Made by a program: the position numbers and the translations under genes
Shown here: piece after piece, positions 1 to 64,000 of the stretch
Position numbering within the stretch: position 1 is the stretch's first letter
Layout: every line of letters begins with the position of its first letter
The notes under the pieces: model-generated
What the model was told of the DNA's origin: nothing
The model's input: the letters and a program-made list of their open reading frames with translations, nothing else
The model's database searches: none
DNA from: Nannobrachium achirus
Taxonomy: Eukaryota; Chordata; Actinopteri; Myctophiformes; Myctophidae
Direction of reading: 5' to 3'
Length of the DNA stretch: 64,000 bases
Assembly (NCBI GenBank): GCA_963921795.1
Contig: OY997654.1
Coordinates: 1,647,867 to 1,711,866 of the forward strand

Positions 1-247
1 TCGGCTATTATTTGGCATTTGATAGAGAGTGAAAAAATACTGTATCAAGTATGTATATTATAAGTACCTTTTACCAATTATAGAGGGTTTAAGTGGTACC
101 GGATATGCAGCTCGGCAAATAAAAGGTGAATTGATCCCAGTGCATGATGGAGGACGATATCACGATAAATGTAATCTCCACGATACGATTATCGTGAGTG
201 TTTTTTTATCACGATAAACACTAATATCGCGTATCTACCCATCCCTA
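1..247. mobile_element. hAT family E, partial copy cut by the window edge
   Basis: It matches the right half of the copy at 60385-60960, including the ATCGTGA/TCACGAT-rich subterminal part and the end CCCATCCCTA at 247. The first bases (CGGCTATT) are the right arm of the palindromic module. Confidence 0.8.
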
Positions 248-1209
248 CAACCAACACGAAAACCTTGATTAATGAATAATGTCAGATGGTACACCGTCAC
301 CGGCATTTCTTTTGTTCTGCTGTGGGTTTGGTCAGAGGGATCACTCAGTAAACGGTGTGCTGCTGTTGTCAGATTGTTGTGTGTCGTGTGACGGATGGCT
401 TCTTACGCAGTAAATGATCTCATAATGTTTTCTCCTTCCACACAGACTTGTGCTAAACAGTTCTGATCAAACTGTGTATGTTTACACGCGATGCTCATGA
501 AAATATTTGAGCGCCTCAACTGTTTACATTCAGGGTAAATGTGGCACACCGTTAATAGTTGCTGTCAATCGCAGGGCACGTGCGCGCGCGCGCGTGTGTA
601 CGTTCATCGTAGGAAACATTAGTGCCCGTGTGGATTGCTTCAGCTCCCTCCATTCCAACTGAAATCTTAACGTGAGCTGCACTTTGTGGAGACATCGCAG
701 CACCGTCATTACTCACTGGCGGATAAATGGAGTTATTTATTTCTCCCCACACCCTCTTGCGATACACAATAGGTTGTCACTTGTTCAAAACACTGAAAAA
801 TATGTCTGGATCACGGAGGGGATTTGTACGTCGCAATTCGAACCCGGTTTTTCAAAGCACACCTTTGAGCAAGTTTTTTGTTGTCGTGGCAATTTCAACG
901 CAACAATGAACACATGCCACCCACACACAGTATGTCTCAACGGCAATGTGAAACGGTTCATTTACCGCCATAGAATAGATTGATGGAATACGTGAACCGC
1001 TAACCTTTTACGTGTCTGCTTGCTCAATGGATGTCATCGAAGGTTAATTGTGTAAAACTGCCGTTAATTTGCTCTCAAAGACACAGGGAAGGATGTGGGC
1101 CTCGGAGCTAGTTAGGATGAAAAGGTCAAGTTCACAACTCTCCATTAGGGAATTACTAATCACAATAGAACTTATGAATGCCGTGCCATGTAATTCTGTG
1201 TATTGACAT
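248..1209. other. Region upstream of pcdh11, no gene seen
   Basis: Only short open frames occur here. There is an alternating CG/TG tract at about 580-599 with Z-DNA potential. No promoter motif can be asserted. Confidence 0.5.
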
Positions 1210-1677
1210 TAGGGGTGGGCGATATGGAAAAATACAATATCACGATATTTTCCCAAGCTGTATCACGATACACGATTTTATCACGATTTTCTTTTTTCAC
1301 GTTGGTTTTGATGGTTATTTTTCAAGTTACTTGACAAAAACTAGACTCTCTGGGTTCCTTTTGGGAGGTCTAAATTGAACTTTACAAGTATGTAACTCTG
1401 ACGTATACAAATTAAACCAAATCCATTTGGTTTCATTTGTATACTGTCAGAGTTAAGTGGAGACTTTGACATTTTAAAGTTTGAGAACTACTGATTTAGA
1501 CCAAAATGCAGGTTTAAACTGAATTCTGCAATGGATCTCTGTATTGACGATTAAACAGGATTTTTTACAAGGCTCCCTCAATTGTATCACGACGATATAT
1601 ACTATACTTATGAAAAGGCATATCGTGGAGACATTGTATCGTCTCCACGATAATTATCACCATATCGCCCACCCCTA
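1210..1677. mobile_element. hAT MITE with TAGGGGTGGGCGATATGG ends
   Basis: The 18-bp terminal inverted repeats are perfect, and an 8-bp target duplication ATTGACAT lies at 1202-1209 and 1678-1685. The interior is rich in ATCACGATA-type dyads. No transposase is present. It ends 44 bases before the presumed pcdh11 acceptor. Confidence 0.9.
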
Positions 1678-1685
1678 ATTGACAT

Positions 1686-1762
1686 TGCCACCCCCTCTCT
1701 CTCTCTCTCTCTCCGATACAGAATTGCTGCCGTAGAATTGAAGCTCCCACCCGTCCTTGATT
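1686..1762 (+). other. pcdh11: Likely splice acceptor and 5' UTR of the first coding exon
   Basis: A CT microsatellite (about 1691-1713) runs into CCGATACAG at 1713-1721. It has the layout of a polypyrimidine tract plus AG, so the exon probably starts at 1722 with 41 bases of 5' UTR before the ATG. Upstream non-coding exons would then lie outside the window. The alternative is a transcription start within this region. Confidence 0.55.
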
Positions 1763-2302
1763 ATGGACTTAGTAAGTCAGGTTGAGGTGCTGGTGGCCTT
1801 GCTCACCTGTCTGGTCTTGCTATGCCAGGCCCAGGAGAGGGATTACACGGTGAAGGAGGAGCAGCCGGAGAACGTCCGCATCGGGAACCTGCGCAAGGAC
1901 CTGGACCTCAACCTGGACCCCGCCGTCAGGCTGACCTCGCCGCTGCAGTTCAAGCCCGTGTACAAGACGGGCGACGTGCCTTTGGTGCGGGTGGAGGCCA
2001 ACACGGGCGAGATCTTCACCACCAACCACCGCATCGACCGCGAGAAGCTGTGCTCGGGGGTGTTCGCCGAGAAGCGCTGCTACTACGAGATCGAGGTGGC
2101 CGTGCTGCCCGACGAGATCTTCAGACTGGTCAAGATCCGGTTCCTGATCGAGGACGTCAACGACAACGCGCCCCTGTTCCAGTCCACCGTCATCAACATC
2201 TCCATCCCCGAGAACACAGCCATCAACACCCGCTACCCTGTGCCCTCAGCGTTTGACCCAGATGTAGGGATCAATGGCATCCAGCATTACGAACTGGTCA
2301 AG
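1763..2302 (+). CDS. pcdh11: Protocadherin-11, first coding exon (residues 1-180)
   Basis: This exon encodes the N-terminus of a delta-1 protocadherin, a homophilic calcium-dependent adhesion protein of the neuronal plasma membrane. It starts at the ATG at 1763, which has A at -3 and G at +4. A TTG six bases upstream is in frame but is not a credible start. Residues 1-24 form a signal peptide (hydrophobic [16 protein letters not shown]). EC1 follows (about 25-138) and closes with the calcium motif DVNDNAP (131-137); EC2 begins at about 139. The stretch [22 protein letters not shown] and [18 protein letters not shown]-like sequence match PCDH11X as I remember it. Translation runs to K180, where AAG is followed by a consensus GTGAGG donor (phase 0). 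It joins the exon at 13834, and the junction [13 protein letters not shown] restores the family sequence. The exon is GC-rich against AT-rich surroundings. Paralogues PCDH1, 7 and 9 fit less well. Confidence 0.9.
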
Positions 2303-2513
2303 GTGAGGATCACAGTTTTTCTTGCCTTGACACATGAAACAACTTCTTGAAATGAGATAGATGCGAGAATGCAAAGGGCAATTGTCTATTTATTCCCCAG
2401 AGGATTTCTGTGCATGATGGAATGGCCTACACATAGTAGCCTACGTTTAAGTGATGGTCTCATTAAGCTAAAAGACTAACTACGGCGATTACGTCACTAT
2501 TGTCTCACACCCA

Positions 2514-2894
2514 GGGCAGGAATTTCATGGAGGCCATGGCTGTTGTTGCCCCTCTGTTTGGCCTTGTGCCCCTCAAACCAATGGCATGACCTGAGGCCAC
2601 AGTGGCTTCTCTTTCTTGTCAATATGTTGCAGTATAGTTTATTAGCACATCATATAAAACATGTAACATTACATATACATGGGAACAAAATACAGTGCAA
2701 GGAAAGGATGAAGCCATCAGGCTTATTTGACACCTGTGTCTCTTTCTTGTCATGTACAATCCAGTGTCTTTTGTTGGCCTGTGACATGTGAATCAGTTTT
2801 GTAAAATGGCAGATCTACAAGCTCACAACGTGGTGCTTTTACATGCATGTAAAAGCCAGCCATGGCCTTCATGGCCTCCATGAAATTCCTGCCC
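2514..2894. mobile_element. TIR element GGGCAGG...CCTGCCC with a 24-bp flanking duplication
   Basis: The inverted ends (GGGCAGGAATTTCATGGAGG and onward, about 25 bp) are perfect. It is flanked on both sides by the same 24 bases, starting TACGTCACTATTG (2490-2513 and 2895-2918). It contains one arm of the palindromic module at 2808-2830. The superfamily is unknown, because the duplication is too long for hAT, Harbinger or piggyBac. Confidence 0.8.
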
Positions 2895-2918
2895 TACGTC
2901 ACTATTGTCTCACACCCA

Positions 2919-4214
2919 TTTACTTTTAGTTTTCTATGAGTAGGCCTACCTTGCATGACATTAAAATGTGACCCCTGCCAGCTTCACATGTAGGTTCTCA
3001 TCTTTTAAAATCTTCCCGTATCTATCAGTACAAGAGGAATTGGTGCAAATCCGCTGTTGGTGACACGTTTTGGAAAATATGACCATTTTTATTTCATAAG
3101 CCAGTATACTTCATGTTCCATGTTTTATGCGTAGCCATTAAGATTTCCATATGCTTTATTTCATTATCAGAGTAGGCCATAAAAAAGGGTAGGTTTTGCC
3201 ATGTAGTGTAGCGAATAACAGGAGAACAGTCCCAAGGAAACTGCAGACACAGCGACTACAGTACATCCAATTTCCGGCAACAGGTTAGATGTGGGTGAAC
3301 ATAGTAGATTAAAGCTAGAAAGGAGGAATGCAGTGTATTATGCTAATCGGTGGTTTCGTGCAGAACTAGGAAAGCTTTTCTTCATCATCTAATTGATGCT
3401 CTATTAAACTACAGTGCTATATTCTATTTTGCCTAATGAAGTCAGCCCTAAAACGCAGAAAAGTAGGATAATATCATGCGTTCTTCATTTGTAGTCTAGA
3501 CAACACGCTGGCTGGCTTGATGAATATCGTAGATGATGAGCCTTTATATAAATGAAGTGTAATTTAATAGAGAGATGCGAGGTACTTCAGAGGAACCCCT
3601 AAATATAATAAATAGAGAAAGGTTACTGGGCATTTGGAGCAAAACAGCTACGCTGGGAGGTATCTAAAAGGTTGTTTCTGAATACATTATGGGAGTTTTA
3701 TTTCTCACACCAGGCTGTGAGCGGTAAATCACAAGTCAATCTCTGAGCCCTCAGATAAGTTAGTATACTGGCTCAGAATGAACAGAATCGTTGCTGACCG
3801 CGTCTGCCTTGAATACCAATTTGCATTTTTAAAGAGCCTCTCCACTGCCAAGGCCTCTCCAGTGCAATGTCCTGAATTGTTCATGCCTGGAAAATCACCA
3901 ACCAAATGTTCTGCTCATTACGATGATCATCTGCAATCATTTGCTTTGCCCTTTTCACAATACGATGCTTTTCTCAAACCCCATCGCCTAGCCTGAGCTT
4001 TTTATTAAAGAAATGTGTTGCTCGAAATGCTCTCAACAGCATATTTGGCTCTGTATCCCTGATTCAGTCCTACTTTAGTTTTTACAGTTCTGCACTTTTT
4101 CCCCCCATCACCCATCATTTACATGTCTAGCCGGTCACTTTAAAACACATGGAGAGGCACTGCAGGACATTCTCAACTTTTTACACTTTAGTGTAACAGA
4201 GAGAAGAGTTTGCA
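2919..4214. other. Intronic sequence without recognised features
   Basis: It is AT-rich with only short open frames. The 72-codon frame at 3778-3996 shows no family resemblance. Confidence 0.5.
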
Positions 4215-4342
4215 AAGCCTTTTCCTAGAATAGCTCCTGGCACCAAGCCACCCATTGGACTATCTTTGTATGGTCCTCTGGGATTCGTCTCAGAGGCTCC
4301 CTGAGAATAATAGTTCTCCCAATGTTCTCCTGTTGTTCAGGA
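4215..4342 (-). repeat. Dispersed repeat, inverted relative to 8287-8414
   Basis: About 128 bases are nearly identical to the reverse complement of 8287-8414. Shared words include GGACTATCTTTGTATGGTCC and AATAATAGTTCTCCC. The identity of the repeat is unknown. Confidence 0.8.
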
Positions 4343-4353
4343 CATGATGCTGG

Positions 4354-4795
4354 CAGTGGCGTCAGTTCAGAAAAAAAGCTAAGGTATGGCAACATGACTG
4401 GTGTCTTGCACGCGCGTTGCTGGTGTCTTAGCAACAGGCATGACACATTTATTTTAAGAAGTACATTTTAGTTTCTTGGGCTGGAACGGTTGTTCAAGTG
4501 CAACTAAACCTGGCATGTTAGTAAACGTGCCACAATTAACAATAATGCATTGCACCTGTGCAGCTGACCTGCGGAACCTGGGAATATACCATTTTGTCAA
4601 GATGGGGAGAATACAAGTGCGGAGAATATAATTATAATACCTTGTTAGTTATTTTAATGTAATTTAACAACGTAATAACCGGCACAGATAGACAAAGAGA
4701 CATTCATGGATTTATATTTAAGCAACTTTTATTCTCTCCTCTGGACCCAGGGTATGGCAGCTGCATACCCGTGCCATACCCAATTGACGCCCCTG
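4354..4795. mobile_element. hAT family G, copy 1
   Basis: The ends CAGTGGCGTCAG and TTGACGCCCCTG are flanked by the perfect 8-bp duplication GATGCTGG (4346-4353, 4796-4803). The palindrome near the left end (AAGGTATGGCAACATGACTG) is degenerate. There is no transposase. Confidence 0.88.
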
Positions 4796-5357
4796 GATGC
4801 TGGAATAGCTACCACTGTGTGGCACAGCGAGGCGTGCTTACCCAAACAGCCTCCCGCTCCACATGTAGCCCACTTTAGCCCGGCATCATAAAGAACGGAT
4901 GAATGAGACCTCCGTTCTCTTTGCCTTGCGCACACGTTTATCCTTTCTTTTCCATAGCAAAAAGGGACAATGGTTGGTAAGCCCGCGCGGCTTTCCAGCG
5001 GCACACGTAATATGCTTTTGTAATTGCAGCCTGTGTGAAATTCTGCCATTAGCATTGGCAGCACTGTGTTACTTCACCTGAACTGCAGCAAAGAAAGGCG
5101 TCCTAAGAAACGGTCAAGGTCAGGGAAAGTAATACCATGCATGGATGGAGGAGGATCCTCCATGAAAGCAGATTTGATCACCTTGAGTGTTCACACAGGG
5201 AAACTCATAGCCCTCTTAAAAAAATCCTCAAGACTCTAAACTATTTTTTTGGCTTTTGGTGTCGTGTTTGGTGTTCAAATCATGTCCCCTATAATTCATA
5301 ATTCATATTAATAATAACGTTGCAGCATCATACAGCATGCTCTAGGAAATCAAACTG

Positions 5358-6019
5358 CAGTGGTGGAAAAAGTCACATTCACATTCTTTACTTAAGTAAA
5401 AGTATCAATGTAGAAATACTCTGTTAGGGTGCCCTCACACCAAAATACCTATGAGAGTGGAATCCGCATTCTGCCAATGCATTTCAATGAGAGTGAAGCG
5501 GTTTCATGCCAGCAGAGGATTTCTGCAAAAAACGCTCCCTTCTCATTGAAATGCATTGGCGGAACGCGGATTCCACTCTCATAGGTATTTTGGTGTGAGG
5601 GCACCCTTACAAGTAAAAGTCCAGAATTCAAAATGTACTTGAGTAAAAGTACGAAAGTGTTGGCATCAAAATGTACAAAAAAAAGGACGAAAAGTAAAAG
5701 TACAAAATGTTTGAAAATAGCAGATCCAGTTGTGAGCTTGTAATGTAGATCGGCTATTTTCAAATAGCCAGGTATAAAATAGTGGTTAAAGTGGTTAATG
5801 TATGTTCTATAATATTATAATTTATATCTGCAAAGTAACTAAGTTTTCAAATAAATGTAGTGGAGTAAAAGTACAATATTTGGATCCAAGATGCACTGTA
5901 GTGGAGTAGAAGTAAAAGTATTGGAACTTGGAAATACTCAAGTAAAGTACAAATACCCACAGTATACCTACAGTAAAGTATGGTACTTAAGTAAATGTAC
6001 TAGTTACTTTACACCACTG
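5358..6019. mobile_element. hAT family H, copy 1
   Basis: The ends CAGTGGTGGAAAAAGT and ACTTTACACCACTG are flanked by the perfect 8-bp duplication TCAAACTG (5350-5357, 6020-6027). The interior is made of ACTTAAGTAAAAGTA-type words. A degenerate palindromic module lies at about 5711-5766. Confidence 0.88.
5427..5606. mobile_element. Harbinger-like MITE nested in family H
   Basis: This 180-bp near-perfect foldback has ends GGGTGCCCTCACACC and GGTGTGAGGGCACCC and arms of over 60 bp. It is flanked by TTA on each side (5424-5426, 5607-5609), which fits the 3-bp PIF/Harbinger duplication. Confidence 0.8.
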
Positions 6020-6765
6020 TCAAACTGTCACCTGTATTTCAATGATATCCAAAAGGACTCCAGACGGTGCAACTTGTTTGAATCACCTTGTATGGATCAA
6101 TCATTCTGCCCGTGCGACAGCTATGACAGATAATTGAAACCCAATAGTTGACCGGGGTCCTCTACATCAAATCTCTTCACCAAAAATAGCCTATCTACAA
6201 CTCTTAGCAACAGAACTCATTTTGAGCTTTTAGATCTGCCATTTTCCCGTTTGCCCCAGAATAGAGAGGATAATTGGTTAACCTGGATGGCCTTATTTTG
6301 GTTCAGGGAATTTGGAGCAGGTAGTCTTAGCGTTGTAACTGTGTCGAATTTGTTGTGCCATTATCTTGCTGAAATGCGCTTAAGTTGCTGGAGTGGATTC
6401 TTTGGTTAATAGTTTTTCAAGTGTGCACAGCAGTAATTTCATTTCTATTCCATTGCGAGCCATGCATGGTTTGATACGAAAGGCATTTGTGCAACCTCTG
6501 CCAATAGCCAACATTGGGATCCTATATTTTTTTAATAGATGCAGTGGAGTGCTGCCTATATGTAGGCCGAATGGGTCGACTTTCAGGCACACACCCGTCA
6601 AGGATTTCCACTTTTCATTTGAATTATATTTTGAGTCATTATCCTCAACGAGCTGTTGACAAATGAAACAAACAATACCCTGCTTCTTTTGTTTTAATTA
6701 TATGCATCAGATCATAGCCAGGGGCAAAAGTAAAAGAGGGACAGGGAGAACATAAGAGATGAGAG
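6020..6765. other. Intronic sequence without recognised features
   Basis: No credible gene or intact repeat was seen. A weak half-module (TTTTAGATCTGCCATTTT) lies near 6228. Confidence 0.45.
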
Positions 6766-7248
6766 CAGTGGCGTGTGGCGTCAGTTCAGAAAAGGGTAAG
6801 GTATGGCAACATGACTGCGCGCGTGCAAGACACCAGTCATGTTGCCATACCTTAGCAACAGGCATGATACATTTATTTTAAGAAGTACATTACATTTTCC
6901 CCCCCGTTTCTACGGTTTCTTGGGATGGATATGACAGCCTGGAACAGTTGTTCAAGTGCAGCTAAACTTGGCATAGGCTATAGTAAACGTGCCACAATTA
7001 ACAACAATGAATTGCACCTGTACCATTTTGTCAAGATGGGGAGAATACAAGTGTGGAGAATATCACCATTTTGTAAAATGTTGCATTTGTAGTTATTTTA
7101 CTGTAATTTAACAACATAATAATCAGAACAGATAGACACAGAGACATTCATGGATTTATATTTAGGCTAAAAGTAACTTTTATGTTCCCCCCCCTGGACC
7201 CAGGGTATGGCAGCTGCATACCCCTGCCATACCCAATTGACGCCCCTG
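6766..7248. mobile_element. hAT family G, copy 2
   Basis: The ends CAGTGGCGT and TTGACGCCCCTG are flanked by the perfect duplication GATGAGAG (6758-6765, 7249-7256). The internal palindrome, with arms AAGGTATGGCAACATGACTG, is clear at about 6797-6853. Confidence 0.88.
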
Positions 7249-7256
7249 GATGAGAG

Positions 7257-7318
7257 CGAGGGATGAAAGAGGGAGGGAGAGAGGGAGAGAGAAAGAGGGA
7301 GAGAGACAGAGAGAGTTT
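7257..7318. repeat. GA-rich microsatellite
   Basis: GAGGGA and GAGA units adjoin the end of the family G copy. Confidence 0.85.
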
Positions 7319-7786
7319 CTATCAGCATTATAAAGAGGTGCTATAGCTGGTGATGAATAGCCCTCCCCAGTTGGCCCCATCCATGGGCATCACCGTGACT
7401 AGAGTCTCCCTGATATATTCACAGCCCAATCTCAGTCTCCTCTGAGTTTTTAATAAGGTCATCAACTTGACTGAAAGATGCATCCACTGATAATCTAGCG
7501 CAGTCGGAATGTCTGCAGAAGAGGGGATTCAAATTCATCCTTTCCTTCGTCGTTAGCCCCCCCTTTTCCTTTGTCAGCAGCCCCCCAGTCATTTTCATTT
7601 AAATTGGCCAACTTTGATTTGATTGTGTGCCGCACTCATTCCCAATATATGTACGGCACTGATTCCCCTGTCCGATCGATATGAAAGCCTATGGCCTTTG
7701 TAGATGTGGAATCAAAACTGTATAATCCAAGTTCAGGAGGTCGCGTGCCTGCGAGGCAATGCATGCTTGTGTCATGCACCAAAAAC

Positions 7787-7852
7787 TGCAGATCTACAAG
7801 CTCACAGCATGTCTTGCCACAATGCGTTGTGAGCTTGTAGATTGGCTAGTTT
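7787..7852. repeat. Palindromic module outside any recognised element
   Basis: The arms CTGCAGATCTACAAGCTCAC and GTGAGCTTGTAGATTGGCTAG are separated by a short centre. No terminal inverted repeats are visible around it. The rest of 7319-8006 holds nothing recognised. Confidence 0.7.
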
Positions 7853-8006
7853 AAGATGTGCACACAGCCATTTAGGGAGATGAGCCTCACCAAGCATTAG
7901 GGTTACCATTGAGTCATTCATACCGTCTTTTGGTCGTTGCCAGGCATAGAAAGGCCAGGTTTGTTGGTTAGAGTCCATGCTATTTACTCTGATAAGATCA
8001 TAATTA

Positions 8007-8070
8007 TGCTAAATGCCTAAATTGTGATTGTAATTGTAGGCATTTATAGCGGAGTGGTTTGTCTTATCAT
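8007..8070 (+). repeat. Long direct repeat, left copy, flanking family H copy 2
   Basis: It starts TGCTAAATGCCTAAATTG and ends GTTTGTCTTATCAT. The same sequence recurs at 8649-8710, with only a 2-base TA difference, on the far side of the element. Confidence 0.9.
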
Positions 8071-8648
8071 TACTTAAGTACTGTACTTAAGTACAACTTT
8101 TACTTCTACTCCACTACATCTCAGAGGCCAATATTGTACTTTTACTCCCTATAATTATTTGAAAACGTTGTAGATTCTGATTATTATAATTACAAATCAC
8201 TTCAGCCCTGTATACGTTTCAGCCATTTGAAAATAGCCATTCTACAAGCTCACAATGCGTCGCAAACACAGTGGTAGCTATTCCACGTCCTGAACAACAG
8301 GAGAACATTGGGAGAACTATTATTCTCAGGGAGCCTCGGAGACGAATCCCAGAGGACCATACAAAGATAGTCCAATGGGTGGCTTGGCGCCAGGAGCTAT
8401 TCTAGGAAAGGCTTCGCGACGCATGGTGAGCTTGCGGATCTGCTATTTTCAAATGATTTTGATTGGTTTTATTCATTGGAAAACTTGTGAAATGGGACAT
8501 TTCTGCATAACGAGTACATTTCGACGCCAATACTTTTTACTCAAGTCCATTTTGAATTCCAGACTTTCACTTGCAACAGAGTATTCCTACGTTGCATTGT
8601 TGATACCTTTACTAAAGTAAAACATTCGGTTACTTTCCCCACCACTGC
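8071..8648. mobile_element. hAT family H-like element, copy 2, between long direct repeats
   Basis: TACTTAAGTACTG-type sequence opens it, and TTACTTTCCCCACCACTG closes it. The left CAGTGGTGG terminus is missing. A palindromic module is split: arms at about 8225-8265 and 8415-8455, with about 150 bases lodged in the loop. Confidence 0.75.
8287..8414 (+). repeat. Dispersed repeat lodged in the loop of a palindromic module
   Basis: It is the reverse complement of 4215-4342. It sits between the two arms TACAAGCTCACAATGCGTCGC-like and GCGACGCATGGTGAGCTTG of the family H copy. Confidence 0.8.
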
Positions 8649-8710
8649 TGCTAAATGCCTAAATTGTGATTGTAATTGTAGGCATTTAGCGGAGTGGTTT
8701 GTCTTATCAT
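8649..8710 (+). repeat. Long direct repeat, right copy
   Basis: It is a partner of 8007-8070 and starts two bases after the element's CCACCACTG end. Confidence 0.9.
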
Positions 8711-9056
8711 AAACCCAACAGACTAATTCTGCGTTCAAGGGAACACACAGACTGGTCTGTGAGTGCAGCCTCTTCTCTTCAGTTGTAAAATGATGTGAAA
8801 CCAAAGACAGAACCATAGTAGCAGAACTGCTGTCTCATAAATCACCATGCAGCGTTGCCTTTGACACATTGGCCTGCCTTGACATGTCGCTATCAACAGC
8901 GTGTTCATGTACTGTACTAATATGGTAGGTGCCAATACAAGGGCCTTATCCATGACCTATACGTGACATACAATGACCTGTGCAATTGCGGTTACTGATA
9001 CTATACTGACATTGTTGTATGGGATCCAGGCAAGGCAGGGGTTTATTTGTATAGCA

Positions 9057-9515
9057 CAGGGGTCTTCAACAGGGGATCCGGCACCCCTAGGGGGTCTTCA
9101 GAGTTACTACAGGGGGTCCCCCAAAATCTTTGTGTGATAGAAACCTTTTTTTTCTCCTTTTTTATATTGACCACTTAAGCCAAGCCAAAAAAAGCCAAGC
9201 CAAAAAATAGCAGATCTACAAGCTCACAACGCCTCGCAGCGCGAGGCGTTGTCATCAGCTATTTTCGGCAAAGAGCTCTGGTGTAGAGGGGGAAAAGAGC
9301 AGACTAAGTACAGAGTGAAAGGTCAAGTGTGTTAAGTATTGACGGTTCAAGTGGTTAAATATCTGAAAACACAAATTGACATGAATCCAAAAATTCACTG
9401 ATGATCGTGCTGTCAAACGATGAAACTATGGAATATCTGAACAGGTTATGGGGGTCCCTGCTTCATATCTCTCCCAACTAAGGGGTCCTTGGCCTGAAAA
9501 CGTTGAAGACCCCTG
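9057..9515. mobile_element. hAT family A, copy 1
   Basis: The ends CAGGGGTCTTCAACAGGGG and GTTGAAGACCCCTG are flanked by the perfect duplication GTATAGCA (9049-9056, 9516-9523). The palindromic module lies at about 9207-9268. Confidence 0.92.
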
Positions 9516-10327
9516 GTATAGCACATATCATACGCGAAGGCTAATGCTAATGTTTTCCCATGCATGGAAATACATTTAAGGAGAAATAAAGAATTAGATA
9601 ATAAATGTATAAAAGAGAAGGGAAACATAACGGTCAAGGGGCAGTTATGGTTTTATTTATTCTCATATTATCTGCAATCTGCTGCAGAAATATCGAAGGA
9701 ATGCACGCATGCAGCACGGTGACACACATGCATGCACGCTGCACAGTTTGTCCACAAGACATATCGGCATGCCCTCATATATCCATATGTCTCGCCTGGT
9801 TATCCCTTCACCATTTCCCCCTTGCCAGAAAGATCACAAAATAACCTTTGAATGATCAATCCAGCGGCGTTGGGCTGCATTAAGTAGTTCTGTCAATCAC
9901 TAACATAGTGACAACATTCCCCCGGCAAGCAATTTTCGAGAGTACACAATGATTTACATGCTGCCGCCGCACATTCCCTTCTGTCTGCTACAACACTGTA
10001 TATCGGCACCAGAACGATGCTGAATCTTAAAACCTAACTGGAGAGAGAGACTTGCGTGCAATTTGAGTCCAAGCGTTCCTTCTCTTCCCCCCTTCCTCGC
10101 ACAGTGTGTGAATGTATGTACGGTATCTTAATCTCATTTGATAGCTGTGCCTAGACAGTGTAATCTCCTACAACATTATGTGCAGCATGAAGCTTATCTC
10201 TTTAAAGAGGATGCTTTTTCTTGTTTTAGCATGAAACTGCTTCTGACTGAAAGAGCTTCAAAGGGCTTCTTTGTTTCATAATGTGCATGCAGCTCATTCA
10301 TGGGCTTGATCTTCTTATTTCCTTCCC
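9516..10327. other. Intronic sequence without recognised features
   Basis: Only short open frames without family resemblance occur here. Confidence 0.45.
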
Positions 10328-10328
10328 C

Positions 10329-10388
<60 letters not shown>

Positions 10389-10397
10389 CGCACGCAA

Positions 10398-10452
<55 letters not shown>

Positions 10453-10460
10453 AACACACA
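10328..10460. repeat. Compound microsatellite (CT)n (ACGC)n (AC)n
   Basis: CT runs to 10385, ACGC units run from 10386 to about 10440, then AC. The Ser/Leu- and Arg-rich open frames across it are artefacts of the repeat. Confidence 0.97.
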
Positions 10461-11125
10461 CCCCTCTCTCACACACTCACACCCCCCACCCCCCTTTCTA
10501 CATCTCGTTCTCGCTACTTTCTCTCTAATTTGGGAGAATCGATGGATCCCTACCACATACTGCATCTGAGATCATAAAAGTGCTAGTTTTTTTTAAGGGG
10601 AAAGGCAATTACTGGGAACAGTAAGTGCCAGTTTCTCATGGGGATTACATATGCATTTGTTTTCATTTTCCTGCAGGCTTTACTTTTGCCTAGATTTAGG
10701 ATGAAGAGACTTTTTCTTAATGTGCAATTATTATTATTATTCTGTGACTCCCAATCTTTAATCTGTGGTCCAGCCTCACGGTGCATTTGAGGCTGTCTTT
10801 GAAAATGTCTCTTGCATCACAAACGTTCAAATGTCGCTGCCTCATGTCTCCTCAATCCCAGCATAGACTCAGGAGAGGGGAGAATGAAGTCTAATTTTAG
10901 TTAAGGCAGATGGATTGCAATAAGTGAACTGAGGACCTAAATGACTGCCTTTCAACTAGACGATACCAAGAAGGATGAGAGTAGCTCATTGAAGTGGTTG
11001 GTTACTTAGTTTTCCAAAATCTAGTTTAAAACTATATATACTTCGTTGACCGGAGGCCTAGGGGAATTGGTGTAGAGGGGACCTAGGGGTCTCTATACTA
11101 GGTCCCTCCTTGTTTACCTCTACAC
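10461..11125. other. Intronic sequence without recognised features
   Basis: No gene or intact repeat was seen. Confidence 0.45.
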
Positions 11126-11550
11126 CAGGGGTCTTCAACATTTTCAGGCCAAGGACCCCTAAGTCGAGACCCATAGATACCATATAGTTTCATCGTTTGA
11201 CGGCACAATCGTCAGTGTATTTTGTATTCATGTCAATTTGAGTTTTCAGATATTTTAACCGCGTGAACCGTCAATACTTAATAAACATGATCTTTCACTC
11301 TGTATTTAGTCTGCTCTTTTTCTCCTCTACACCAAACCTCTTTGCCAAGAATAGCCGATCTACAAGCTCACAACGCCTCGCAGCACGAGGCGTTGTGAGC
11401 TTGTTCTCAGAATATGGACGCTAGGGTTCAAGAAGTGGTTCATATAAAAAAGGAGAAAAAAACGTTTCTATCACACAAGGATTTGGAGGACCCCCTGTAG
11501 TTACTCTGATGACCCCCTAGGGGTCCCGGACCCCCTGTTGAAGACCCCTG
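11126..11550. mobile_element. hAT family A, copy 2 (inverted relative to copy 1)
   Basis: The ends CAGGGGTCTTCAACATTTTC and GTTGAAGACCCCTG are flanked by CTCTACAC and CGCTACAC (7 of 8). The module at 11351-11402 has a deleted right outer arm. Confidence 0.9.
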
Positions 11551-11562
11551 CGCTACACCAAA

Positions 11563-11612
11563 TCACAATGCGTTGCAACACTATGCATTGTGAGCTTGTA
11601 GATCTGCTATTT
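11563..11612. repeat. Palindromic module, solitary and degenerate
   Basis: TCACAATGCGTTGC pairs with GCATTGTGAGCTTG, followed by TAGATCTGCTATTT. It begins only 12 bases after family A copy 2. Confidence 0.65.
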
Positions 11613-12357
11613 CCCCCGAACGTTCACGTGGTTCACACACGCTCATGCATCACTGGTGGGAACAATCCACACACTGAATAGCTGAGGAAAACAAAAAACA
11701 TACGTTGCCCTACCTATTGTACTGATGTTTCTGGTTGACATTGGCACATTTCACTCAGGTTTTGCCATCTCACTCACGTCACTTTGTCTGCTGACCTCAC
11801 GATCAGCAACAAAATAAAAAATACAATAAACACAAATAAAAATAAAACAATTCACAGGAGGCAAGCAGTGATCACCCCATGATGTAGTTTCAAATGCACT
11901 TCATTGCAGACACTTTTTGAGAGTAAACAACTAAAAAAGAAGAAGAAGGCATGGCAAGGCATGACCTGGGCAGATTGCCCCCCCATGAAATGTGCCAATG
12001 TGAACCAGAAACATCGGGTACATCATTTTCTTAATTTACAAACATGTGTGCAGTGCATGAACCACTGAAAACAACATGATGAGTAACCCAGAACCCTGCA
12101 AATGTTAGCATCCCTAGAGCTGGAACGGTGCAGTGGCAGCCTCATTTAGAACACGCTGGGACTATTTGTTGTTTCTCTCTAAATCCAACATTGACATAAA
12201 CCTTTCCTTTAGAGGGGGAATTCAGGTTTTTATCCCAAAAATAAACATCGTTAGGAGCTCCTTTTTTTCTTTTTTTTTTTTTACTTCATAAGGCTATTGA
12301 AGAACTTTCACCCTAAGGTTTTCACATGCATGCTGAACAAACATTGATCCTCTAAAA
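11613..12357. other. Intronic sequence without recognised features
   Basis: No gene or intact repeat was seen. Confidence 0.45.
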
Positions 12358-12798
12358 CAGGGGTCTTCAACAGGGGGTCCGGGACCCGTAGGGGGTCCTC
12401 CAAATCTTTGTGTGATAGAAGCTTTTTTTCTCCTTTAACCACTTGAACCCTAGCGTCGATATTCGGAGAACTTTAGCCAAAAATAGCAGATCTACAAGCT
12501 CACAACGCCTCGCGCTGCGAGGCGTTGTGAGCTTGTAGATCGGCTATTTTCAGCAAAGAGGTTTGATGTAGAGGGGGAAAAGAACAAGTTCAAGTACAGA
12601 GTGAAAGGTCAAGTTTATTAAGTATTGACGGTTCAAGTGGTTAAATATCTGAAAACACAAATTGACATGAATCCAAAATAGACTGACGATTGTGCTGTCA
12701 AACGATGAAACTATATGGTATCTATGGGTTATGGGGGTCCCTGCTTCATCTCTCTCTCGACTAAGGGGTCCTTGGCCTGAAAACGTTGAAGACCCCTG
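12358..12798. mobile_element. hAT family A, copy 3
   Basis: The ends CAGGGGTCTTCAAC and GTTGAAGACCCCTG are flanked by CTCTAAAA and CTCTAAGA (7 of 8). A nearly perfect module lies at 12481-12551, with outer arms (CTTTAGCCAAAAATAGC, and GCTATTTTCAGCAAAG) that also roughly pair. Confidence 0.92.
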
Positions 12799-13028
12799 CT
12801 CTAAGACAAATAACAGCTTTTTTTTCTGCATGCAGTTATGTTAGTGTGATACCTTGACACTACATAAACAACCTCCTCAGCAAAAAATGCACCATACTGT
12901 ACTAACAGCACTGCATTCATATAGGGCTCTAGTAATTTGCTGTATTGTCCTAGTTGAGTTACAGTATGTTTGATTCATATATTTATACCGTATATCAATT
13001 TGTGTTATAAAAGTAACGTGACGTCATG

Positions 13029-13262
13029 TCGTCGTTGTCGGGTGGAAACCTTGTATGTCCAAAACCATCCTTTTTTTTTTGTTATTTTAAAAATGATTTA
13101 AAATGTTGAAAATAGCCGATCTATCGTGTGCTTGTAGATCTGCTATTTTTACTACTTTTGTGCGACTCTTTTGTACAGTATGATGAAGTAGGGCTTTGAT
13201 TTACGAAAAAAAACATACAAATGTGAAACTTGGAGATACAAGGTGTCTGCCTGACAGTGACG
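13029..13262. mobile_element. Foldback family D, copy 1, interrupted at its right end
   Basis: The ends TCGTCGTTGTCGGGTGGAAA and TGTCTGCCTGACAGTGACG match other D copies. The module at 13107-13149 is shortened. A family I element starts in its last bases. Confidence 0.75.
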
Positions 13263-13760
13263 CAGTGTTGTTTTTGACAGCAAATTTTGATTTAGTTTTA
13301 GTCCTAGTCTTTTGAATAAAATGTCTTTTGTTTTAGTCATATTTTAGTCACCTGGGAAGTTTTAGTTTTAGTCTAATTTTAGTCGACTAAATATCATAAG
13401 ATTTTAGCTGAATAAATCTACAGTTCATTTAGTCAACTGAAATGTATTTTTGCAGGCCTTGATGGCATCGTAATGACTGATTTTGCACTTGGTTGCGTGC
13501 TGAAAATAGCCGATCTGAAGAGCTTGTAGATCTGCTATTTTCAGCACGCAACACCTGAGAGCAACCAAATTACTTTCTCCTCCACTAGTCCCTCCCTAAC
13601 GTTTTAGTCTAGTTTTTATTTTGTTGACGAAAGTGTCAATATATTTGTCTTAGTCATCACAGCTTAGTTTTCATTTCGTTTTTATTTAGTTTTCGTCAGT
13701 GAAAAAAACGCAGTCGACAAACATTTATCGTCATAGTTTTAGTCGACAAAATCAACACTG
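13263..13760. mobile_element. hAT family I, copy 1
   Basis: The ends CAGTGTTG and CAACACTG are flanked by CAGTGACG (13255-13262) and CAGTGACA (13761-13768). The interior is rich in TTAGTC/GACTAA. A module at 13500-13546 has 18-base outer arms TTGCGTGCTGAAAATAGC. It ends 73 bases before the second coding exon. Confidence 0.88.
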
Positions 13761-13833
13761 CAGTGACAGTGATATGATAAATGTTTCATGTAATGACAAT
13801 AACGCGTGCCCCCTCACTGTTCTGTCGTTGCAG

Positions 13834-16347
13834 AGTGTCAGCGAGTTTGGCCTGGACATCATCGAGACCCCCGAGGGGGACAAGTGGCCCCAGCTCATCG
13901 TCCAGCAGAACCTGGACCGCGAGCAGAAGGACACCTTCGTGATGAAGATCAAGGTGGAGGACGGGGGCAACCCTCCCAAGTCCAGCACGGCCATCCTCCA
14001 GGTCACCATCGCCGACGTCAACGACAATCGACCCGTCTTCAAGGACACCGAGCTGGAGGTCAACGTCGCCGAGAACGCGCCCGCGGGCACGTCGGTGGCG
14101 CAGCTCCACGCCTCGGACGCCGACCTGGGCTCCAACGCCCAGATCCACTTCGCCTTCAGCAACCAGATCTCTGCCTCGACCAAGCGCCACTTCGCCGTCG
14201 ACGGCGCCACGGGGCTGATCACCGTCAAGCAGCCGCTGGACCGGGAGGTGACGCCGGTCCACAAGCTCGTCGTCCTGGCGAGCGACGGCAGCTCCACCCC
14301 CTCCAGAGCCACGGTGATCGTTAACGTGACGGACGTCAACGACAACGTGCCGGCCATAGACACTCGCTACATCATCAACCTGGTTAATGGGACTGTTCTC
14401 CTGTCCGAGAATGTGCCTCTCAACACCAAAATAGCCCTAATTACGGTCACGGATAAGGACGCCGATCTGTTCGGCAAAGTAGCTTGTTACACTGACCACG
14501 ACGTTCCCTTTCGTCTGAAGCCGGTCTTTAATGACCAGTTCTTATTGGAGACGGCAGCTCCTCTCGATTATGAGACGACCAGGGAATATGCAATTAAGAT
14601 AGTGGCCTCGGACAGGGGGACGCCTCCACTCAACACCTCGGCCATGCTTTTAATTAAAATCAAGGATGAGAATGACAACGCGCCCATCTTCCCCCAGCCG
14701 GAGATCCAGCTCTCTATTCCCGAGAACAATGACCCCTCCACGCAGCTGATAAAAATCAGCGCCACCGACGCGGACAGCGGACGTAACGCAGAGATTATTT
14801 ATACGCTCGGCCCTGACGTACCTGACGGGTTCAACATAGACAGGCGGTCGGGAATCCTCTCGGTGGGCAAGCGGCTGGACAGGGAGAAACAGGAGAGGTA
14901 CTCATTCACTGTCATAGCGAGGGACAACGGCTCCGCGTCCCTGCAGAGCAATGTCACCGTCAGGCTAATCGTCCAGGACCTTAACGACAACAGCCCGGCG
15001 TTCACGCACCCCGAGTACAACTTCTACGTGCCGGAGAACCTGCCCCTTTACGGCACCGTGGGCTTGATCACGGTGACGGACGCCGACGCGGGGGACAACT
15101 CCGTCATAACCCTGTCCATCCTGAACGGCAAGGACACCTTCATCATCGACCCCCAGACCGGCGTCATCAGGCCCAACATCACCTTCGACCGGGAGCAGCA
15201 GAGCTCCTACACGTTCATGGTGAAGGCGGTGGACGGGGGGCAGCCTCCCAGCACCTCCTACGCCAAGGTCACCATCAACGTGGTGGACGTGAACGACAAT
15301 CGGCCCGTGTTCGTCATCCCCTCGTCGAACTACTCCTACGACCTGGTGCGGTCCACCGCCGCGCCCGGCGCCGTGGTCACCAGGGTGTTCGCCATCGACA
15401 ATGACACGGGTATGAACGCTGAGCTGCAGTACAGCATCATCAGCAGCATCATCATCACCTCCAGGGTGTCCCCGAGGGGTCTCTTTTCCATAGACAAAAC
15501 CACGGGTAACATAACGCTGCAGGAGAAGATAGTGGCGGCCGACCAGGGCCTGCACAGGCTGGTGATCAAGGTCAAAGATCTGGGCCAGCCCGAGTCGTTG
15601 CACGCCATCACGCTCGTCCACCTGTTCGTGAACGACACCGTTTCGAACGCCACCTTCATCCAAGAGCAGCTGCGCAGGAGCATGGAGACGCCGTTGGACC
15701 GCAACGTCGGGGACAGCGAGGTCACGCCGCAGGCCAGCGGATACGTGATCGTTGTCATCGCCATCATAGCGGGCACCATGACCGTCATATTGGTGATATT
15801 CGTGACGGCCCTGGTGCGCTGCCGGCAGACACCGCGGCACAAGGTGGTGACGAAGGGCAAGCAGAGCGGCGAGTGGGTGTCGCCCAACCAGGAGAGCCGC
15901 CAGATCAAGAAGAAGAAGAAGAAGAAGAAGCGCTCCCCCAAGAGCCTCCTGCTGAACTTTGTGACCATCGACGACTCCAAGCCCGACGACCCCGGCCACG
16001 AGCACATTAACGGCACGCTGGACCTCCCCGTGGAGCTGGAGGATCACCAGACCATGGGAAAATACAACTGGGCCACCACGCCCACCACCTTCAAACCCGA
16101 CAGCCCCGATTTAGCCAAGCATTACAAGTCGGCGTCCCCCCAGCCCACCTTTCAAATCAAGCCGGAGACCCCGGTGGCCCCGAAGAAGCACCACGTGATC
16201 CAGGAGCTCCCCCTGGACAACACGTTCGTGGTGGGCTGCGGCGACTCGCTCTCCAAGTGCTCCTCGACCAGCTCCGACCCGTACAGCGTCTCCGAGTGCG
16301 GCTGTCAGGGGGGATTCAAGACCGCGGGGCAAATCTCCACCCGACAG
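13834..16347 (+). CDS. pcdh11: Protocadherin-11, second coding exon (residues 181-1018)
   Basis: This 838-codon exon follows a good acceptor (GTTCTGTCGTTGCAG). It completes EC2 (calcium motif DVNDNRP, 241-247) and encodes EC3 (DVNDNVP, 347-353), EC4 (DENDNAP, 458-464), EC5 (DLNDNSP, 562-568), EC6 (DVNDNRP, 665-671) and a membrane-proximal EC7 that lacks a DxNDN motif, as is normal for the family. A transmembrane helix spans about 816-842 ([19 protein letters not shown]). The cytoplasmic part has an eight-lysine run (872-879), CM1 ([12 protein letters not shown], 881-892) and CM2 ([20 protein letters not shown] and following, from 921). The family's CM3 (RRVTF, the PP1 docking site) is absent, so it must lie in later exons outside this window. 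The exon ends in STRQ at a CAG/GTAATT donor, in phase 0, which is about where mammalian isoform tails diverge. I see no frameshift or stop. The gene appears intact. Confidence 0.92.
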
Positions 16348-16521
16348 GTAATTCACGACTTCCTTTTTAAACCCACCCACACCAGTCCCCACTCACACTC
16401 CCCCCGCTGTCCCGTGGTAGGCGGTGTGAAGGGGGGAGGGTGGCAGCATGGAGCCGGGGGACTCCTCCACCACCACACAGACCACCATGTCTACATGAAT
16501 GTCATCTGTGCAGAATACTGA
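16348..16521 (+). CDS. pcdh11: Possible alternative C-terminus by reading through the donor
   Basis: The reading frame stays open past the donor at 16348 for 57 codons to a TGA at 16519-16521. If the intron is retained or a terminal exon is used here, the product is a 1075-residue protein with a short tail rich in histidine, glycine and proline (beginning [14 protein letters not shown]). It would lack CM3. Short-tailed PCDH11 isoforms are known, but this tail does not resemble any I recall. It may be chance open frame in GC-rich sequence. Confidence 0.35.
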
Positions 16522-16884
16522 ACATAACCCCCTGTTCTGGCTTAAAAAAAAAACTAATTTCTCTTGAAACGAATCCAACAAATCCTCCGGGCACACGGTC
16601 CTTTATAACCAATCTGTAATTGCATAACCTTGTTTTTGTTAAAGTTCCTTTCAAAAAGTTGAGAGCAATGGCAGTAGTAGTAATTATAGTAGCTAGCCTT
16701 AAGAGCAGTATGGCTGGTGACAGAGCTATAGGGAGAGCGGGAGAGTTATCCATGGAGCTAATTGAACCCTCTGCACAGCTGTGTTGGAGTTCACGCAGGG
16801 GCAGTCGACGTGTGTGCTAATCTTTTTGACTAACATGTTTAAACAAGCCTGGCTGTCAGGTAGAAATGAGATGGACAGCCAGAC
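16522..16884. other. Intronic sequence after the coding exon
   Basis: Nothing was recognised beyond the read-through stop. Confidence 0.45.
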
Positions 16885-17222
16885 TCGGGCTGTCACGATT
16901 ATGACATTTGACATGACGATTAATTGTCTCTCAAATAATTGCGATTGACGATTGAATTGTGTTTTTGTCGTTGATAATTACATTTCTGTTTGGCTTGTAG
17001 GCTTTGAAATTGCACATGGCAGATATGACACGTAACCTAAATATACAAAGAAATGAAAATATACAAAGGACATATTTCACCACTTTACACTTTAAAAAGA
17101 ACATTGATAGCGCTTGTAAACATCCTTCAACATGTAAACGATTATGACGATTATCACAAAATAATTGTGATTATGTCAACTAATTGAGATTAGACGCTTA
17201 TGTAATAACTGTGACAGCCCTA
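16885..17222. mobile_element. hAT MITE with (T)AGGGCTGTCAC ends
   Basis: TCGGGCTGTCACGATTATGA and TGTGACAGCCCTA form the ends. The flanks AGCCAGAC and AGCCAGGC match at 7 of 8 positions. The interior is AT-rich with GATTATGACG dyads. Confidence 0.82.
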
Positions 17223-18276
17223 AGCCAGGCTGACATGGCGAGATGGACCCACTCCCTTCGTCAAGTGTTCATTTAGGCAAAAAAAACTAAAAAGCATTTG
17301 TACACCCTGAAAAGAATGGCTAAAACCGACTCGATAGATAATGCTACTTTCTGCCACTTCTGTCCTCGAGCACACCGAGCACCGTACCCCTCTCTGCTAG
17401 TGAGCTTTCGCGGAGAGCAGCTCATTTGAATGCCAGGGTACATACAGCAACCAGGGCTTATGAGCTCCCTAAGAGATGTGCCAAATGCGAAGTGCCCCAA
17501 TAAATAAAACCTGGTGAGGGAAATAAATGTAAATCAGAGGTAAGGAGAGGTGGCCTTGCTCAGGCTCTTGACAGCCGGAGCAGAGCGACCGCGGAAAGAG
17601 ACTGAGCACTGCAATGGGAATAGTGAGGGAGGGAGGGAGGGGGGGGGGGTCACGAAGATCAAGGTGACATGGAGCCTCGGGACCAATATACTTAAACAGA
17701 GGGAGTAGTAGTTCGTAAAAGAAAAAAGGCCCTGCTGGGCCGTCGTCACATTTAACTCATTAATACTCAACCTTAAATAGCCCAATTAATGCTGAAAAGG
17801 CCGTAGCATATACATACACAGTCCCCTGTACATGTTCTAAATTAGTTCATAAAGGGCAGAGCATACAGTGTTACGAGAACATAATTATGTGTGTGATAAC
17901 TCCATTCCTGATATATGCATTATTGAGTAATGTACATATGGATATGTATTGCCACGACCCTTCATTGTCAGGCATATTGGTGCTGTGTGTTAGAATGTAA
18001 GTTTGTTTTATTATTTCATTTTCTTCTGTTCACTGGGTTTGCGTTATGATTTGTTTCCAGTTTGACTCTTTTTTCCTATGGTTTGCTTTTTTAATTTATT
18101 TCCGGTCATTGTTGCTGGGCTGCTGGTTTGACTCTATATTTGCCATCGTTTTGATCATCATTTTCACATCTGCCATTCATTGGATCCTGGCTCAATTTAA
18201 TCACATTCCATCAATAATTGACTTGGTTTGATGGGTACTTGCTTCGGTTTCTGTCTGGTATCGCATTGTACACAAT
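17223..18276. other. Intronic sequence without recognised features
   Basis: AATAAA at 17499 could serve as a poly(A) signal for the read-through transcript, but the hexamer is common by chance. A G/A-rich tract lies at 17625-17650. Confidence 0.4.
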
Positions 18277-18280
18277 TTAA

Positions 18281-18737
18281 AGGACAACTTTAGTTTTTTA
18301 CAACAAGGGTTCATATTTTAGATTGTAATTAAAGAATATAAAATATGAGTCTTAAAATAATTTAATTTACTTCTTTCTATTGTTTTAGAGATTCTTATTT
18401 CAGTGGTTGGGGGCATGCATATGGCTAAATATGTCATTTTACACAGAATAAGCCCATTCCCAAGATACAATGCAAACTTTCATGGTTGGATGTGACTTAT
18501 GGGGCTAGAAGTGTTACTGTAAATATCAGTAAAGAAACTGCTGGCTTATTGTCTAAAATGACATATTTAGCCACTTGTACGCATGCCCCCATGCGTACGC
18601 ATGTCCCACATTTTAGCTCGGTAAACGTGATAAAACAATAGAACAAAGCAAATGAAAACATTTCAACACTCACTTTTTCTTTTCTCTAATTACAATCCAA
18701 AATATGAACCCTTGTTGTAAAAAAACAAAGTTGTCCT
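18281..18737. mobile_element. TTAA-duplicating MITE with AGGACAACTTT ends
   Basis: The inverted ends AGGACAACTTTAGTTTTTTA and matching right end run about 50 bp. TTAA lies at 18277-18280 and 18738-18741. Two inner arms around GGCTAAATATGTCATTTTA also pair. It is piggyBac- or Kolobok-type by its target site. Confidence 0.85.
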
Positions 18738-18956
18738 TTAAATGTACTATTTTTTCCCTCCCAATATAACCTCTTCTGTTGACATCTTATAAGTGTTAGA
18801 ATATTGTAAATGACTAGTTATCCAGTTGCAGTGTTACGGTCGAGGTCATTTATGGAGACACCCACACAGAGCTGATAGTCATTTGCTTCAACCGTCTTTT
18901 ATTTGAAACCCCGGTTAGGAGACATGCCCTGCCATGCTGCATTATACACAAGTCTG

Positions 18957-19008
18957 ACTGAGCTTGTATATCTGCTATTTTTCAATAGTTAAAGCATAAA
19001 ATAATGGT
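18957..19008 (-). mobile_element. Family C fragment starting inside the module
   Basis: GAGCTTGTATATCTGCTATT and the AGTTAAAGCATAAAATAATG tail of family C are present. Nothing to the left of the module belongs to the element. Confidence 0.65.
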
Positions 19009-20030
19009 TAAAGTGGTTCAAATCTAACGCGACTTGGGCGCGTTCCCGGTATTTGGGGCTTAAATTAAGAATACGTTTATACTTCTCACTGTCAAGTTGT
19101 CAGAATGACTTTCCTCTCTTCCTGGTTTTGTGACTGGTCGTGGGTCTGAAATATGCAGAAATATTCAATCAGTGTTTTCCAGTTTTAGCCTCCTAGTATG
19201 AATTTGATGAATGGTGGATTTAAATTGATTTGCACTTGTGTGTTGCCGCTGAGAAGGGAGAATCCTTTGATGGAAATATTTCAAGCATGAATGAATATAT
19301 GATTAAGTATCTAAATTAGGTCTAGGTGCGTTTGTTTGCGGTCCTAGATTAGTTCCCTTAACCGAGGACAAATTAAATGTCTGGATACCGTTAGGTCGGG
19401 GCATAAATCTTTGCTGCATTTGAGAATTATCAAGATAAATCAGTCCTCATTGCCTTCCTTCCACAGGCCATAACCTCAATGATGTTAAACAGATAGTACA
19501 TTTAAATTCCTCTGTCGCCTTAAGCAAACGACAAGTGATGCCTCTCTCTTTAGACGTTAGATTTCCCACCAGTTTTAAGTATGCTTATTTAATGTTAAAA
19601 AAAAAGAAGGGGGAAAAAGAAATCACATGAAGTCTTGCCTGATGATAATCTACAGCTGCAAAGGTTAATTAAATGCACTAAAGGGTTAATCACTCGTAAT
19701 ACAATATGATTAAAATCACTGTAATTAGGTTTCAAATGAGGACGATAAGAAACTAGGAAAAAGGGCGGCCGTCCTTTAAGATAATCAGAAAATACCACGT
19801 GCTATCTGCGGGTGGATTCTTTAGGAATGAGACAACATCTGACCTCCTGCCCTTTCTGCTGCGGCCCTGCTAGAAATTCCTCAGTTGATCCCATCTCTGT
19901 GCTTCTTTTGGACTAAATCTCTTCCCACGAGAGGAACACTTAAAAGAGAAGCACCCTCACCAAAATACCTCTCGTTGATGCAATCTAAGATTGTTTTTTT
20001 TGGGTATGTGTCTCATGATTCTAGTTGAAA
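19009..20030. other. Intronic sequence without recognised features
   Basis: It is AT-rich with no credible open frame or intact repeat. Confidence 0.45.
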
Positions 20031-20123
20031 TGTCTGTTTTAACAAAAGCCACCTACTGTATGTTCTGCTGGTGCCAGCCTAAAAAGCACAAATCACAGGC
20101 AAATCATGTTCCTCATTGCTCAT
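20031..20123 (+). repeat. Long direct repeat, left copy, flanking family E copy 2
   Basis: It starts TGTCTGTTTTAACAAAAGCC and ends CCTCATTGCTCAT at the element boundary. It recurs at 20520-20619. Confidence 0.9.
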
Positions 20124-20518
20124 TAGGGATGGGATGATAAGCGATATTATCGTTTATCTTGATAAAAAAGACTCAATATAATCGTATTGTGGAGATTTAA
20201 TATATCGTGATATCTTCCTCCGTGCACTGGGATCAATTCACCTTTTATTTGCCGAGCTGCATATCCGGTACCACTTAAACCCTCTATGGTAAAAGGTTCT
20301 TGTAATATACGTACTTGATACAGTCTTTTTTTTTCACTCTACCAAATGTCTTTGCCAAAAAATAGGCGATCTACAAGCTCGAGCTTGTAGATCTGCAATG
20401 TTTTGGCGAATGTTCCTCCTGAGGATAATGGATTTTGATTATCGCGATAATATCGTAAACCGCGATATCCTTTGTCACAATAATCGTGATGTGAAATGGT
20501 CGTATCGTCCCATCACTA
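20124..20518. mobile_element. hAT family E, copy 2, between long direct repeats
   Basis: The ends TAGGGATGGGATGATAAGCG and CGTATCGTCCCATCACTA are intact, but there is no 8-bp duplication (TTGCTCAT against GTGTCTTT). The module at 20355-20396 has lost its GC tip, so AAGCTC joins GAGCTT directly. Confidence 0.85.
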
Positions 20519-20519
20519 G

Positions 20520-20619
20520 TGTCTTTTTAAACAAAAGCCACCTACTGTATGTTCTGCTGGTGCCAGCCTGCAAAGCACAAATCACAGGCAAATCATGTCA
20601 TATATTCCTCATTGCTCAT
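20520..20619 (+). repeat. Long direct repeat, right copy
   Basis: It is a partner of 20031-20123, with an extra CATATATT near its end. It begins one base after the element. Confidence 0.9.
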
Positions 20620-20771
20620 GGGAGTGACAGACAGTGGTTTAGTGAAACCCCCCCTCCAAAGAAAAAGGACAGATAAGACTAAACCCACCCGGGGAATAAT
20701 AATCAATGAGGGGGGGGCAAACCGAGGAGATGCTTGATTAACGAAGGTCACCGCAAATGTTTGCAGAGACT

Positions 20772-21278
20772 CAGTGTTGCCAGATGGGAAATGTTGAATT
20801 ATCGTACCGGAGGCTTCACATTATCGTATTTGGAAGAAAACTATCGTACACAACCAAAAAAGAGAAATCACTCGTGTAAATAAGTAATTTCACTAAAAAA
20901 ATGCGTATTTATGGTAAGAAATTAGCTTGTTTGAGACTCCTACGTGACAAAAACGCTTCACATATGCTGCGTGGAGGCAGGAAACTTCCTGGTCCTTTAA
21001 CAAATAAAAGCCTGAAACTGGACTGGAAAGACGCAAACGGCGTTTTCACTGCCTCCGAGTACAGATCTGGGGTCAGTTTGACTGATTTCCTGAATTACTT
21101 TGAGAAGCCAAAGCGGATCCTTGAACAGCAGCCAGGGATTTCAGTAAAATCACGCTCTTTTTGGTGATATGCCAAGATTATCGTACATTTAGTCATTTTT
21201 TGAATTATTGATCGTACATCGTACAGAGGGTAAAATTATAGTACAAATACGATAATTATCGTACATCTGGCAACACTG
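20772..21278. mobile_element. hAT element with CAGTGTTGCCAGATG ends
   Basis: The perfect duplication CAGAGACT (20764-20771, 21279-21286) flanks 15-bp inverted ends. Subterminal ATCGTAC words repeat. It encloses an 88-codon open frame (20901-21167) that I cannot assign. Confidence 0.9.
20901..21167 (+). pseudogene. Unassigned 88-codon open frame inside a hAT element
   Basis: The frame starts MRIYGKKLACLRLLRDKNAS and ends in a TGA before the right subterminal repeats. Its composition is unlike the repeats around it and resembles ordinary protein (LDWKDANGVFTASEYRSG). It is too short for a hAT transposase. It could be a relic of transposase or of a captured host exon. No function is proposed. 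Confidence 0.3.
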
Positions 21279-21286
21279 CAGAGACT

Positions 21287-21896
21287 TTACAAATGTAGCC
21301 GCTAAAGAGGAAAGGCTTGTCAAAAAGACTTCAGAGACCATATATTTGCACCACCATATGGCCCCATTATACGGCGAGAACACAATTTGTAACCTCAAAC
21401 CATCCCCTCCTCCCTTCCCGCCTTGTTTTTCTACCCATCTCATCGTTTTCTTTTATCCTCCACCACCCTCCCTCCCAAACCGACCCCGCCACGGCGATAC
21501 CGGAGGTCAAATCTCCCCGCCGTGATGAGGAATCCTTGTCAGGGCGTGCGGTTTTAGCGAGAGCAGATCAAATGCATATACGCCTCCTCGCTCGAACGAT
21601 GTCGGGGCATCCGCATGAATATGCAGGATGCATACCGTATGAAAAAGGGCCGGTAAACTATTTTGCGTGGCCTACATTTCCGGGGCCGCGGCAGCGTGCG
21701 GTCATCGCTCGATCGCCAAGCTGACCTCACGCGCTTCGTAGTGTTCGGGAGGAGAGTCCATTAAGCATGCTGTGTACAGTGCATACATTACTGTATGCTC
21801 TCTGTAATGCACCAGTGTAGTGTAGTGGGGCTGAATTATTATTTTTTTATTTGGTTTTACATAGTGATTCATGTTACCTTCCTTTGAAAGGATATA
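21287..21896. other. Intronic sequence without recognised features
   Basis: It is relatively GC-rich, with no supportable gene. Confidence 0.4.
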
Positions 21897-22145
21897 ACGC
21901 CACTGTCGGGCAGAAACCTTGTATCTCCAAGTTTCAAATTTCCACAAAGTAAAGCCCTGCTTCATCATACATGCCGTCGCACAAAAGTAGTGAAAACAGC
22001 CGATCTACAAGCACACAACGCCTCGCGGTGCGAGGCGTTGTGTGCTTGTAGATCGTCTGTTTTCACTAGTTTATATCATTTTTAAAATGATAAATGCAAA
22101 ATAAGCGGTTTTGGACATACAAGGTTTTCACCCGACAACGACGAT
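21897..22145. mobile_element. Foldback family D, copy 2
   Basis: CCACTGTCGGGCAGAAACC opens it, and CACCCGACAACGACGA closes it next to TA. The module at 21990-22063 has long arms with tip CAACGCCTCGC, and the outer arms GTGAAAACAGC and its complement also pair. Confidence 0.82.
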
Positions 22146-23115
22146 AAGACGAATGTCTTGGAGAAGGAGTCTAGCAGAAAGCTAAATCTCTCCGTAATAT
22201 CCATTTATTTATGAGGGTGAGGGATGGGCCTTTCACCCGAGCCGAGCCACCCATGGTGTGATGATGGCGAGGCTGCTTACCGTGACTCATAGTGATGACC
22301 ATAGCCGGCAGGGGAAGAGACCATCTTGTTAAAAGGCTAACTATGATAATAAAATGAAATTGGATGCCAGTGTCCGAATGGTAGCGGCTGATTGTGTGAC
22401 ATATATATCTATTTTAATTTTAATGTATTTATTTATTCATTCTCATTCATTACTTATTTATTACCAAGTCATCGCATCTGTAATCACCACCATGCCTCGC
22501 TGCCATAAGTATTTTGTTGGGTCGAGATTTTACTTGAATCAGACGTTGGCAGTTTGTGTCTCCAGTTCCTGAAGGACGGCCAAATGTCAAATCTGTACCT
22601 ATCAGAGGAGCCACTGGCAAGGGTCCCAATGTGTGGGCCCTAAATTGACTCAAACGCTTTTTTCCGAGGGGGAAACGAAGAGTGCTGCACTAGTGTGGTG
22701 GGAGACAAACAACGAATTCGACCAAAATTACATGCTCTGATAAGTACAGGAAAAAAAGAATCAAACAAACGCGTCACACACCTGTAGCATTCTTCAAGGA
22801 AACCTGACAAGATAATGACTCAATTGCCAGCAGCTGTGCCTTGAAGAATGCTCCCCCCCCCCACCCCCTATCTACTATTCAGAGATTTGTATTTTACTGT
22901 TAAGTGTAGCCTCGCACACTGATAAAGGCTACAGCTTAGAGTGCTCAGAGCTCGATGATATTGTAACTACAATCTCCCTATATCTGTCTGTCTCTCTATA
23001 TTTTCAGGAGACGGCACTGAACCCACCACACTATGGCACACTCTGTGGCACAGGTACAGCCCGCTCCCACAGGATTAAAATCAATCTCTAGCTCCCACTA
23101 TACCAAGAGAGAGAG
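22146..23115. other. Intronic sequence, one hairpin and a C-run
   Basis: A 14-bp stem (AGCATTCTTCAAGG at 22788-22801 with CCTTGAAGAATGCT at 22837-22850) encloses a loop of about 35 bases. A C-run follows at 22852-22867. No gene was seen. Confidence 0.5.
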
Positions 23116-23722
23116 GTCCCATCCTAATTTACAGTACACTTTAAGACAGAATAAGACATAATAAAGCCATAATAAGAAATAATGTGTAGGTAACTAGAAC
23201 TAATATGTTTTATTAGACAGAATCAAAGACAGAATAGCAGAAAGAGCGAATACATTCTCTGGCACCGGCACCTGCCGCGGAACTGCCGCGACAGGTACCG
23301 CCGCACGACCCGCAGTTCGAACGGCAGTCGCACTGCATCGCCGGCGATAGGACTGGCAGTTCGACCGGCAGTCCCGGCAGTAGGACCGGCGGCCGCCGCA
23401 CGGACCGGCAGGTCCCGTTGCGGTAAACTGCCGGTCTGTGCCGTGGTGGCTGCCGCGGCAGTTACCAGCGATGCCGGTCCTACCTACAGTTCCGTGCGGC
23501 GGCCGCCGGTCCTATCGCCGGGCGATGCAGCACGACTGACGGTCGAACTGCCGGGCGGCAGGTGCCGGTGCCAGAGAATGTATTCGCTCTTTCTGCTATT
23601 CTGTCTTTGTTTCTGTCTAATAAAACATATTAGTTCTAATTACCAACACATTATTTCTTATTATGGCTTTATTATGTCTTATTCTGTCTTAAAGTGCACT
23701 GTAAAATAGGAATGGGACTGAG
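23116..23722. repeat. Large foldback with a hyper-GC-rich centre
   Basis: Outer arms of about 140 bases (GTCCCAT, then TACAGTACACTTTAAGACAG and so on) are inverted copies of each other. Between them, about 23250-23590 is very GC-rich and built from shuffled words such as CGGCAGTTCGACCGGCAGT and GGACCGGC, which also pair across the centre. It lies in GA-repeat flanks. Confidence 0.85.
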
Positions 23723-23749
23723 AGAGAGAGAGAGTGAGAGAATGAGAGT

Positions 23750-23784
<35 letters not shown>
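23723..23784. repeat. GA microsatellite
   Basis: GAGAGAG units are interrupted by TGAGAG. Confidence 0.95.
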
Positions 23785-23790
<6 letters not shown>

Positions 23791-25101
23791 GAAAGAAAGA
23801 AGAAGGAATGAAAGCAAGAACCTAAGAGGTGAAATGAGTACTTTACTTCCTCAACAGCCTCAAAGCCTACCTTTACACTGAAGTAGGAGGAAAAAAGGTG
23901 AACTCGGAGGGTGGGTGAGAGATGAGTCACATCACGTTGCCTGCCTGAAACGTATGACAAAAGCTCTTGGTGTGAGAGTGTGTCGGGGGGTTGGAATTGC
24001 TTTATCAAGATCCTGTGCTATTACATAGCCTGGCTATATGCACTGAGGATGATACGATTAAAGCCTCCTCCAAACATCCCTCACCTCACCTCCTCCCCCT
24101 CCCAAAAAAACACTGTGTAAAAAAAAAAGAACAAAAAAATAATGGTGACAGTCCGAGGATCTGTAATGTATGTTTATATGTATGTATGTATATCTATCTA
24201 TTACAGAGTTCATGGTGTTCATATTTATTTGATTTACTGATTCTTATTTTAACTTTTTTCTTATTTGATAATGTTTTCAAAACTGCCAGATAGGCCATTT
24301 TATTTTCTAATGATATGTTTTCTTTTTTTTTTTTTTTATATATATAATTGGAAGTCATTCTGGGCTTGCTCTTGGAACTATGGTGATATTTTGATGCTGC
24401 AAAGTCTACCAACAATAGGCCACAAATTGAGCCCACTTCACAGTTGTAACCTTTCTATCAGCTATTGCCTCTTTTTTATCCCACTTTCAGTGCCACTGGT
24501 AGCGTTGTTCGTAGTGTGTGGCTAATGTTAACAGTAATATGCATGGCCCCACAAAACACAACATTTGTAGAGCTTTACAGCTATGCTACTAGCCACCACA
24601 CAGTCTTATTACAATTGGACAAAATGGTGGGGGAAGTTTAGTATTTTAAGCCACAATCACAAGGGACTAAATGCTTGGGATTGGGATATAATCAAAAGCT
24701 GTTTATTATGTAGGGCAGAATTGATGAGCATTAAGCTTAGCCTTTTGTTGGCGGCATTCAAGTCCTTAGTCGCATCCGATTTAACCTGTGAGACCCATTA
24801 TTATTTAAAATGTTTCCAGATGGATAAGAATGAAGAAAGAATTACAATCCTCAGGCAGTCATACTATGACTTGGTGGGCTTAAGCAACAATCACTTGAAT
24901 TTACTACATTATTTAAACGTATGAAATGTTGCGATGAAAATTCCATTGAACACCAAAACGTGGAGGTAATCCAGGCTTTGATTTAAACCATTCGACAGAA
25001 AACACACTGATGGTGCACATACAATTCTTTAGGGCTTGGGTCATATGGTCACACACACACACACGCACGCACGCACACACACACAGACATAGCCTCTACT
25101 G
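23785..25101. other. Intronic sequence, no supportable gene
   Basis: A 113-codon open frame at 24583-24924 has no family I recognise and no ATG context of note. An AC-rich tract lies at 25052-25085. Confidence 0.4.
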
Positions 25102-25492
25102 CAGTGTTTCTCAACCTTTTTTCTGCATGGGCACACTTTTCATGTCCCAAGAATCATGGGCACTCCAACATAATACGGGGGTGTAAATATCGTCACTGTC
25201 GGGAAGAAACCTTGTATCTCCAAGTTTCAAATTTGTACGTTTCTTCGCAAAGTAAAGCCCTGCTTCATCATACAAGGCTGTTGCACAACAGTAGTGAAAA
25301 CGGCCGATCTACAAGCACACAACGCCTCGCACCGCGAGGCGTTGTGTGCTTGTAGATCGGCCGTTTTCACTAGTTTAAATCATTTTTAAAATGATAAATA
25401 CAATCCTGGCTTTCAAGCAGTTTCAAGGGGCACACTCGACCCTTCTCAGGGGCACACCAAAGGTCCCCAGGCACAGTCGTTGAGAAACACTG
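25102..25492. mobile_element. hAT family K, carrying a family D core
   Basis: The ends CAGTGTTTCTCAACC and GTTGAGAAACACTG are flanked by the perfect duplication CTCTACTG (25094-25101, 25493-25500). From about 25194 to 25394 the interior is family D (GTCGGGAAGAAACCTTGTAT, and the module at about 25300-25370) with one D end missing. Confidence 0.92.
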
Positions 25493-25500
25493 CTCTACTG

Positions 25501-25838
25501 TATCTCTACAGTCATTAGGTTTATTGTCCCGTCTCTCTACAATATGACACCAGTAGCTGGCGCAATGGGTTAGTGTGGCATTGTTGTTCAATATTCATGT
25601 TAATTGGTCAAGTAAAAGACTGCTTTGGTAGGTACGAGACCTAAATGGTACAACACAGTACATACATATAACTGTGGAATTAGATCCATTAAAACGGACG
25701 TCACTATGAGTTGGTTGGCGTTGTACAAACGGACAGCACCGGCAGCCGTTTTGATTTAGCTTTTCTTATCATTCTTGTTAAACCATATGATTTTGAAGAT
25801 GTCCGATTTAAAGCGTCTAATTCTATGTATATTAGAAC
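25501..25838. other. Intronic sequence without recognised features
   Basis: No gene or repeat was seen. Confidence 0.4.
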
Positions 25839-26268
25839 CAGTGGTTCTCAACCTGTGGTTCGGAAACCCCCAGAGAGGGTCCCCAGATTATATTTGGGGG
25901 GGTCCCCAGATGATTAACCTAATGTGCAACACTGTTTTTGCACTCAACAGTAAACAAACCGACATAAAGTTTAAGTGTACAGCACATTTCTAAAGTGACA
26001 ATTTAAGGACTTACTATCTCTGAAATGACAAATTAAACATTGGCCAAACTGTCAAATATTAGAGGCAGAAATTGTGAAAGTAGCAGATCTACACGCTCAC
26101 AACGCCTCGCGTTGCGAGGCGTTGTGAGCATGTTGATCTGCTATTTTCACAATAGAACCGTGCTATAAAAATGTAATTCCTCACCGCTTAGTGCTTGTCA
26201 GGGTGGGCGGCCCAGTGCAAATATGATTATTTTTGGGGGTCGCGGCCTGAAAAGGTTGAGAACCACTG
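25839..26268. mobile_element. hAT family B, copy 1
   Basis: The ends CAGTGGTTCTCAACCTGTGG and AAAAGGTTGAGAACCACTG are intact, but no clear target duplication remains. The module at 26079-26147 has outer arms TTGTGAAAGTAGC and GCTATTTTCACAA. Confidence 0.85.
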
Positions 26269-26712
26269 CACTATAGACATCCAGGCGTTTGCACTGGAGG
26301 AGGTATATTCATGTAATTATGGTATCCAATGTATTCACTACTGCGTAGGAGCCACAGTATGAACTATACATAGCATCATAGCACTGTGTAATGATTAGAC
26401 TTGCCTGATCCTTGGGGAGAAAAAAAAAAAAAAGAAAAAAGAAAAAAAAAAGACGTACATGGGGAGAGCTTTTATCCATGTAAGGGAGACAGAGAACCTC
26501 ACTTTTATTCAATGTGAAGTACGATATGCACCTTACATGATCTTTGTAATTGACTTTGATTTGCCAGTGTGTGGAGAAAACTGTAAATGTTTTGTTTATG
26601 TATGTGTGTGTGCTTCTGAAATTTATTAAAGTCTTTTGCATTGTATATGGCACATTTCCATGACTCTTCTTGTTCATCAGGGAAAACGTAGTTCAGCCTT
26701 ATTAGCCTTTAA

Positions 26713-27497
26713 CCCATTTAGAACGGGTACACAGTGTTGTGTATCATTATTTTATGCTTTAACTATTGAAAAATAGCAGATATACAAGCTCAGTGCCGCG
26801 CTGCGAGCTTCTAGATCTGCTATTTTTGAAAAATTGTGAAAATTCGAATTTTGACCCGTGTCTTTTGAATCCTTCTAAGGTTTTTTTTAAAAACCTATAT
26901 TTCTATTTCAGCAATCTGGCTGTAGCCATCATCAAAGAAAAGGTCCTTTTCACTTAACTGGAGTTTCTTGTTCTTGAGAGACTACTATGTCAGTGGTTCT
27001 CAAACCTTTTCATGTGAAGGACCCCCAAACTGATATTTATTTGGCCACAAACCCCCCATCTCAAAATATAAACGTTCCCTTTAAAAATACATATACCGTA
27101 TTTTCCGGACTATAAGGCGCACTTAAAAGCCTTTAATTTTCTCAAAAAACTACAGTGCGCCTTATAGTCCAGTGCGCCTTATATATGGATCATTCATTGA
27201 CATTGACATTCCCTTTAGCACAGCTCCATCTGTTGGATGCATAACGCAACGATAGCGTCTATTATGTGCGCCTTATAGTCAGGTGCGCCTTATATATGAA
27301 AACAGTTTGAAAATAGACCATTCATTGACAGTGCGCCTTATAGTCAGGTGCGCCTTATAGTCCAGAAAATACTGTATTCAAAGATTTGCACGCATTTTCA
27401 CAACTTTTTTCAAAAATAGCAGATCTACAAGCTTGCAGCAGTATATCTGCTATTTTTCAATAGTTACAGCATTCAATGATTCTCGGCCTAAACGGGT
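26713..27497 (+). mobile_element. Family C (piggyBac-like), copy 1
   Basis: It opens CCCATTTAGAACGGGTAC after TTAA (26709-26712) and closes GGCCTAAACGGG before (T)TTAA (27498-27501). Two modules lie at about 26773-26824 and 27413-27462. A hAT-like end, CAGTGGTTCTCAAACC, lies inside at about 26991. A mariner-like element is inserted at 27096. Confidence 0.88.
27096..27374. mobile_element. Tc1/mariner-like MITE nested in family C copy 1
   Basis: CCGTATTTTCCGGACTATAA and TATAGTCCAGAAAATACTG form the ends, flanked by TA at 27094-27095 and 27375-27376. The interior repeats TGCGCCTTATAGTC. The uninterrupted target is seen in other family C copies. Confidence 0.88.
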
Positions 27498-27501
27498 TTA
27501 A

Positions 27502-28374
27502 TTCCCCTGCTCTGTGAGCTTGCTGTGACCGGCCAAATAGCTCGATTTTACAACGTGTAGGCTTACTGCACAATAACTTGCATGATGCGTATATAGTTAT
27601 GCACTTGTGCACTGTCTAGGTCAGTGCTGGCCAATGCCATTTAACCTGTGTGTGGGCGTGTTGGTCTGGACAGCCTTGATTGGCTCCTGTTTGAAGTCAT
27701 ACTGCGGGAAGAGAACCGCCTGCCCCCACCATTCTTTTATTCCTTTTCTCCGCAACAACAAGGCGCTTATCCAGAGGAGAGAGTAATGATGAAACGATTT
27801 AGATACACTGTACATCTCTCATTAGGAGGGAGATTACAGTCAAAAGTTATGGAAATTTGGAATAACACCATCCTTTGAAGTGCGGCGGACGGAACGCGTC
27901 AGAACAGGGGCTGCTTTTTTTGGAACGGTGCAACTTACTTCTCTCTGTGTCTCCTCCACGAGAGCTGATAATGATCATTTGATAATGAGCACCCTGCTAT
28001 TATGATGTACAGTACAGTACAGTTGGAGCACAAACGGGGGACTGGAGCCGTTTGTACATCTGAAAGAGATTGATGGTTGTACAGCAACCACCAACCACCA
28101 ACCCCCGAAATGCCAGTGTGGCGATTATTATTTTATTTTTACACATTTTTGATACAGGCTTCTGAGGCGTAGAACGGAGTCAAAGCGTCGGCAGCAGGAA
28201 AATGTTTAATTGCTTATCAAAGTTACTTCATATATCAAAAAAACTGAAACGGCTAACTCTTTCCCCGGAGGGAAGCATGTCCTCAGTGATTACAGCAAAC
28301 AGTTCACACAATCCCGTAAAGCGTCTCCTTTCCTGACATTGAGGGAGCACAAATGACAGCGTTCTATTAATAGA
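27502..28374. other. Intronic sequence without recognised features
   Basis: No gene or intact repeat was seen. Confidence 0.4.
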
Positions 28375-28378
28375 TTAA

Positions 28379-28970
28379 CCCATTTAGAACGGGTACACAT
28401 TATTGTGTATCATTATTTTATGCTTTAACTATTGAAAGATAGCAGATATACAAGCTCACAGCACGGAAACCGAGTGCCGCGCTGCGAGCTTGTAGATCTG
28501 CTATTTTTGAAAAATCGTGAAAATTAGAATTTTGACCCGATTCTATAAGTGTCTTTAGAATCCTTCTAAGATTTTTTGAAAAACCTATGTTTCTATGTCA
28601 GCTATCTGGCCAGCCATCGTCAAAGAAAAGGTCCTTTTCACTTAACTGGAGTGGAGCTCAGTTATTCTGTTCTTGAGACACTACTATGTCAGTGGTTCTC
28701 AAACTTTTTCATGTGAAGGACCCCCAAAATGATATTTATTTGGCCACGGACCCCCATCTCAAAATATTGAGTTCCAAGGACCACCCAGAAGCAAAATTTT
28801 ACTTACAAACGTTCGCTTTGAAAATACATATAGGCCTATTCAAAGATTTGCACACATTTTCACGACTTTTTCCAAAAATAGCAGATATACAAGCTCGCAG
28901 CGCGGCACTCGCTTGTATATCTGCTATTTTTCACTGGTTAAAGCATTCAATAATTCTAGGCCTAAACAGA
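28379..28970 (+). mobile_element. Family C (piggyBac-like), copy 2
   Basis: TTAA lies at 28375-28378 and 28971-28974. Two modules lie at 28437-28508 and 28875-28931, the first with tip GCGCGGC-type sequence. Confidence 0.9.
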
Positions 28971-28974
28971 TTAA

Positions 28975-29620
28975 TGTAAACCTGCTAAATGTCTTGTTCC
29001 CACTCTGAACCTAATGAACTTGAGTGAATCATAAAGTAAATGGTGTATGCCTTTGAGCTTGATAAATTGACATTTTATGACTCTGGCTTTCATGTTGTGC
29101 ATCATTAGGTAATGAAATGTATTTGAATGTGCCAGAACTTTAATAATACAAGTTCAAAGATACCACATATCTAATGAGTCTTAACATTTATGCATAAAAA
29201 GAGAGTGGGCGACGCATGGATTTTCATTTGTTTCAGAGTTCACTGCAGCCAAAAGATGAGAAAATGAAATGTTTACAACAGAGGAATGCCTTTGGTATGT
29301 GCAGTTGTGCACTTTCCTCCTCTTTTCTCATAGAAAAATACAGTTTTTATTTACTTGTCTTCCTCTCAACATTGCGTTTGTGATTTCGGTTTGGATAGCG
29401 TCGTGTCCATTTCCAATGATTTTTATCATCTACACAGAATGACTTTTAAAGGTTGTCCCATGGTTGTATTACAGCATGTCAGTGAGAGGAGCATTTCCAG
29501 AGTTGCTTTCCTGACATGTTGATTCATGATTTATGAGGATGTAGTATTGGATTTCATCTAACAGCCCAGGAAGCTGGTCATATAGTAAGTTTGATTACAC
29601 ATAATGCAATGAAATGTCTG

Positions 29621-29623
<3 letters not shown>
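28975..29623. other. Intronic sequence without recognised features
   Basis: No gene or intact repeat was seen. Confidence 0.4.
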
Positions 29624-29669
<46 letters not shown>

Positions 29670-29758
29670 ACGCGCACACACTCACGCACGCACACACACA
29701 TACACATACGCGCACACTCACACACGCACACGCACACACGCGCACACGCGCACACACA
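29624..29758. repeat. AC microsatellite with CG-containing variants
   Basis: A long (AC)n run is followed by ACGCGCACAC-type variants. Confidence 0.97.
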
Positions 29759-29856
29759 ATACATGTGTACGCACATGCATTATGGAGGTGAAGGGGCAAA
29801 AGAGATATCAAACAGATCTTCATTAAAATCTTCTGCCATTTAAGTATGTTCTCATT

Positions 29857-29860
<4 letters not shown>

Positions 29861-29928
<68 letters not shown>
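29861..29928. repeat. (TA)n followed by a T-run
   Basis: About 18 TA units run directly into about 30 T. Confidence 0.97.
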
Positions 29929-30660
29929 CGTAAAAGGTTGCACTAGTATCCAATATTTCTTATGTGTATGTATGGATATTTTCATAATGCATGCACAATT
30001 GCTGGAGGCATTGCAGCTATTGATTATGCATTTTCGCTACAGCAGTTTACAACATGTTAAGTTTGATTAAAAAAATAGATTACAATTATCATCATTACGG
30101 ACAGTCCTGAGAGAGACGAGTCATTTACTTCCCATCACTGGTGGGCAAAATACTCAACCCCAGTAACTGAGTCAAGATAAATGTTACATTTGTACCTAAG
30201 TTAAGTCTATATATATTTGTTTTCCCTTCAAAAGTACAATATTTGTCTTTGAAATATAGTGGAGTGAAAGTCATAAGCATCCAATAAATACAGTACAAGT
30301 ACAGATTGGTATGACCCCTCCCCCTAGGGTCATAAGTAAATGATAATAATAACGATACATGAGTCCTAGTTCTCAAGTAAAGGTACTTATTGTTACTGTC
30401 AACGCACATTTTTTTTTTTCACATTGCATTGATTTTCATTTCCATTTCAGTTCATGCCTTTCCACATCTGTTGCATGAGAGTGAAATGACAGCAACTGGA
30501 TTTATTGCAGATATTCTGAACTAATTAATCTCCATACATGAACCTTTTAGCCAGAACAACTATGATAATAACAAAATTAATTTGTTTGGGGTGGCATTAA
30601 TGGACCAAAGATGTTCACCCATTTATCTCAAACCAAGAGTCGTTCATTCAATTATCTCTT
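29929..30660. other. Intronic sequence with an old family H-like relic
   Basis: CACTGGTGGGCAAAATACTC near 30137 and GTAAAGGTACTTATTGTTAC near 30377 suggest a decayed family H-type element. Nothing else was seen. Confidence 0.4.
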
Positions 30661-30910
30661 ATCGTCGTTGTCGGGTGGAAACCTCGTATCTCCAAAGTTT
30701 CGGATGTATACGTTCTTTCGCAAAGTAAAGCCCTGCTTCATCATACAAGGCCGACACACAAAAGTAGTGAAAACAGCAGATCTACAAGCACACCGCGTTG
30801 TGTGCTTGTAGATCGGCTGTTTTCACTAGTTTAAATCATTTTTTAAAATGATAAATGCAAAATGAAAGATTTTGGACATAGCCTCCAAGGTTTCCACCTG
30901 ACAACGACGC
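30661..30910. mobile_element. Foldback family D, copy 3
   Basis: The ends ATCGTCGTTGTCGGGTGGAA and TTCCACCTGACAACGACG are present. TA lies at both borders, allowing one extra base. The module lies at about 30768-30826, with a shortened tip. Confidence 0.85.
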
Positions 30911-31316
30911 TATACTTCTATATCTATATGAAAGGGAGAGACACAAAGTCACCCTGGAAATCAGTCAATTCTTGGTAGCGTAGTCTTGCTGAAAAAATAA
31001 AATAAAAAATAAACGCTCTGGTTTCCCCGTCGTTCATGAAAGCATTTTGTTGTTAAAGGTATACGTGGGGAGGTGCTAGGGGAATTAGCCAAGCAGCAAG
31101 CGTATCCAGGAGGGTATGATGTGCTGGTACCCTGAAGCGGTGCTGTACTGTCTAAGCAGGGGCTATTTATGCATGTGCTGTGCAATGGTGCAGGAAACAA
31201 GAAGATGCTGTCTAGCTGCTGCACTCCACTCAAGGCAAGCACTCCACACAATTGCTGCCAAATCTCCGCCAAACTGAATAATTCAATCATCCATCCCCCC
31301 CCATAGCTGCGGCAGT
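30911..31316. other. Intronic sequence without recognised features
   Basis: No gene or intact repeat was seen. Confidence 0.4.
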
Positions 31317-31320
31317 CTAG

Positions 31321-31893
31321 CCCATTTAGGCCTAGAATTATTGATTGCTTTATAACCAGTGAAAAATAGCAGATATACAAGCTCACAGCGCGGCACCGAG
31401 TGCCGCGCTGCGAGCTTGTAGATCTGCTATTTTTGAAAAAGTCGTGAAAATGTAGTGCAAATCTATGACTATTATGTATTTTCAAAGCGGACGTTTGTTA
31501 CTCAAATTTTGCTTCTGGGTGGTCCCTGGAACTAGATATTTTGAGATGCGGGTCCGTGGCCAAATAAATATCATTTTGGGGGTCCTTCACATGAAAAGGT
31601 TTGAGAACCACTGACATAGTAGTCTCTCAAGAACAGACTAACTGAGCTCCAGTTAATTGAAAAGGACCTTTTCTTTGACGATGGCTAGCCAGATTGCTGA
31701 CATTGAAACACAGGTTTTCCAAAAAATCTTAGAAGGATTCAAAAGACACTTATAGAAAAAAAATAGCAGATCTACAAGCTCGCAGCGCGGCACTCGGTGC
31801 CGCGCTGTGAGCTTGTATATCTGCTATTTTTCAATTGTTAAAGCATAAAATAATGATACACAATACTGTGTAGGCCTACCCGTTCTGAATGGG
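31321..31893 (-). mobile_element. Family C (piggyBac-like), copy 3, with CTAG flanks
   Basis: CCCATTTAGGCCTAG opens it and GTTCTGAATGGG closes it. The four bases on each side are CTAG (31317-31320, 31894-31897), not TTAA. Modules lie at 31363-31434 and 31760-31830. Confidence 0.88.
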
Positions 31894-32023
31894 CTAGCTA
31901 CCTTTGTGTGTGCAACAATCAAATCAGCGTGGAAGCCCACCGAGTGGTTCTTTCTCTGAGACACTGAGTAGCCTGCCTTACAGCCCGGAGATTGTTTTCA
32001 TTGAAAACAATTCTGTTGATTAA

Positions 32024-32653
32024 GCCATTCAGAACGGGGTACACTATTGTGTATCGTTGTTTTATGCTTTAACTATTGAAAAATAGCAGATATACAAGCT
32101 CACAGCACGGCACCGAGTGCCGCGCTGCGAGCTTGTAGATCTGCTATTTTTGAAAAATGGTGAAATTTGAAGAATTTTGACCCCCGATTCTATAAGTGTC
32201 TTTTGAATCCTTCTAAGAATTTTAGAAAACCCTATGTTTCTATATGTCAGCAATCTGGACAGCCATCGTCAAAGAAAAGGTCCTTTTCACTTAACTGGAG
32301 CTCAGTTAGTCTGTTCTTGAGAGACTACTGTGTCAGTGGTTCTCAAACCTTTTCATGTGAAGGACCCCCAAAATGATATTTATTTGGCCACGGACCCCCA
32401 TCTCAAAAGAATTAGTTCCAGGGACCACCCAGAAGTAACATTTGTGTTACAAACATTCGCTTTGAAAATACATAATATGTATTTTCAATTTGAATATATT
32501 ATATTCAAAGATTTGCACACATTTTCACAACTTTTTCAAAAAATAGCAGATCTACAAGCTCGCAGCGCGGCACTCGGTGCCGCGCTGTGAGCTTGTATAT
32601 CTGCTACTTTTTCACCAGTTTAAAGCATTCAATAAGTCTAGGCCCTAAATGGG
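32024..32653 (+). mobile_element. Family C (piggyBac-like), copy 4
   Basis: TTAA lies at 32020-32023 and 32654-32657. Modules lie at 32081-32151 and 32540-32610. Confidence 0.9.
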
Positions 32654-32657
32654 TTAA

Positions 32658-33048
32658 ACGAGGTGTGACTGTGGAGCATGGGATCTGAGTAACATCGATT
32701 GCCTGTACAATTGTTTGTTCCTTGTTAAAAGCGTGATCTAAAACAGTAGTTGTTGATAGTGTGTACTGTGCAGGGAACATATGTGTTGCTGGTGGTGTTT
32801 TGGGTAGACAGGTCCGGTGCACGTACTGGAGAAAACTCAATTTCTTTTTTTTTATCCACAAAACCCCCCTGGTAGTGAAATCTACTGTGATTCTGTTGTG
32901 CACAGGTGCAATAATGGGTTGATGACTTTGGACAGAGCAGAATTCTTTTAAACATCATTGTTGGTGCTTTGGTCTGTGCAAGATTGCTTTTAGAATTTAA
33001 GGAAGGTTTACAACTTTCTCTCTCTCTTGCTATATATATATATATATC
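32658..33048. other. Intronic sequence without recognised features
   Basis: No gene was seen. A TA run immediately precedes the next element. Confidence 0.4.
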
Positions 33049-33304
33049 GTTGTTGTCGGGTTAAAACCTTGTATCTCCAAAACCGTTCGTTTTGCATTTA
33101 TCATTTTAAAAATGATTTAAACTAGTGAAAACAGCCAATCTACAAGCACACAACGCCTCGCACCGCGAGGCGTTGTGTGCTTGTAGATCTGCTGTTTTCA
33201 CTATTTTGTACAACGGCCTTGTACGATGAAGCAGGGCTTTACTTTGCGAAAGAACTTACAAATTTGAAACTTGGAGATACGAGGTTTCCACCCGACAACG
33301 ACGA
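33049..33304. mobile_element. Foldback family D, copy 4
   Basis: TCGTTGTTGTCGGGTTAAAA and CCACCCGACAACGACGA lie within a TATATA target, so a TA duplication is likely. A complete module lies at about 33128-33200. Confidence 0.85.
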
Positions 33305-33978
33305 TATATATAATTTTTTTGGAGACTCGCAAAACATTGATTAGGATAGACCATGTAGGTTTAACGCCAAGCTTCTGAGGGAAACTGTTTAAAAAGCATA
33401 TTAAAGTATGCTAATGTGAGGGAATATTACATTTAATTGCAGAACTTGTTTATTTTATTTTAATTGGTGGTGGTGGTGGTGGTGTTGGGGTGTTCTGTAA
33501 AATATCAACTGTCAGATGAGTTCTGCTTCATCTACATTCTGTGGGTATTTCCAGTGGAGCTACTGTATGGCAAAGGACAGCGGTTGTTTTGCATTGGAAT
33601 TCTTCCCTCATTTTACCCTCTTTGAAGCATACAGAGGAAAAACCCGTCCAGCAACCTATCATGCTGTGGGGGCTAATAAAGGCATTTTTCAAACCTAGCC
33701 ACGTCCCACTGTGGGTCATTGTTCAACACCGGGTGATGCCGCGATGTGGTCTAATCCAGTGGCTTATTTGTGAGACACATCTGAACTGTAGCACCCAGAC
33801 TAAATTAGTTTGCTTTCAGACAGTTTTAATATGTCTACTCTAAATTCAAATATAACTGCATTGGAACAACTTCTGGTCGACTATTTTTTTGTGCCAACAT
33901 GCTAATCCTTGAACTGTATAGTATCTTGCAATCTAACGGCTCCTGAAATAGGTTCCTTATGATGGTGACAGGAAAATA
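33305..33978. other. Intronic sequence without recognised features
   Basis: Short overlapping open frames at 33516-33843 have no recognisable product. A GGT repeat lies at about 33465-33484. Confidence 0.4.
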
Positions 33979-33982
33979 ACAC

Positions 33983-34221
33983 TCGCATGACTGAACCTGA
34001 TTTTGAGATTTTGAGGTGGTTTGGGTTTGCTGAGGAAACTCTGAGAAATTTTCCCTTTCATGATTTTTCCTTAACATACAAGCAAAGTCTTGTTTTTTTT
34101 TTCTACCATTTGAGACGTTTTGTAAACATGAAATAAAATGTTTTGAGTGTTTCCTGAGCAATCTAATTCCATTTCTAAATCTCAAAAACAGGTCAAAATG
34201 ACCTGTTAGTCATGCGAGTGC
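33983..34221. mobile_element. Small TIR element with CACTCGCATGACT ends
   Basis: CACTCGCATGACT at the left and AGTCATGCGAGTG at the right are exact inverse copies. An AGGTCAAAATGACCT dyad sits next to the right end. The flanks suggest TAA (Harbinger-type), but this is not firm. Confidence 0.7.
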
Positions 34222-34975
34222 TAAAGTATGTTTGCAAGCAGAAGGTCTAAGGACATCGATTTAAGACACTGTCCAAGGAGGGCTATACGTCTCTAGCCTC
34301 CTTAATCCCAGTAATCCTTTTGCAGAAGTCTTGATTTGCTTTTGTAAAAGAGATTGAGAGATAAGACGTCCGCTGTCCCCTCCTAAGAATAGTTGATAAT
34401 CTGCTGTGATCATAGGAACTCAGGAGGCATTTAGCCAGCCTTAGCATTTGCCCAAGCAGATGGTACTAATGGGGGGAGCTGCAACCATATCCCAAACTCT
34501 CCTCTGCTCTGCATCCCACCGTCCACTGTAGGGGGAAAAAAGGGAGAAAAAAAAAAAAGAACAGTTGGATGATAATCAATGTTGTTTACTTTGCTGCTTG
34601 ACTCCGTAAATACTTTCAGCCAGATTATAGGCTTTTCCAGGGGATAAGCGGGAGACAACAGACAATTGCCTTTTTTTTTCCATCCTCAAAGTATCCCCCA
34701 CGAATGAGTTAAAAAGGGCGATTTAGAGTGGATGCCAGCTCTTAATTCCTGATTAGTCCCGTTGCAAACCCATTTCAAATGAACTGGACTGTGTGCTAAT
34801 CACCACTCCTCAGACTATCCCTCTCTTTCTTAGAGTGGAGTGGACTTGCCATAGCAGTAAGAAAATATCCCATGAATGATATCTCGTAAGTAGGCAGTTT
34901 TTTAACCCACGTGTTCGTCAATGTGTTGACACATGCAGTGGTGAGGGTAATTGTAGCACTTCAAGCAGGGACGTG
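34222..34975. other. Intronic sequence without recognised features
   Basis: No gene or intact repeat was seen. Confidence 0.4.
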
Positions 34976-35526
34976 CTGGGCCCCTGATTCGGCCCGGGAA
35001 AAAGAGTTGGAGAGGCTCTCATTGCGCGCTATAGAGAGAGATCTCTCTCTATAGCGCTGCTGCTGCTACTCAAAGATTTGCCATTTCAGATCATGACAAG
35101 TGACAAGCCAGTGGGCCAATTACATGAGTTATATTTCGTCATTGTCGGGTGGAAACCTTGTATGTCCAAAACCATTTAAAAATTGATCGAAACTAGTGAA
35201 AACAGCCGATCTACAAGCACACAACGCCTCGCGGAGCGAGGCGTTGTGTGCTTGTAGATCTGCTGTTTTCACTACTTTTGTGCGACAGCCTTGTATGGTG
35301 AAGCAGGGCTTTGCTCTGCGAAAAAATGTACAAATTTGAAACTTGGAGATGCGAGGTTTCTGCCAGACAGTGACGATTTGGCTTTGTTGGCCGCCCAGCC
35401 CCCAAAATGGAACGAAGGCCGACATTTTATTTTTATTTTTTTTCCTAATGGTCGGCCTGGACCGGCCGGGAATGAACCGGCCGTTCGGGAGTTGTCCCGC
35501 TTTTCCCAATGGCCAGCACGTCCCTG
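34976..35526. mobile_element. hAT family M, copy 1, carrying a family D element
   Basis: The ends CAGGGACGTGCTGGGCCCC and GGCCAGCACGTCCCTG are flanked by ACTTCAAG and GCTTCAAG (7 of 8). Family D occupies about 35139-35386, with a full module at 35197-35272. Confidence 0.88.
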
Positions 35527-36344
35527 GCTTCAAGCCTGGGCAGCATGCTGTGCTGACCTCCGACTACATAGCAGCAGGTCATGTACGCTGCACACAGTTG
35601 TCACACAAAGAACCATTGCTGCCTGGTCCTACTTCAATCATACTGGGTATTGGTCTTCCAGTAAATCACAATACCGAAGGTGCCAAAGCACCTCCATTCA
35701 ATGTTGTCAAATGTATATCATAACCACAAGATTAAGTATTACGTCTTCTTTGGGGACTGGGGAAATGCAATACCTCTGATTACATCACATGCACTGTAGA
35801 GGCATGGCTGCATATAAGCCATTAAGTATTTTCATATTAGTTTCCTAAGCCCACCTCTTATAACCTTATGCCTCTGGCAATCTTCTCGGCTTGGACCGAA
35901 CTCCTGCAACAAAAGCATTTGTCTAATGAGATCAGTCCATTGACTAATTGCGAGCTAAGAGCTGCATGAGTGGGATGACTGGAAAGCTTTTGCATGCACC
36001 GAGGAACCATTTTGCCGATTCATTTGATGCTTGCATCCTCTTTGTTTATGCAGGTGTGTACTATAAATGGATATTGTAGCCGTCAGAGTCAATTGGAGAC
36101 GGGGAAACAAACAGACAGCCGGAGCCTCCAAATTCAGCCCACCTCAAATTTGCTTACAGAGCAGAGTTAATTTATGGACAGGCTAGGGGACATTGGGTGA
36201 TTTCTTTTACGAGTTACGCTCATCTCGTTTGCTGACAACCATATGCATTTAAAAATCCTCGAAATGATGTATAGGACATATAGTTGTACTTTATGATTAT
36301 GTATTGTCCGACAGCAGATTGCTTTCAAAACAATGACATGCAAA
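35527..36344. other. Intronic sequence without recognised features
   Basis: No gene or intact repeat was seen. Confidence 0.4.
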
Positions 36345-36604
36345 TCGTCGTTGTCGGGTGGAAACCTTGCGTGTCCAAAACCGTTTGTTTTGTATTTATC
36401 ATTTTGAAAATGATTTAAACTAGTGAAAACAGCCGATCTACAAGCACGCAACGCCTCGTGCCGCGAGGCGTTGTGTGCTTGTAGATCTGCTGTTTTCACT
36501 ACTTTTGTGCGACGGCCTTGTGCGATGATGCAGGGCTTTACTTTGCGAAAAAAAAAATACAAATTTGAAAATTGGAGATACGAGGTTTCTGCCTGACCGC
36601 GACA
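36345..36604. mobile_element. Foldback family D, copy 5
   Basis: TCGTCGTTGTCGGGTGGAAA and GTTTCTGCCTGACCGCGACA form the ends. The module lies at 36423-36498. Confidence 0.85.
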
Positions 36605-37832
36605 AAATGCTCATGCTCTGATTACAACAATAATTCTTAATTTTACACCTCATATATAAAAAACTGCAAAGACAAAGCGTACAACAAGCGCATAACAAGC
36701 ATCATGTGTACGTAGTTTGTATGCGTCCATCTGCAAGGAGCTACAGTATACATGGTGTCATTAGTAAATAATAAATAGTGTACCCCAAAACAGGTCAATG
36801 CAGATCATCAAATGGCTGGTAACAGAGCAGCATGGCTCTTTCTAATGGCTCTGATCCCTGACTGTGCCAGTGGCACGAGACTGTTGGCTCTTTGAGCTGA
36901 CGCCAAGGCATTAGATTATACAGCAAACACAAGTCTCAAGTCCTTAGGCCTTGTGCCTTTTTCTGTAACAGAAACAGCACAAACTCAAGCAAAAACTCTG
37001 CTATGAAGTACTTGTACTTGCGTCACACGTTAACGTTGATAGGGCACACTAAAAAAAAAGACATAAAAAGATGTAATAATAATAGTTCACTGACCCGTGT
37101 GCGTTAGACTGAATAATTGCTGTGTTTCTGAGATTACAATAAATTCCTCCATGCTGTGAACAGCGAAAGTAAAGAACTATGAAAGCTATAATCAGGGATA
37201 TTGTGAAGAGTGTTCTTCCATAATGTGTGTGATACTCAATAGTGACCGTGGAGAAATGATGTGTGCAGGCTTGTACCCAAGGCCAGTCAAACAGATTATT
37301 AGATGTAGTTTGATAGTTTTGTCGCCGCGATTTGTATTGGTTGGCTGGACAGATCGTGAGGGGAAATTGTGCTTTTAACAAACCTCGTAATGCCCTTTCT
37401 GTCATTACACCTTGCTATTAAGTCGAACTTTCTAGATTGCAAGTAGAGAGTTCGCGGCAGTACAAAAGGACATACTTGCATTTACATTTAGCCCTAATAG
37501 GATATTGCACTTTCTCTGCCACATTATACAGCTTTGACTGAAACCTTTGAGACAAGAATATGTCAGCTTTCACAATCATTTTGGTTTCGAGGTCTCCTTT
37601 TCCCAGTAAGTACATTTTGCAGCCATTCCATTGTTATTAAAATAGAGGGATCAGGATGACTCAGTCCCCTCTCCCCTTAAGCATCCTGGTTTGTTAAAAC
37701 TACAGCAAGAGCCCCATACAGGCAACATAAACATCTGAATTTCCAGGAATTATTCATGATGATTCTCCCCACCCCAAATTAGTTTTCCCTTCTGGTTAGC
37801 TCTGATAGTGTTTGTTTCCTCTTTTTCTCCAA
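36605..37832. other. Intronic sequence without recognised features
   Basis: No gene was seen. This is one of the longer repeat-poor stretches and may hold conserved non-coding sequence. Confidence 0.4.
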
Positions 37833-37911
37833 GCATGTTCCCAGTGAGGGGAGTACAGTGAAAGTGCATATTCCCTGCATACATTATCTATCTTCCACGC
37901 ATACTATAGAC
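37833..37911 (+). repeat. Long direct repeat, left copy, flanking family F copy 1
   Basis: GCATGTTCCCAGTGAGG through CACGCATACTATAGAC. It recurs at 38316-38402 on the far side. Confidence 0.88.
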
Positions 37912-38315
37912 TAGGGCATTCACGAATAGTGATTTTTAGTATTAGAATTATTCGAATAGTCAAATATTCGACAGGACTGGCCAGGCTGTCAAATATTAAG
38001 TCAGCAAGAGGCGAACATTGTGAAAATAGCCTATTTTCACAATATTTATCTGCGGAACCGAGTCACATTAAATGTAATACCTACAATTCCAAGTGCTTGT
38101 CAGGGTGGGGGTCCCCTGTTCAAATATGTTTATTTTGGGGGTCACGGCCTTAAAAGGTTTGGTTCTTATGACTTCCTATCCAAGCTTTATAAACTATAGA
38201 CTTTTTTAAAGAGAAAACAATAAAAAAATAAAAATAAGCAAATATTCGACTTCGGTGAACAACGTCGAATAGTGACTTTGATATTCGAATATTCTAATAT
38301 TTGGTGAATGCCCTA
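37912..38315. mobile_element. hAT family F, copy 1, between long direct repeats
   Basis: The ends TAGGGCATTCACGAATAG and TTTGGTGAATGCCCTA are intact, without an 8-bp duplication. The middle (about 37980-38160) is the right half of family B. The module is collapsed: ATTGTGAAAATAGC is joined directly to CTATTTTCACAAT. Confidence 0.85.
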
Positions 38316-38402
38316 GCATGTATAGTACCCAGTGAGAGAAATACAGTGAAAGTGCATATTCCCTGCATACATTATCTATCTTCCAACGCGTACTGTAGAT
38401 AG
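38316..38402 (+). repeat. Long direct repeat, right copy
   Basis: It is a partner of 37833-37911, with a short TATAGTA insertion after GCATG. It begins at the base after the element. Confidence 0.88.
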
Positions 38403-39626
38403 ACAGCGAGAGTGTCTGCGGTGGAGTGCACATGTGTTTCAGGCCCCGAGGAAATGGACAACACTTCAGTGAATTGCGCCGACCTTATTGTATTGTGTGG
38501 ATGATTGTGTTCTGCTCCCCGAGATAATGACTCTGCCCTACTTTGACTTTGAGGCAGTGACCTGAAATAACGCACGCGAGTGAAATGGGAGCCCGCGTGA
38601 ACCCAAAAGTGATTAAGGTCACCAAGACACCACATTTGTTTGACCCCCTCCCCCCTCCCCTTCCGCGACTGCCATCGACCGTTGTCTACAAATCCACAGG
38701 GAGTCTTTTGTGGAATTCCTCCTCCGATGCAAATACTCGCCATTGATAACACGCTTGCAAATGGTGCCATGATGATTAAATGCCCCGTAGCTAGAACAAT
38801 CTGGGTTTTTATTTTTTTCCTTTCCCCGTGCGCGCAATTCAATTCTCCCAGGGCGCGGAAGAAAAACAGGAAAACATGTTTTTATTTATTTATTTAGATT
38901 TCCTGCTTGACATGAGATGCTCGGAGCTTGTCTCCTTATATGTGGATGCATACATGGCCGTGATTAATTTCATCCAGCACACCATCTTCTTCTTCTGAAT
39001 ACTATTACGGTTATTATGGATATGCACCAGAAAAGTCAGTGCACAGCTTTTGCCGTTCGAGTTGACCTCATCGCTTTTAGACTGGACGACAATATGATTG
39101 TCCCGCGTAATCAATGTTTGCCGATTGCGCGTGTCAAATATTGCCACGTGCTGTCTATGGATGCTGACGGAACAAAGGAAAAGTCACTTATAGGTCACAG
39201 TGCAGTTATCAGTGGACGTGCGCAGGAATGCAGTGCAAAGTCAGTGGGTCAACACCATTAGGCTATGCAGACAGATCCAGGTAGTGTTTGTGCATCGGTC
39301 CTGCCCAGGGGGGGAAATAGCAAGTTAATTGAGCTGAGCAGTGCATCTCAAAAGATGACGCTGAACCGAAGTCAGACATTCCCTTACATTAGACTCCATT
39401 CCTGCTACACGATGCATTATTTAGCACTGTCGCTAGAAAAAACTTTCTGGGCACAGGTCTCATTGACATGGTGCATATACTGCATTTACGCTTGGGGGGA
39501 AACATGGATAATGTGAGATCATGTCTGCCTCTGGAGGGTGGGATTCACTGGGTGGTTTTTTTCCCAGCTTGTTTTTGTGTCTACTCTATTCTGCTGGGGA
39601 TCGGTACACAAGTCTTCACTATAGCC
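38403..39626. other. Intronic sequence without recognised features
   Basis: No gene or intact repeat was seen. Confidence 0.4.
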
Positions 39627-39966
39627 TTAACCCATTTAGACCTAGAATTATTGAATGCTTTAACCAGTAAAAAAATAGCAGATATACAAGCTCACAGCGC
39701 GGCACCGAGTGCCGCGCTGTGAGCTTGTATATCTGCTATTTTTTGAAAAAGTCGTGAAAATGTGTGCAAATCTTTGACTTTATGTATTTTCAAAGCGAAA
39801 AAAAGACAAATACATATCATTTTGGGGGTCCTTCACATGAAAAGGTTTGAGAACCACTGTCATAGTAGTCTCTCAAGAACAGACTAACTGAGCACCAGTT
39901 AAGTGAAAAGGACCTTTTCTTTGACGATGGCTGGCCAGATTGCTGACATAGAAACATAGGTTTTTG

Positions 39967-40244
<278 letters not shown>

Positions 40245-40651
40245 AATAAACCTTAGAAGGATTCAAAAGACACTTATAGAATCGGGTCAAAATTCTAATT
40301 TTCACGATTTTTAAAAAATAGCAGATCTACAAGCTCGCAGCGCGGCACTCGGTGCCGCGCTGTGAGCTTGTATATCTGCTGTTTTTCAACAGTTAAAGCA
40401 TAAAATAATGATACACTATAATGTGTACCCATTCTGAGTGGGTTTTAATACTCCGATAAAAATGACTCTTCCTCTGGTGTGCATGTAAATCAGAGAGGGG
40501 AGGATATAATGAAATAATGAAGTGTTCTCCTGCTTTTTTTCTCCGAGAAGGACCGCTTGGGACCCTCTATTTTTAGACACAACAAAGAGATTGCTAGGGG
40601 TGTCCAGTCTCCAGTTCTGAATCTTTCCCCCCCTTGCTTGTCAATGTACAA

Positions 40652-41322
40652 CTTCGTCTCACAGCATAGTAGTCGGGGGATATCTTCAGAAATAGTGTCA
40701 TATCCTGGAATAAATTCCTTACCAAAACATGTCTTCACCAATGTGTTTGTGAAGGTGTCTAGTAACACATCCCACAATGACTGACATTCAGTTTCCCTAT
40801 AGGAGAATCCGTGACAGCTGCTGAAAGTTGGGGTCCCATTAAATTAACGATACAGGATAAAACTAGCGTACTAGCATGTGAGGGGTCAAACTAGGGGTTT
40901 TTCATGTTTCTGAATCCATTGCAAGCATTTGTTTTGCACGAAAAACATTCCTTGGGGTAAAGGCGGCTCCCACAAAACTGTGAAAAGTGATGACTCATCA
41001 CTAAACCATAGTTTTATGGGGGTATTTTTAGCCCAAGGAATGTTTTTTGTGCAAAACAAATGCTTGCAATGGATTCAGAATCATGAAAAACCCTTCACAT
41101 GCTACTTAAAGCATATTTATTTTGGTGTGTTTTATCTGTATAGTTAATTTAATGGGACCCCAGCTTTCAGCAGCTGTTACGGATTCTCCTATAGGGAAAC
41201 TGAATTTCAGTCTTTGTGAGATGTTTTACCATTACAAACACATTGGTGAAGACATTTTTTGGTAAGGAATTTATTCCAGGACTTTTTTAAGATATCCCCC
41301 GACTAATAGCGACAAGATGAAG
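40652..41322. repeat. Foldback of about 670 bp with long arms
   Basis: Left-arm words TCGGGGGATATCTT, GGAATAAATTCCTTACCAAA and TTTCCCTATAGGAGAATCCG recur inverted on the right, with arms of roughly 300 bases meeting near 40990. A TGATGACTCATCA dyad lies at the centre. No coding capacity was seen. Confidence 0.88.
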
Positions 41323-41461
41323 ACGGTGGTTGTTGCATTCATCCCCCTAGACAATGTCCATTAAGGGCTCAGTGGGACCAACTGGATGGATAGATGGATT
41401 CTATTATTGGTCAATGTTTGTGATCCACTAAATGATGGATGTCGTCCTTAACCCATCCAGA

Positions 41462-42044
41462 ACGGGTACACATTATTGTGTATCATTATTTTATGCTTTA
41501 ACTATTGAAAAATAGCAGATATACAAGCTCACAGCGCGGCACCGAGTGCTGCGCTGCAAGCTTGTAGATCTGCTATTTTTGAAAAATTGTGAACATTAGA
41601 ATTTTGACCCGATTCTATAAGTGTCTTTTGAATCCTTCTAAGGTTTTTTGAAAACCCTATGTTTCTATGTCAGCAATCTGGCCAGCCATCGTCAAAGAAA
41701 AGGTCCTTTTCACTTAACTGGAGCTCAGTTAGTCTGTTCTTGAGAGACTACTGTGTCAGTGGTTCTCAAACCTTTTCCTGTGAAGGACCCCCAGAAAGAT
41801 ATGTATTTGGCCACGGACCCCCATCTCAAAATATTTAGTTCCAGGGACCCCCCCAGAAGCAAAATTTGAGTTACAAACGTTCGCTTTGAAAAATACACAT
41901 ATTCAAAGATTTGCACACATTTTCACGACTTTTTCAAAAATAGCAGATCTACAAGCAGCGCGGCACTCGGTGCCGCGCTGTGAGCTTGTATATCTGCTAT
42001 TTTTCAATAGTTAAAGCGGTCAATAATCCTAGGCCTAAATGGGT
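41462..42044 (+). mobile_element. Family C (piggyBac-like), copy 6
   Basis: TTAA lies at 41458-41461 and 42045-42048. Modules lie at 41510-41580 and 41938-42003, the second with a shortened left arm. Confidence 0.9.
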
Positions 42045-42305
42045 TTAACGCCGGCAGACTTTTTTGGAGCCGTGTTGAATATCCCCTGTTCCAGTGCGAT
42101 AGTAGGCCTGTAAGATAACCCCTCCCCGATGGCAGTAAACGCTCTGTCACTCAGACAAATATGGCAGATGAATACCCAGCGTGATACGGTGGTGTGTTTG
42201 TCATGCTCTGAGTAATGGGTTTATAGCACCGAGGATCCGGGGACTGAAAGGGACAAGAGTTCTCCACACCCCGAGTTAAGAGTCTTAAGAGGGATCGTAT
42301 TGTAG

Positions 42306-42839
42306 TAGGGCATTCACCAAATATTCGAACATTCGACTATTCGAATATCAAAGTCACTATTCGACGTTGTTCACCGAAGTCGAATATTCGCTTATTTTTA
42401 TTTTTTTATTGTTTCCTCTTTATAAAATATTTAGTTTATAAAGCTTGGTTAGATAGGAAGTCATAAGAATGAGTTGTCAATGCCCCTGGTGGATGAATTT
42501 GTTAATGCTCTATACCAGGGGTTCTCAAACCTTTTTAGGCTGTGACCCCCAAAATAAACATATTTGAACTGGGGACCCCCATCCTGACAAGCACTTGGAA
42601 TTGTAGGTATTACATTTAATGTGACTCGGTTCCGCAGATAAATATTGTAAAAATAGCAGATCTACATGCTCACAACGCCTCGCAACGCGAGGCGTTGTGA
42701 GCATGTAGATTTTTCACAATGTTCGCCTGTTGCTGCTTAATATTTGACAGTTTGGCCAGTCCTGTCGAATATTTGACTATTCGAATACTTTGAGGTCGAA
42801 TAATTCGAATACTAAAAATCACTATTCGTGAATGCCCTA
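42306..42839. mobile_element. hAT family F, copy 2
   Basis: TAGGGCATTCACCAAATATT and the matching CACTATTCGTGAATGCCCTA are flanked by TATTGTAG and CATTGTAG (7 of 8). An internal CAGGGGTTCTCAAACC end comes from family B. A full module lies at 42652-42720, with its right outer arm cut short. Confidence 0.88.
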
Positions 42840-44060
42840 CATTGTAGTGCCCAGAGCTTAATTGATAATCTTATACCCTACCAGATCTTATCCCCTTTGT
42901 CTGTTATGTTGATGTTACAATTCTCTGTTTCGGTATCACCATTATGAGACATGGTTTGGTGGACATTTTCATGACTTAAATAGATTATTCACGCATGCAT
43001 GCATTCTATTTAGTCAGAACCCTATATACTGTAAGATACATTCCCTTAATACACTATAATGCCATCATCTTCTACCATATGCTCGCTGCACCATTTGACC
43101 TTGAAAATGGGAACGCGCGACAAGATCTTTGCAAAGTCAGATTTATTTTCACTATTACTGGTATCATTGGCAAGTAAGGGTGCCCACTGGAGATAACATA
43201 CTCCTTAGAGGTCATTTCAATGACTTGGAGTAATGTGGGTCATATGTTCATGGGTTCAAATTCACCGGGCAACCTTGTTCCTGGTGAGTGAGATATCCCT
43301 TCTCTAGCAGCATCCGATTATACAACAGTGTCTGGATGCTTATGCACGGGTGGTCATTCTGAAAACTATTTCCTGAGTGCAGGGCAGTGCACATATGGGT
43401 ACCGGTGATAACAGGACTCTACCTGTACGCATCAGCATGGTTTGCTGTGAAAGCAATAGCAGTGTCTGTTGTCCTTCTGAAAGACGTCTCATAAAAATAA
43501 ATTCACGTCACATGAAATGGAAACCTACAAATGTATCCGTAAGGTTCAGGACGAGAATGCCTCCAAAACTAACCGTCCTTGACTGCTCAACTTTAAAGAG
43601 AAAATATAAAAGGCAGGTCATGTCAAGGCACGCATTCTCCAGCGAAGTGAAGAATCCTTGCCTCTTATCTGTTTGATTTTGCACTTAGGGATTTTTCTTC
43701 ATCTTCTCCCTTCAAACGTCAAGCGCACAAAGTCATTTACATGCATCGGAGGCAGCCAGGGTTAAAACAAAGCCAGGCAAACTTAACATTGTCTGGAGGC
43801 ATGCTGTGAGGGGGAGAAAAAAAAACTTGGAAATTTGAAGTGGTGGGTGAAATAAGACAAAAGAGGGCAAGGAGGGACAAGAGAAGGAAAGGGAAAATGA
43901 GGAAGATAAGGGTGAAATAGGAGGAGGAGTTATGAGGTCACTGAAACACATGGAGGATAATTCAATTTGACTAAGACTCCCTATCGCTCCGTGCGACTGG
44001 GGGATTGACCTGGCTCCACCAAAATGAATTAAAATTCATGAGCTGTCCGAGAGTAAGCTG
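42840..44060. other. Intronic sequence without recognised features
   Basis: A 99-codon open frame at 43377-43676 is not recognisable. No intact repeat was seen. Confidence 0.4.
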
Positions 44061-44243
44061 CTGGGAGTAAGAGGTGAGCATGATACAGTTAGGAAGAGGT
44101 GACATGATTTTTTTTAAATACATTTATTATTGAAAATAATAAATACATGAAAGTATTAGTTTACCTTTAAATTAAAAGCAGCAGGGCTCCCATGGAGTAA
44201 TCCAATCCCACACGTTACTCATTTAAGGCTGAAAGAGCCTCTA
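44061..44243 (+). repeat. Dispersed direct repeat, first copy
   Basis: CTGCTGGGAGTAAGAGGTGA through GAGCCTCTACT. It recurs at 44579-45036, interrupted there by a Helentron-like element. The 335 bases between the copies are not recognised. Confidence 0.85.
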
Positions 44244-44578
44244 CTGAGACCCATTGAGAGACCCATAAAGAGACTTCATTTACTCAAAAAAAAAGACTTT
44301 TTAATCCCAAAGCTGGCATGTTTACAGCACTCGGCTGGGCACGGCCATGACACTTTCATGGAGACACACTGTCATGTGACTAGATGGCGTAAACGTTGAA
44401 GTAAAGTGATAATCCATCGGCGCAAAAACAACCCCGCCCGGCCCTTCAAAATAATAGCGGAGGCCTACGGAGGAAGCGGCGCGGCACCAAGGCACCAAGA
44501 ATCCCTTCAAAGTAAGGGGCAGCAAAAGTGTTAATGACAAGCAGGTCCGTAAATGCAGCCCACCGTGATTCAATGTTT

Positions 44579-45036
44579 GCTGGGAGTAAGAGGTGAGCAT
44601 GATACAGTTAGGAAGAGGTGACATGATTTTTTTAAGCGGTGAAAGCCGCTTCCAAGGTGTGGCTTTGTCTGTCCCATGTCTGTCCCGTGCATGCAGAATT
44701 GAGGATTGGTCAAGCTTCACTTGACAATTTGGCCCTCCAGACAAAATCATTCATTCATTAAGAATTCATGAAAATATAGAACTAAAGCACATAGAAAGTA
44801 TAGCAGAAGATAGAATGTAGGCTATAGATCTAGAACACAGATTCATAGCTCTAGAACACATAGAATAAGAATTCACCGCTTCACTTCGAACTGAGGTTCG
44901 ATTTTTTAAATACATTTATTATTGAAAATAATTAACACACGAAAGTATTAGTTTACCTTTAAATTAAAAGCAGCAGGGCTCCCATGGAGTAGTCCAATCC
45001 CACATGTTACTCATTTAAAGCTGAATGAGGCTCTAC
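44579..45036 (+). repeat. Dispersed direct repeat, second copy, interrupted
   Basis: It matches 44061-44114 at 44579-44633 and 44109-44243 at about 44899-45036. Confidence 0.85.
44635..44903 (+). mobile_element. Helentron-like non-autonomous element
   Basis: AAGCGGTGAA follows a T-run. TTCACCGCTT lies near the right end and is followed by the hairpin TCGAACTGAGGTTCGA and then T. The target is a T-run, visible uninterrupted in the first copy of the host repeat at 44108-44115. The tail matches the element at 53590. Confidence 0.6.
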
Positions 45037-45223
45037 CAAGTTGGCCGGTAAACTAGGGTACATGTCTGGGTTCTCTTAACTCCTCTTGGCTCGATGCCTT
45101 CATTCAAGCTAAGAAGAAGAGCTCAACTATCTGCACTATGCACTGGCATATCTTCAAGTCAATGCTATACGCAACCGAGCGCCAACTCTCGCTATGCTAA
45201 AATATCTCAGTTAGATTCTACTG

Positions 45224-45660
45224 CAGGGGTCTTCAACAGGGGGTCCTGGACCACTAGGGGGTCCTCAGAGTTACTACAGGGGGTCCTTCAAATCCTTGTG
45301 TGATAGAAACCTTTATGCTCCTTTTTTATATGAACCACTTGACGTCCATATTCTGAGAACTTTAACCAAAAATAGCAGATCTACGCTGCGAGGCGTTGTG
45401 AGCCTGTAGATCGTCTATTTTCTGAAAAGAGGTCTGGTGTAGAGGGGGGAAAAGAGCAGACTAAGCACAGAGTGAAAGGTCAAGTTTATTAAGCAGGCCT
45501 ATTGACTTAATAAGTGGTTAAATATCTGAAACACAAATTGACATGGAATCCAAAATACACTGACAATTGTGCTGTCAAACTATATGGAATGTGGGGGTCC
45601 CCGCTTCATCTCTCTCTCAGCTATAAGGGGTCCTTAGCCTGAAAACGTTGAAGACCCCTG
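45224..45660. mobile_element. hAT family A, copy 4
   Basis: CAGGGGTCTTCAACAGGGGG and GTTGAAGACCCCTG are flanked by the perfect duplication TTCTACTG (45216-45223, 45661-45668). The module at 45372-45421 has lost most of its left arm. Confidence 0.92.
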
Positions 45661-45668
45661 TTCTACTG

Positions 45669-45955
45669 ATTTGTGCTCTGGCGACCTCCACATGGCAAAT
45701 GCTGACATTCAAGGAACACACACACAGCACACTGCTCATAATGCTCCCCCGGACTTGAAAGAATCAAAATGCAAAATCCACTGTTTGACGTTCATCCATC
45801 TACAATACAAATAACTAATTTATCAAGTGTGCTTAAAGAGGCATACAATGGGCAGAACAGAGAACATTGTGTAGCAAGGATAATCCCTTCGAAGATTTAT
45901 CCTGACGCTGCCTTGAGGGGAACAGCGTGAGCAAGAAGTAGATCTCAACCCTTCC

Positions 45956-45959
<4 letters not shown>
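45669..45959. other. Intronic sequence without recognised features
   Basis: No gene or repeat was seen. Confidence 0.4.
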
Positions 45960-46023
<64 letters not shown>

Positions 46024-46518
46024 TCCAGTGGCGTCAGTTCAGAAAAAGGTAAGGTATGGCAACATGACTGGTGTCTTGCATGCGCGCGAAGGCGCACGTG
46101 CAAGACACCAGTCATATTGCCTTACCTTAGCAACAGGAACAAGTTCTGTTTTTTTCCCCAAAAATGTCTACGGTTTCTTGGGCTGGATATGGCAGTCTGG
46201 AACAGTTGTTCAAGTGCGGCTAAACTTGGCATAATATAGTAAACGTGCCACAATTAACAATGATGAATTGCACCTGTGCAGCTGACCTGCGGAACCTGGG
46301 AATATACTATTCTGTCAAGATGGGGAGAATAAAAGTGTGGAGAATATAATTATAATACCTTGTTAAATTTTGCATTTGTAGTTATTTTAATGTAATTTAA
46401 CAACATAACCAGCACAGATAGACAAAGAGACATTCATGGATTTATATTTTAAAGTAATTTGTATTTTCCCCCTGGACCCAGGCTATGGCAGCTGCTTACC
46501 CCTGCCATACCCAATTGA

Positions 46519-46582
<64 letters not shown>
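45960..46582. repeat. CT microsatellite split by a family G element
   Basis: (CT)n runs at 45960-46025 and 46523-46582 lie on the two sides of family G copy 3. Confidence 0.93.
46026..46522. mobile_element. hAT family G, copy 3, in a CT microsatellite
   Basis: CAGTGGCGTCAGTTCAG opens it and CCAATTGACGCC closes it. The target duplication is hidden in the CT repeat. The palindrome at 46051-46128 has a GCGCGCGAAGGCGCACG tip. Confidence 0.85.
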
Positions 46583-46587
<5 letters not shown>

Positions 46588-47120
46588 CTCTGTGAATGCA
46601 CACAGTTGTATTATCAGAGCTTCCAATCATCCCTGTTACATAGCTATAATGCATTGTGCTCTTTGAAATTCCAGTTAATCCTTCAAGTGAAAAGATTTAA
46701 CCCAAGATTACACATATTCAATAAACACGCAATGATACAGTTACTCATCTCTACAGTCCCCCGAGGCAACGTCATGAGCGTGTCTGTGTTTACATATTTG
46801 TGCGCATACATGCGTATATGCGTCCATTGATGTTGATTTGCAGCCGATTGTGTTTTTTGTGCGATGTGTGTGTGCGTGCGTGCGTGCGTGTGTAAATGAG
46901 TGTATGTGCATGAGTGTGTGTGTGATTGAGAGAGAGAGAGAGGGAGATACGTCATGTAAAGTGGGTCTGTCATCATGGCCTGTGTGGGCATCTTTGATTG
47001 TTAGAAGATAGCAGGAACAACACAACCGTCGCCCCCGACAGCCCCGCAGCTTCCCTCAAGCTACGTGGGTTCAATTGTAGACCATTTGCATGAAGTGAGC
47101 ATGAAAAGATTACAACAGGG
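46583..47120. other. Intronic sequence with a GT-rich tract
   Basis: (GT)n/(GC)n variants lie at about 46864-46924, followed by GA at 46930-46945. No gene was seen. Confidence 0.5.
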
Positions 47121-47706
47121 TAGGGGTGTAACGATATAGTAACTGCATCGAAATATCGCTTTTAACTAAAAAAATTGAAGTATATCGAAATGAAAACAGC
47201 TAAAATCGTATCGTTTGATTTGGTATCGTATCGAATCGGCAGTGCAAAGAATCGATTGTATCGATACTACCCACTTGTGCATTGTATTTAGCATTTTTAA
47301 AAAGAAAAATGAAAAGGGAGGGTTTAATTACTTTTCCTTTCCATATAGCTACACTGGTCTATCGATAAATGTATGTAATCTCTGGGTTCATGTCAAGGTG
47401 CAGGTTTGTCAATATACAATGTCCATGTATTTGGCAGATAATCACTGTTTAGTTATTTATATCCATAATAATACATGTTTCCCTTTATATCCATAATAAT
47501 ACATGTTTCCCTTAAAAACCTGCACTATCCACTCCTTTCACACAGATATAATGTCTTTGCTAAATAGTTACTATATCGATTTTAAATCATCGAATCGAAT
47601 CGTATCGTATCGCCACGAATGAACCAATATCGTCCATGTATCGTATCGTTAACCATGTATCGTGATATGTATCGAATCGCTATTAAATTGTATCGCTACC
47701 CCCCTA
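47121..47706. mobile_element. hAT MITE with TAGGGGTGTAACGATA end
   Basis: TAGGGGTGTAACGATATAG and TATCGCTACCCCCCTA are flanked by the perfect duplication CAACAGGG (47113-47120, 47707-47714). The target overlaps the first bases of a family A relic. Subterminal ATCGTATCG words repeat. Confidence 0.9.
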
Positions 47707-47709
47707 CAA

Positions 47710-47860
47710 CAGGGGTCTTCAACGTTTTCAGGCCAAGGACCCCTTAGCTGAGAGACAGATGAAGCAGGGACCCCCTCTACATGTTGTATGAAACTGTGAT
47801 GCAGATTTTCATCCATTTCATAGGTAGATTCATAGACTTGTTTGACAGCACTGTCATCAG
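47710..47860. mobile_element. hAT family A relic, 5' part only
   Basis: CAGGGGTCTTCAACGTTTTC and the next 140 bases match family A, which then fades before the module. Confidence 0.7.
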
Positions 47861-47998
47861 TCTATGTTGGATAGTTACTTTCCACCACTGGCTGTAACTA
47901 TACTTAATGGGCAGCGTTCTCAGGTGGGAAGCCTACTGGTTGGTTGAGAGGGCCTGTTCAGTAACTGGAGAAGTTAGCATGGATCTCTGTGCTGGATA

Positions 47999-48593
47999 CA
48001 GGGGTGTAATAACCAAATCCTGGGCCCTGGGTACAAGGATTCACTGCGGGGCCCCCCATGAATGTTCTTCATTGGGGGAGGGGTTTAACCCATTTAGACT
48101 GGGAATGCATTATTACGCATTATTTTGTGCTTTAGCTATTAAAATGAAAATAGGAGATTTACAAGCTCACAGCGCTGCACCGAGTGCCGCGCTGAGCTTC
48201 TAGATCTGCTATTTTTGCTATTCTTTGAATATTTCAAATCCTTCTAAGGTTTTTTGAAAAACCTATGTTTCTATATCAGTCTGCTCAAACTTTTTCATGT
48301 GAAGGACCCTCAAAATGATATGTATTTGGCCATGGACCCCCATCTCAAAATAATTTGTTCCAGGGCCCCCCCAGAAGCAAGAAATGTTTGCTTAAAAAAA
48401 TACATATATTCAGATTTGCACACATTTTCACAACTTTTCAAAAATAGCAGATCTACAAGCTCGCATAGCTCGGTGCCGTGCTTTGAGCTTGTATATTTGC
48501 TATTTTTCAATAGTTAAAGCACAAAATAATTAAGGCCCCTCCACATTGGGCCCTAGTAACTCAGTCCCACTCCCCCCCCTTGTGACGCCCCTG
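47999..48593 (-). mobile_element. hAT family L, copy 1, carrying a family C core
   Basis: CAGGGGTGTAATA and TTGTGACGCCCCTG are flanked by the perfect duplication GCTGGATA (47991-47998, 48594-48601). Inside, TTTAACCCATTTAGAC at 48086 is a family C terminus. Two modules lie at about 48150-48212 and 48442-48508. Confidence 0.9.
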
Positions 48594-48601
48594 GCTGGAT
48601 A

Positions 48602-48912
48602 GCATCTAACATCTAGCTGTCAGGTGAAAGGAAAAGAAGCGTCTGGCAACTCCATGTGTGTCGGAGGAGACATGTGGCTGTCTAGACCCTCCGCCGACCA
48701 ACAGTGGGGGTTGGCAGCGACAGGAACACACAGCAACACAAGCAGGTATAGGCAATCACTACTTTGACATCCGTTGTCACACCCTTATCTAAACTAAAGG
48801 ATAAAAATGCAAAAAAAGCCAGCAGCTTTATGTCCATTGTGGTCCTTTCATATGTAAGTGCAAATTATGTCGTGTTGCATGATGTGATGTATGTGTGTAT
48901 TTGCATTAAAAC
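48602..48912. other. Intronic sequence without recognised features
   Basis: No gene or intact repeat was seen. Confidence 0.4.
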
Positions 48913-49499
48913 CCATTTAGGCCTAGAATTATTGAATGCTTTAACCAGTGAAAAATAGCAGATATACAAGCCCACAGCGTGGCCCCAAGTGCCGCAATGT
49001 GAGCTTGTAGATCTGCTATTTTTGAAAAGTTGTGAAAATATGTGTAAATCTTTGAATATATGTATTTTTAAAGTGAATGTTTGTATCTCAAATTTTGCTT
49101 CTGGGTGGTCCCTGGAACTAGATATTTTGAGATGGGGGTCCGTAGCCAAATAGATATAATTTTGGGGGTCCTTCACATGAAAAGGTTTGAGCACCACTGA
49201 CATAGTAGTCAATCAAGCAGAGTCTAACTGAGCTCCAGTTAAGTGAAAAAAAAAAACTTTTCTTTGACGATGGCTGGCCAGATTGCTGACATAGAAACAT
49301 ATATTTTTTTTTTCAAAAAACTTTAGAAGGATTCAAAAGACACTTATAGAATCGGGTCAAAATTCAAATGTTCATGATTTTTCAAAAACAGCAGATCTAC
49401 AAGCTTGCAGCACGCACTCGGTGCCGTGCTGCGAGCTTGTACAGTATATCTGCTATTTTTCAATAGCTAAAGCAGTCAATAATTCTAGGCCTAAATGGG
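48913..49499. mobile_element. Family C, copy 7, with two ends of the same type
   Basis: The left end is CCCATTTAGGCCTAGAATT, and the right end is AATTCTAGGCCTAAATGGG, its inverse. Normal copies pair this end with an AACGGGTACAC-type end. Modules lie at 48956-49022 and 49387-49458. The flanks (TTAAAA, TAAG) do not match well. Confidence 0.82.
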
Positions 49500-50365
49500 T
49501 AAGTCCACCCAATGGTGCCTTGTGCATGTCAATCCAAGTGTCCATAACTGCAAGAAAATGTCCTTGTGGGCAAAGTGTGGGTGAGCCTTCCACACCAGGG
49601 GGTAGGGATTCGATACCTGAGGAATACAGGTGGTCTACCCAATTCAAGACTAGGAAAAAGTGGCAGAGTTTGGATGGTATTTGTTTGTTTGTGCAATGTT
49701 CTATCAGACCACGTACAATTGCCTACACATTCTGCCTTAGAAAATCGATCACCTTCGATCGGACCTTGTACTTTTAATTGTTCAGTTTACATTTGTATTT
49801 GTTCTTTGCCCCATGTTTTGCCTCTGCTGCTATCACCCACGATTTCAGAGCAGCAGTTGTGTGCAGCATTGCTTTCACCAGTCTTGAAACAGGTACCTCT
49901 ATAATAACATCTTTTCAGAGGATGCCTAGACCATTGGAATCATATCAATACTGCATTTCAAATATAACATTCACTTAAGTTCATGCTGTTGTCATTCAAA
50001 TTCGGCACCAACCAACAAAGTGTAGCTCGATAATTAATACATGATGATGGAAATCCTTCGATGTGATTTTAGTCAGACTGATATACAGAAACACCTCTGT
50101 GTGTGTGTGTGTGCGTGCGTGCGTGGTTTTCTTTGCAAGAACAAGCATCACTAACTCATCAATCACATAAACTGCTCCAACATCAAGCTGTTTAGTGCAA
50201 AGACTGATTGCTCACGGGCAACTCAACCTTCCCCAGAAACTATCGGTGCAGAGAATCTTTTTATTGTTGGATATGAGGGAATAACTGATAACATTGTTTA
50301 TACTTCTCTGTGTAACCTATATAGTCATTCATTCAAAGAAGTGTTTGTAAGAATTTGTTTTGATC
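49500..50365. other. Intronic sequence without recognised features
   Basis: No gene was seen. A short GT run lies at 50098-50122. Confidence 0.4.
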
Positions 50366-50866
50366 ATCAGAACGGGTACACATTATTGTGTACATCATTA
50401 TTTTAGGCTTTAACTATTGAAAAATAGCAGATATACAAGATCACAGCGCGGCAACGAGTGCCGCGCTGCGAGCTTGTAGATCTGCGATTTTTGAAAAATC
50501 GTGAAAATTTGAATTTTTACCCGATTCTATAAGTGTCTTTTGAATCCGTCTAAGGTTTTTTTTAAAAACCTATGTTTCTATGTCAGCAATCTGGCCAGCC
50601 ATCGTCATAGAAAAGGCCCATTTCACTCAACTGGATCTCAGTTAGTCTGTTCTTGAGAGACTACTATGTCAGTGGTTCTCAAACTTTTTCATGTGAAGGA
50701 CCCCCAAACTGATATTTATTTGGCCACGGACCCCCATTTCAAAATATCTAGTTCCAGGGACCCCCCAGAAGCAAAATTTTAGTTACAAACGTTCGCTTTG
50801 AAAATACATATATTCAAAGATTTGCACGCATTTTCACGACTTTTTCCAAAAATAGCAGATCTACAA
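50366..50866 (+). mobile_element. Family C, copy 8, truncated inside its second module
   Basis: ATCAGAACGGGTACACATTA opens it with the first terminal bases worn. The first module lies at 50422-50490. Sequence stops matching after AATAGCAGATCTACAA at 50866, part-way up the first arm of the second module. Confidence 0.85.
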
Positions 50867-51477
50867 ACGGTTGCTAACCACTTAAATCCGGTTTATCTGT
50901 CATTATGACAATGTCGCACAATCTCACAGATAGTATTTTTGAAACATTTTGGAAATTTCAAAGATTTCTTAAAATGTTCACCTATTTTGACATGCCCAAA
51001 ATTGGGATGCCAGGTTGAAAGTGGTTACAAAAAAAAATATTATTATTAATATTAAATAAGACATAAAAAGATATGGCCTGCATGCATGTGTGCTATGGTG
51101 GAAAAAGTTACGATGATTCCTGCTCAAGATAAATATGGACCAGAGCCTGTGGCAGGGCTGGTCAAGGTCATGTTTAGGCCAAGAGGCAAATTGGAGCACC
51201 AAGCCATGAGTGAATTAGCTTGTTTGTGGGAAGTGAACCTGGTGACTGACTCCAGGCAGGAACCTCCATAGAAAGATCCATATTTGGTCTTTGTAGTTGT
51301 TGAATGCCCTACTTCGTCATGTAAGAGTGTCACATAAAAGTAGAGAATATAGATCTACAAGCAATGTGTTTTGAGCTTGTAGATCTGCTATTTTTGTTTT
51401 AAAGTGAGTGGATACGTCTGTCTGTGCAGGGTTAAGTTGAACCAATGGAAAGTATCAACAAGAACTTGTGACTAAAT
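50867..51477. other. Intronic sequence with a solitary module
   Basis: The module at 51347-51397 (TAGATCTACAAGC, then GAGCTTGTAGATCTGCTATT) has no recognised element ends around it. No gene was seen. Confidence 0.5.
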
Positions 51478-52033
51478 CAGGGACATGCTGGGCCCCTGAT
51501 TCAGCCCGGGAAAAAGAGTTGTAGAGGCCCTCACTGCGCACTATAGAGTGAGACCTCTCTCAATAGCGCTGCTGCTACTCAAAGATTTCCCATTTCAGAT
51601 CATGACAAGTGACAAGCCAGTGGGCTAATTACATGAGTTATATTTTGTCGTTGTCGAGTGGAAACCTTGCATGTACAAAACCGTTTGTTTTGTGTTAATT
51701 ATTAAAAAAAAATATTTAAAATAGTGAAAAGATCCGATCTACAAGCACACAACGCCTCGCACCGCGAGGCGTTGTGTGCTTGTAGATCTGCTGTTTTCAC
51801 TACTTTTGTGCGACGACGTGTATGATGAAGCAGGGCTTTGCTTTGCGAAAAAATGTATACATTTGAAACTTGGAGATACAAGGTTTCTGCCCGACAGTAA
51901 CGATTTACTTTGTTGGCCGACCCAGCCCCCAAAATGGAATGAAGGCCGACATTTTATTTTTAATTGGACCGGCCGGGAATGAACCGGCCGTTCGGGAGTT
52001 GTCCCGCTTTTCCCAATGGCCAGCACGTCCCTG
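51478..52033. mobile_element. hAT family M, copy 2, carrying a family D element
   Basis: CAGGGACATGCTGGGCCCC and GGCCAGCACGTCCCTG form the ends. The flanks do not match (GACTAAAT, ATTGGATC). Family D is at the same internal place as in copy 1 (about 51648-51903), with a full module at 51723-51798. Confidence 0.85.
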
Positions 52034-52082
52034 ATTGGATCCATTGGAACAGGTTCTTTTCCCCATTTTCTGAAAAGTACGT

Positions 52083-52122
52083 CGTTCTTTGGACATACAA
52101 GGTCTCCACCCGACAATGACAA
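52083..52122. mobile_element. Right end of a family D element
   Basis: GGACATACAAGGTCTCCACC and CGACAATGAC match the D terminus. The rest of the element is absent, so family M copy 2 may have replaced or landed in it. Confidence 0.6.
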
Positions 52123-52212
52123 AATAGCCTGCGAAAGTGGAATAGCTGGAATTGTACTCAATGACTGCTCAAGCCAGATTTACTTTGCATGTTTTAGCCC
52201 ATTTATGCAAGG

Positions 52213-52734
52213 TTGTGTTAATTTTTTCAGCAAATTTTGATTTAGTCTTAGTCTTAGTCTTTTGAATAACACACCATTTAGTCTTAGTCCTGTCTTAGTC
52301 TTCTGAAATTGTTTTTGTCTAGTCTAGTCTTAGTCGACTAAATATCAAAACATTTTAGTCTTAGTCTTTTGGGATTAGTCTTAGACTTTTAGTCTTCGTC
52401 TTTTAGGATAGGTTTTTTAGCCTAATATAACCACATAATTATGAACAAGTCATTGTCTTCTACTGCCTGTTACTTGTTCAAAATAAACCATACATAAAAG
52501 ATGTATTTGGCTTTAATTTCATTGCAGTTACATGCCAGTGTTATTTGTAGCCACTAGTCTTAGACTTAGATTTAGTCTTAGTCTTAGTCTTTTGAATAAC
52601 ACAAATAATAGTCTTAGTCTTAGTCTTAGTCTTTTGAAACTGTTTTAGTCTAGTCTAGTCTTATCGACAAAATATCAAAATCTTGTAGTCTTTTAGTCTT
52701 TTAGTCTTAGTCTTAGTCGACAAAATTAACACTG
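52213..52734. mobile_element. hAT family I, copy 2
   Basis: TTGTGTTAATTTT (worn CAGTGTTAATTTT) and AAATTAACACTG are flanked by ATGCAAGG and ATGCGAGG (7 of 8). It is rich in CTTAGTCTTAGTC. It has no palindromic module, unlike copy 1. Confidence 0.85.
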
Positions 52735-53589
52735 ATGCGAGGTTGCCTGGAAACAAACTAAAAATATGCCAAAAAAAAAGATGACATCTGTGTTCAGTGT
52801 ATGAATTCCATCAAAGGGCTCTCCTATATGAGCAATTACTCGGCCCAATCGCACGCAAGAGCTTTTTTTTTTTCTTTTTTTCAGTGGGCTCCTTGAGTGC
52901 TGTCACTGGTTATTACAGTGTGCGCTGTTTAGCAAAAGTGCATTTGCAGTTTGAAGCGCATCCCAAGATATTTAGTGGCATCTAATTGCATTACCTGGAG
53001 GAGACTGATGGCGCCAGTTAAAATGGTTGGCCCCGGTTCAGGCTGTGTTGAAGACAAGTGCTTCTTTTACAGCTTATACATCATGTTGGTAGTTTGGACC
53101 TTTTTGTTGACTAAGTGATTTCCTGACAGCTTCTTAGCCTCCACGCCCCTCCCCCCGTTCGCTCTCCAACCAATCGTCATCCATCCTCGCTCCCTAACCA
53201 AGCATGTTATCGTTAATCTGCCTCAGTGTTGTGAAATTAAAACGACACCGGAATGATAATGGCGGCTAATAGACACGTTTTGATTGCACAAAACAAATTC
53301 CTTGTAATTAACTTGGCTCTGATTTGATTTAATCTATTGTGTTTGCACTTCACTTCGTCGCCGTCATGCCCGTTAAACACGACAGAGTCGAAAGAATTCT
53401 AACCATGCCGCGGTTACACATCTCCATTCAGAAACATTGCCATTCAGAAGATTGACTTCCATTATTCTAAATGGAGGTGTCACCTAAACCTAACCTTAGT
53501 AGGGGTATTTCTTGAATGGGGATGTTTCTAAGTGGGGGTGTTTCTGAATGGAGGTCTGCCCCCCATGCGGCCACACTGCCACACTGTAA
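52735..53589. other. Intronic sequence without recognised features
   Basis: No gene or intact repeat was seen. The part at 53140-53400 is repeat-free, complex sequence. Confidence 0.4.
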
Positions 53590-53835
53590 AAACTCTCATA
53601 CATGTCCCGTGCATGCTTGACCAATTGAGGATTGGTCAAGCTTCACATGCCAATTTGGCCCTCCAGACGAAATCATTCATTCATTCAGAATTCATAAAAA
53701 TATAGAACTAAAGCACATAGAAAGTATAGATCTAGAACACAGAATGTATAGATCTAGAACACATATTTCATAGCTCTAGAACACATAGAATAAAAATTCA
53801 CCGCTTCACTTCGAACCGAGGTTTGATTATTTTTT
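53590..53835 (+). mobile_element. Helentron-like element, 5'-incomplete, in tandem with the next
   Basis: It matches 44680-44903 closely (GAGGATTGGTCAAGCTTCAC, TTCACCGCTTCACTTCGAAC) but lacks the AAGCGGTGAA start. Its T-run end leads straight into the next element. Confidence 0.6.
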
Positions 53836-53838
53836 TTG

Positions 53839-54150
53839 AGCGGTGGTAGACCGTTCCTATACGTGGCTGTGCGTGTGTCTGTAGCCTTTTTCCACAGCGT
53901 TTTGCCATAGTAAATGTGTGTACGTAGCATCATGTTTGTCTAGTGATGTCATATGTCGTATGTCTGTAGACTTTTTCCTCAGCGTTCTGCTGAGGAAAAA
54001 CGTGTGTGTGTAGCATAGCCTGTACATCTTAGAGTCTAAGATGTACAGGCTATGCTACACAGTCTAAGACTTAGACTCAAATCCTAGTCTGAAGAAGTTA
54101 TGCAAGCACGACCACCGCTCACTTCACATTGGGTGCGATTTCTTATATTC
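53839..54150 (+). mobile_element. Helentron-like element abutting the previous one
   Basis: GAGCGGTGGT follows a T-run and ACCACCGCTC lies near the right end. CTATACGTGGCTGTGCGTGT matches 39989 onward. A strong inner palindrome (ACATCTTAGA/TCTAAGATGT) lies at about 54022-54055. Confidence 0.6.
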
Positions 54151-54508
54151 TAAGAATTTAAAAACTTAAATGTCACTGTTTGCCTATACCATTCCGCAGC
54201 TCTTGAATAAATGCCGATCCCAGTCTTCAGCTCTCTTGCGTGATACATTATGGTATTAACATAGTCTGCATAAGCTTCACTGACCTCCATGTGCACTTTA
54301 ATGAATGCAGACAAAAGCTCTACTTTCAAAGGAAAGAAAGGCAGTCCGTTCGTCTTCCGGCACTGCATCAATTTCCAAAGGCTGCGGGTTAAATCTCTGC
54401 GATTGGGAAGACGAAAACGAGAGCTGTGCCAAATGACCCCATCTCAGTCTCAGGATGTCTCTGTAGCACCTTCGGTCATCCACTCCTGGATTGGGTGAGG
54501 ACTGGAGG
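54151..54508. other. Intronic sequence without recognised features
   Basis: Overlapping open frames of about 70 codons have no recognisable product. Confidence 0.4.
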
Positions 54509-55002
54509 TAGGGATGGGGCGATACGCGATATTATCGTTTATCGTGATACAAAGCACTCGCGATAATCGTATCGTGGAGATTTAATTCATTGTGATATCG
54601 TCCTCCGTCATGCACTGGGATCAATTGACCTTTTATTTGCAGAGCTGCATATCCGGTACCATTTAAACCCTCTATTATTGGTAAAAGGTACTTATAATAT
54701 ACGTACTTGATACAGTTTTTTCACTCTCTAACAAATGTCTTTGCCAAAAAAATGCCGATCTACAAGCTCGTACTTGATACATTTTTTTTCATTCTCTAAC
54801 AAATCTCTTAGCCAAAATATTGCCGATCTACAAGCTCACAACGTGTCGCAATGCGACGCTTTGTGAGCTTGTAGATCTGCAATTTTTTGGCAAATGCTCC
54901 GCCCCAGGATAATGGATTTTGATTATCGCGATAATATCGTAAATCACGATTTCTTTTGTCACAATAATCGTGATATGACATTTTCACATCGTCCCATCCC
55001 TA
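54509..55002. mobile_element. hAT family E, copy 3, with an internal duplication
   Basis: TAGGGATGGGGCGATACGCG and CATCGTCCCATCCCTA are flanked by the perfect duplication ACTGGAGG (54501-54508, 55003-55010). The stretch from GTACTTGATACA to GATCTACAAGCTC occurs twice (about 54703-54769 and 54770-54838), and the jump falls inside the module. Confidence 0.92.
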
Positions 55003-55010
55003 ACTGGAGG

Positions 55011-55347
55011 GCGCTTTTAGCCCCGCAGTCCCCGTAGTCCAATTGGACTCTCTGGGGAATAAACGTGGCAGCTTTATCGAGGAGGCGAGAGTGGCAGCCG
55101 CGAAAGACGAGATCTCACCTTTGAGACTACTTTCATTTTCCTCGCACGCAAATACTTGCTCGGAATAACCTCGTTGTTTAATTGGTTATCATTCTTTCTG
55201 TTAATGCTTTTATCCCGGAGTTTTCTCTGATGGATTCTTCAGGTGCAATCATGGCGGCCCCCACTCCTCCTTACACAGTAAAATCATGTGTAGACCCTTT
55301 TGGAGTTACTATGGATTTTACTGGGCAGCTGGCCCACCTCCCCCATG
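55011..55347. other. Intronic sequence without recognised features
   Basis: A 97-codon open frame at 55182-55475 runs into the next element and is not a recognisable gene. Confidence 0.4.
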
Positions 55348-55874
55348 CAGTGGCGTCAGTTCAGAAAAAGCCTAAGGTATGGCAACATGACTGGTGTCTT
55401 GCACACGCGCCTTCGCGCGCGTGTGCAAGACACCAGTCATGTTGCCATACCTTAGCAACAGGCATGATACATTAAGTACATTTAATTTTTTTCCCACGTT
55501 TCTACGGTTTCTTGGGCTGGATATGGCAGCCTGGAACGGTTAAGTGCAGCTAAACTTGGCATGTTAGTAAACGTGCCACAATTAACAATAATGCATTGCA
55601 CCTGCGCAGCTGACCTGCGGAACCTGGGAATATACCATTTTGTCAAGATGGGGAGAATACAAGTGTGGAGAATATAATTATAATACCTTGTTAAAGTGAC
55701 AATTTTGCAAAACTTTGCATTTGTAGTTATTTTACTGTAATCAAACAACATAATAACCAGCACAGATGGACAAAGAGACATTCATGGATTCATATTTAAA
55801 AGTAACTTTTATTTCCCCCCTGGACCCAGGGTATGGCAGCTGCATACCCCTGCCATACCCAATTGACGCCCCTG
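55348..55874. mobile_element. hAT family G, copy 4
   Basis: CAGTGGCGTCAGTTCAG and TTGACGCCCCTG are flanked by the perfect duplication CCCCCATG (55340-55347, 55875-55882). The palindrome at 55374-55453 has arms of about 37 bases with tip CGCGCCTTCGCGCG. Confidence 0.92.
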
Positions 55875-55990
55875 CCCCCATGCACCACCCTCCTTTCTCT
55901 CACCTCTGTGTACCCCCACTCACTCCCCCCTCCTCCCCCTCCTCTCGCAAGTGTCTTTCTCCTCCCCCACCCCCCTCTCCTCTCTACTAT

Positions 55991-56598
55991 CAGGGGCGTC
56001 ACACTGGGGGGGGGGGGGGGGGGGGGAGTGAGACTGAGTTACTAGGGCCCAAGGTTGGAGGGGCCTTAATCGTTTTATACTTTAGCTATTGAAAAATACC
56101 AGATATACAAGCTCACAGCGCGGCACCGAGTGCCGCGCTGCGAGCTTGTAGATCTGCTATTTTTGAAAAGATGTGAAAATGTGTGCAAATACTTGAATAT
56201 AATTATGTATTTTCTATTTTTTAAGCGAAAAACTAAACTAAACTTCTGGGGGGTCCCTGAAACTAAATGTTTTGAGATGGGGGTCCGTGGCCAAATACAT
56301 ATCATTTTGGGGGTCCTTCACATGAAAATGTTTGAGCACCACTGACATAGAAACATAGGTTAAAACAAAAAAAACAACAACCTTAGAACGATTTAGAAGA
56401 CACTTATAGAATCAAAAATATTCAAAGACCTGCACACATTTTCAAGATTTTTCAAAAATAGCAGCTGTGAGCTTGTATATCTGCTATTTGTCAATGGTTA
56501 AAGCACAAAATAATGCATCATAGTGCATTCCCATTCACGGGGGGCCCCCACAGTGAATCCTTGTACCCAGGGCCCCAGAATTTGGTGTGACACCCCTG
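55991..56598 (+). mobile_element. hAT family L, copy 2, carrying a family C core
   Basis: CAGGGGCGTCACACT and GTGTGACACCCCTG are flanked by the perfect duplication TCTACTAT (55983-55990, 56599-56606). It contains a run of over 20 G (56006-56027), one complete family C-type module (56095-56160) and a second reduced to its right arm (56455-56490). Confidence 0.92.
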
Positions 56599-56606
56599 TC
56601 TACTAT

Positions 56607-56939
56607 ACCCTTCTCACTCGCTCCTTTGTCCTCCAACCCTCCCTCCATTTCTCTGCCTCACTTCCTACAGTGTGAAGTGAAATGCCCATAGACATTTATA
56701 GTCACATTAATATGAGCAAAAGGATGCGGGGTAATAAATCGCTTTTCTTTCTTCTTCCCGCGTGCTAAAAGAAACGGTGATAAAAATAAGTAGTACCACG
56801 CGTACATTGTTGTGCACTTTAGCGGGCTTGAAGTGGAAGAAAGCTGTGTTTGAAGTTTTGAATTGGTCTTTGGGGAGCCTCACCTATTGGGAATGTTAAC
56901 CTTTAACCATCCCAGCTATATAAAGCAAAGAGAGTTCCA
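56607..56939. other. Intronic sequence without recognised features
   Basis: No gene or repeat was seen. Confidence 0.4.
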
Positions 56940-56943
56940 TTAA

Positions 56944-57536
56944 CCCGTTTAGGCCGAGAATTATTGAATGCTTTAGCCAGTGGAAAAATAGCAGATATAC
57001 AAGCTCACAGCGCGGCACCGAGTGCCGCGCTGCGAGCTTGTAGATCTGCTATTTTTGAAAAAAGTCGTGAAAATGTGTGCAAATCTTTGAATATATGTTT
57101 TTTTAAAGTGAACGTTTGTAACTCAAATTTTGCTTCTGGGTGGTCCCTGGAACTAGATATTTTGAGATACGGGTCCGTGGCCAAAATACATATCATTTTG
57201 GGGGTCCTTCACATGAAAAGGTTTGTGAACCACTGACATAGTCTCTCAAGAACAGACTAACTGAGCTCCATTTAAGTGAAAAGGACCTTTTCTTTGACGA
57301 TGGCTGGCCAGATTGCTGACATAGAAACATACGTTTTTCAAAAAACCTTAGAAAGGATTCAAAAGACACTTATAGAATCGGGTCAAAATTCGAATTTTCA
57401 CGATTCAAAAATAGCAGATCTACAAGCTCGCAGCGCGGCACTCGGTGCCGCGCTGTGAGCTTGTATATCTGCTATTTTTCAATAGTTAAAGCATAAAATA
57501 ATGATAAAACAATAATATGTACCCGTTCTGGATGGG
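56944..57536 (-). mobile_element. Family C (piggyBac-like), copy 9
   Basis: TTAA lies at 56940-56943 and 57537-57540. Modules lie at 56986-57056 and 57410-57480, both nearly complete. Confidence 0.92.
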
Positions 57537-57540
57537 TTAA

Positions 57541-58018
57541 AATACATAATGCATGCAGTGCTGCAATTGAGTGCCATTGATCAGCACTAGAATAAATTGA
57601 GTTGAAATCCTATTAGCATAACCAGTATAACACATAAGTGAAATGAATAACACCTGGAAAATGGAGTCCCCATCCGCAGTGGTGTTGTAATGGTTGGGCC
57701 GACTCAAAGCCATTTAGGAATAACCATAATGAAAGATAATTCCATTTTTAGTTTTTTTGAGTTGCTCTCTGTGAACTCTTTCTGTTTGTTTGTTTGTTTG
57801 TTTGTTTGTTTTTACATACATATCTGTGTGTGGGTTTTAAATGTATTCATAAAAGGCTCCACTGGTATGCAGAGCACTTTGTAGTCTATAGACGATGCCA
57901 CATGCATCATGAACTGTTTAGTAATTCAACACATTACTGTATGTTATAGTATGTTTTACCCTGGCGACCCTAGGCATGTCATAAAGAACATTTCTCAAAA
58001 ACTAAAAAACACGATATT
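57541..58018. other. Intronic sequence with a GTTT repeat
   Basis: (TTTG)n lies at about 57783-57812. No gene was seen. Confidence 0.5.
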
Positions 58019-58077
58019 CTATTCTATTCTATTCTATTCTATTCTATTCTATTCTATTCTATTCTATTCTATTCTAC
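58019..58077. repeat. (TATTC)n pentanucleotide microsatellite
   Basis: About eleven uninterrupted units. Confidence 0.97.
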
Positions 58078-58132
58078 TTTGACTCCATATACATTTAGAT
58101 ACTGTTTGCCTGTAACTGACTTCCAATTAGTG

Positions 58133-58384
58133 CAGTGGTTCTCAACCTGTGGGTCGGGACCCCCAGGGGGGTCCCCATATTATTTTGGGGGGGGTCCCCA
58201 GATGATTAACTTAATGTGCAACATTGTTTTCTCTCTCAACAGTAAACAAACCAACACAAAGTTTAAGTGTATAGAGGGTATCTGCACATTTCTAAAGTGA
58301 CAATTTAAGGACTTTTTAATACCTCTAAAATGACAAATTAAACATGGGCCAAATTGTCAAATATTAGAGGCAGAAATTGTGAAA
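58133..58384 (+). mobile_element. hAT family B, copy 2, cut at the module position
   Basis: CAGTGGTTCTCAACCTGTGG through GAGGCAGAAATTGTGAAA matches copy 1. Matching stops exactly where copy 1 enters its palindromic module. Confidence 0.85.
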
Positions 58385-58447
58385 CCATAAACACAACATC
58401 CAGTCAACCCAAGATAAAATCCCATGTTGTTGGCTCTCTATTAAGCT

Positions 58448-59161
58448 AGTCCCCCCAGGAATCCGCGGAGAAAAAGTCTTGATTCCGCGGAGAACAATCC
58501 TGATTCTGCGGAATTCTGCGGAGAACAATTCTTGATTCCGCGAACATTAAAAAACAACCTAAAATGACCAGTTATCTAATAATCAAGTTCATGAAATAGC
58601 TATATTAATTGTAATTAGTGGTTAGAATAATCGAATATTCAAATAATCATTTTTGAGAATAAAAATCTAATATTAAATCTATTCTTTTTTAATTGCTATT
58701 GTTTTTAATAAATACTTTCTGTTGCAAAGACTATATTGTCATCCAAACCATGCCCATAGTAACCACATTTTAGAGGATAGCCTACCTACTACCTAGTATG
58801 GGTGTAATATTTATTTATTCTCTTCTGCATTAGCATTGTTATTGCCAGGACCATAGAGGCATAGAGAGGAACTATAGTTCAGGACACCGTTTCTGTCAGT
58901 AATGTGGGACCATCCAGCATCAGTGCTAGCAGGAGGGAAGCTAAGCTATTCCCTCAGGCTTTGTATGTGGTGGCCACTGATCAGACCATGCACACATCGT
59001 TTTATAATAGTAGTAATAACTACTCCCGCCACTCTGCTGCCACTCGCGACTGTTATTCCGCGGACGCCAGAAAAGTCCGCGAATGGCCGAGACATCCGCG
59101 GGTGGTCGCGAATTCTGCGATAAATTCCGTGATCGCGGAATCGGGGATTCCTGGGGGGACT
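58448..59161. mobile_element. hAT-like element N with AGTCCCCCCAGGAATCC ends
   Basis: The inverse GGATTCCTGGGGGGACT closes it. The flanks ATTAAGCT and ATTAAGGG share 6 of 8. TCCGCGGA-type dyads fill both subterminal parts. No module is present. Confidence 0.78.
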
Positions 59162-59169
59162 ATTAAGGG

Positions 59170-59644
59170 CACCTCCGAAATGATTTAAATTCTGACTATA
59201 GCCTATATGAGGGTGCCACCAATGAGAGAAAATAGCACCGTAAGTGATAGAAGTAAGCCAATCACAATCCAGTATTTGAACACGTGACTAGAAAAAGTGG
59301 TAGAAACACTGTTTGTGCAACTTCCTTGGGTCCTCCGGCTACATCTCATGATTTACACACCCCTGAGTAGGCCACCTAGCCTTGCGGAGATCTGTGCTCT
59401 GCAGAGCGCCACTAATCTCTCCTTTCTCCTCTGTGTTGTTGTTAGTTGTTTGATGACCTTTATTGATCCTTTTTTCCCTGAGTATGATTTGTTTGACAGT
59501 GTGAAACGCATGCAGCAGCCAAATGCAGTGCGACGGGGGCCTGCGCGGCTGCATTCCTGCCCACGGTGCCTGTCTGAGTCAGTGCGGTATAGTCGTGTAA
59601 CGCGGCTCACCTTCCCCCCATGGCCCTGCTCTCCACTCCTCAGC
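59170..59644. other. Intronic sequence without recognised features
   Basis: The 133-codon open frame at 59297-59698 runs into a repeat and has no recognisable domain. Confidence 0.4.
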
Positions 59645-59648
59645 TTAA

Positions 59649-60251
59649 AGCATTCAGAACGGGTACACATTTTGTGTTATCATTGTTTTATGCTTTAGCT
59701 ATTGAAAAATAGCAGATATACAAGCAGATATACAAGCAGATACACAGCGCGGCACCGAGTGCCGCGCTGCGAGCTTGTAGATCTGCTATTTTTGAGAAAT
59801 CGTGAAAATTAGAATTTTGACCCGATTCTATCTAAGTGTCTTTTGAATCCTTCTAAGACTTTTTGAAAAACCTATGTTTCTATGTCAGCAATCTGGCCAG
59901 CCATCGTCAAAGAAAAGCTTCTTTTCACTTAACTGGAGCTCAGTTAGTCTGTTCTTGAGAGACTACTATGTCAGTGGTTCCCAAACCTTTTCATGTGAAG
60001 GACCCCCAAAATGCTATTTATTTGGCCACGGACCCCCATCTCAAAATATTCCGTTCCAGGGACCACCCAGAAGCAAAATTTGAGTTACACACTAATAATA
60101 ATATTCAAAGATTTGCACACATTTTCATGACTTTTTCAAAAAATAGCAGATCTACAAGCTCGCAGCGCGGCACTCGTTGCCGCGCTGTGAGCTTGTATAT
60201 CTGCTATTTTTCACTGGTTAAAGCATTCAATCATTTCTAGGCCTAAATGGG
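59649..60251 (+). mobile_element. Family C (piggyBac-like), copy 10
   Basis: TTAA lies at 59645-59648 and 60252-60255. The first module (59707-59793) has its left arm stuttered: CAGATATACAAG occurs in near-triplicate. The second module lies at 60143-60213. Confidence 0.9.
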
Positions 60252-60384
60252 TTAAAGCATTTGCATGTTACCGCATTTAAAGCAATTAGGACCTGACCAG
60301 TCATCTTGACAGGTGGCCTCCATCTCCCTAAATGCACGTGCTGGGCCTCTGCAATAACTCTTGTGTTGGATGTCACATTGTTGC

Positions 60385-60960
60385 CAGGGACGGGACGATA
60401 TGAAAATGTCATATCACGATTATTGTGACAAAAGAAAACGCGATTTACGATGTTATTGCGATGATCAAAATCCATTATCCGGGGGCGGGAACACATTTTG
60501 CCAAAAAATAGCCGATCTACGCGACGCGTTGTGAGCTTGTAGATCGGCTATTTATTGGCAAAGACATTTGATAGAGAGTGAAAAAAAGACTGTATCAAGT
60601 ATGTATATTATAAGTACCTTTTACCAGTTATAGAGGGTTTATGTGCAGCTTGGCAAATAACAATGTGTCGCGTTGCGACGCGTTGCGACGCGTTGTGAGC
60701 TTGTAGATCGGCTATTTTTTGGCAAAGACATTTGATTGAGAGTGAAAAAAAAGACTGTATCAAGTACGTATATTATAAGTACATTTTACCAGTTATAGAG
60801 GGTTTATGTGGTACCGGATATGCAGCTTGGCAAATACAAGGTGAATTGATCCCAGTGCATGACGGAGGACGATATCGCGATAAATTAAATCTCCACGATA
60901 CAATTATTGTGAGTGTTTTTTATCAAGACAAACGATAATATCACGTATCGCCCATCCCTA
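60385..60960. mobile_element. hAT family E, copy 4, with an internal duplication
   Basis: CAGGGACGGGACGATATG and CGTATCGCCCATCCCTA are flanked by the perfect duplication ATTGTTGC (60377-60384, 60961-60968). Two modules (60505-60552, 60662-60720) bracket a duplicated stretch with AGAGTGAAAAAAAGACTGTA. The second module's tip, GTCGCGTTGCGACGCGTTGC, is stuttered. Confidence 0.92.
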
Positions 60961-60968
60961 ATTGTTGC

Positions 60969-62093
60969 TTTATTTTAGCTCTTACTTCATTTTCCGATAC
61001 CCCCGCCCACCTCGGTTGTAGGATAATTAGGGCAATTAATTCACGGGGATACTCTATACACGGCATATGCCTTTCTTCAGATTGCATGCAGAGGAGGGTC
61101 CGTCACTCGATCCCGAGAGTTGACCCAATTTAAAGAACGCTGCGTTCCCAGTCTCCCTCCCACCTCCTGCTGTGTGCCAAACCCCCCATAGTAATGCTTG
61201 CCAAAGGAAGCGGCCCCTTAATGAAATAGTAATTGTGAGTCACATAGCATCAGTATGTTTTTCTTTTTTCCTTTTACTTTGTTCCTTTTCCGTTCCGTTC
61301 CAGCGATACAGAAGAGAGCGTTCTAAAGCGTTCCGGGTGTGTAATTCCATTAATACTCAGTATTGCACCTCTATGCATCATTGCTCGCTTTCACATTAGC
61401 CTTGATTGTTTTCGCTAAGTCTATAGTTGCCATCTGGTCAGATTTTGCCACCCTTTTATATTGAATAATATCTCCATTGTGCCAGGAAAGAACCTACCCT
61501 GCAAACCTAAGCTTTACATTTTGTCAGGGCTCACTGTGAGTGTGTTGTATGGTACATATGCAACACAACAACATGGTATGCTAAAATCATCGGCACAGAA
61601 CTGCCACAGCTTCATACAATTTAGTCTATACCACACACTTCAAGAAAAAGACTCAGAACATCATAAAAGATAGCAGCCATCCCGCCCATTCCCTTTTCTC
61701 ACTCCTCCCATCCAAAAAACGTTACCAGAGCATCAAATCGCACACCACTCGTTTCAGTAATAGTTTTTTTTGCCCAGGCAGTCAGGTTGCTCAACGAAAG
61801 GATGAAAGTGAAACATAGGTAACATGTGCACTGCACGCATGTTTAAACTGTACACTGTTACACTGTATGGTATTGTCGTTGTTGGGACTTGTCTTGTGTG
61901 GCCTGCATGGTATGTGGGTCCACACTCTTGTCGGTCACTGTGACCATGTCTTTGTGTAATAAGGCTGAGATGCTCCTGGCACAAGCATTTCATTGTATCT
62001 GTACCTGTATGGATGTGTGTGACAATAAAACTGAACCTGAACCTGAACCTACAGTGCTGCCAACATACTATGAGGAAGATAAGTAACACAACT
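60969..62093. other. Intronic sequence without recognised features
   Basis: No gene was seen. GAACCT is repeated at about 62033-62050. This is one of the longer stretches without an intact element. Confidence 0.4.
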
Positions 62094-62101
62094 ATTGTGT
62101 G

Positions 62102-62596
62102 CAAGGCCGTCACAAGTTGGTGGGGGAAAGTGGGACTTAGTTACTAGGGCCCAAGGTGGAGGGGCCTGGAATTATTTTATACTTTGGCTATTGAAAAATA
62201 GCAGATATACAAGCTCGCAGCGCAGCACTCGGCTTGTAGATCTGCTATTTTTGAAACGTCGTGAAAATGTGTGCAGGTCTTTGCATATAAGTATTTTTTT
62301 AAGCGAACGTTTCTAACTCAAATTTTGCTTCTGTGGAGGTCCCTGGAACTAAATGTTTTGGGATGGGGGTCCGTGGCCAAATACATATCATTTTGGGGGT
62401 CCTTCACGTGAAAAAGTTTGAGCACCACTGACACAGAAACATGGATTTTTCAAAAGAATTTAAATATTCAAAGAATATTTTCACTATTTTTCGAAAAAAT
62501 AGCAGATCTACAAGCTCGCCGCGCTGTGAGCTTGTGTATCTGCTATTTTTCAATAGTTAAAGTACCCAGGGCCTAGAATTAGGTGCGACACCCCTG
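62102..62596 (+). mobile_element. hAT family L, copy 3, carrying a family C core
   Basis: CAAGGCCGTCACAAG and GTGCGACACCCCTG are flanked by the perfect duplication ATTGTGTG (62094-62101, 62597-62604). Two modules with shortened tips lie at 62197-62252 and 62498-62552. Confidence 0.9.
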
Positions 62597-62604
62597 ATTG
62601 TGTG

Positions 62605-63216
62605 GTGACTGACCATACCGTTACAACTGCAACTGAGAGACAATGTGGGGAATATTTAAGATCGATACATCATTTATTTCCCCGGGAGTCCATAATGGGC
62701 TCACAAGCGCATGCTCCATTACTGGACACAAGGGAACTACACTGCTGACCAATCTCCTCTAATGAAAACAAATGTACTGGCAAGGAGCGGGTAAGAAATA
62801 CACTATGCCACATAGTTCAAGTCCTACTGTCACTGGGTAAAAAGACTGTGTGGCTTATGCAGAATAGCAAGCTTAGCAAGTCAAGTGTGTCATTAAGTGT
62901 GGGTTGGGAGTGAGACACAGAGCCAAAAGGTGTCCTAATGGCAGATTTCTGCTGAAATTGAAACCCAGATTGCAGTCAGTTCACAGGCGTCACAGCTCAT
63001 CGAGAAGCTGAAGTTTGACTGGCCGAATGAGACTATGCGGTAAAGATGCACCAAGATGCATTAAAACAAAAAAGAAACTTTTATATCAGTCGATCAATTA
63101 CTTTTTTCTGATTTTACATAATGTATATTTTATTTTATATTTTATTCATGTTGTCATATCCACCTGTTTCCGCGAGAATTTGCTGTAACATTATTTGCGG
63201 GACACTTCCGGTTAGA
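62605..63216. other. Intronic sequence without recognised features
   Basis: No gene or intact repeat was seen. Confidence 0.4.
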
Positions 63217-63278
63217 CATACAAGCTCACGTCGCATTGCAGATGCAACCGTTGTGAGCTTGTAGATCAGCTGCCTGCA
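63217..63278. repeat. Palindromic module outside any recognised element
   Basis: ACATACAAGCTCACGTCGCA and GTTGTGAGCTTGTAGATCAG are separated by a short GC-balanced centre. No terminal repeats were found around it. Confidence 0.65.
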
Positions 63279-63317
63279 CATTCTGCGCAGTGCACGATGG
63301 GATGTTGGAAAGTTGTG

Positions 63318-63740
63318 AATTTACAATTTACAATTTAGGCATTTAGCAGATGCTTTTAATCCAAAGCGACTTACAATAAGCAGGTAATATATCAATATAA
63401 TAAGCAAGCTTATATGTCAGTACATCAACAACAATACAACAAATGCATAGGAATATCAATCTAGAAAAACAATAACGTAGGTAGACCACGCACCTAATCA
63501 GTAAAAAACTTTTCTAAAACCTAAAAAAATGCTATTTAGCTTCATGTGTGGTCACCGAGGGAAGGGGAGTGTTACAGTGCTATGGGTTTAGGTGGAGTCT
63601 GAAGAGGTGAGTCTTCAGGCCACGGTGGACGCTAGGGAGTGAGTCTGTTGTTCCAAGAGCGACAGGGAGTTTATATTCCACAGTTTGGGGGCCAGGAGGG
63701 CAAACTGTCTCAGACAAGTGGATTTTTGTCCCGGGGTTTT
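63318..63740. repeat. Teleost interspersed repeat with an AAAGCGACTTACA motif
   Basis: CATTTAGCAGATGCTTTTAA and CCAAAGCGACTTACAATAAG form a motif I know as common and dispersed in teleost genomes. GAGTCTTCAGGCC and the following sequence look like its usual companion part. The family name is not certain. Confidence 0.5.
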
Positions 63741-63825
63741 TAGCGAGGGTTGTGTCAGCATCCCTGTGTTGGCTGATCTGAGTGAATGGGTGGGGTTGTA
63801 GGGGTTGAACGCTAGAGCTGTGTTT

Positions 63826-64000
63826 CTCAACCTTTACCGTTTTTTCTGCACGGGCACACTTTTCATGTCCCAAGAATCCATGGGCACACCAACTCACTGT
63901 CGGGAAGAAACCTTGTATCTCCAAGTTTCAAATTTGTACGTTTCTTCGCAAAGTAAAGCCCTGCCTCATCATACAAGGCTGTCGCACAACAGTAGTGAAA
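63826..64000. mobile_element. hAT family K, copy 2, cut by the window end
   Basis: GTGTTTCTCAACC, GGGCACACTTTTCATGTCCC and a family D core from about 63898 match copy 1. The window ends at the start of the expected module (GTAGTGAAA). Confidence 0.85.

Follow-up and report, generated by a model that had tools for sequence, protein, structure and literature searches.

A palindromic module recurring under unrelated transposon ends in the genome of Nannobrachium achirus

Introduction

Angel MITEs of zebrafish were reportedly described by Izsvak et al. in 1999. As a review summarizes it, Angel is capable of intrastrand pairing, and its amplification was proposed to involve nascent-strand replication and stem-loop release (PMC12628747); one palindrome common to several families is not described in the sections of the review used here, and our comparison is by description only. 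In Atlantic cod, the palindromic teleost hAT-type MITE gadMor-hAT-1784 contains inverted repeats in its interior, forms nested, tandem copies and is reported at inversion breakpoints; the sections used here describe no module common to other families, and this comparison, too, is by description only (PMC12368964). Foldback transposons (Drosophila Foldback4, PMC2955051) resemble the present elements in that inverted-repeat modules occur in variable combinations, but in the part of that work used here their palindromes form the long terminal repeats of a single family, whereas here a short internal unit occurs across families.

The closest precedent is provided by coral CMITEs (Acropora; Wang et al., 2010, PMC2872659), MITE families with differing TIRs and an internal region better conserved than the ends. 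In the portions of that paper on which we draw, the internal region is of unknown origin, CMITE-IN arose as a new element through MITE insertion, and the CMITEs described are all TTAA elements of ~100 bp, with ~1,600 copies estimated in A. millepora and a shared 75-base stretch. The module reported here, found in a 64,000-nucleotide stretch of contig OY997654.1 of Nannobrachium achirus ('the window'), is likewise conserved under different ends, over 135 flank clusters. Unlike the CMITE region as described, it is a covarying palindrome with several carrier types, 180,178 paired copies, mostly 8-bp TSDs and, among 19 measured, carriers of 181–662 bp. The 60-bp CMITE consensus printed in that paper gave no match at E<=1 in 358 kb (the window and L001–L050 minus L021), and module oligonucleotide sequences sought in literature text gave none either.

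Results

Abundance and structure of the module

The recurrence of one palindromic module under unrelated transposon ends is confirmed. The window holds 85 matches to the arm GCMGATMTACAAGC with at most one mismatch (chance expectation 0.08), which fall at 51 distinct sites, in keeping with the 'about fifty' recurrences claimed by an earlier sequence-only reading of this DNA; two-arm modules number 36 with at most two mismatches per arm and 33 with a stricter pattern. The genome-wide arm search that the same reading had proposed shows the module to be abundant elsewhere: in 1.66 Gb, exact GCNGATNTACAAGC occurs 500,939 times (250,320 + 250,619; reversed control 12 + 9), and paired hairpins of the form TACAAGC-N16..46-GCTTGTA number 180,178 versus 194. 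Since the window holds 69 exact arms where 19 are predicted from the genome rate, a 3.6-fold enrichment over the genome average, its counts are not representative. At the cut-off applied, 144 modules grouped into 36 families. Protocadherin reading frames, with PCDH11 as reference, agree with a vertebrate and probably teleost origin of this DNA.

The module is a DNA palindrome of ~80 bp with arms of ~38 nt and a loop of usually 3 nt. Its outer border is sharp at AAAATA (positions −6 to −1), where agreement over 135 flank clusters is 79–88%, as against at most 53% from −7 outward; these six positions lay outside the search pattern. The centre is shortened in 30 of 92 modules. Two tip classes had been proposed; there are more, and by a motif rule that we defined, the imperfect class N accounts for 11 of the 100 hairpins listed.

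The symmetry of the palindrome is maintained by compensatory changes while the sequence diverges. In alignment A1 (20 hand-picked rows, all with a 31-nt spacer, including three D, two B, two C-like and two TAGGGCTGTC copies), changes are both-sided in 26 of 42 pairs, against 13–18 in slid controls, and the covariation score is 0.248 versus 0.130 when shuffled, a value that none of 500 shuffles reached; the structure tested on A1 had been read from such sequences. Additionally, 6 of 14 tip pairs covary among 48 distinct hairpins from C1, which none of 1000 shuffles equalled. Palindrome position 21/75 (GC[A/C]GATC) is unpaired in 12 of the 20 modules of A1, and thus fits neither a pure hairpin requirement nor hairpin-templated repair.

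Pairing that continues past AAAATA into the flanks, as the sequence-only reading had noticed, is real but short (mean ~4 nt, with some signal to −12). In a test of 40 positions and 20 contexts, one of which pools 59 of the 92 modules, the excess lies at −6 to −9 and −12, is weaker at −3, and is isolated at −22 and −24. The inverted flanks that had accordingly been taken for copies of local sequence are mostly short; the extreme case is listed here.

13490..13550, minus strand: shortened module; its flank pairing (GTTGCGTGCTG) runs 11 nt past AAAATA, further than in any other case seen (site 13522)

hAT-type carriers

The module was found under 11 hAT-type end kinds with 8-bp duplications, in one apparently TTAA-type family (C) and in two small families of other type (D and N). 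Comparison of TIRs and TSDs across families thus bears out the earlier claim that the carriers have different ends; that target-site lengths also differ holds for C, D and N, but most end-defined carriers have 8 bp (the scan sought 8 bp only). Representative elements are as follows.

12358..12798, plus strand: family A hAT-type MITE CAGGGGTCTTCAAC; TSD CTCTAAAA/CTCTAAGA; module 12486–12544
9057..9515, plus strand: family A copy; exact 8-bp TSD GTATAGCA
11126..11551, minus strand: family A copy
45224..45660, plus strand: family A copy, module centre-deleted; TSD TTCTACTG; left flank served as genome query
54509..55002, plus strand: family B hAT-type MITE TAGGGATGGGCGATA; 8-bp TSD ACTGGAGG; module 54822–54880
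60386..60962, minus strand: family B copy, module partly duplicated; TSD GCAACAAT by eye
20122..20518, plus strand: family B copy, module centre-deleted
25839..26283, plus strand: family F hAT-type MITE CAGTGGTTCTCAACC; module 26083–26141; right end approximate
5358..6019, plus strand: family M hAT-type element CAGTGGTGGAAAAAGT; 8-bp TSD TCAAACTG; decayed module near 5727–5780

A scan of 264 kb listed 35 pairs, of which 13 were discarded for lack of a CA or TA start (two of these being pieces of C elements); the remaining 22 hAT-like elements with [CT]A starts, L011:7916 included, have the exact 8-bp TSD and 12-bp TIR of a hAT-type MITE. Module arms are present in 13 of the 22, and in 7 of the 11 outside the window; one of the nine without a module, L003:4347, is a centre-deleted relative of F, and is the only copy in which an exact TSD of family F was seen. 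In 19 of 19 hand-picked carriers of 181–662 bp (C excluded, module centres entered by hand) the module centre lies at 0.32–0.69 of carrier length. Within the sampled copies of A and M the module is ancestral; of 35 A copies, the 25 whose sequence between the anchors could be read were used, and the other ten were excluded. The genome gave 150 scored matches to Dimer_Tnp_hAT (PF05699) among 1,653 candidates.

One interior under two kinds of ends

Family C carries two inverted modules ~400 bp apart, and its copies and C-like relatives in the window include the following.

31318..31896, minus strand: family C element, ends CCCATTYAG...CTAAATGGG; one module near each end; CTAG both sides
31369..31427, plus strand: full module core in this element (arm, 31-nt spacer, arm)
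31766..31824, minus strand: its mirror-oriented second module
28372..28979, plus strand: family C copy; TTAA both sides
32018..32660, plus strand: family C copy; TTAA both sides
41447..42050, plus strand: family C copy; TTAA left side only
56935..57540, minus strand: family C copy; TTAA both sides
59642..60258, plus strand: family C copy; TTAA both sides
55991..56598, plus strand: C-like interior, hAT-type ends CAGGGGCGTCACAC...GTGTGACACCCCTG; 8-bp TSD TCTACTAT
47998..48593, plus strand: C-like interior, hAT-type ends CAGGGGTGTAATAACC...GACGCCCCTG
62102..62596, plus strand: C-like interior, hAT-like ends; right end read by eye

Target sites of nine C copies were TTAA on both sides in four, CTAG on both sides in one and imperfect in four. 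The piggyBac terminal motif CC[C/T]T was sought in family C and is absent, C starting with CCCA; the piggyBac-like AmiPB4 in a table of the coral paper likewise starts with CCCAT (PMC2872659). Two C copies aligned with the elements at w55991, w47998 and w62102 over longest stretches of 270–293 columns at 80–85%, which shows that the C interior occurs with two kinds of ends.

Nesting, and the supposed solo modules

In several families, one module-bearing element is in fact nested in another. The D elements, the nestings and one class N element are listed here.

21892..22151, plus strand: family D element TCGTCGTTGTCGGG...; module 21999–22057
33041..33310, minus strand: family D element
36344..36603, minus strand: family D element
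34966..35526, plus strand: hAT-type CAGGGACGTGCTGG element with D nested at 35130–35377
51475..52033, plus strand: second CAGGGACGTGCTGG carrier copy, D at the same place
25102..25492, plus strand: hAT-type CAGTGTTTCTCAAC element with partial D inside; TSD CTCTACTG
42306..42839, minus strand: TAGGGCATTCACGA carrier enclosing an F-like element's centre and right end
37850..38315, plus strand: TAGGGCATTCACGA carrier, palindrome centre-deleted (ATTGTGAAAATAG|CCTATTTTCACAAT)
63156..63323, plus strand: class N element of ~170 bp, imperfect-tip module (site 63217); relative L003:5826-6006, 71% identical

D lies in three hAT end kinds, whole in two and partial in the third, and an F-like piece in a fourth; the module is therefore present in 5 of the 11 hAT end kinds because a module-bearing element or interior sits there (D in three, F-like in one, the C interior in one). 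Four sites had been taken for solo modules. The one at 63217 is inside the class N element; that at 51349 groups with L006:3351 and, to the eye, resembles an old D; the site at 7788 is degenerate, with no convincing TIR pair found; and 11563–11607 lies just outside a family A copy.

Copies without the module

The sequence-only reading had inferred a palindromic unit that spreads by itself with MITEs as carriers. A discrete, very abundant unit with a sharp border, common to unrelated ends, is supported; its spread by itself is not. Module-removed flanks were searched against the 358 kb (133 modules found, those with flanks below 100 bases skipped), and no clean empty site, and hence no clean empty/filled pair, was found among the matches listed; the arm-less ones among these (L045, w37912, L005:4971 and L003:4347) are all four deletions at the palindrome. 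In A, B, F and the TAGGGCATTC carrier, those module-less copies that were opened proved to be remnants left by deletion. For family M, 40 of 2,863 candidates from a joined-flank search were scored, and all 10 matches widely spanning the join were opened, with two others. Ten M copies proved module-less: module letters persist in seven (two being neighbours on C6 with an identical join); L057 retains no such letters and shows a join unlike the others; and L053 and L056 are joined cleanly and identically at four A, just as a deletion between AAATAGC direct repeats would leave them. This junction has 30 exact copies versus 2,723 for the filled left junction, a rough ratio as the pattern lengths differ. 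Most of the module-less copies opened are thus remnants of deletions, and for two a deletion between direct repeats would account.

Direct repeats around the module are not in excess (24 contexts; summed length 48 versus 44.1 shuffled, with 284 of 1000 shuffles as high), and repeats of at least 4 nt flank it in 3 of the 24 versus 1.8 shuffled, which is not the target duplication expected of a module moving as its own transposon. Self-mobility is therefore not supported. What can be observed directly by way of transfer is that module-bearing elements, entire or in part, lie nested in others, and that a single interior occurs under two different end types.

Discussion

We favour, at a probability of roughly 55%, the reading that the module travels as a passenger cassette: its carriers multiply it, nesting and interior exchange pass it to new families, and its hairpin perhaps helps those carriers. 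An old, discrete DNA palindrome without demonstrable ends of its own would sit as a cassette inside non-autonomous DNA transposons, and the carrier's putative transposase, hAT type for most and TTAA type for C, would mobilize the carrier and thereby the module. A new family may gain the module by insertion of a module-bearing element into a second element that then multiplies, as seen for D and the F-like piece, or by one interior acquiring another end pair, as seen for C. For the primary carriers (A, B, C, D, F, M, N, TAGGGCTGTC and CAGGCACGTGCA) capture as filler at each MITE's birth, by template switching during gap repair, would be the most economical inference; that no founding capture was seen counts against the favoured reading. 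Symmetry would persist during divergence, and old copies would lose the module by centre deletion. That many TIR/TSD elements carry the module suggests that the hairpin helps its carrier, putatively by extrusion that brings the ends together or by snap-back in replication; the two modules of C, near its two ends, speak against a central-hairpin view, and the unpaired position 21/75 and the nine module-free elements among the 22 hAT-like ones also weigh against the favoured reading.

A less probable but serious alternative makes the module a putative cis site for a host or transposon protein (e.g. a dimer), the palindrome being two half-sites, repeatedly gained as its carriers multiply better. 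Few of 20 modules show variation in the inner TACAAGC pairs, whereas changes in the outer arms and tips come in pairs, the A/C position varies independently between arms like a degenerate half-site, and hAT-type, TTAA-type and other carriers argue for a host factor. Against this, no known motif was identified in the module, and the covariation of tip and outer arm exceeds what a short half-site needs.

Somewhat more doubtful is self-spread, in which a growing strand would jump at AAAATAGC to a remote module, copy to the tip, snap back, copy itself and return to its first template, leaving the module and a short inverted flank. The sharp border over the flank clusters, the flank-pairing excess with covarying outer pairs, a right flank of family M that repeats AAATAGC (the arm end), an 83-bp unit bracketed by AGAA in two family F copies, and L057, with zero module letters and its own join, are all consistent with it; the lack of excess direct repeats, the lack of a provable clean empty site and the ancestral presence of the module in the sampled families are not. 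In its boldest form, which we hold to be slightly less likely still, a hairpin of sub-gene size would parasitize transposons, using microhomology template switching with snap-back synthesis to enter unrelated MITEs and exploiting any carrier transposase, its palindromy kept by copying: a replicator without protein or ends.

Descent from a single ancestral module-bearing element whose ends have since diverged is improbable. In its favour, 8-bp target duplications accompany all eleven hAT-like end kinds, and A and B share slightly more flank (CTTTGCCAAAAAATAGC) than the core; but ends and interiors of A, B, F, M and TAGGGCTGTC are unalignable by eye beyond the module, C appears to use TTAA, D and N have other ends, and independent joining is visible in nested copies. 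Least likely of all is action as RNA, as a structured transcript or small-RNA source, for although the predicted stem is strong and covaries, the window is without any Rfam family at gathering score, and many one-sided changes fall at CpG-rich tip positions and fit DNA decay.

On the passenger-cassette reading or otherwise, parts of transposons seem to pass between families, and one palindrome with 180,178 paired copies under many end types represents large-scale modular evolution of non-coding transposons. Because a single genome contains families that carry the module alongside families that lack it, and intact alongside centre-deleted copies, a role of the hairpin in MITE success (the Angel idea) is testable. 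Repeat annotation that splits or joins families by internal similarity may mislabel module-bearing elements. Finally, a noisy scan for TA- or TTAA-flanked elements returned long module-free foldbacks, for example w23144-23689 and w18280-18738.

Abundance of the module

The module, a DNA palindrome of about 80 bp with paired arms, usually a 3-nt loop and the outer border AAAATA, is real, very abundant and unusual. Its arm GCMGATMTACAAGC, with at most one mismatch, has 85 matches in the window vs 0.08 on average in dinucleotide-shuffled sequence, and these resolve into 51 separate sites, in line with the 'about fifty' of the sequence-only reading. The genome-wide search proposed by that reading established that the module is vastly abundant outside the window, with 250,320 + 250,619 matches to the exact arm GCNGATNTACAAGC (reversed control 12 + 9) and 180,178 paired arms (TACAAGC with GCTTGTA 16–46 nt beyond; control 194). 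The window is itself enriched (69 exact arms vs 19 predicted from the genome rate), and twenty other 10-kb stretches, selected by round coordinates, carry 87 exact arms vs 60 expected. The window also has two reading frames of protocadherin type (Pfam Cadherin, Cadherin_2, Protocadherin). We take them to be PCDH11-like, which points to a vertebrate and probably a teleost; they lie as follows:

window 1742–2350, + strand, protocadherin reading frame
window 13690–16521, + strand, protocadherin reading frame

Should both belong to a single gene as exons, the intervening modules would be intronic.

Carriers and passage between families

hAT elements characteristically begin with CA or TA. A module-blind scan of 264 kb for 12-bp terminal inverted repeats (TIRs) adjoining exact 8-bp duplications yielded 35 pairs, 22 of them with such a start, and module arms are present in 13 of these 22 hAT-like elements (7 of the 11 from stretches outside the window). 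The 13 module-bearing elements represent nine kinds of ends, which TAGGGCTGTC and CAGTGGTTCTCAACC (the latter with an exact duplication observed in the centre-deleted copy L003:4347) bring to eleven. The module is also carried by family C, with ends CCCAT..ATGGG and TTAA on both sides in four of nine copies, and by D (~255 bp) and class N (~180 bp), whose ends differ from those of C and of the hAT-type kinds; its claimed presence in transposon families with different ends is thereby upheld. The module centre lies at 0.32–0.69 of carrier length in all 19 carriers picked for measuring; family C is the exception to this central placement, having two modules, each close to one of its ends.

Little in common was seen beyond the module among A, B, C, D, F, M, N, TAGGGCTGTC and CAGGCACGTGCA. 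Whole D elements are nested in the hAT-type elements CAGGGACGTGCTGG (w34966, w51475 and L008:4082, w denoting a window position and L a further sampled locus) and CAGGGGTTCCCAAA (L010:7456 and L013:7909), a partial D lies inside a CAGTGTTTCTCAAC element (w25102), and the carrier TAGGGCATTCACGA encloses the central part and right end of an F-like element. Moreover, both TTAA-type and hAT-type ends are found around the interior of C and its pair of modules, the longest aligned stretch across end types being 270–293 columns at 80–85% identity. These D, F-like and C-interior cases indicate that, among the eleven kinds of hAT-type ends, five acquired the module by nesting or exchange.

Several further repeats were noted in the sampled stretches. 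The four copies of the first family listed, which has an internal inverted repeat around CACGCGCG as judged by eye, provide a natural comparison for module carriers:

window 4354–4795, hAT-like family CAGTGGCGTCAGTTC..., no module
window 6775–7252, hAT-like family CAGTGGCGTCAGTTC..., no module
window 46026–46525, hAT-like family CAGTGGCGTCAGTTC..., no module
window 55348–55874, hAT-like family CAGTGGCGTCAGTTC..., no module
window 18280–18738, long TA-flanked foldback, no module arms, inverted repeats over much of its length
window 23144–23689, long TA-flanked foldback, no module arms, inverted repeats over much of its length
L011:1171–3520, long AT-rich array built of GTGTAATTA-like units, which shows up in the TIR scan as numerous inverted pairs

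Anatomy of the palindrome

The border AAAATA shows 79–88% agreement over 135 outer-flank clusters (the two sides of one element being counted separately) and, unlike the core, whose conservation is by construction, was not in the search pattern; outward of it, agreement is at most 53%. The 14-nt core arms are spaced by exactly 31 nt in 54 of 92 modules (30 shorter, 8 longer) and in 56 of the 100 hairpins listed from the start of C1, a sequence of this genome (30 shorter, 14 longer). Folded as single-stranded DNA, all five modules tested form a hairpin (−34 to −49 kcal/mol, z −10 to −17).

Two-sided change is seen in 26 of 42 pairs across 20 modules chosen from different places (slid controls 13–18), and the covariation score is 0.248 vs 0.130 shuffled, with none of 500 shuffles as high (slid controls 0.05–0.09). 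Among 48 distinct C1 hairpins with 31-nt spacing, the covariation of tip pairs 1, 4, 6, 10, 11 and 13 is equalled by none of 1000 shuffles and that of pairs 7 and 9 by 12 of 1000, and the remaining six are without clear covariation. In 12 of the 20 modules, one position in GC(A/C)GATC lacks a pairing partner. In the same alignment pairing continues about 4 nt past AAAATA, as far as −10, giving a paired arm of about 38 nt; a separate flank test found a pairing excess at −7 to −9 and at −12.

Loss of the module

The sequence-only reading had proposed a search for pairs of empty and filled sites within one family. In family A, where 40 of 2,621 left-flank candidates were scored and 30 loci fetched (one being the window's own copy), each of the 30 either has the module or shows a remnant of it or a deletion where it would lie. 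Of 35 copies, 25 could be excised for comparison, and no two of their eleven shortened modules are alike. Where module-less copies of B, F and TAGGGCATTC were opened, they proved to be centre deletions. Among the joined-flank matches scored for family M, ten span the join widely: seven still contain module letters, one has none left, and two show a clean join identical to what deletion between two AAATAGC repeats would leave, one repeat ending the arm and the other lying in the right flank. The clean join has 30 exact copies and the filled left junction 2,723, by patterns of different length. The module-less copies examined in A, B, F, TAGGGCATTC and M are thus mostly deletions, and none could be proved to be a pre-insertion site. 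We take the module to be ancestral in the copies sampled from these families and to be lost with age.

Mechanism and relation to known systems

The analyses presented here demonstrate a discrete palindrome present in vast numbers under many unrelated ends, which passes between them by nesting and interior exchange, whose symmetry is maintained through compensatory change and whose decay proceeds through the centre. We suggest that the module may first have been captured as filler at the birth of each MITE (small non-autonomous transposon), and that the hairpin may benefit its carrier. Next after this explanation we rate a protein that binds two half-sites in the module; both the low variation of the TACAAGC core and the independent variation of the A/C position would fit such a protein. 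It is also possible that the module spreads by itself through template switching. Self-mobility, as proposed from the sequence alone, was not demonstrated, and direct repeats flanking the unit, which we looked for, showed no excess.

The idea of stem-loop amplification reportedly stems from the original Angel study. A review names the zebrafish Angel elements as its source (PMC12628747), and Atlantic cod has a known hAT MITE that is palindromic (PMC12368964). The nearest precedent for a module shared under different ends is the coral CMITEs, MITE families, all of TTAA type, that differ in their TIRs and have in common an internal region of unexplained origin (PMC2872659). The module is a larger, cross-family form of this shared-interior phenomenon, based on a covarying hairpin. 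Five module oligos matched no paper, and no description of the module was recognised among the papers listed by topic, in a literature collection with few subscription papers; an earlier description is possible.

Local rearrangements at the module

Modules of families M and C, such as those at L010:9009 and window 31369, have a small second hairpin bordering the unit, formed by the end of the arm and an inverse copy of it that comes next on the outer side (GCTATTTTCAAATAGC in M and CTATT-GAAA-AATAGC in C). Tandem duplications surround a module arm at window 54702–54837 (68-bp unit), L008:2111–2150 (23-bp) and window 59712–59737 (12-bp), indicating that the palindrome also gains repeats. Finally, a variant of the module whose arm is TATTCAAAAATACAGATCTACAAGC, with a TTAATTGG tip on one strand, is repeated within L013:2700–3560, possibly as a local array built from modules.
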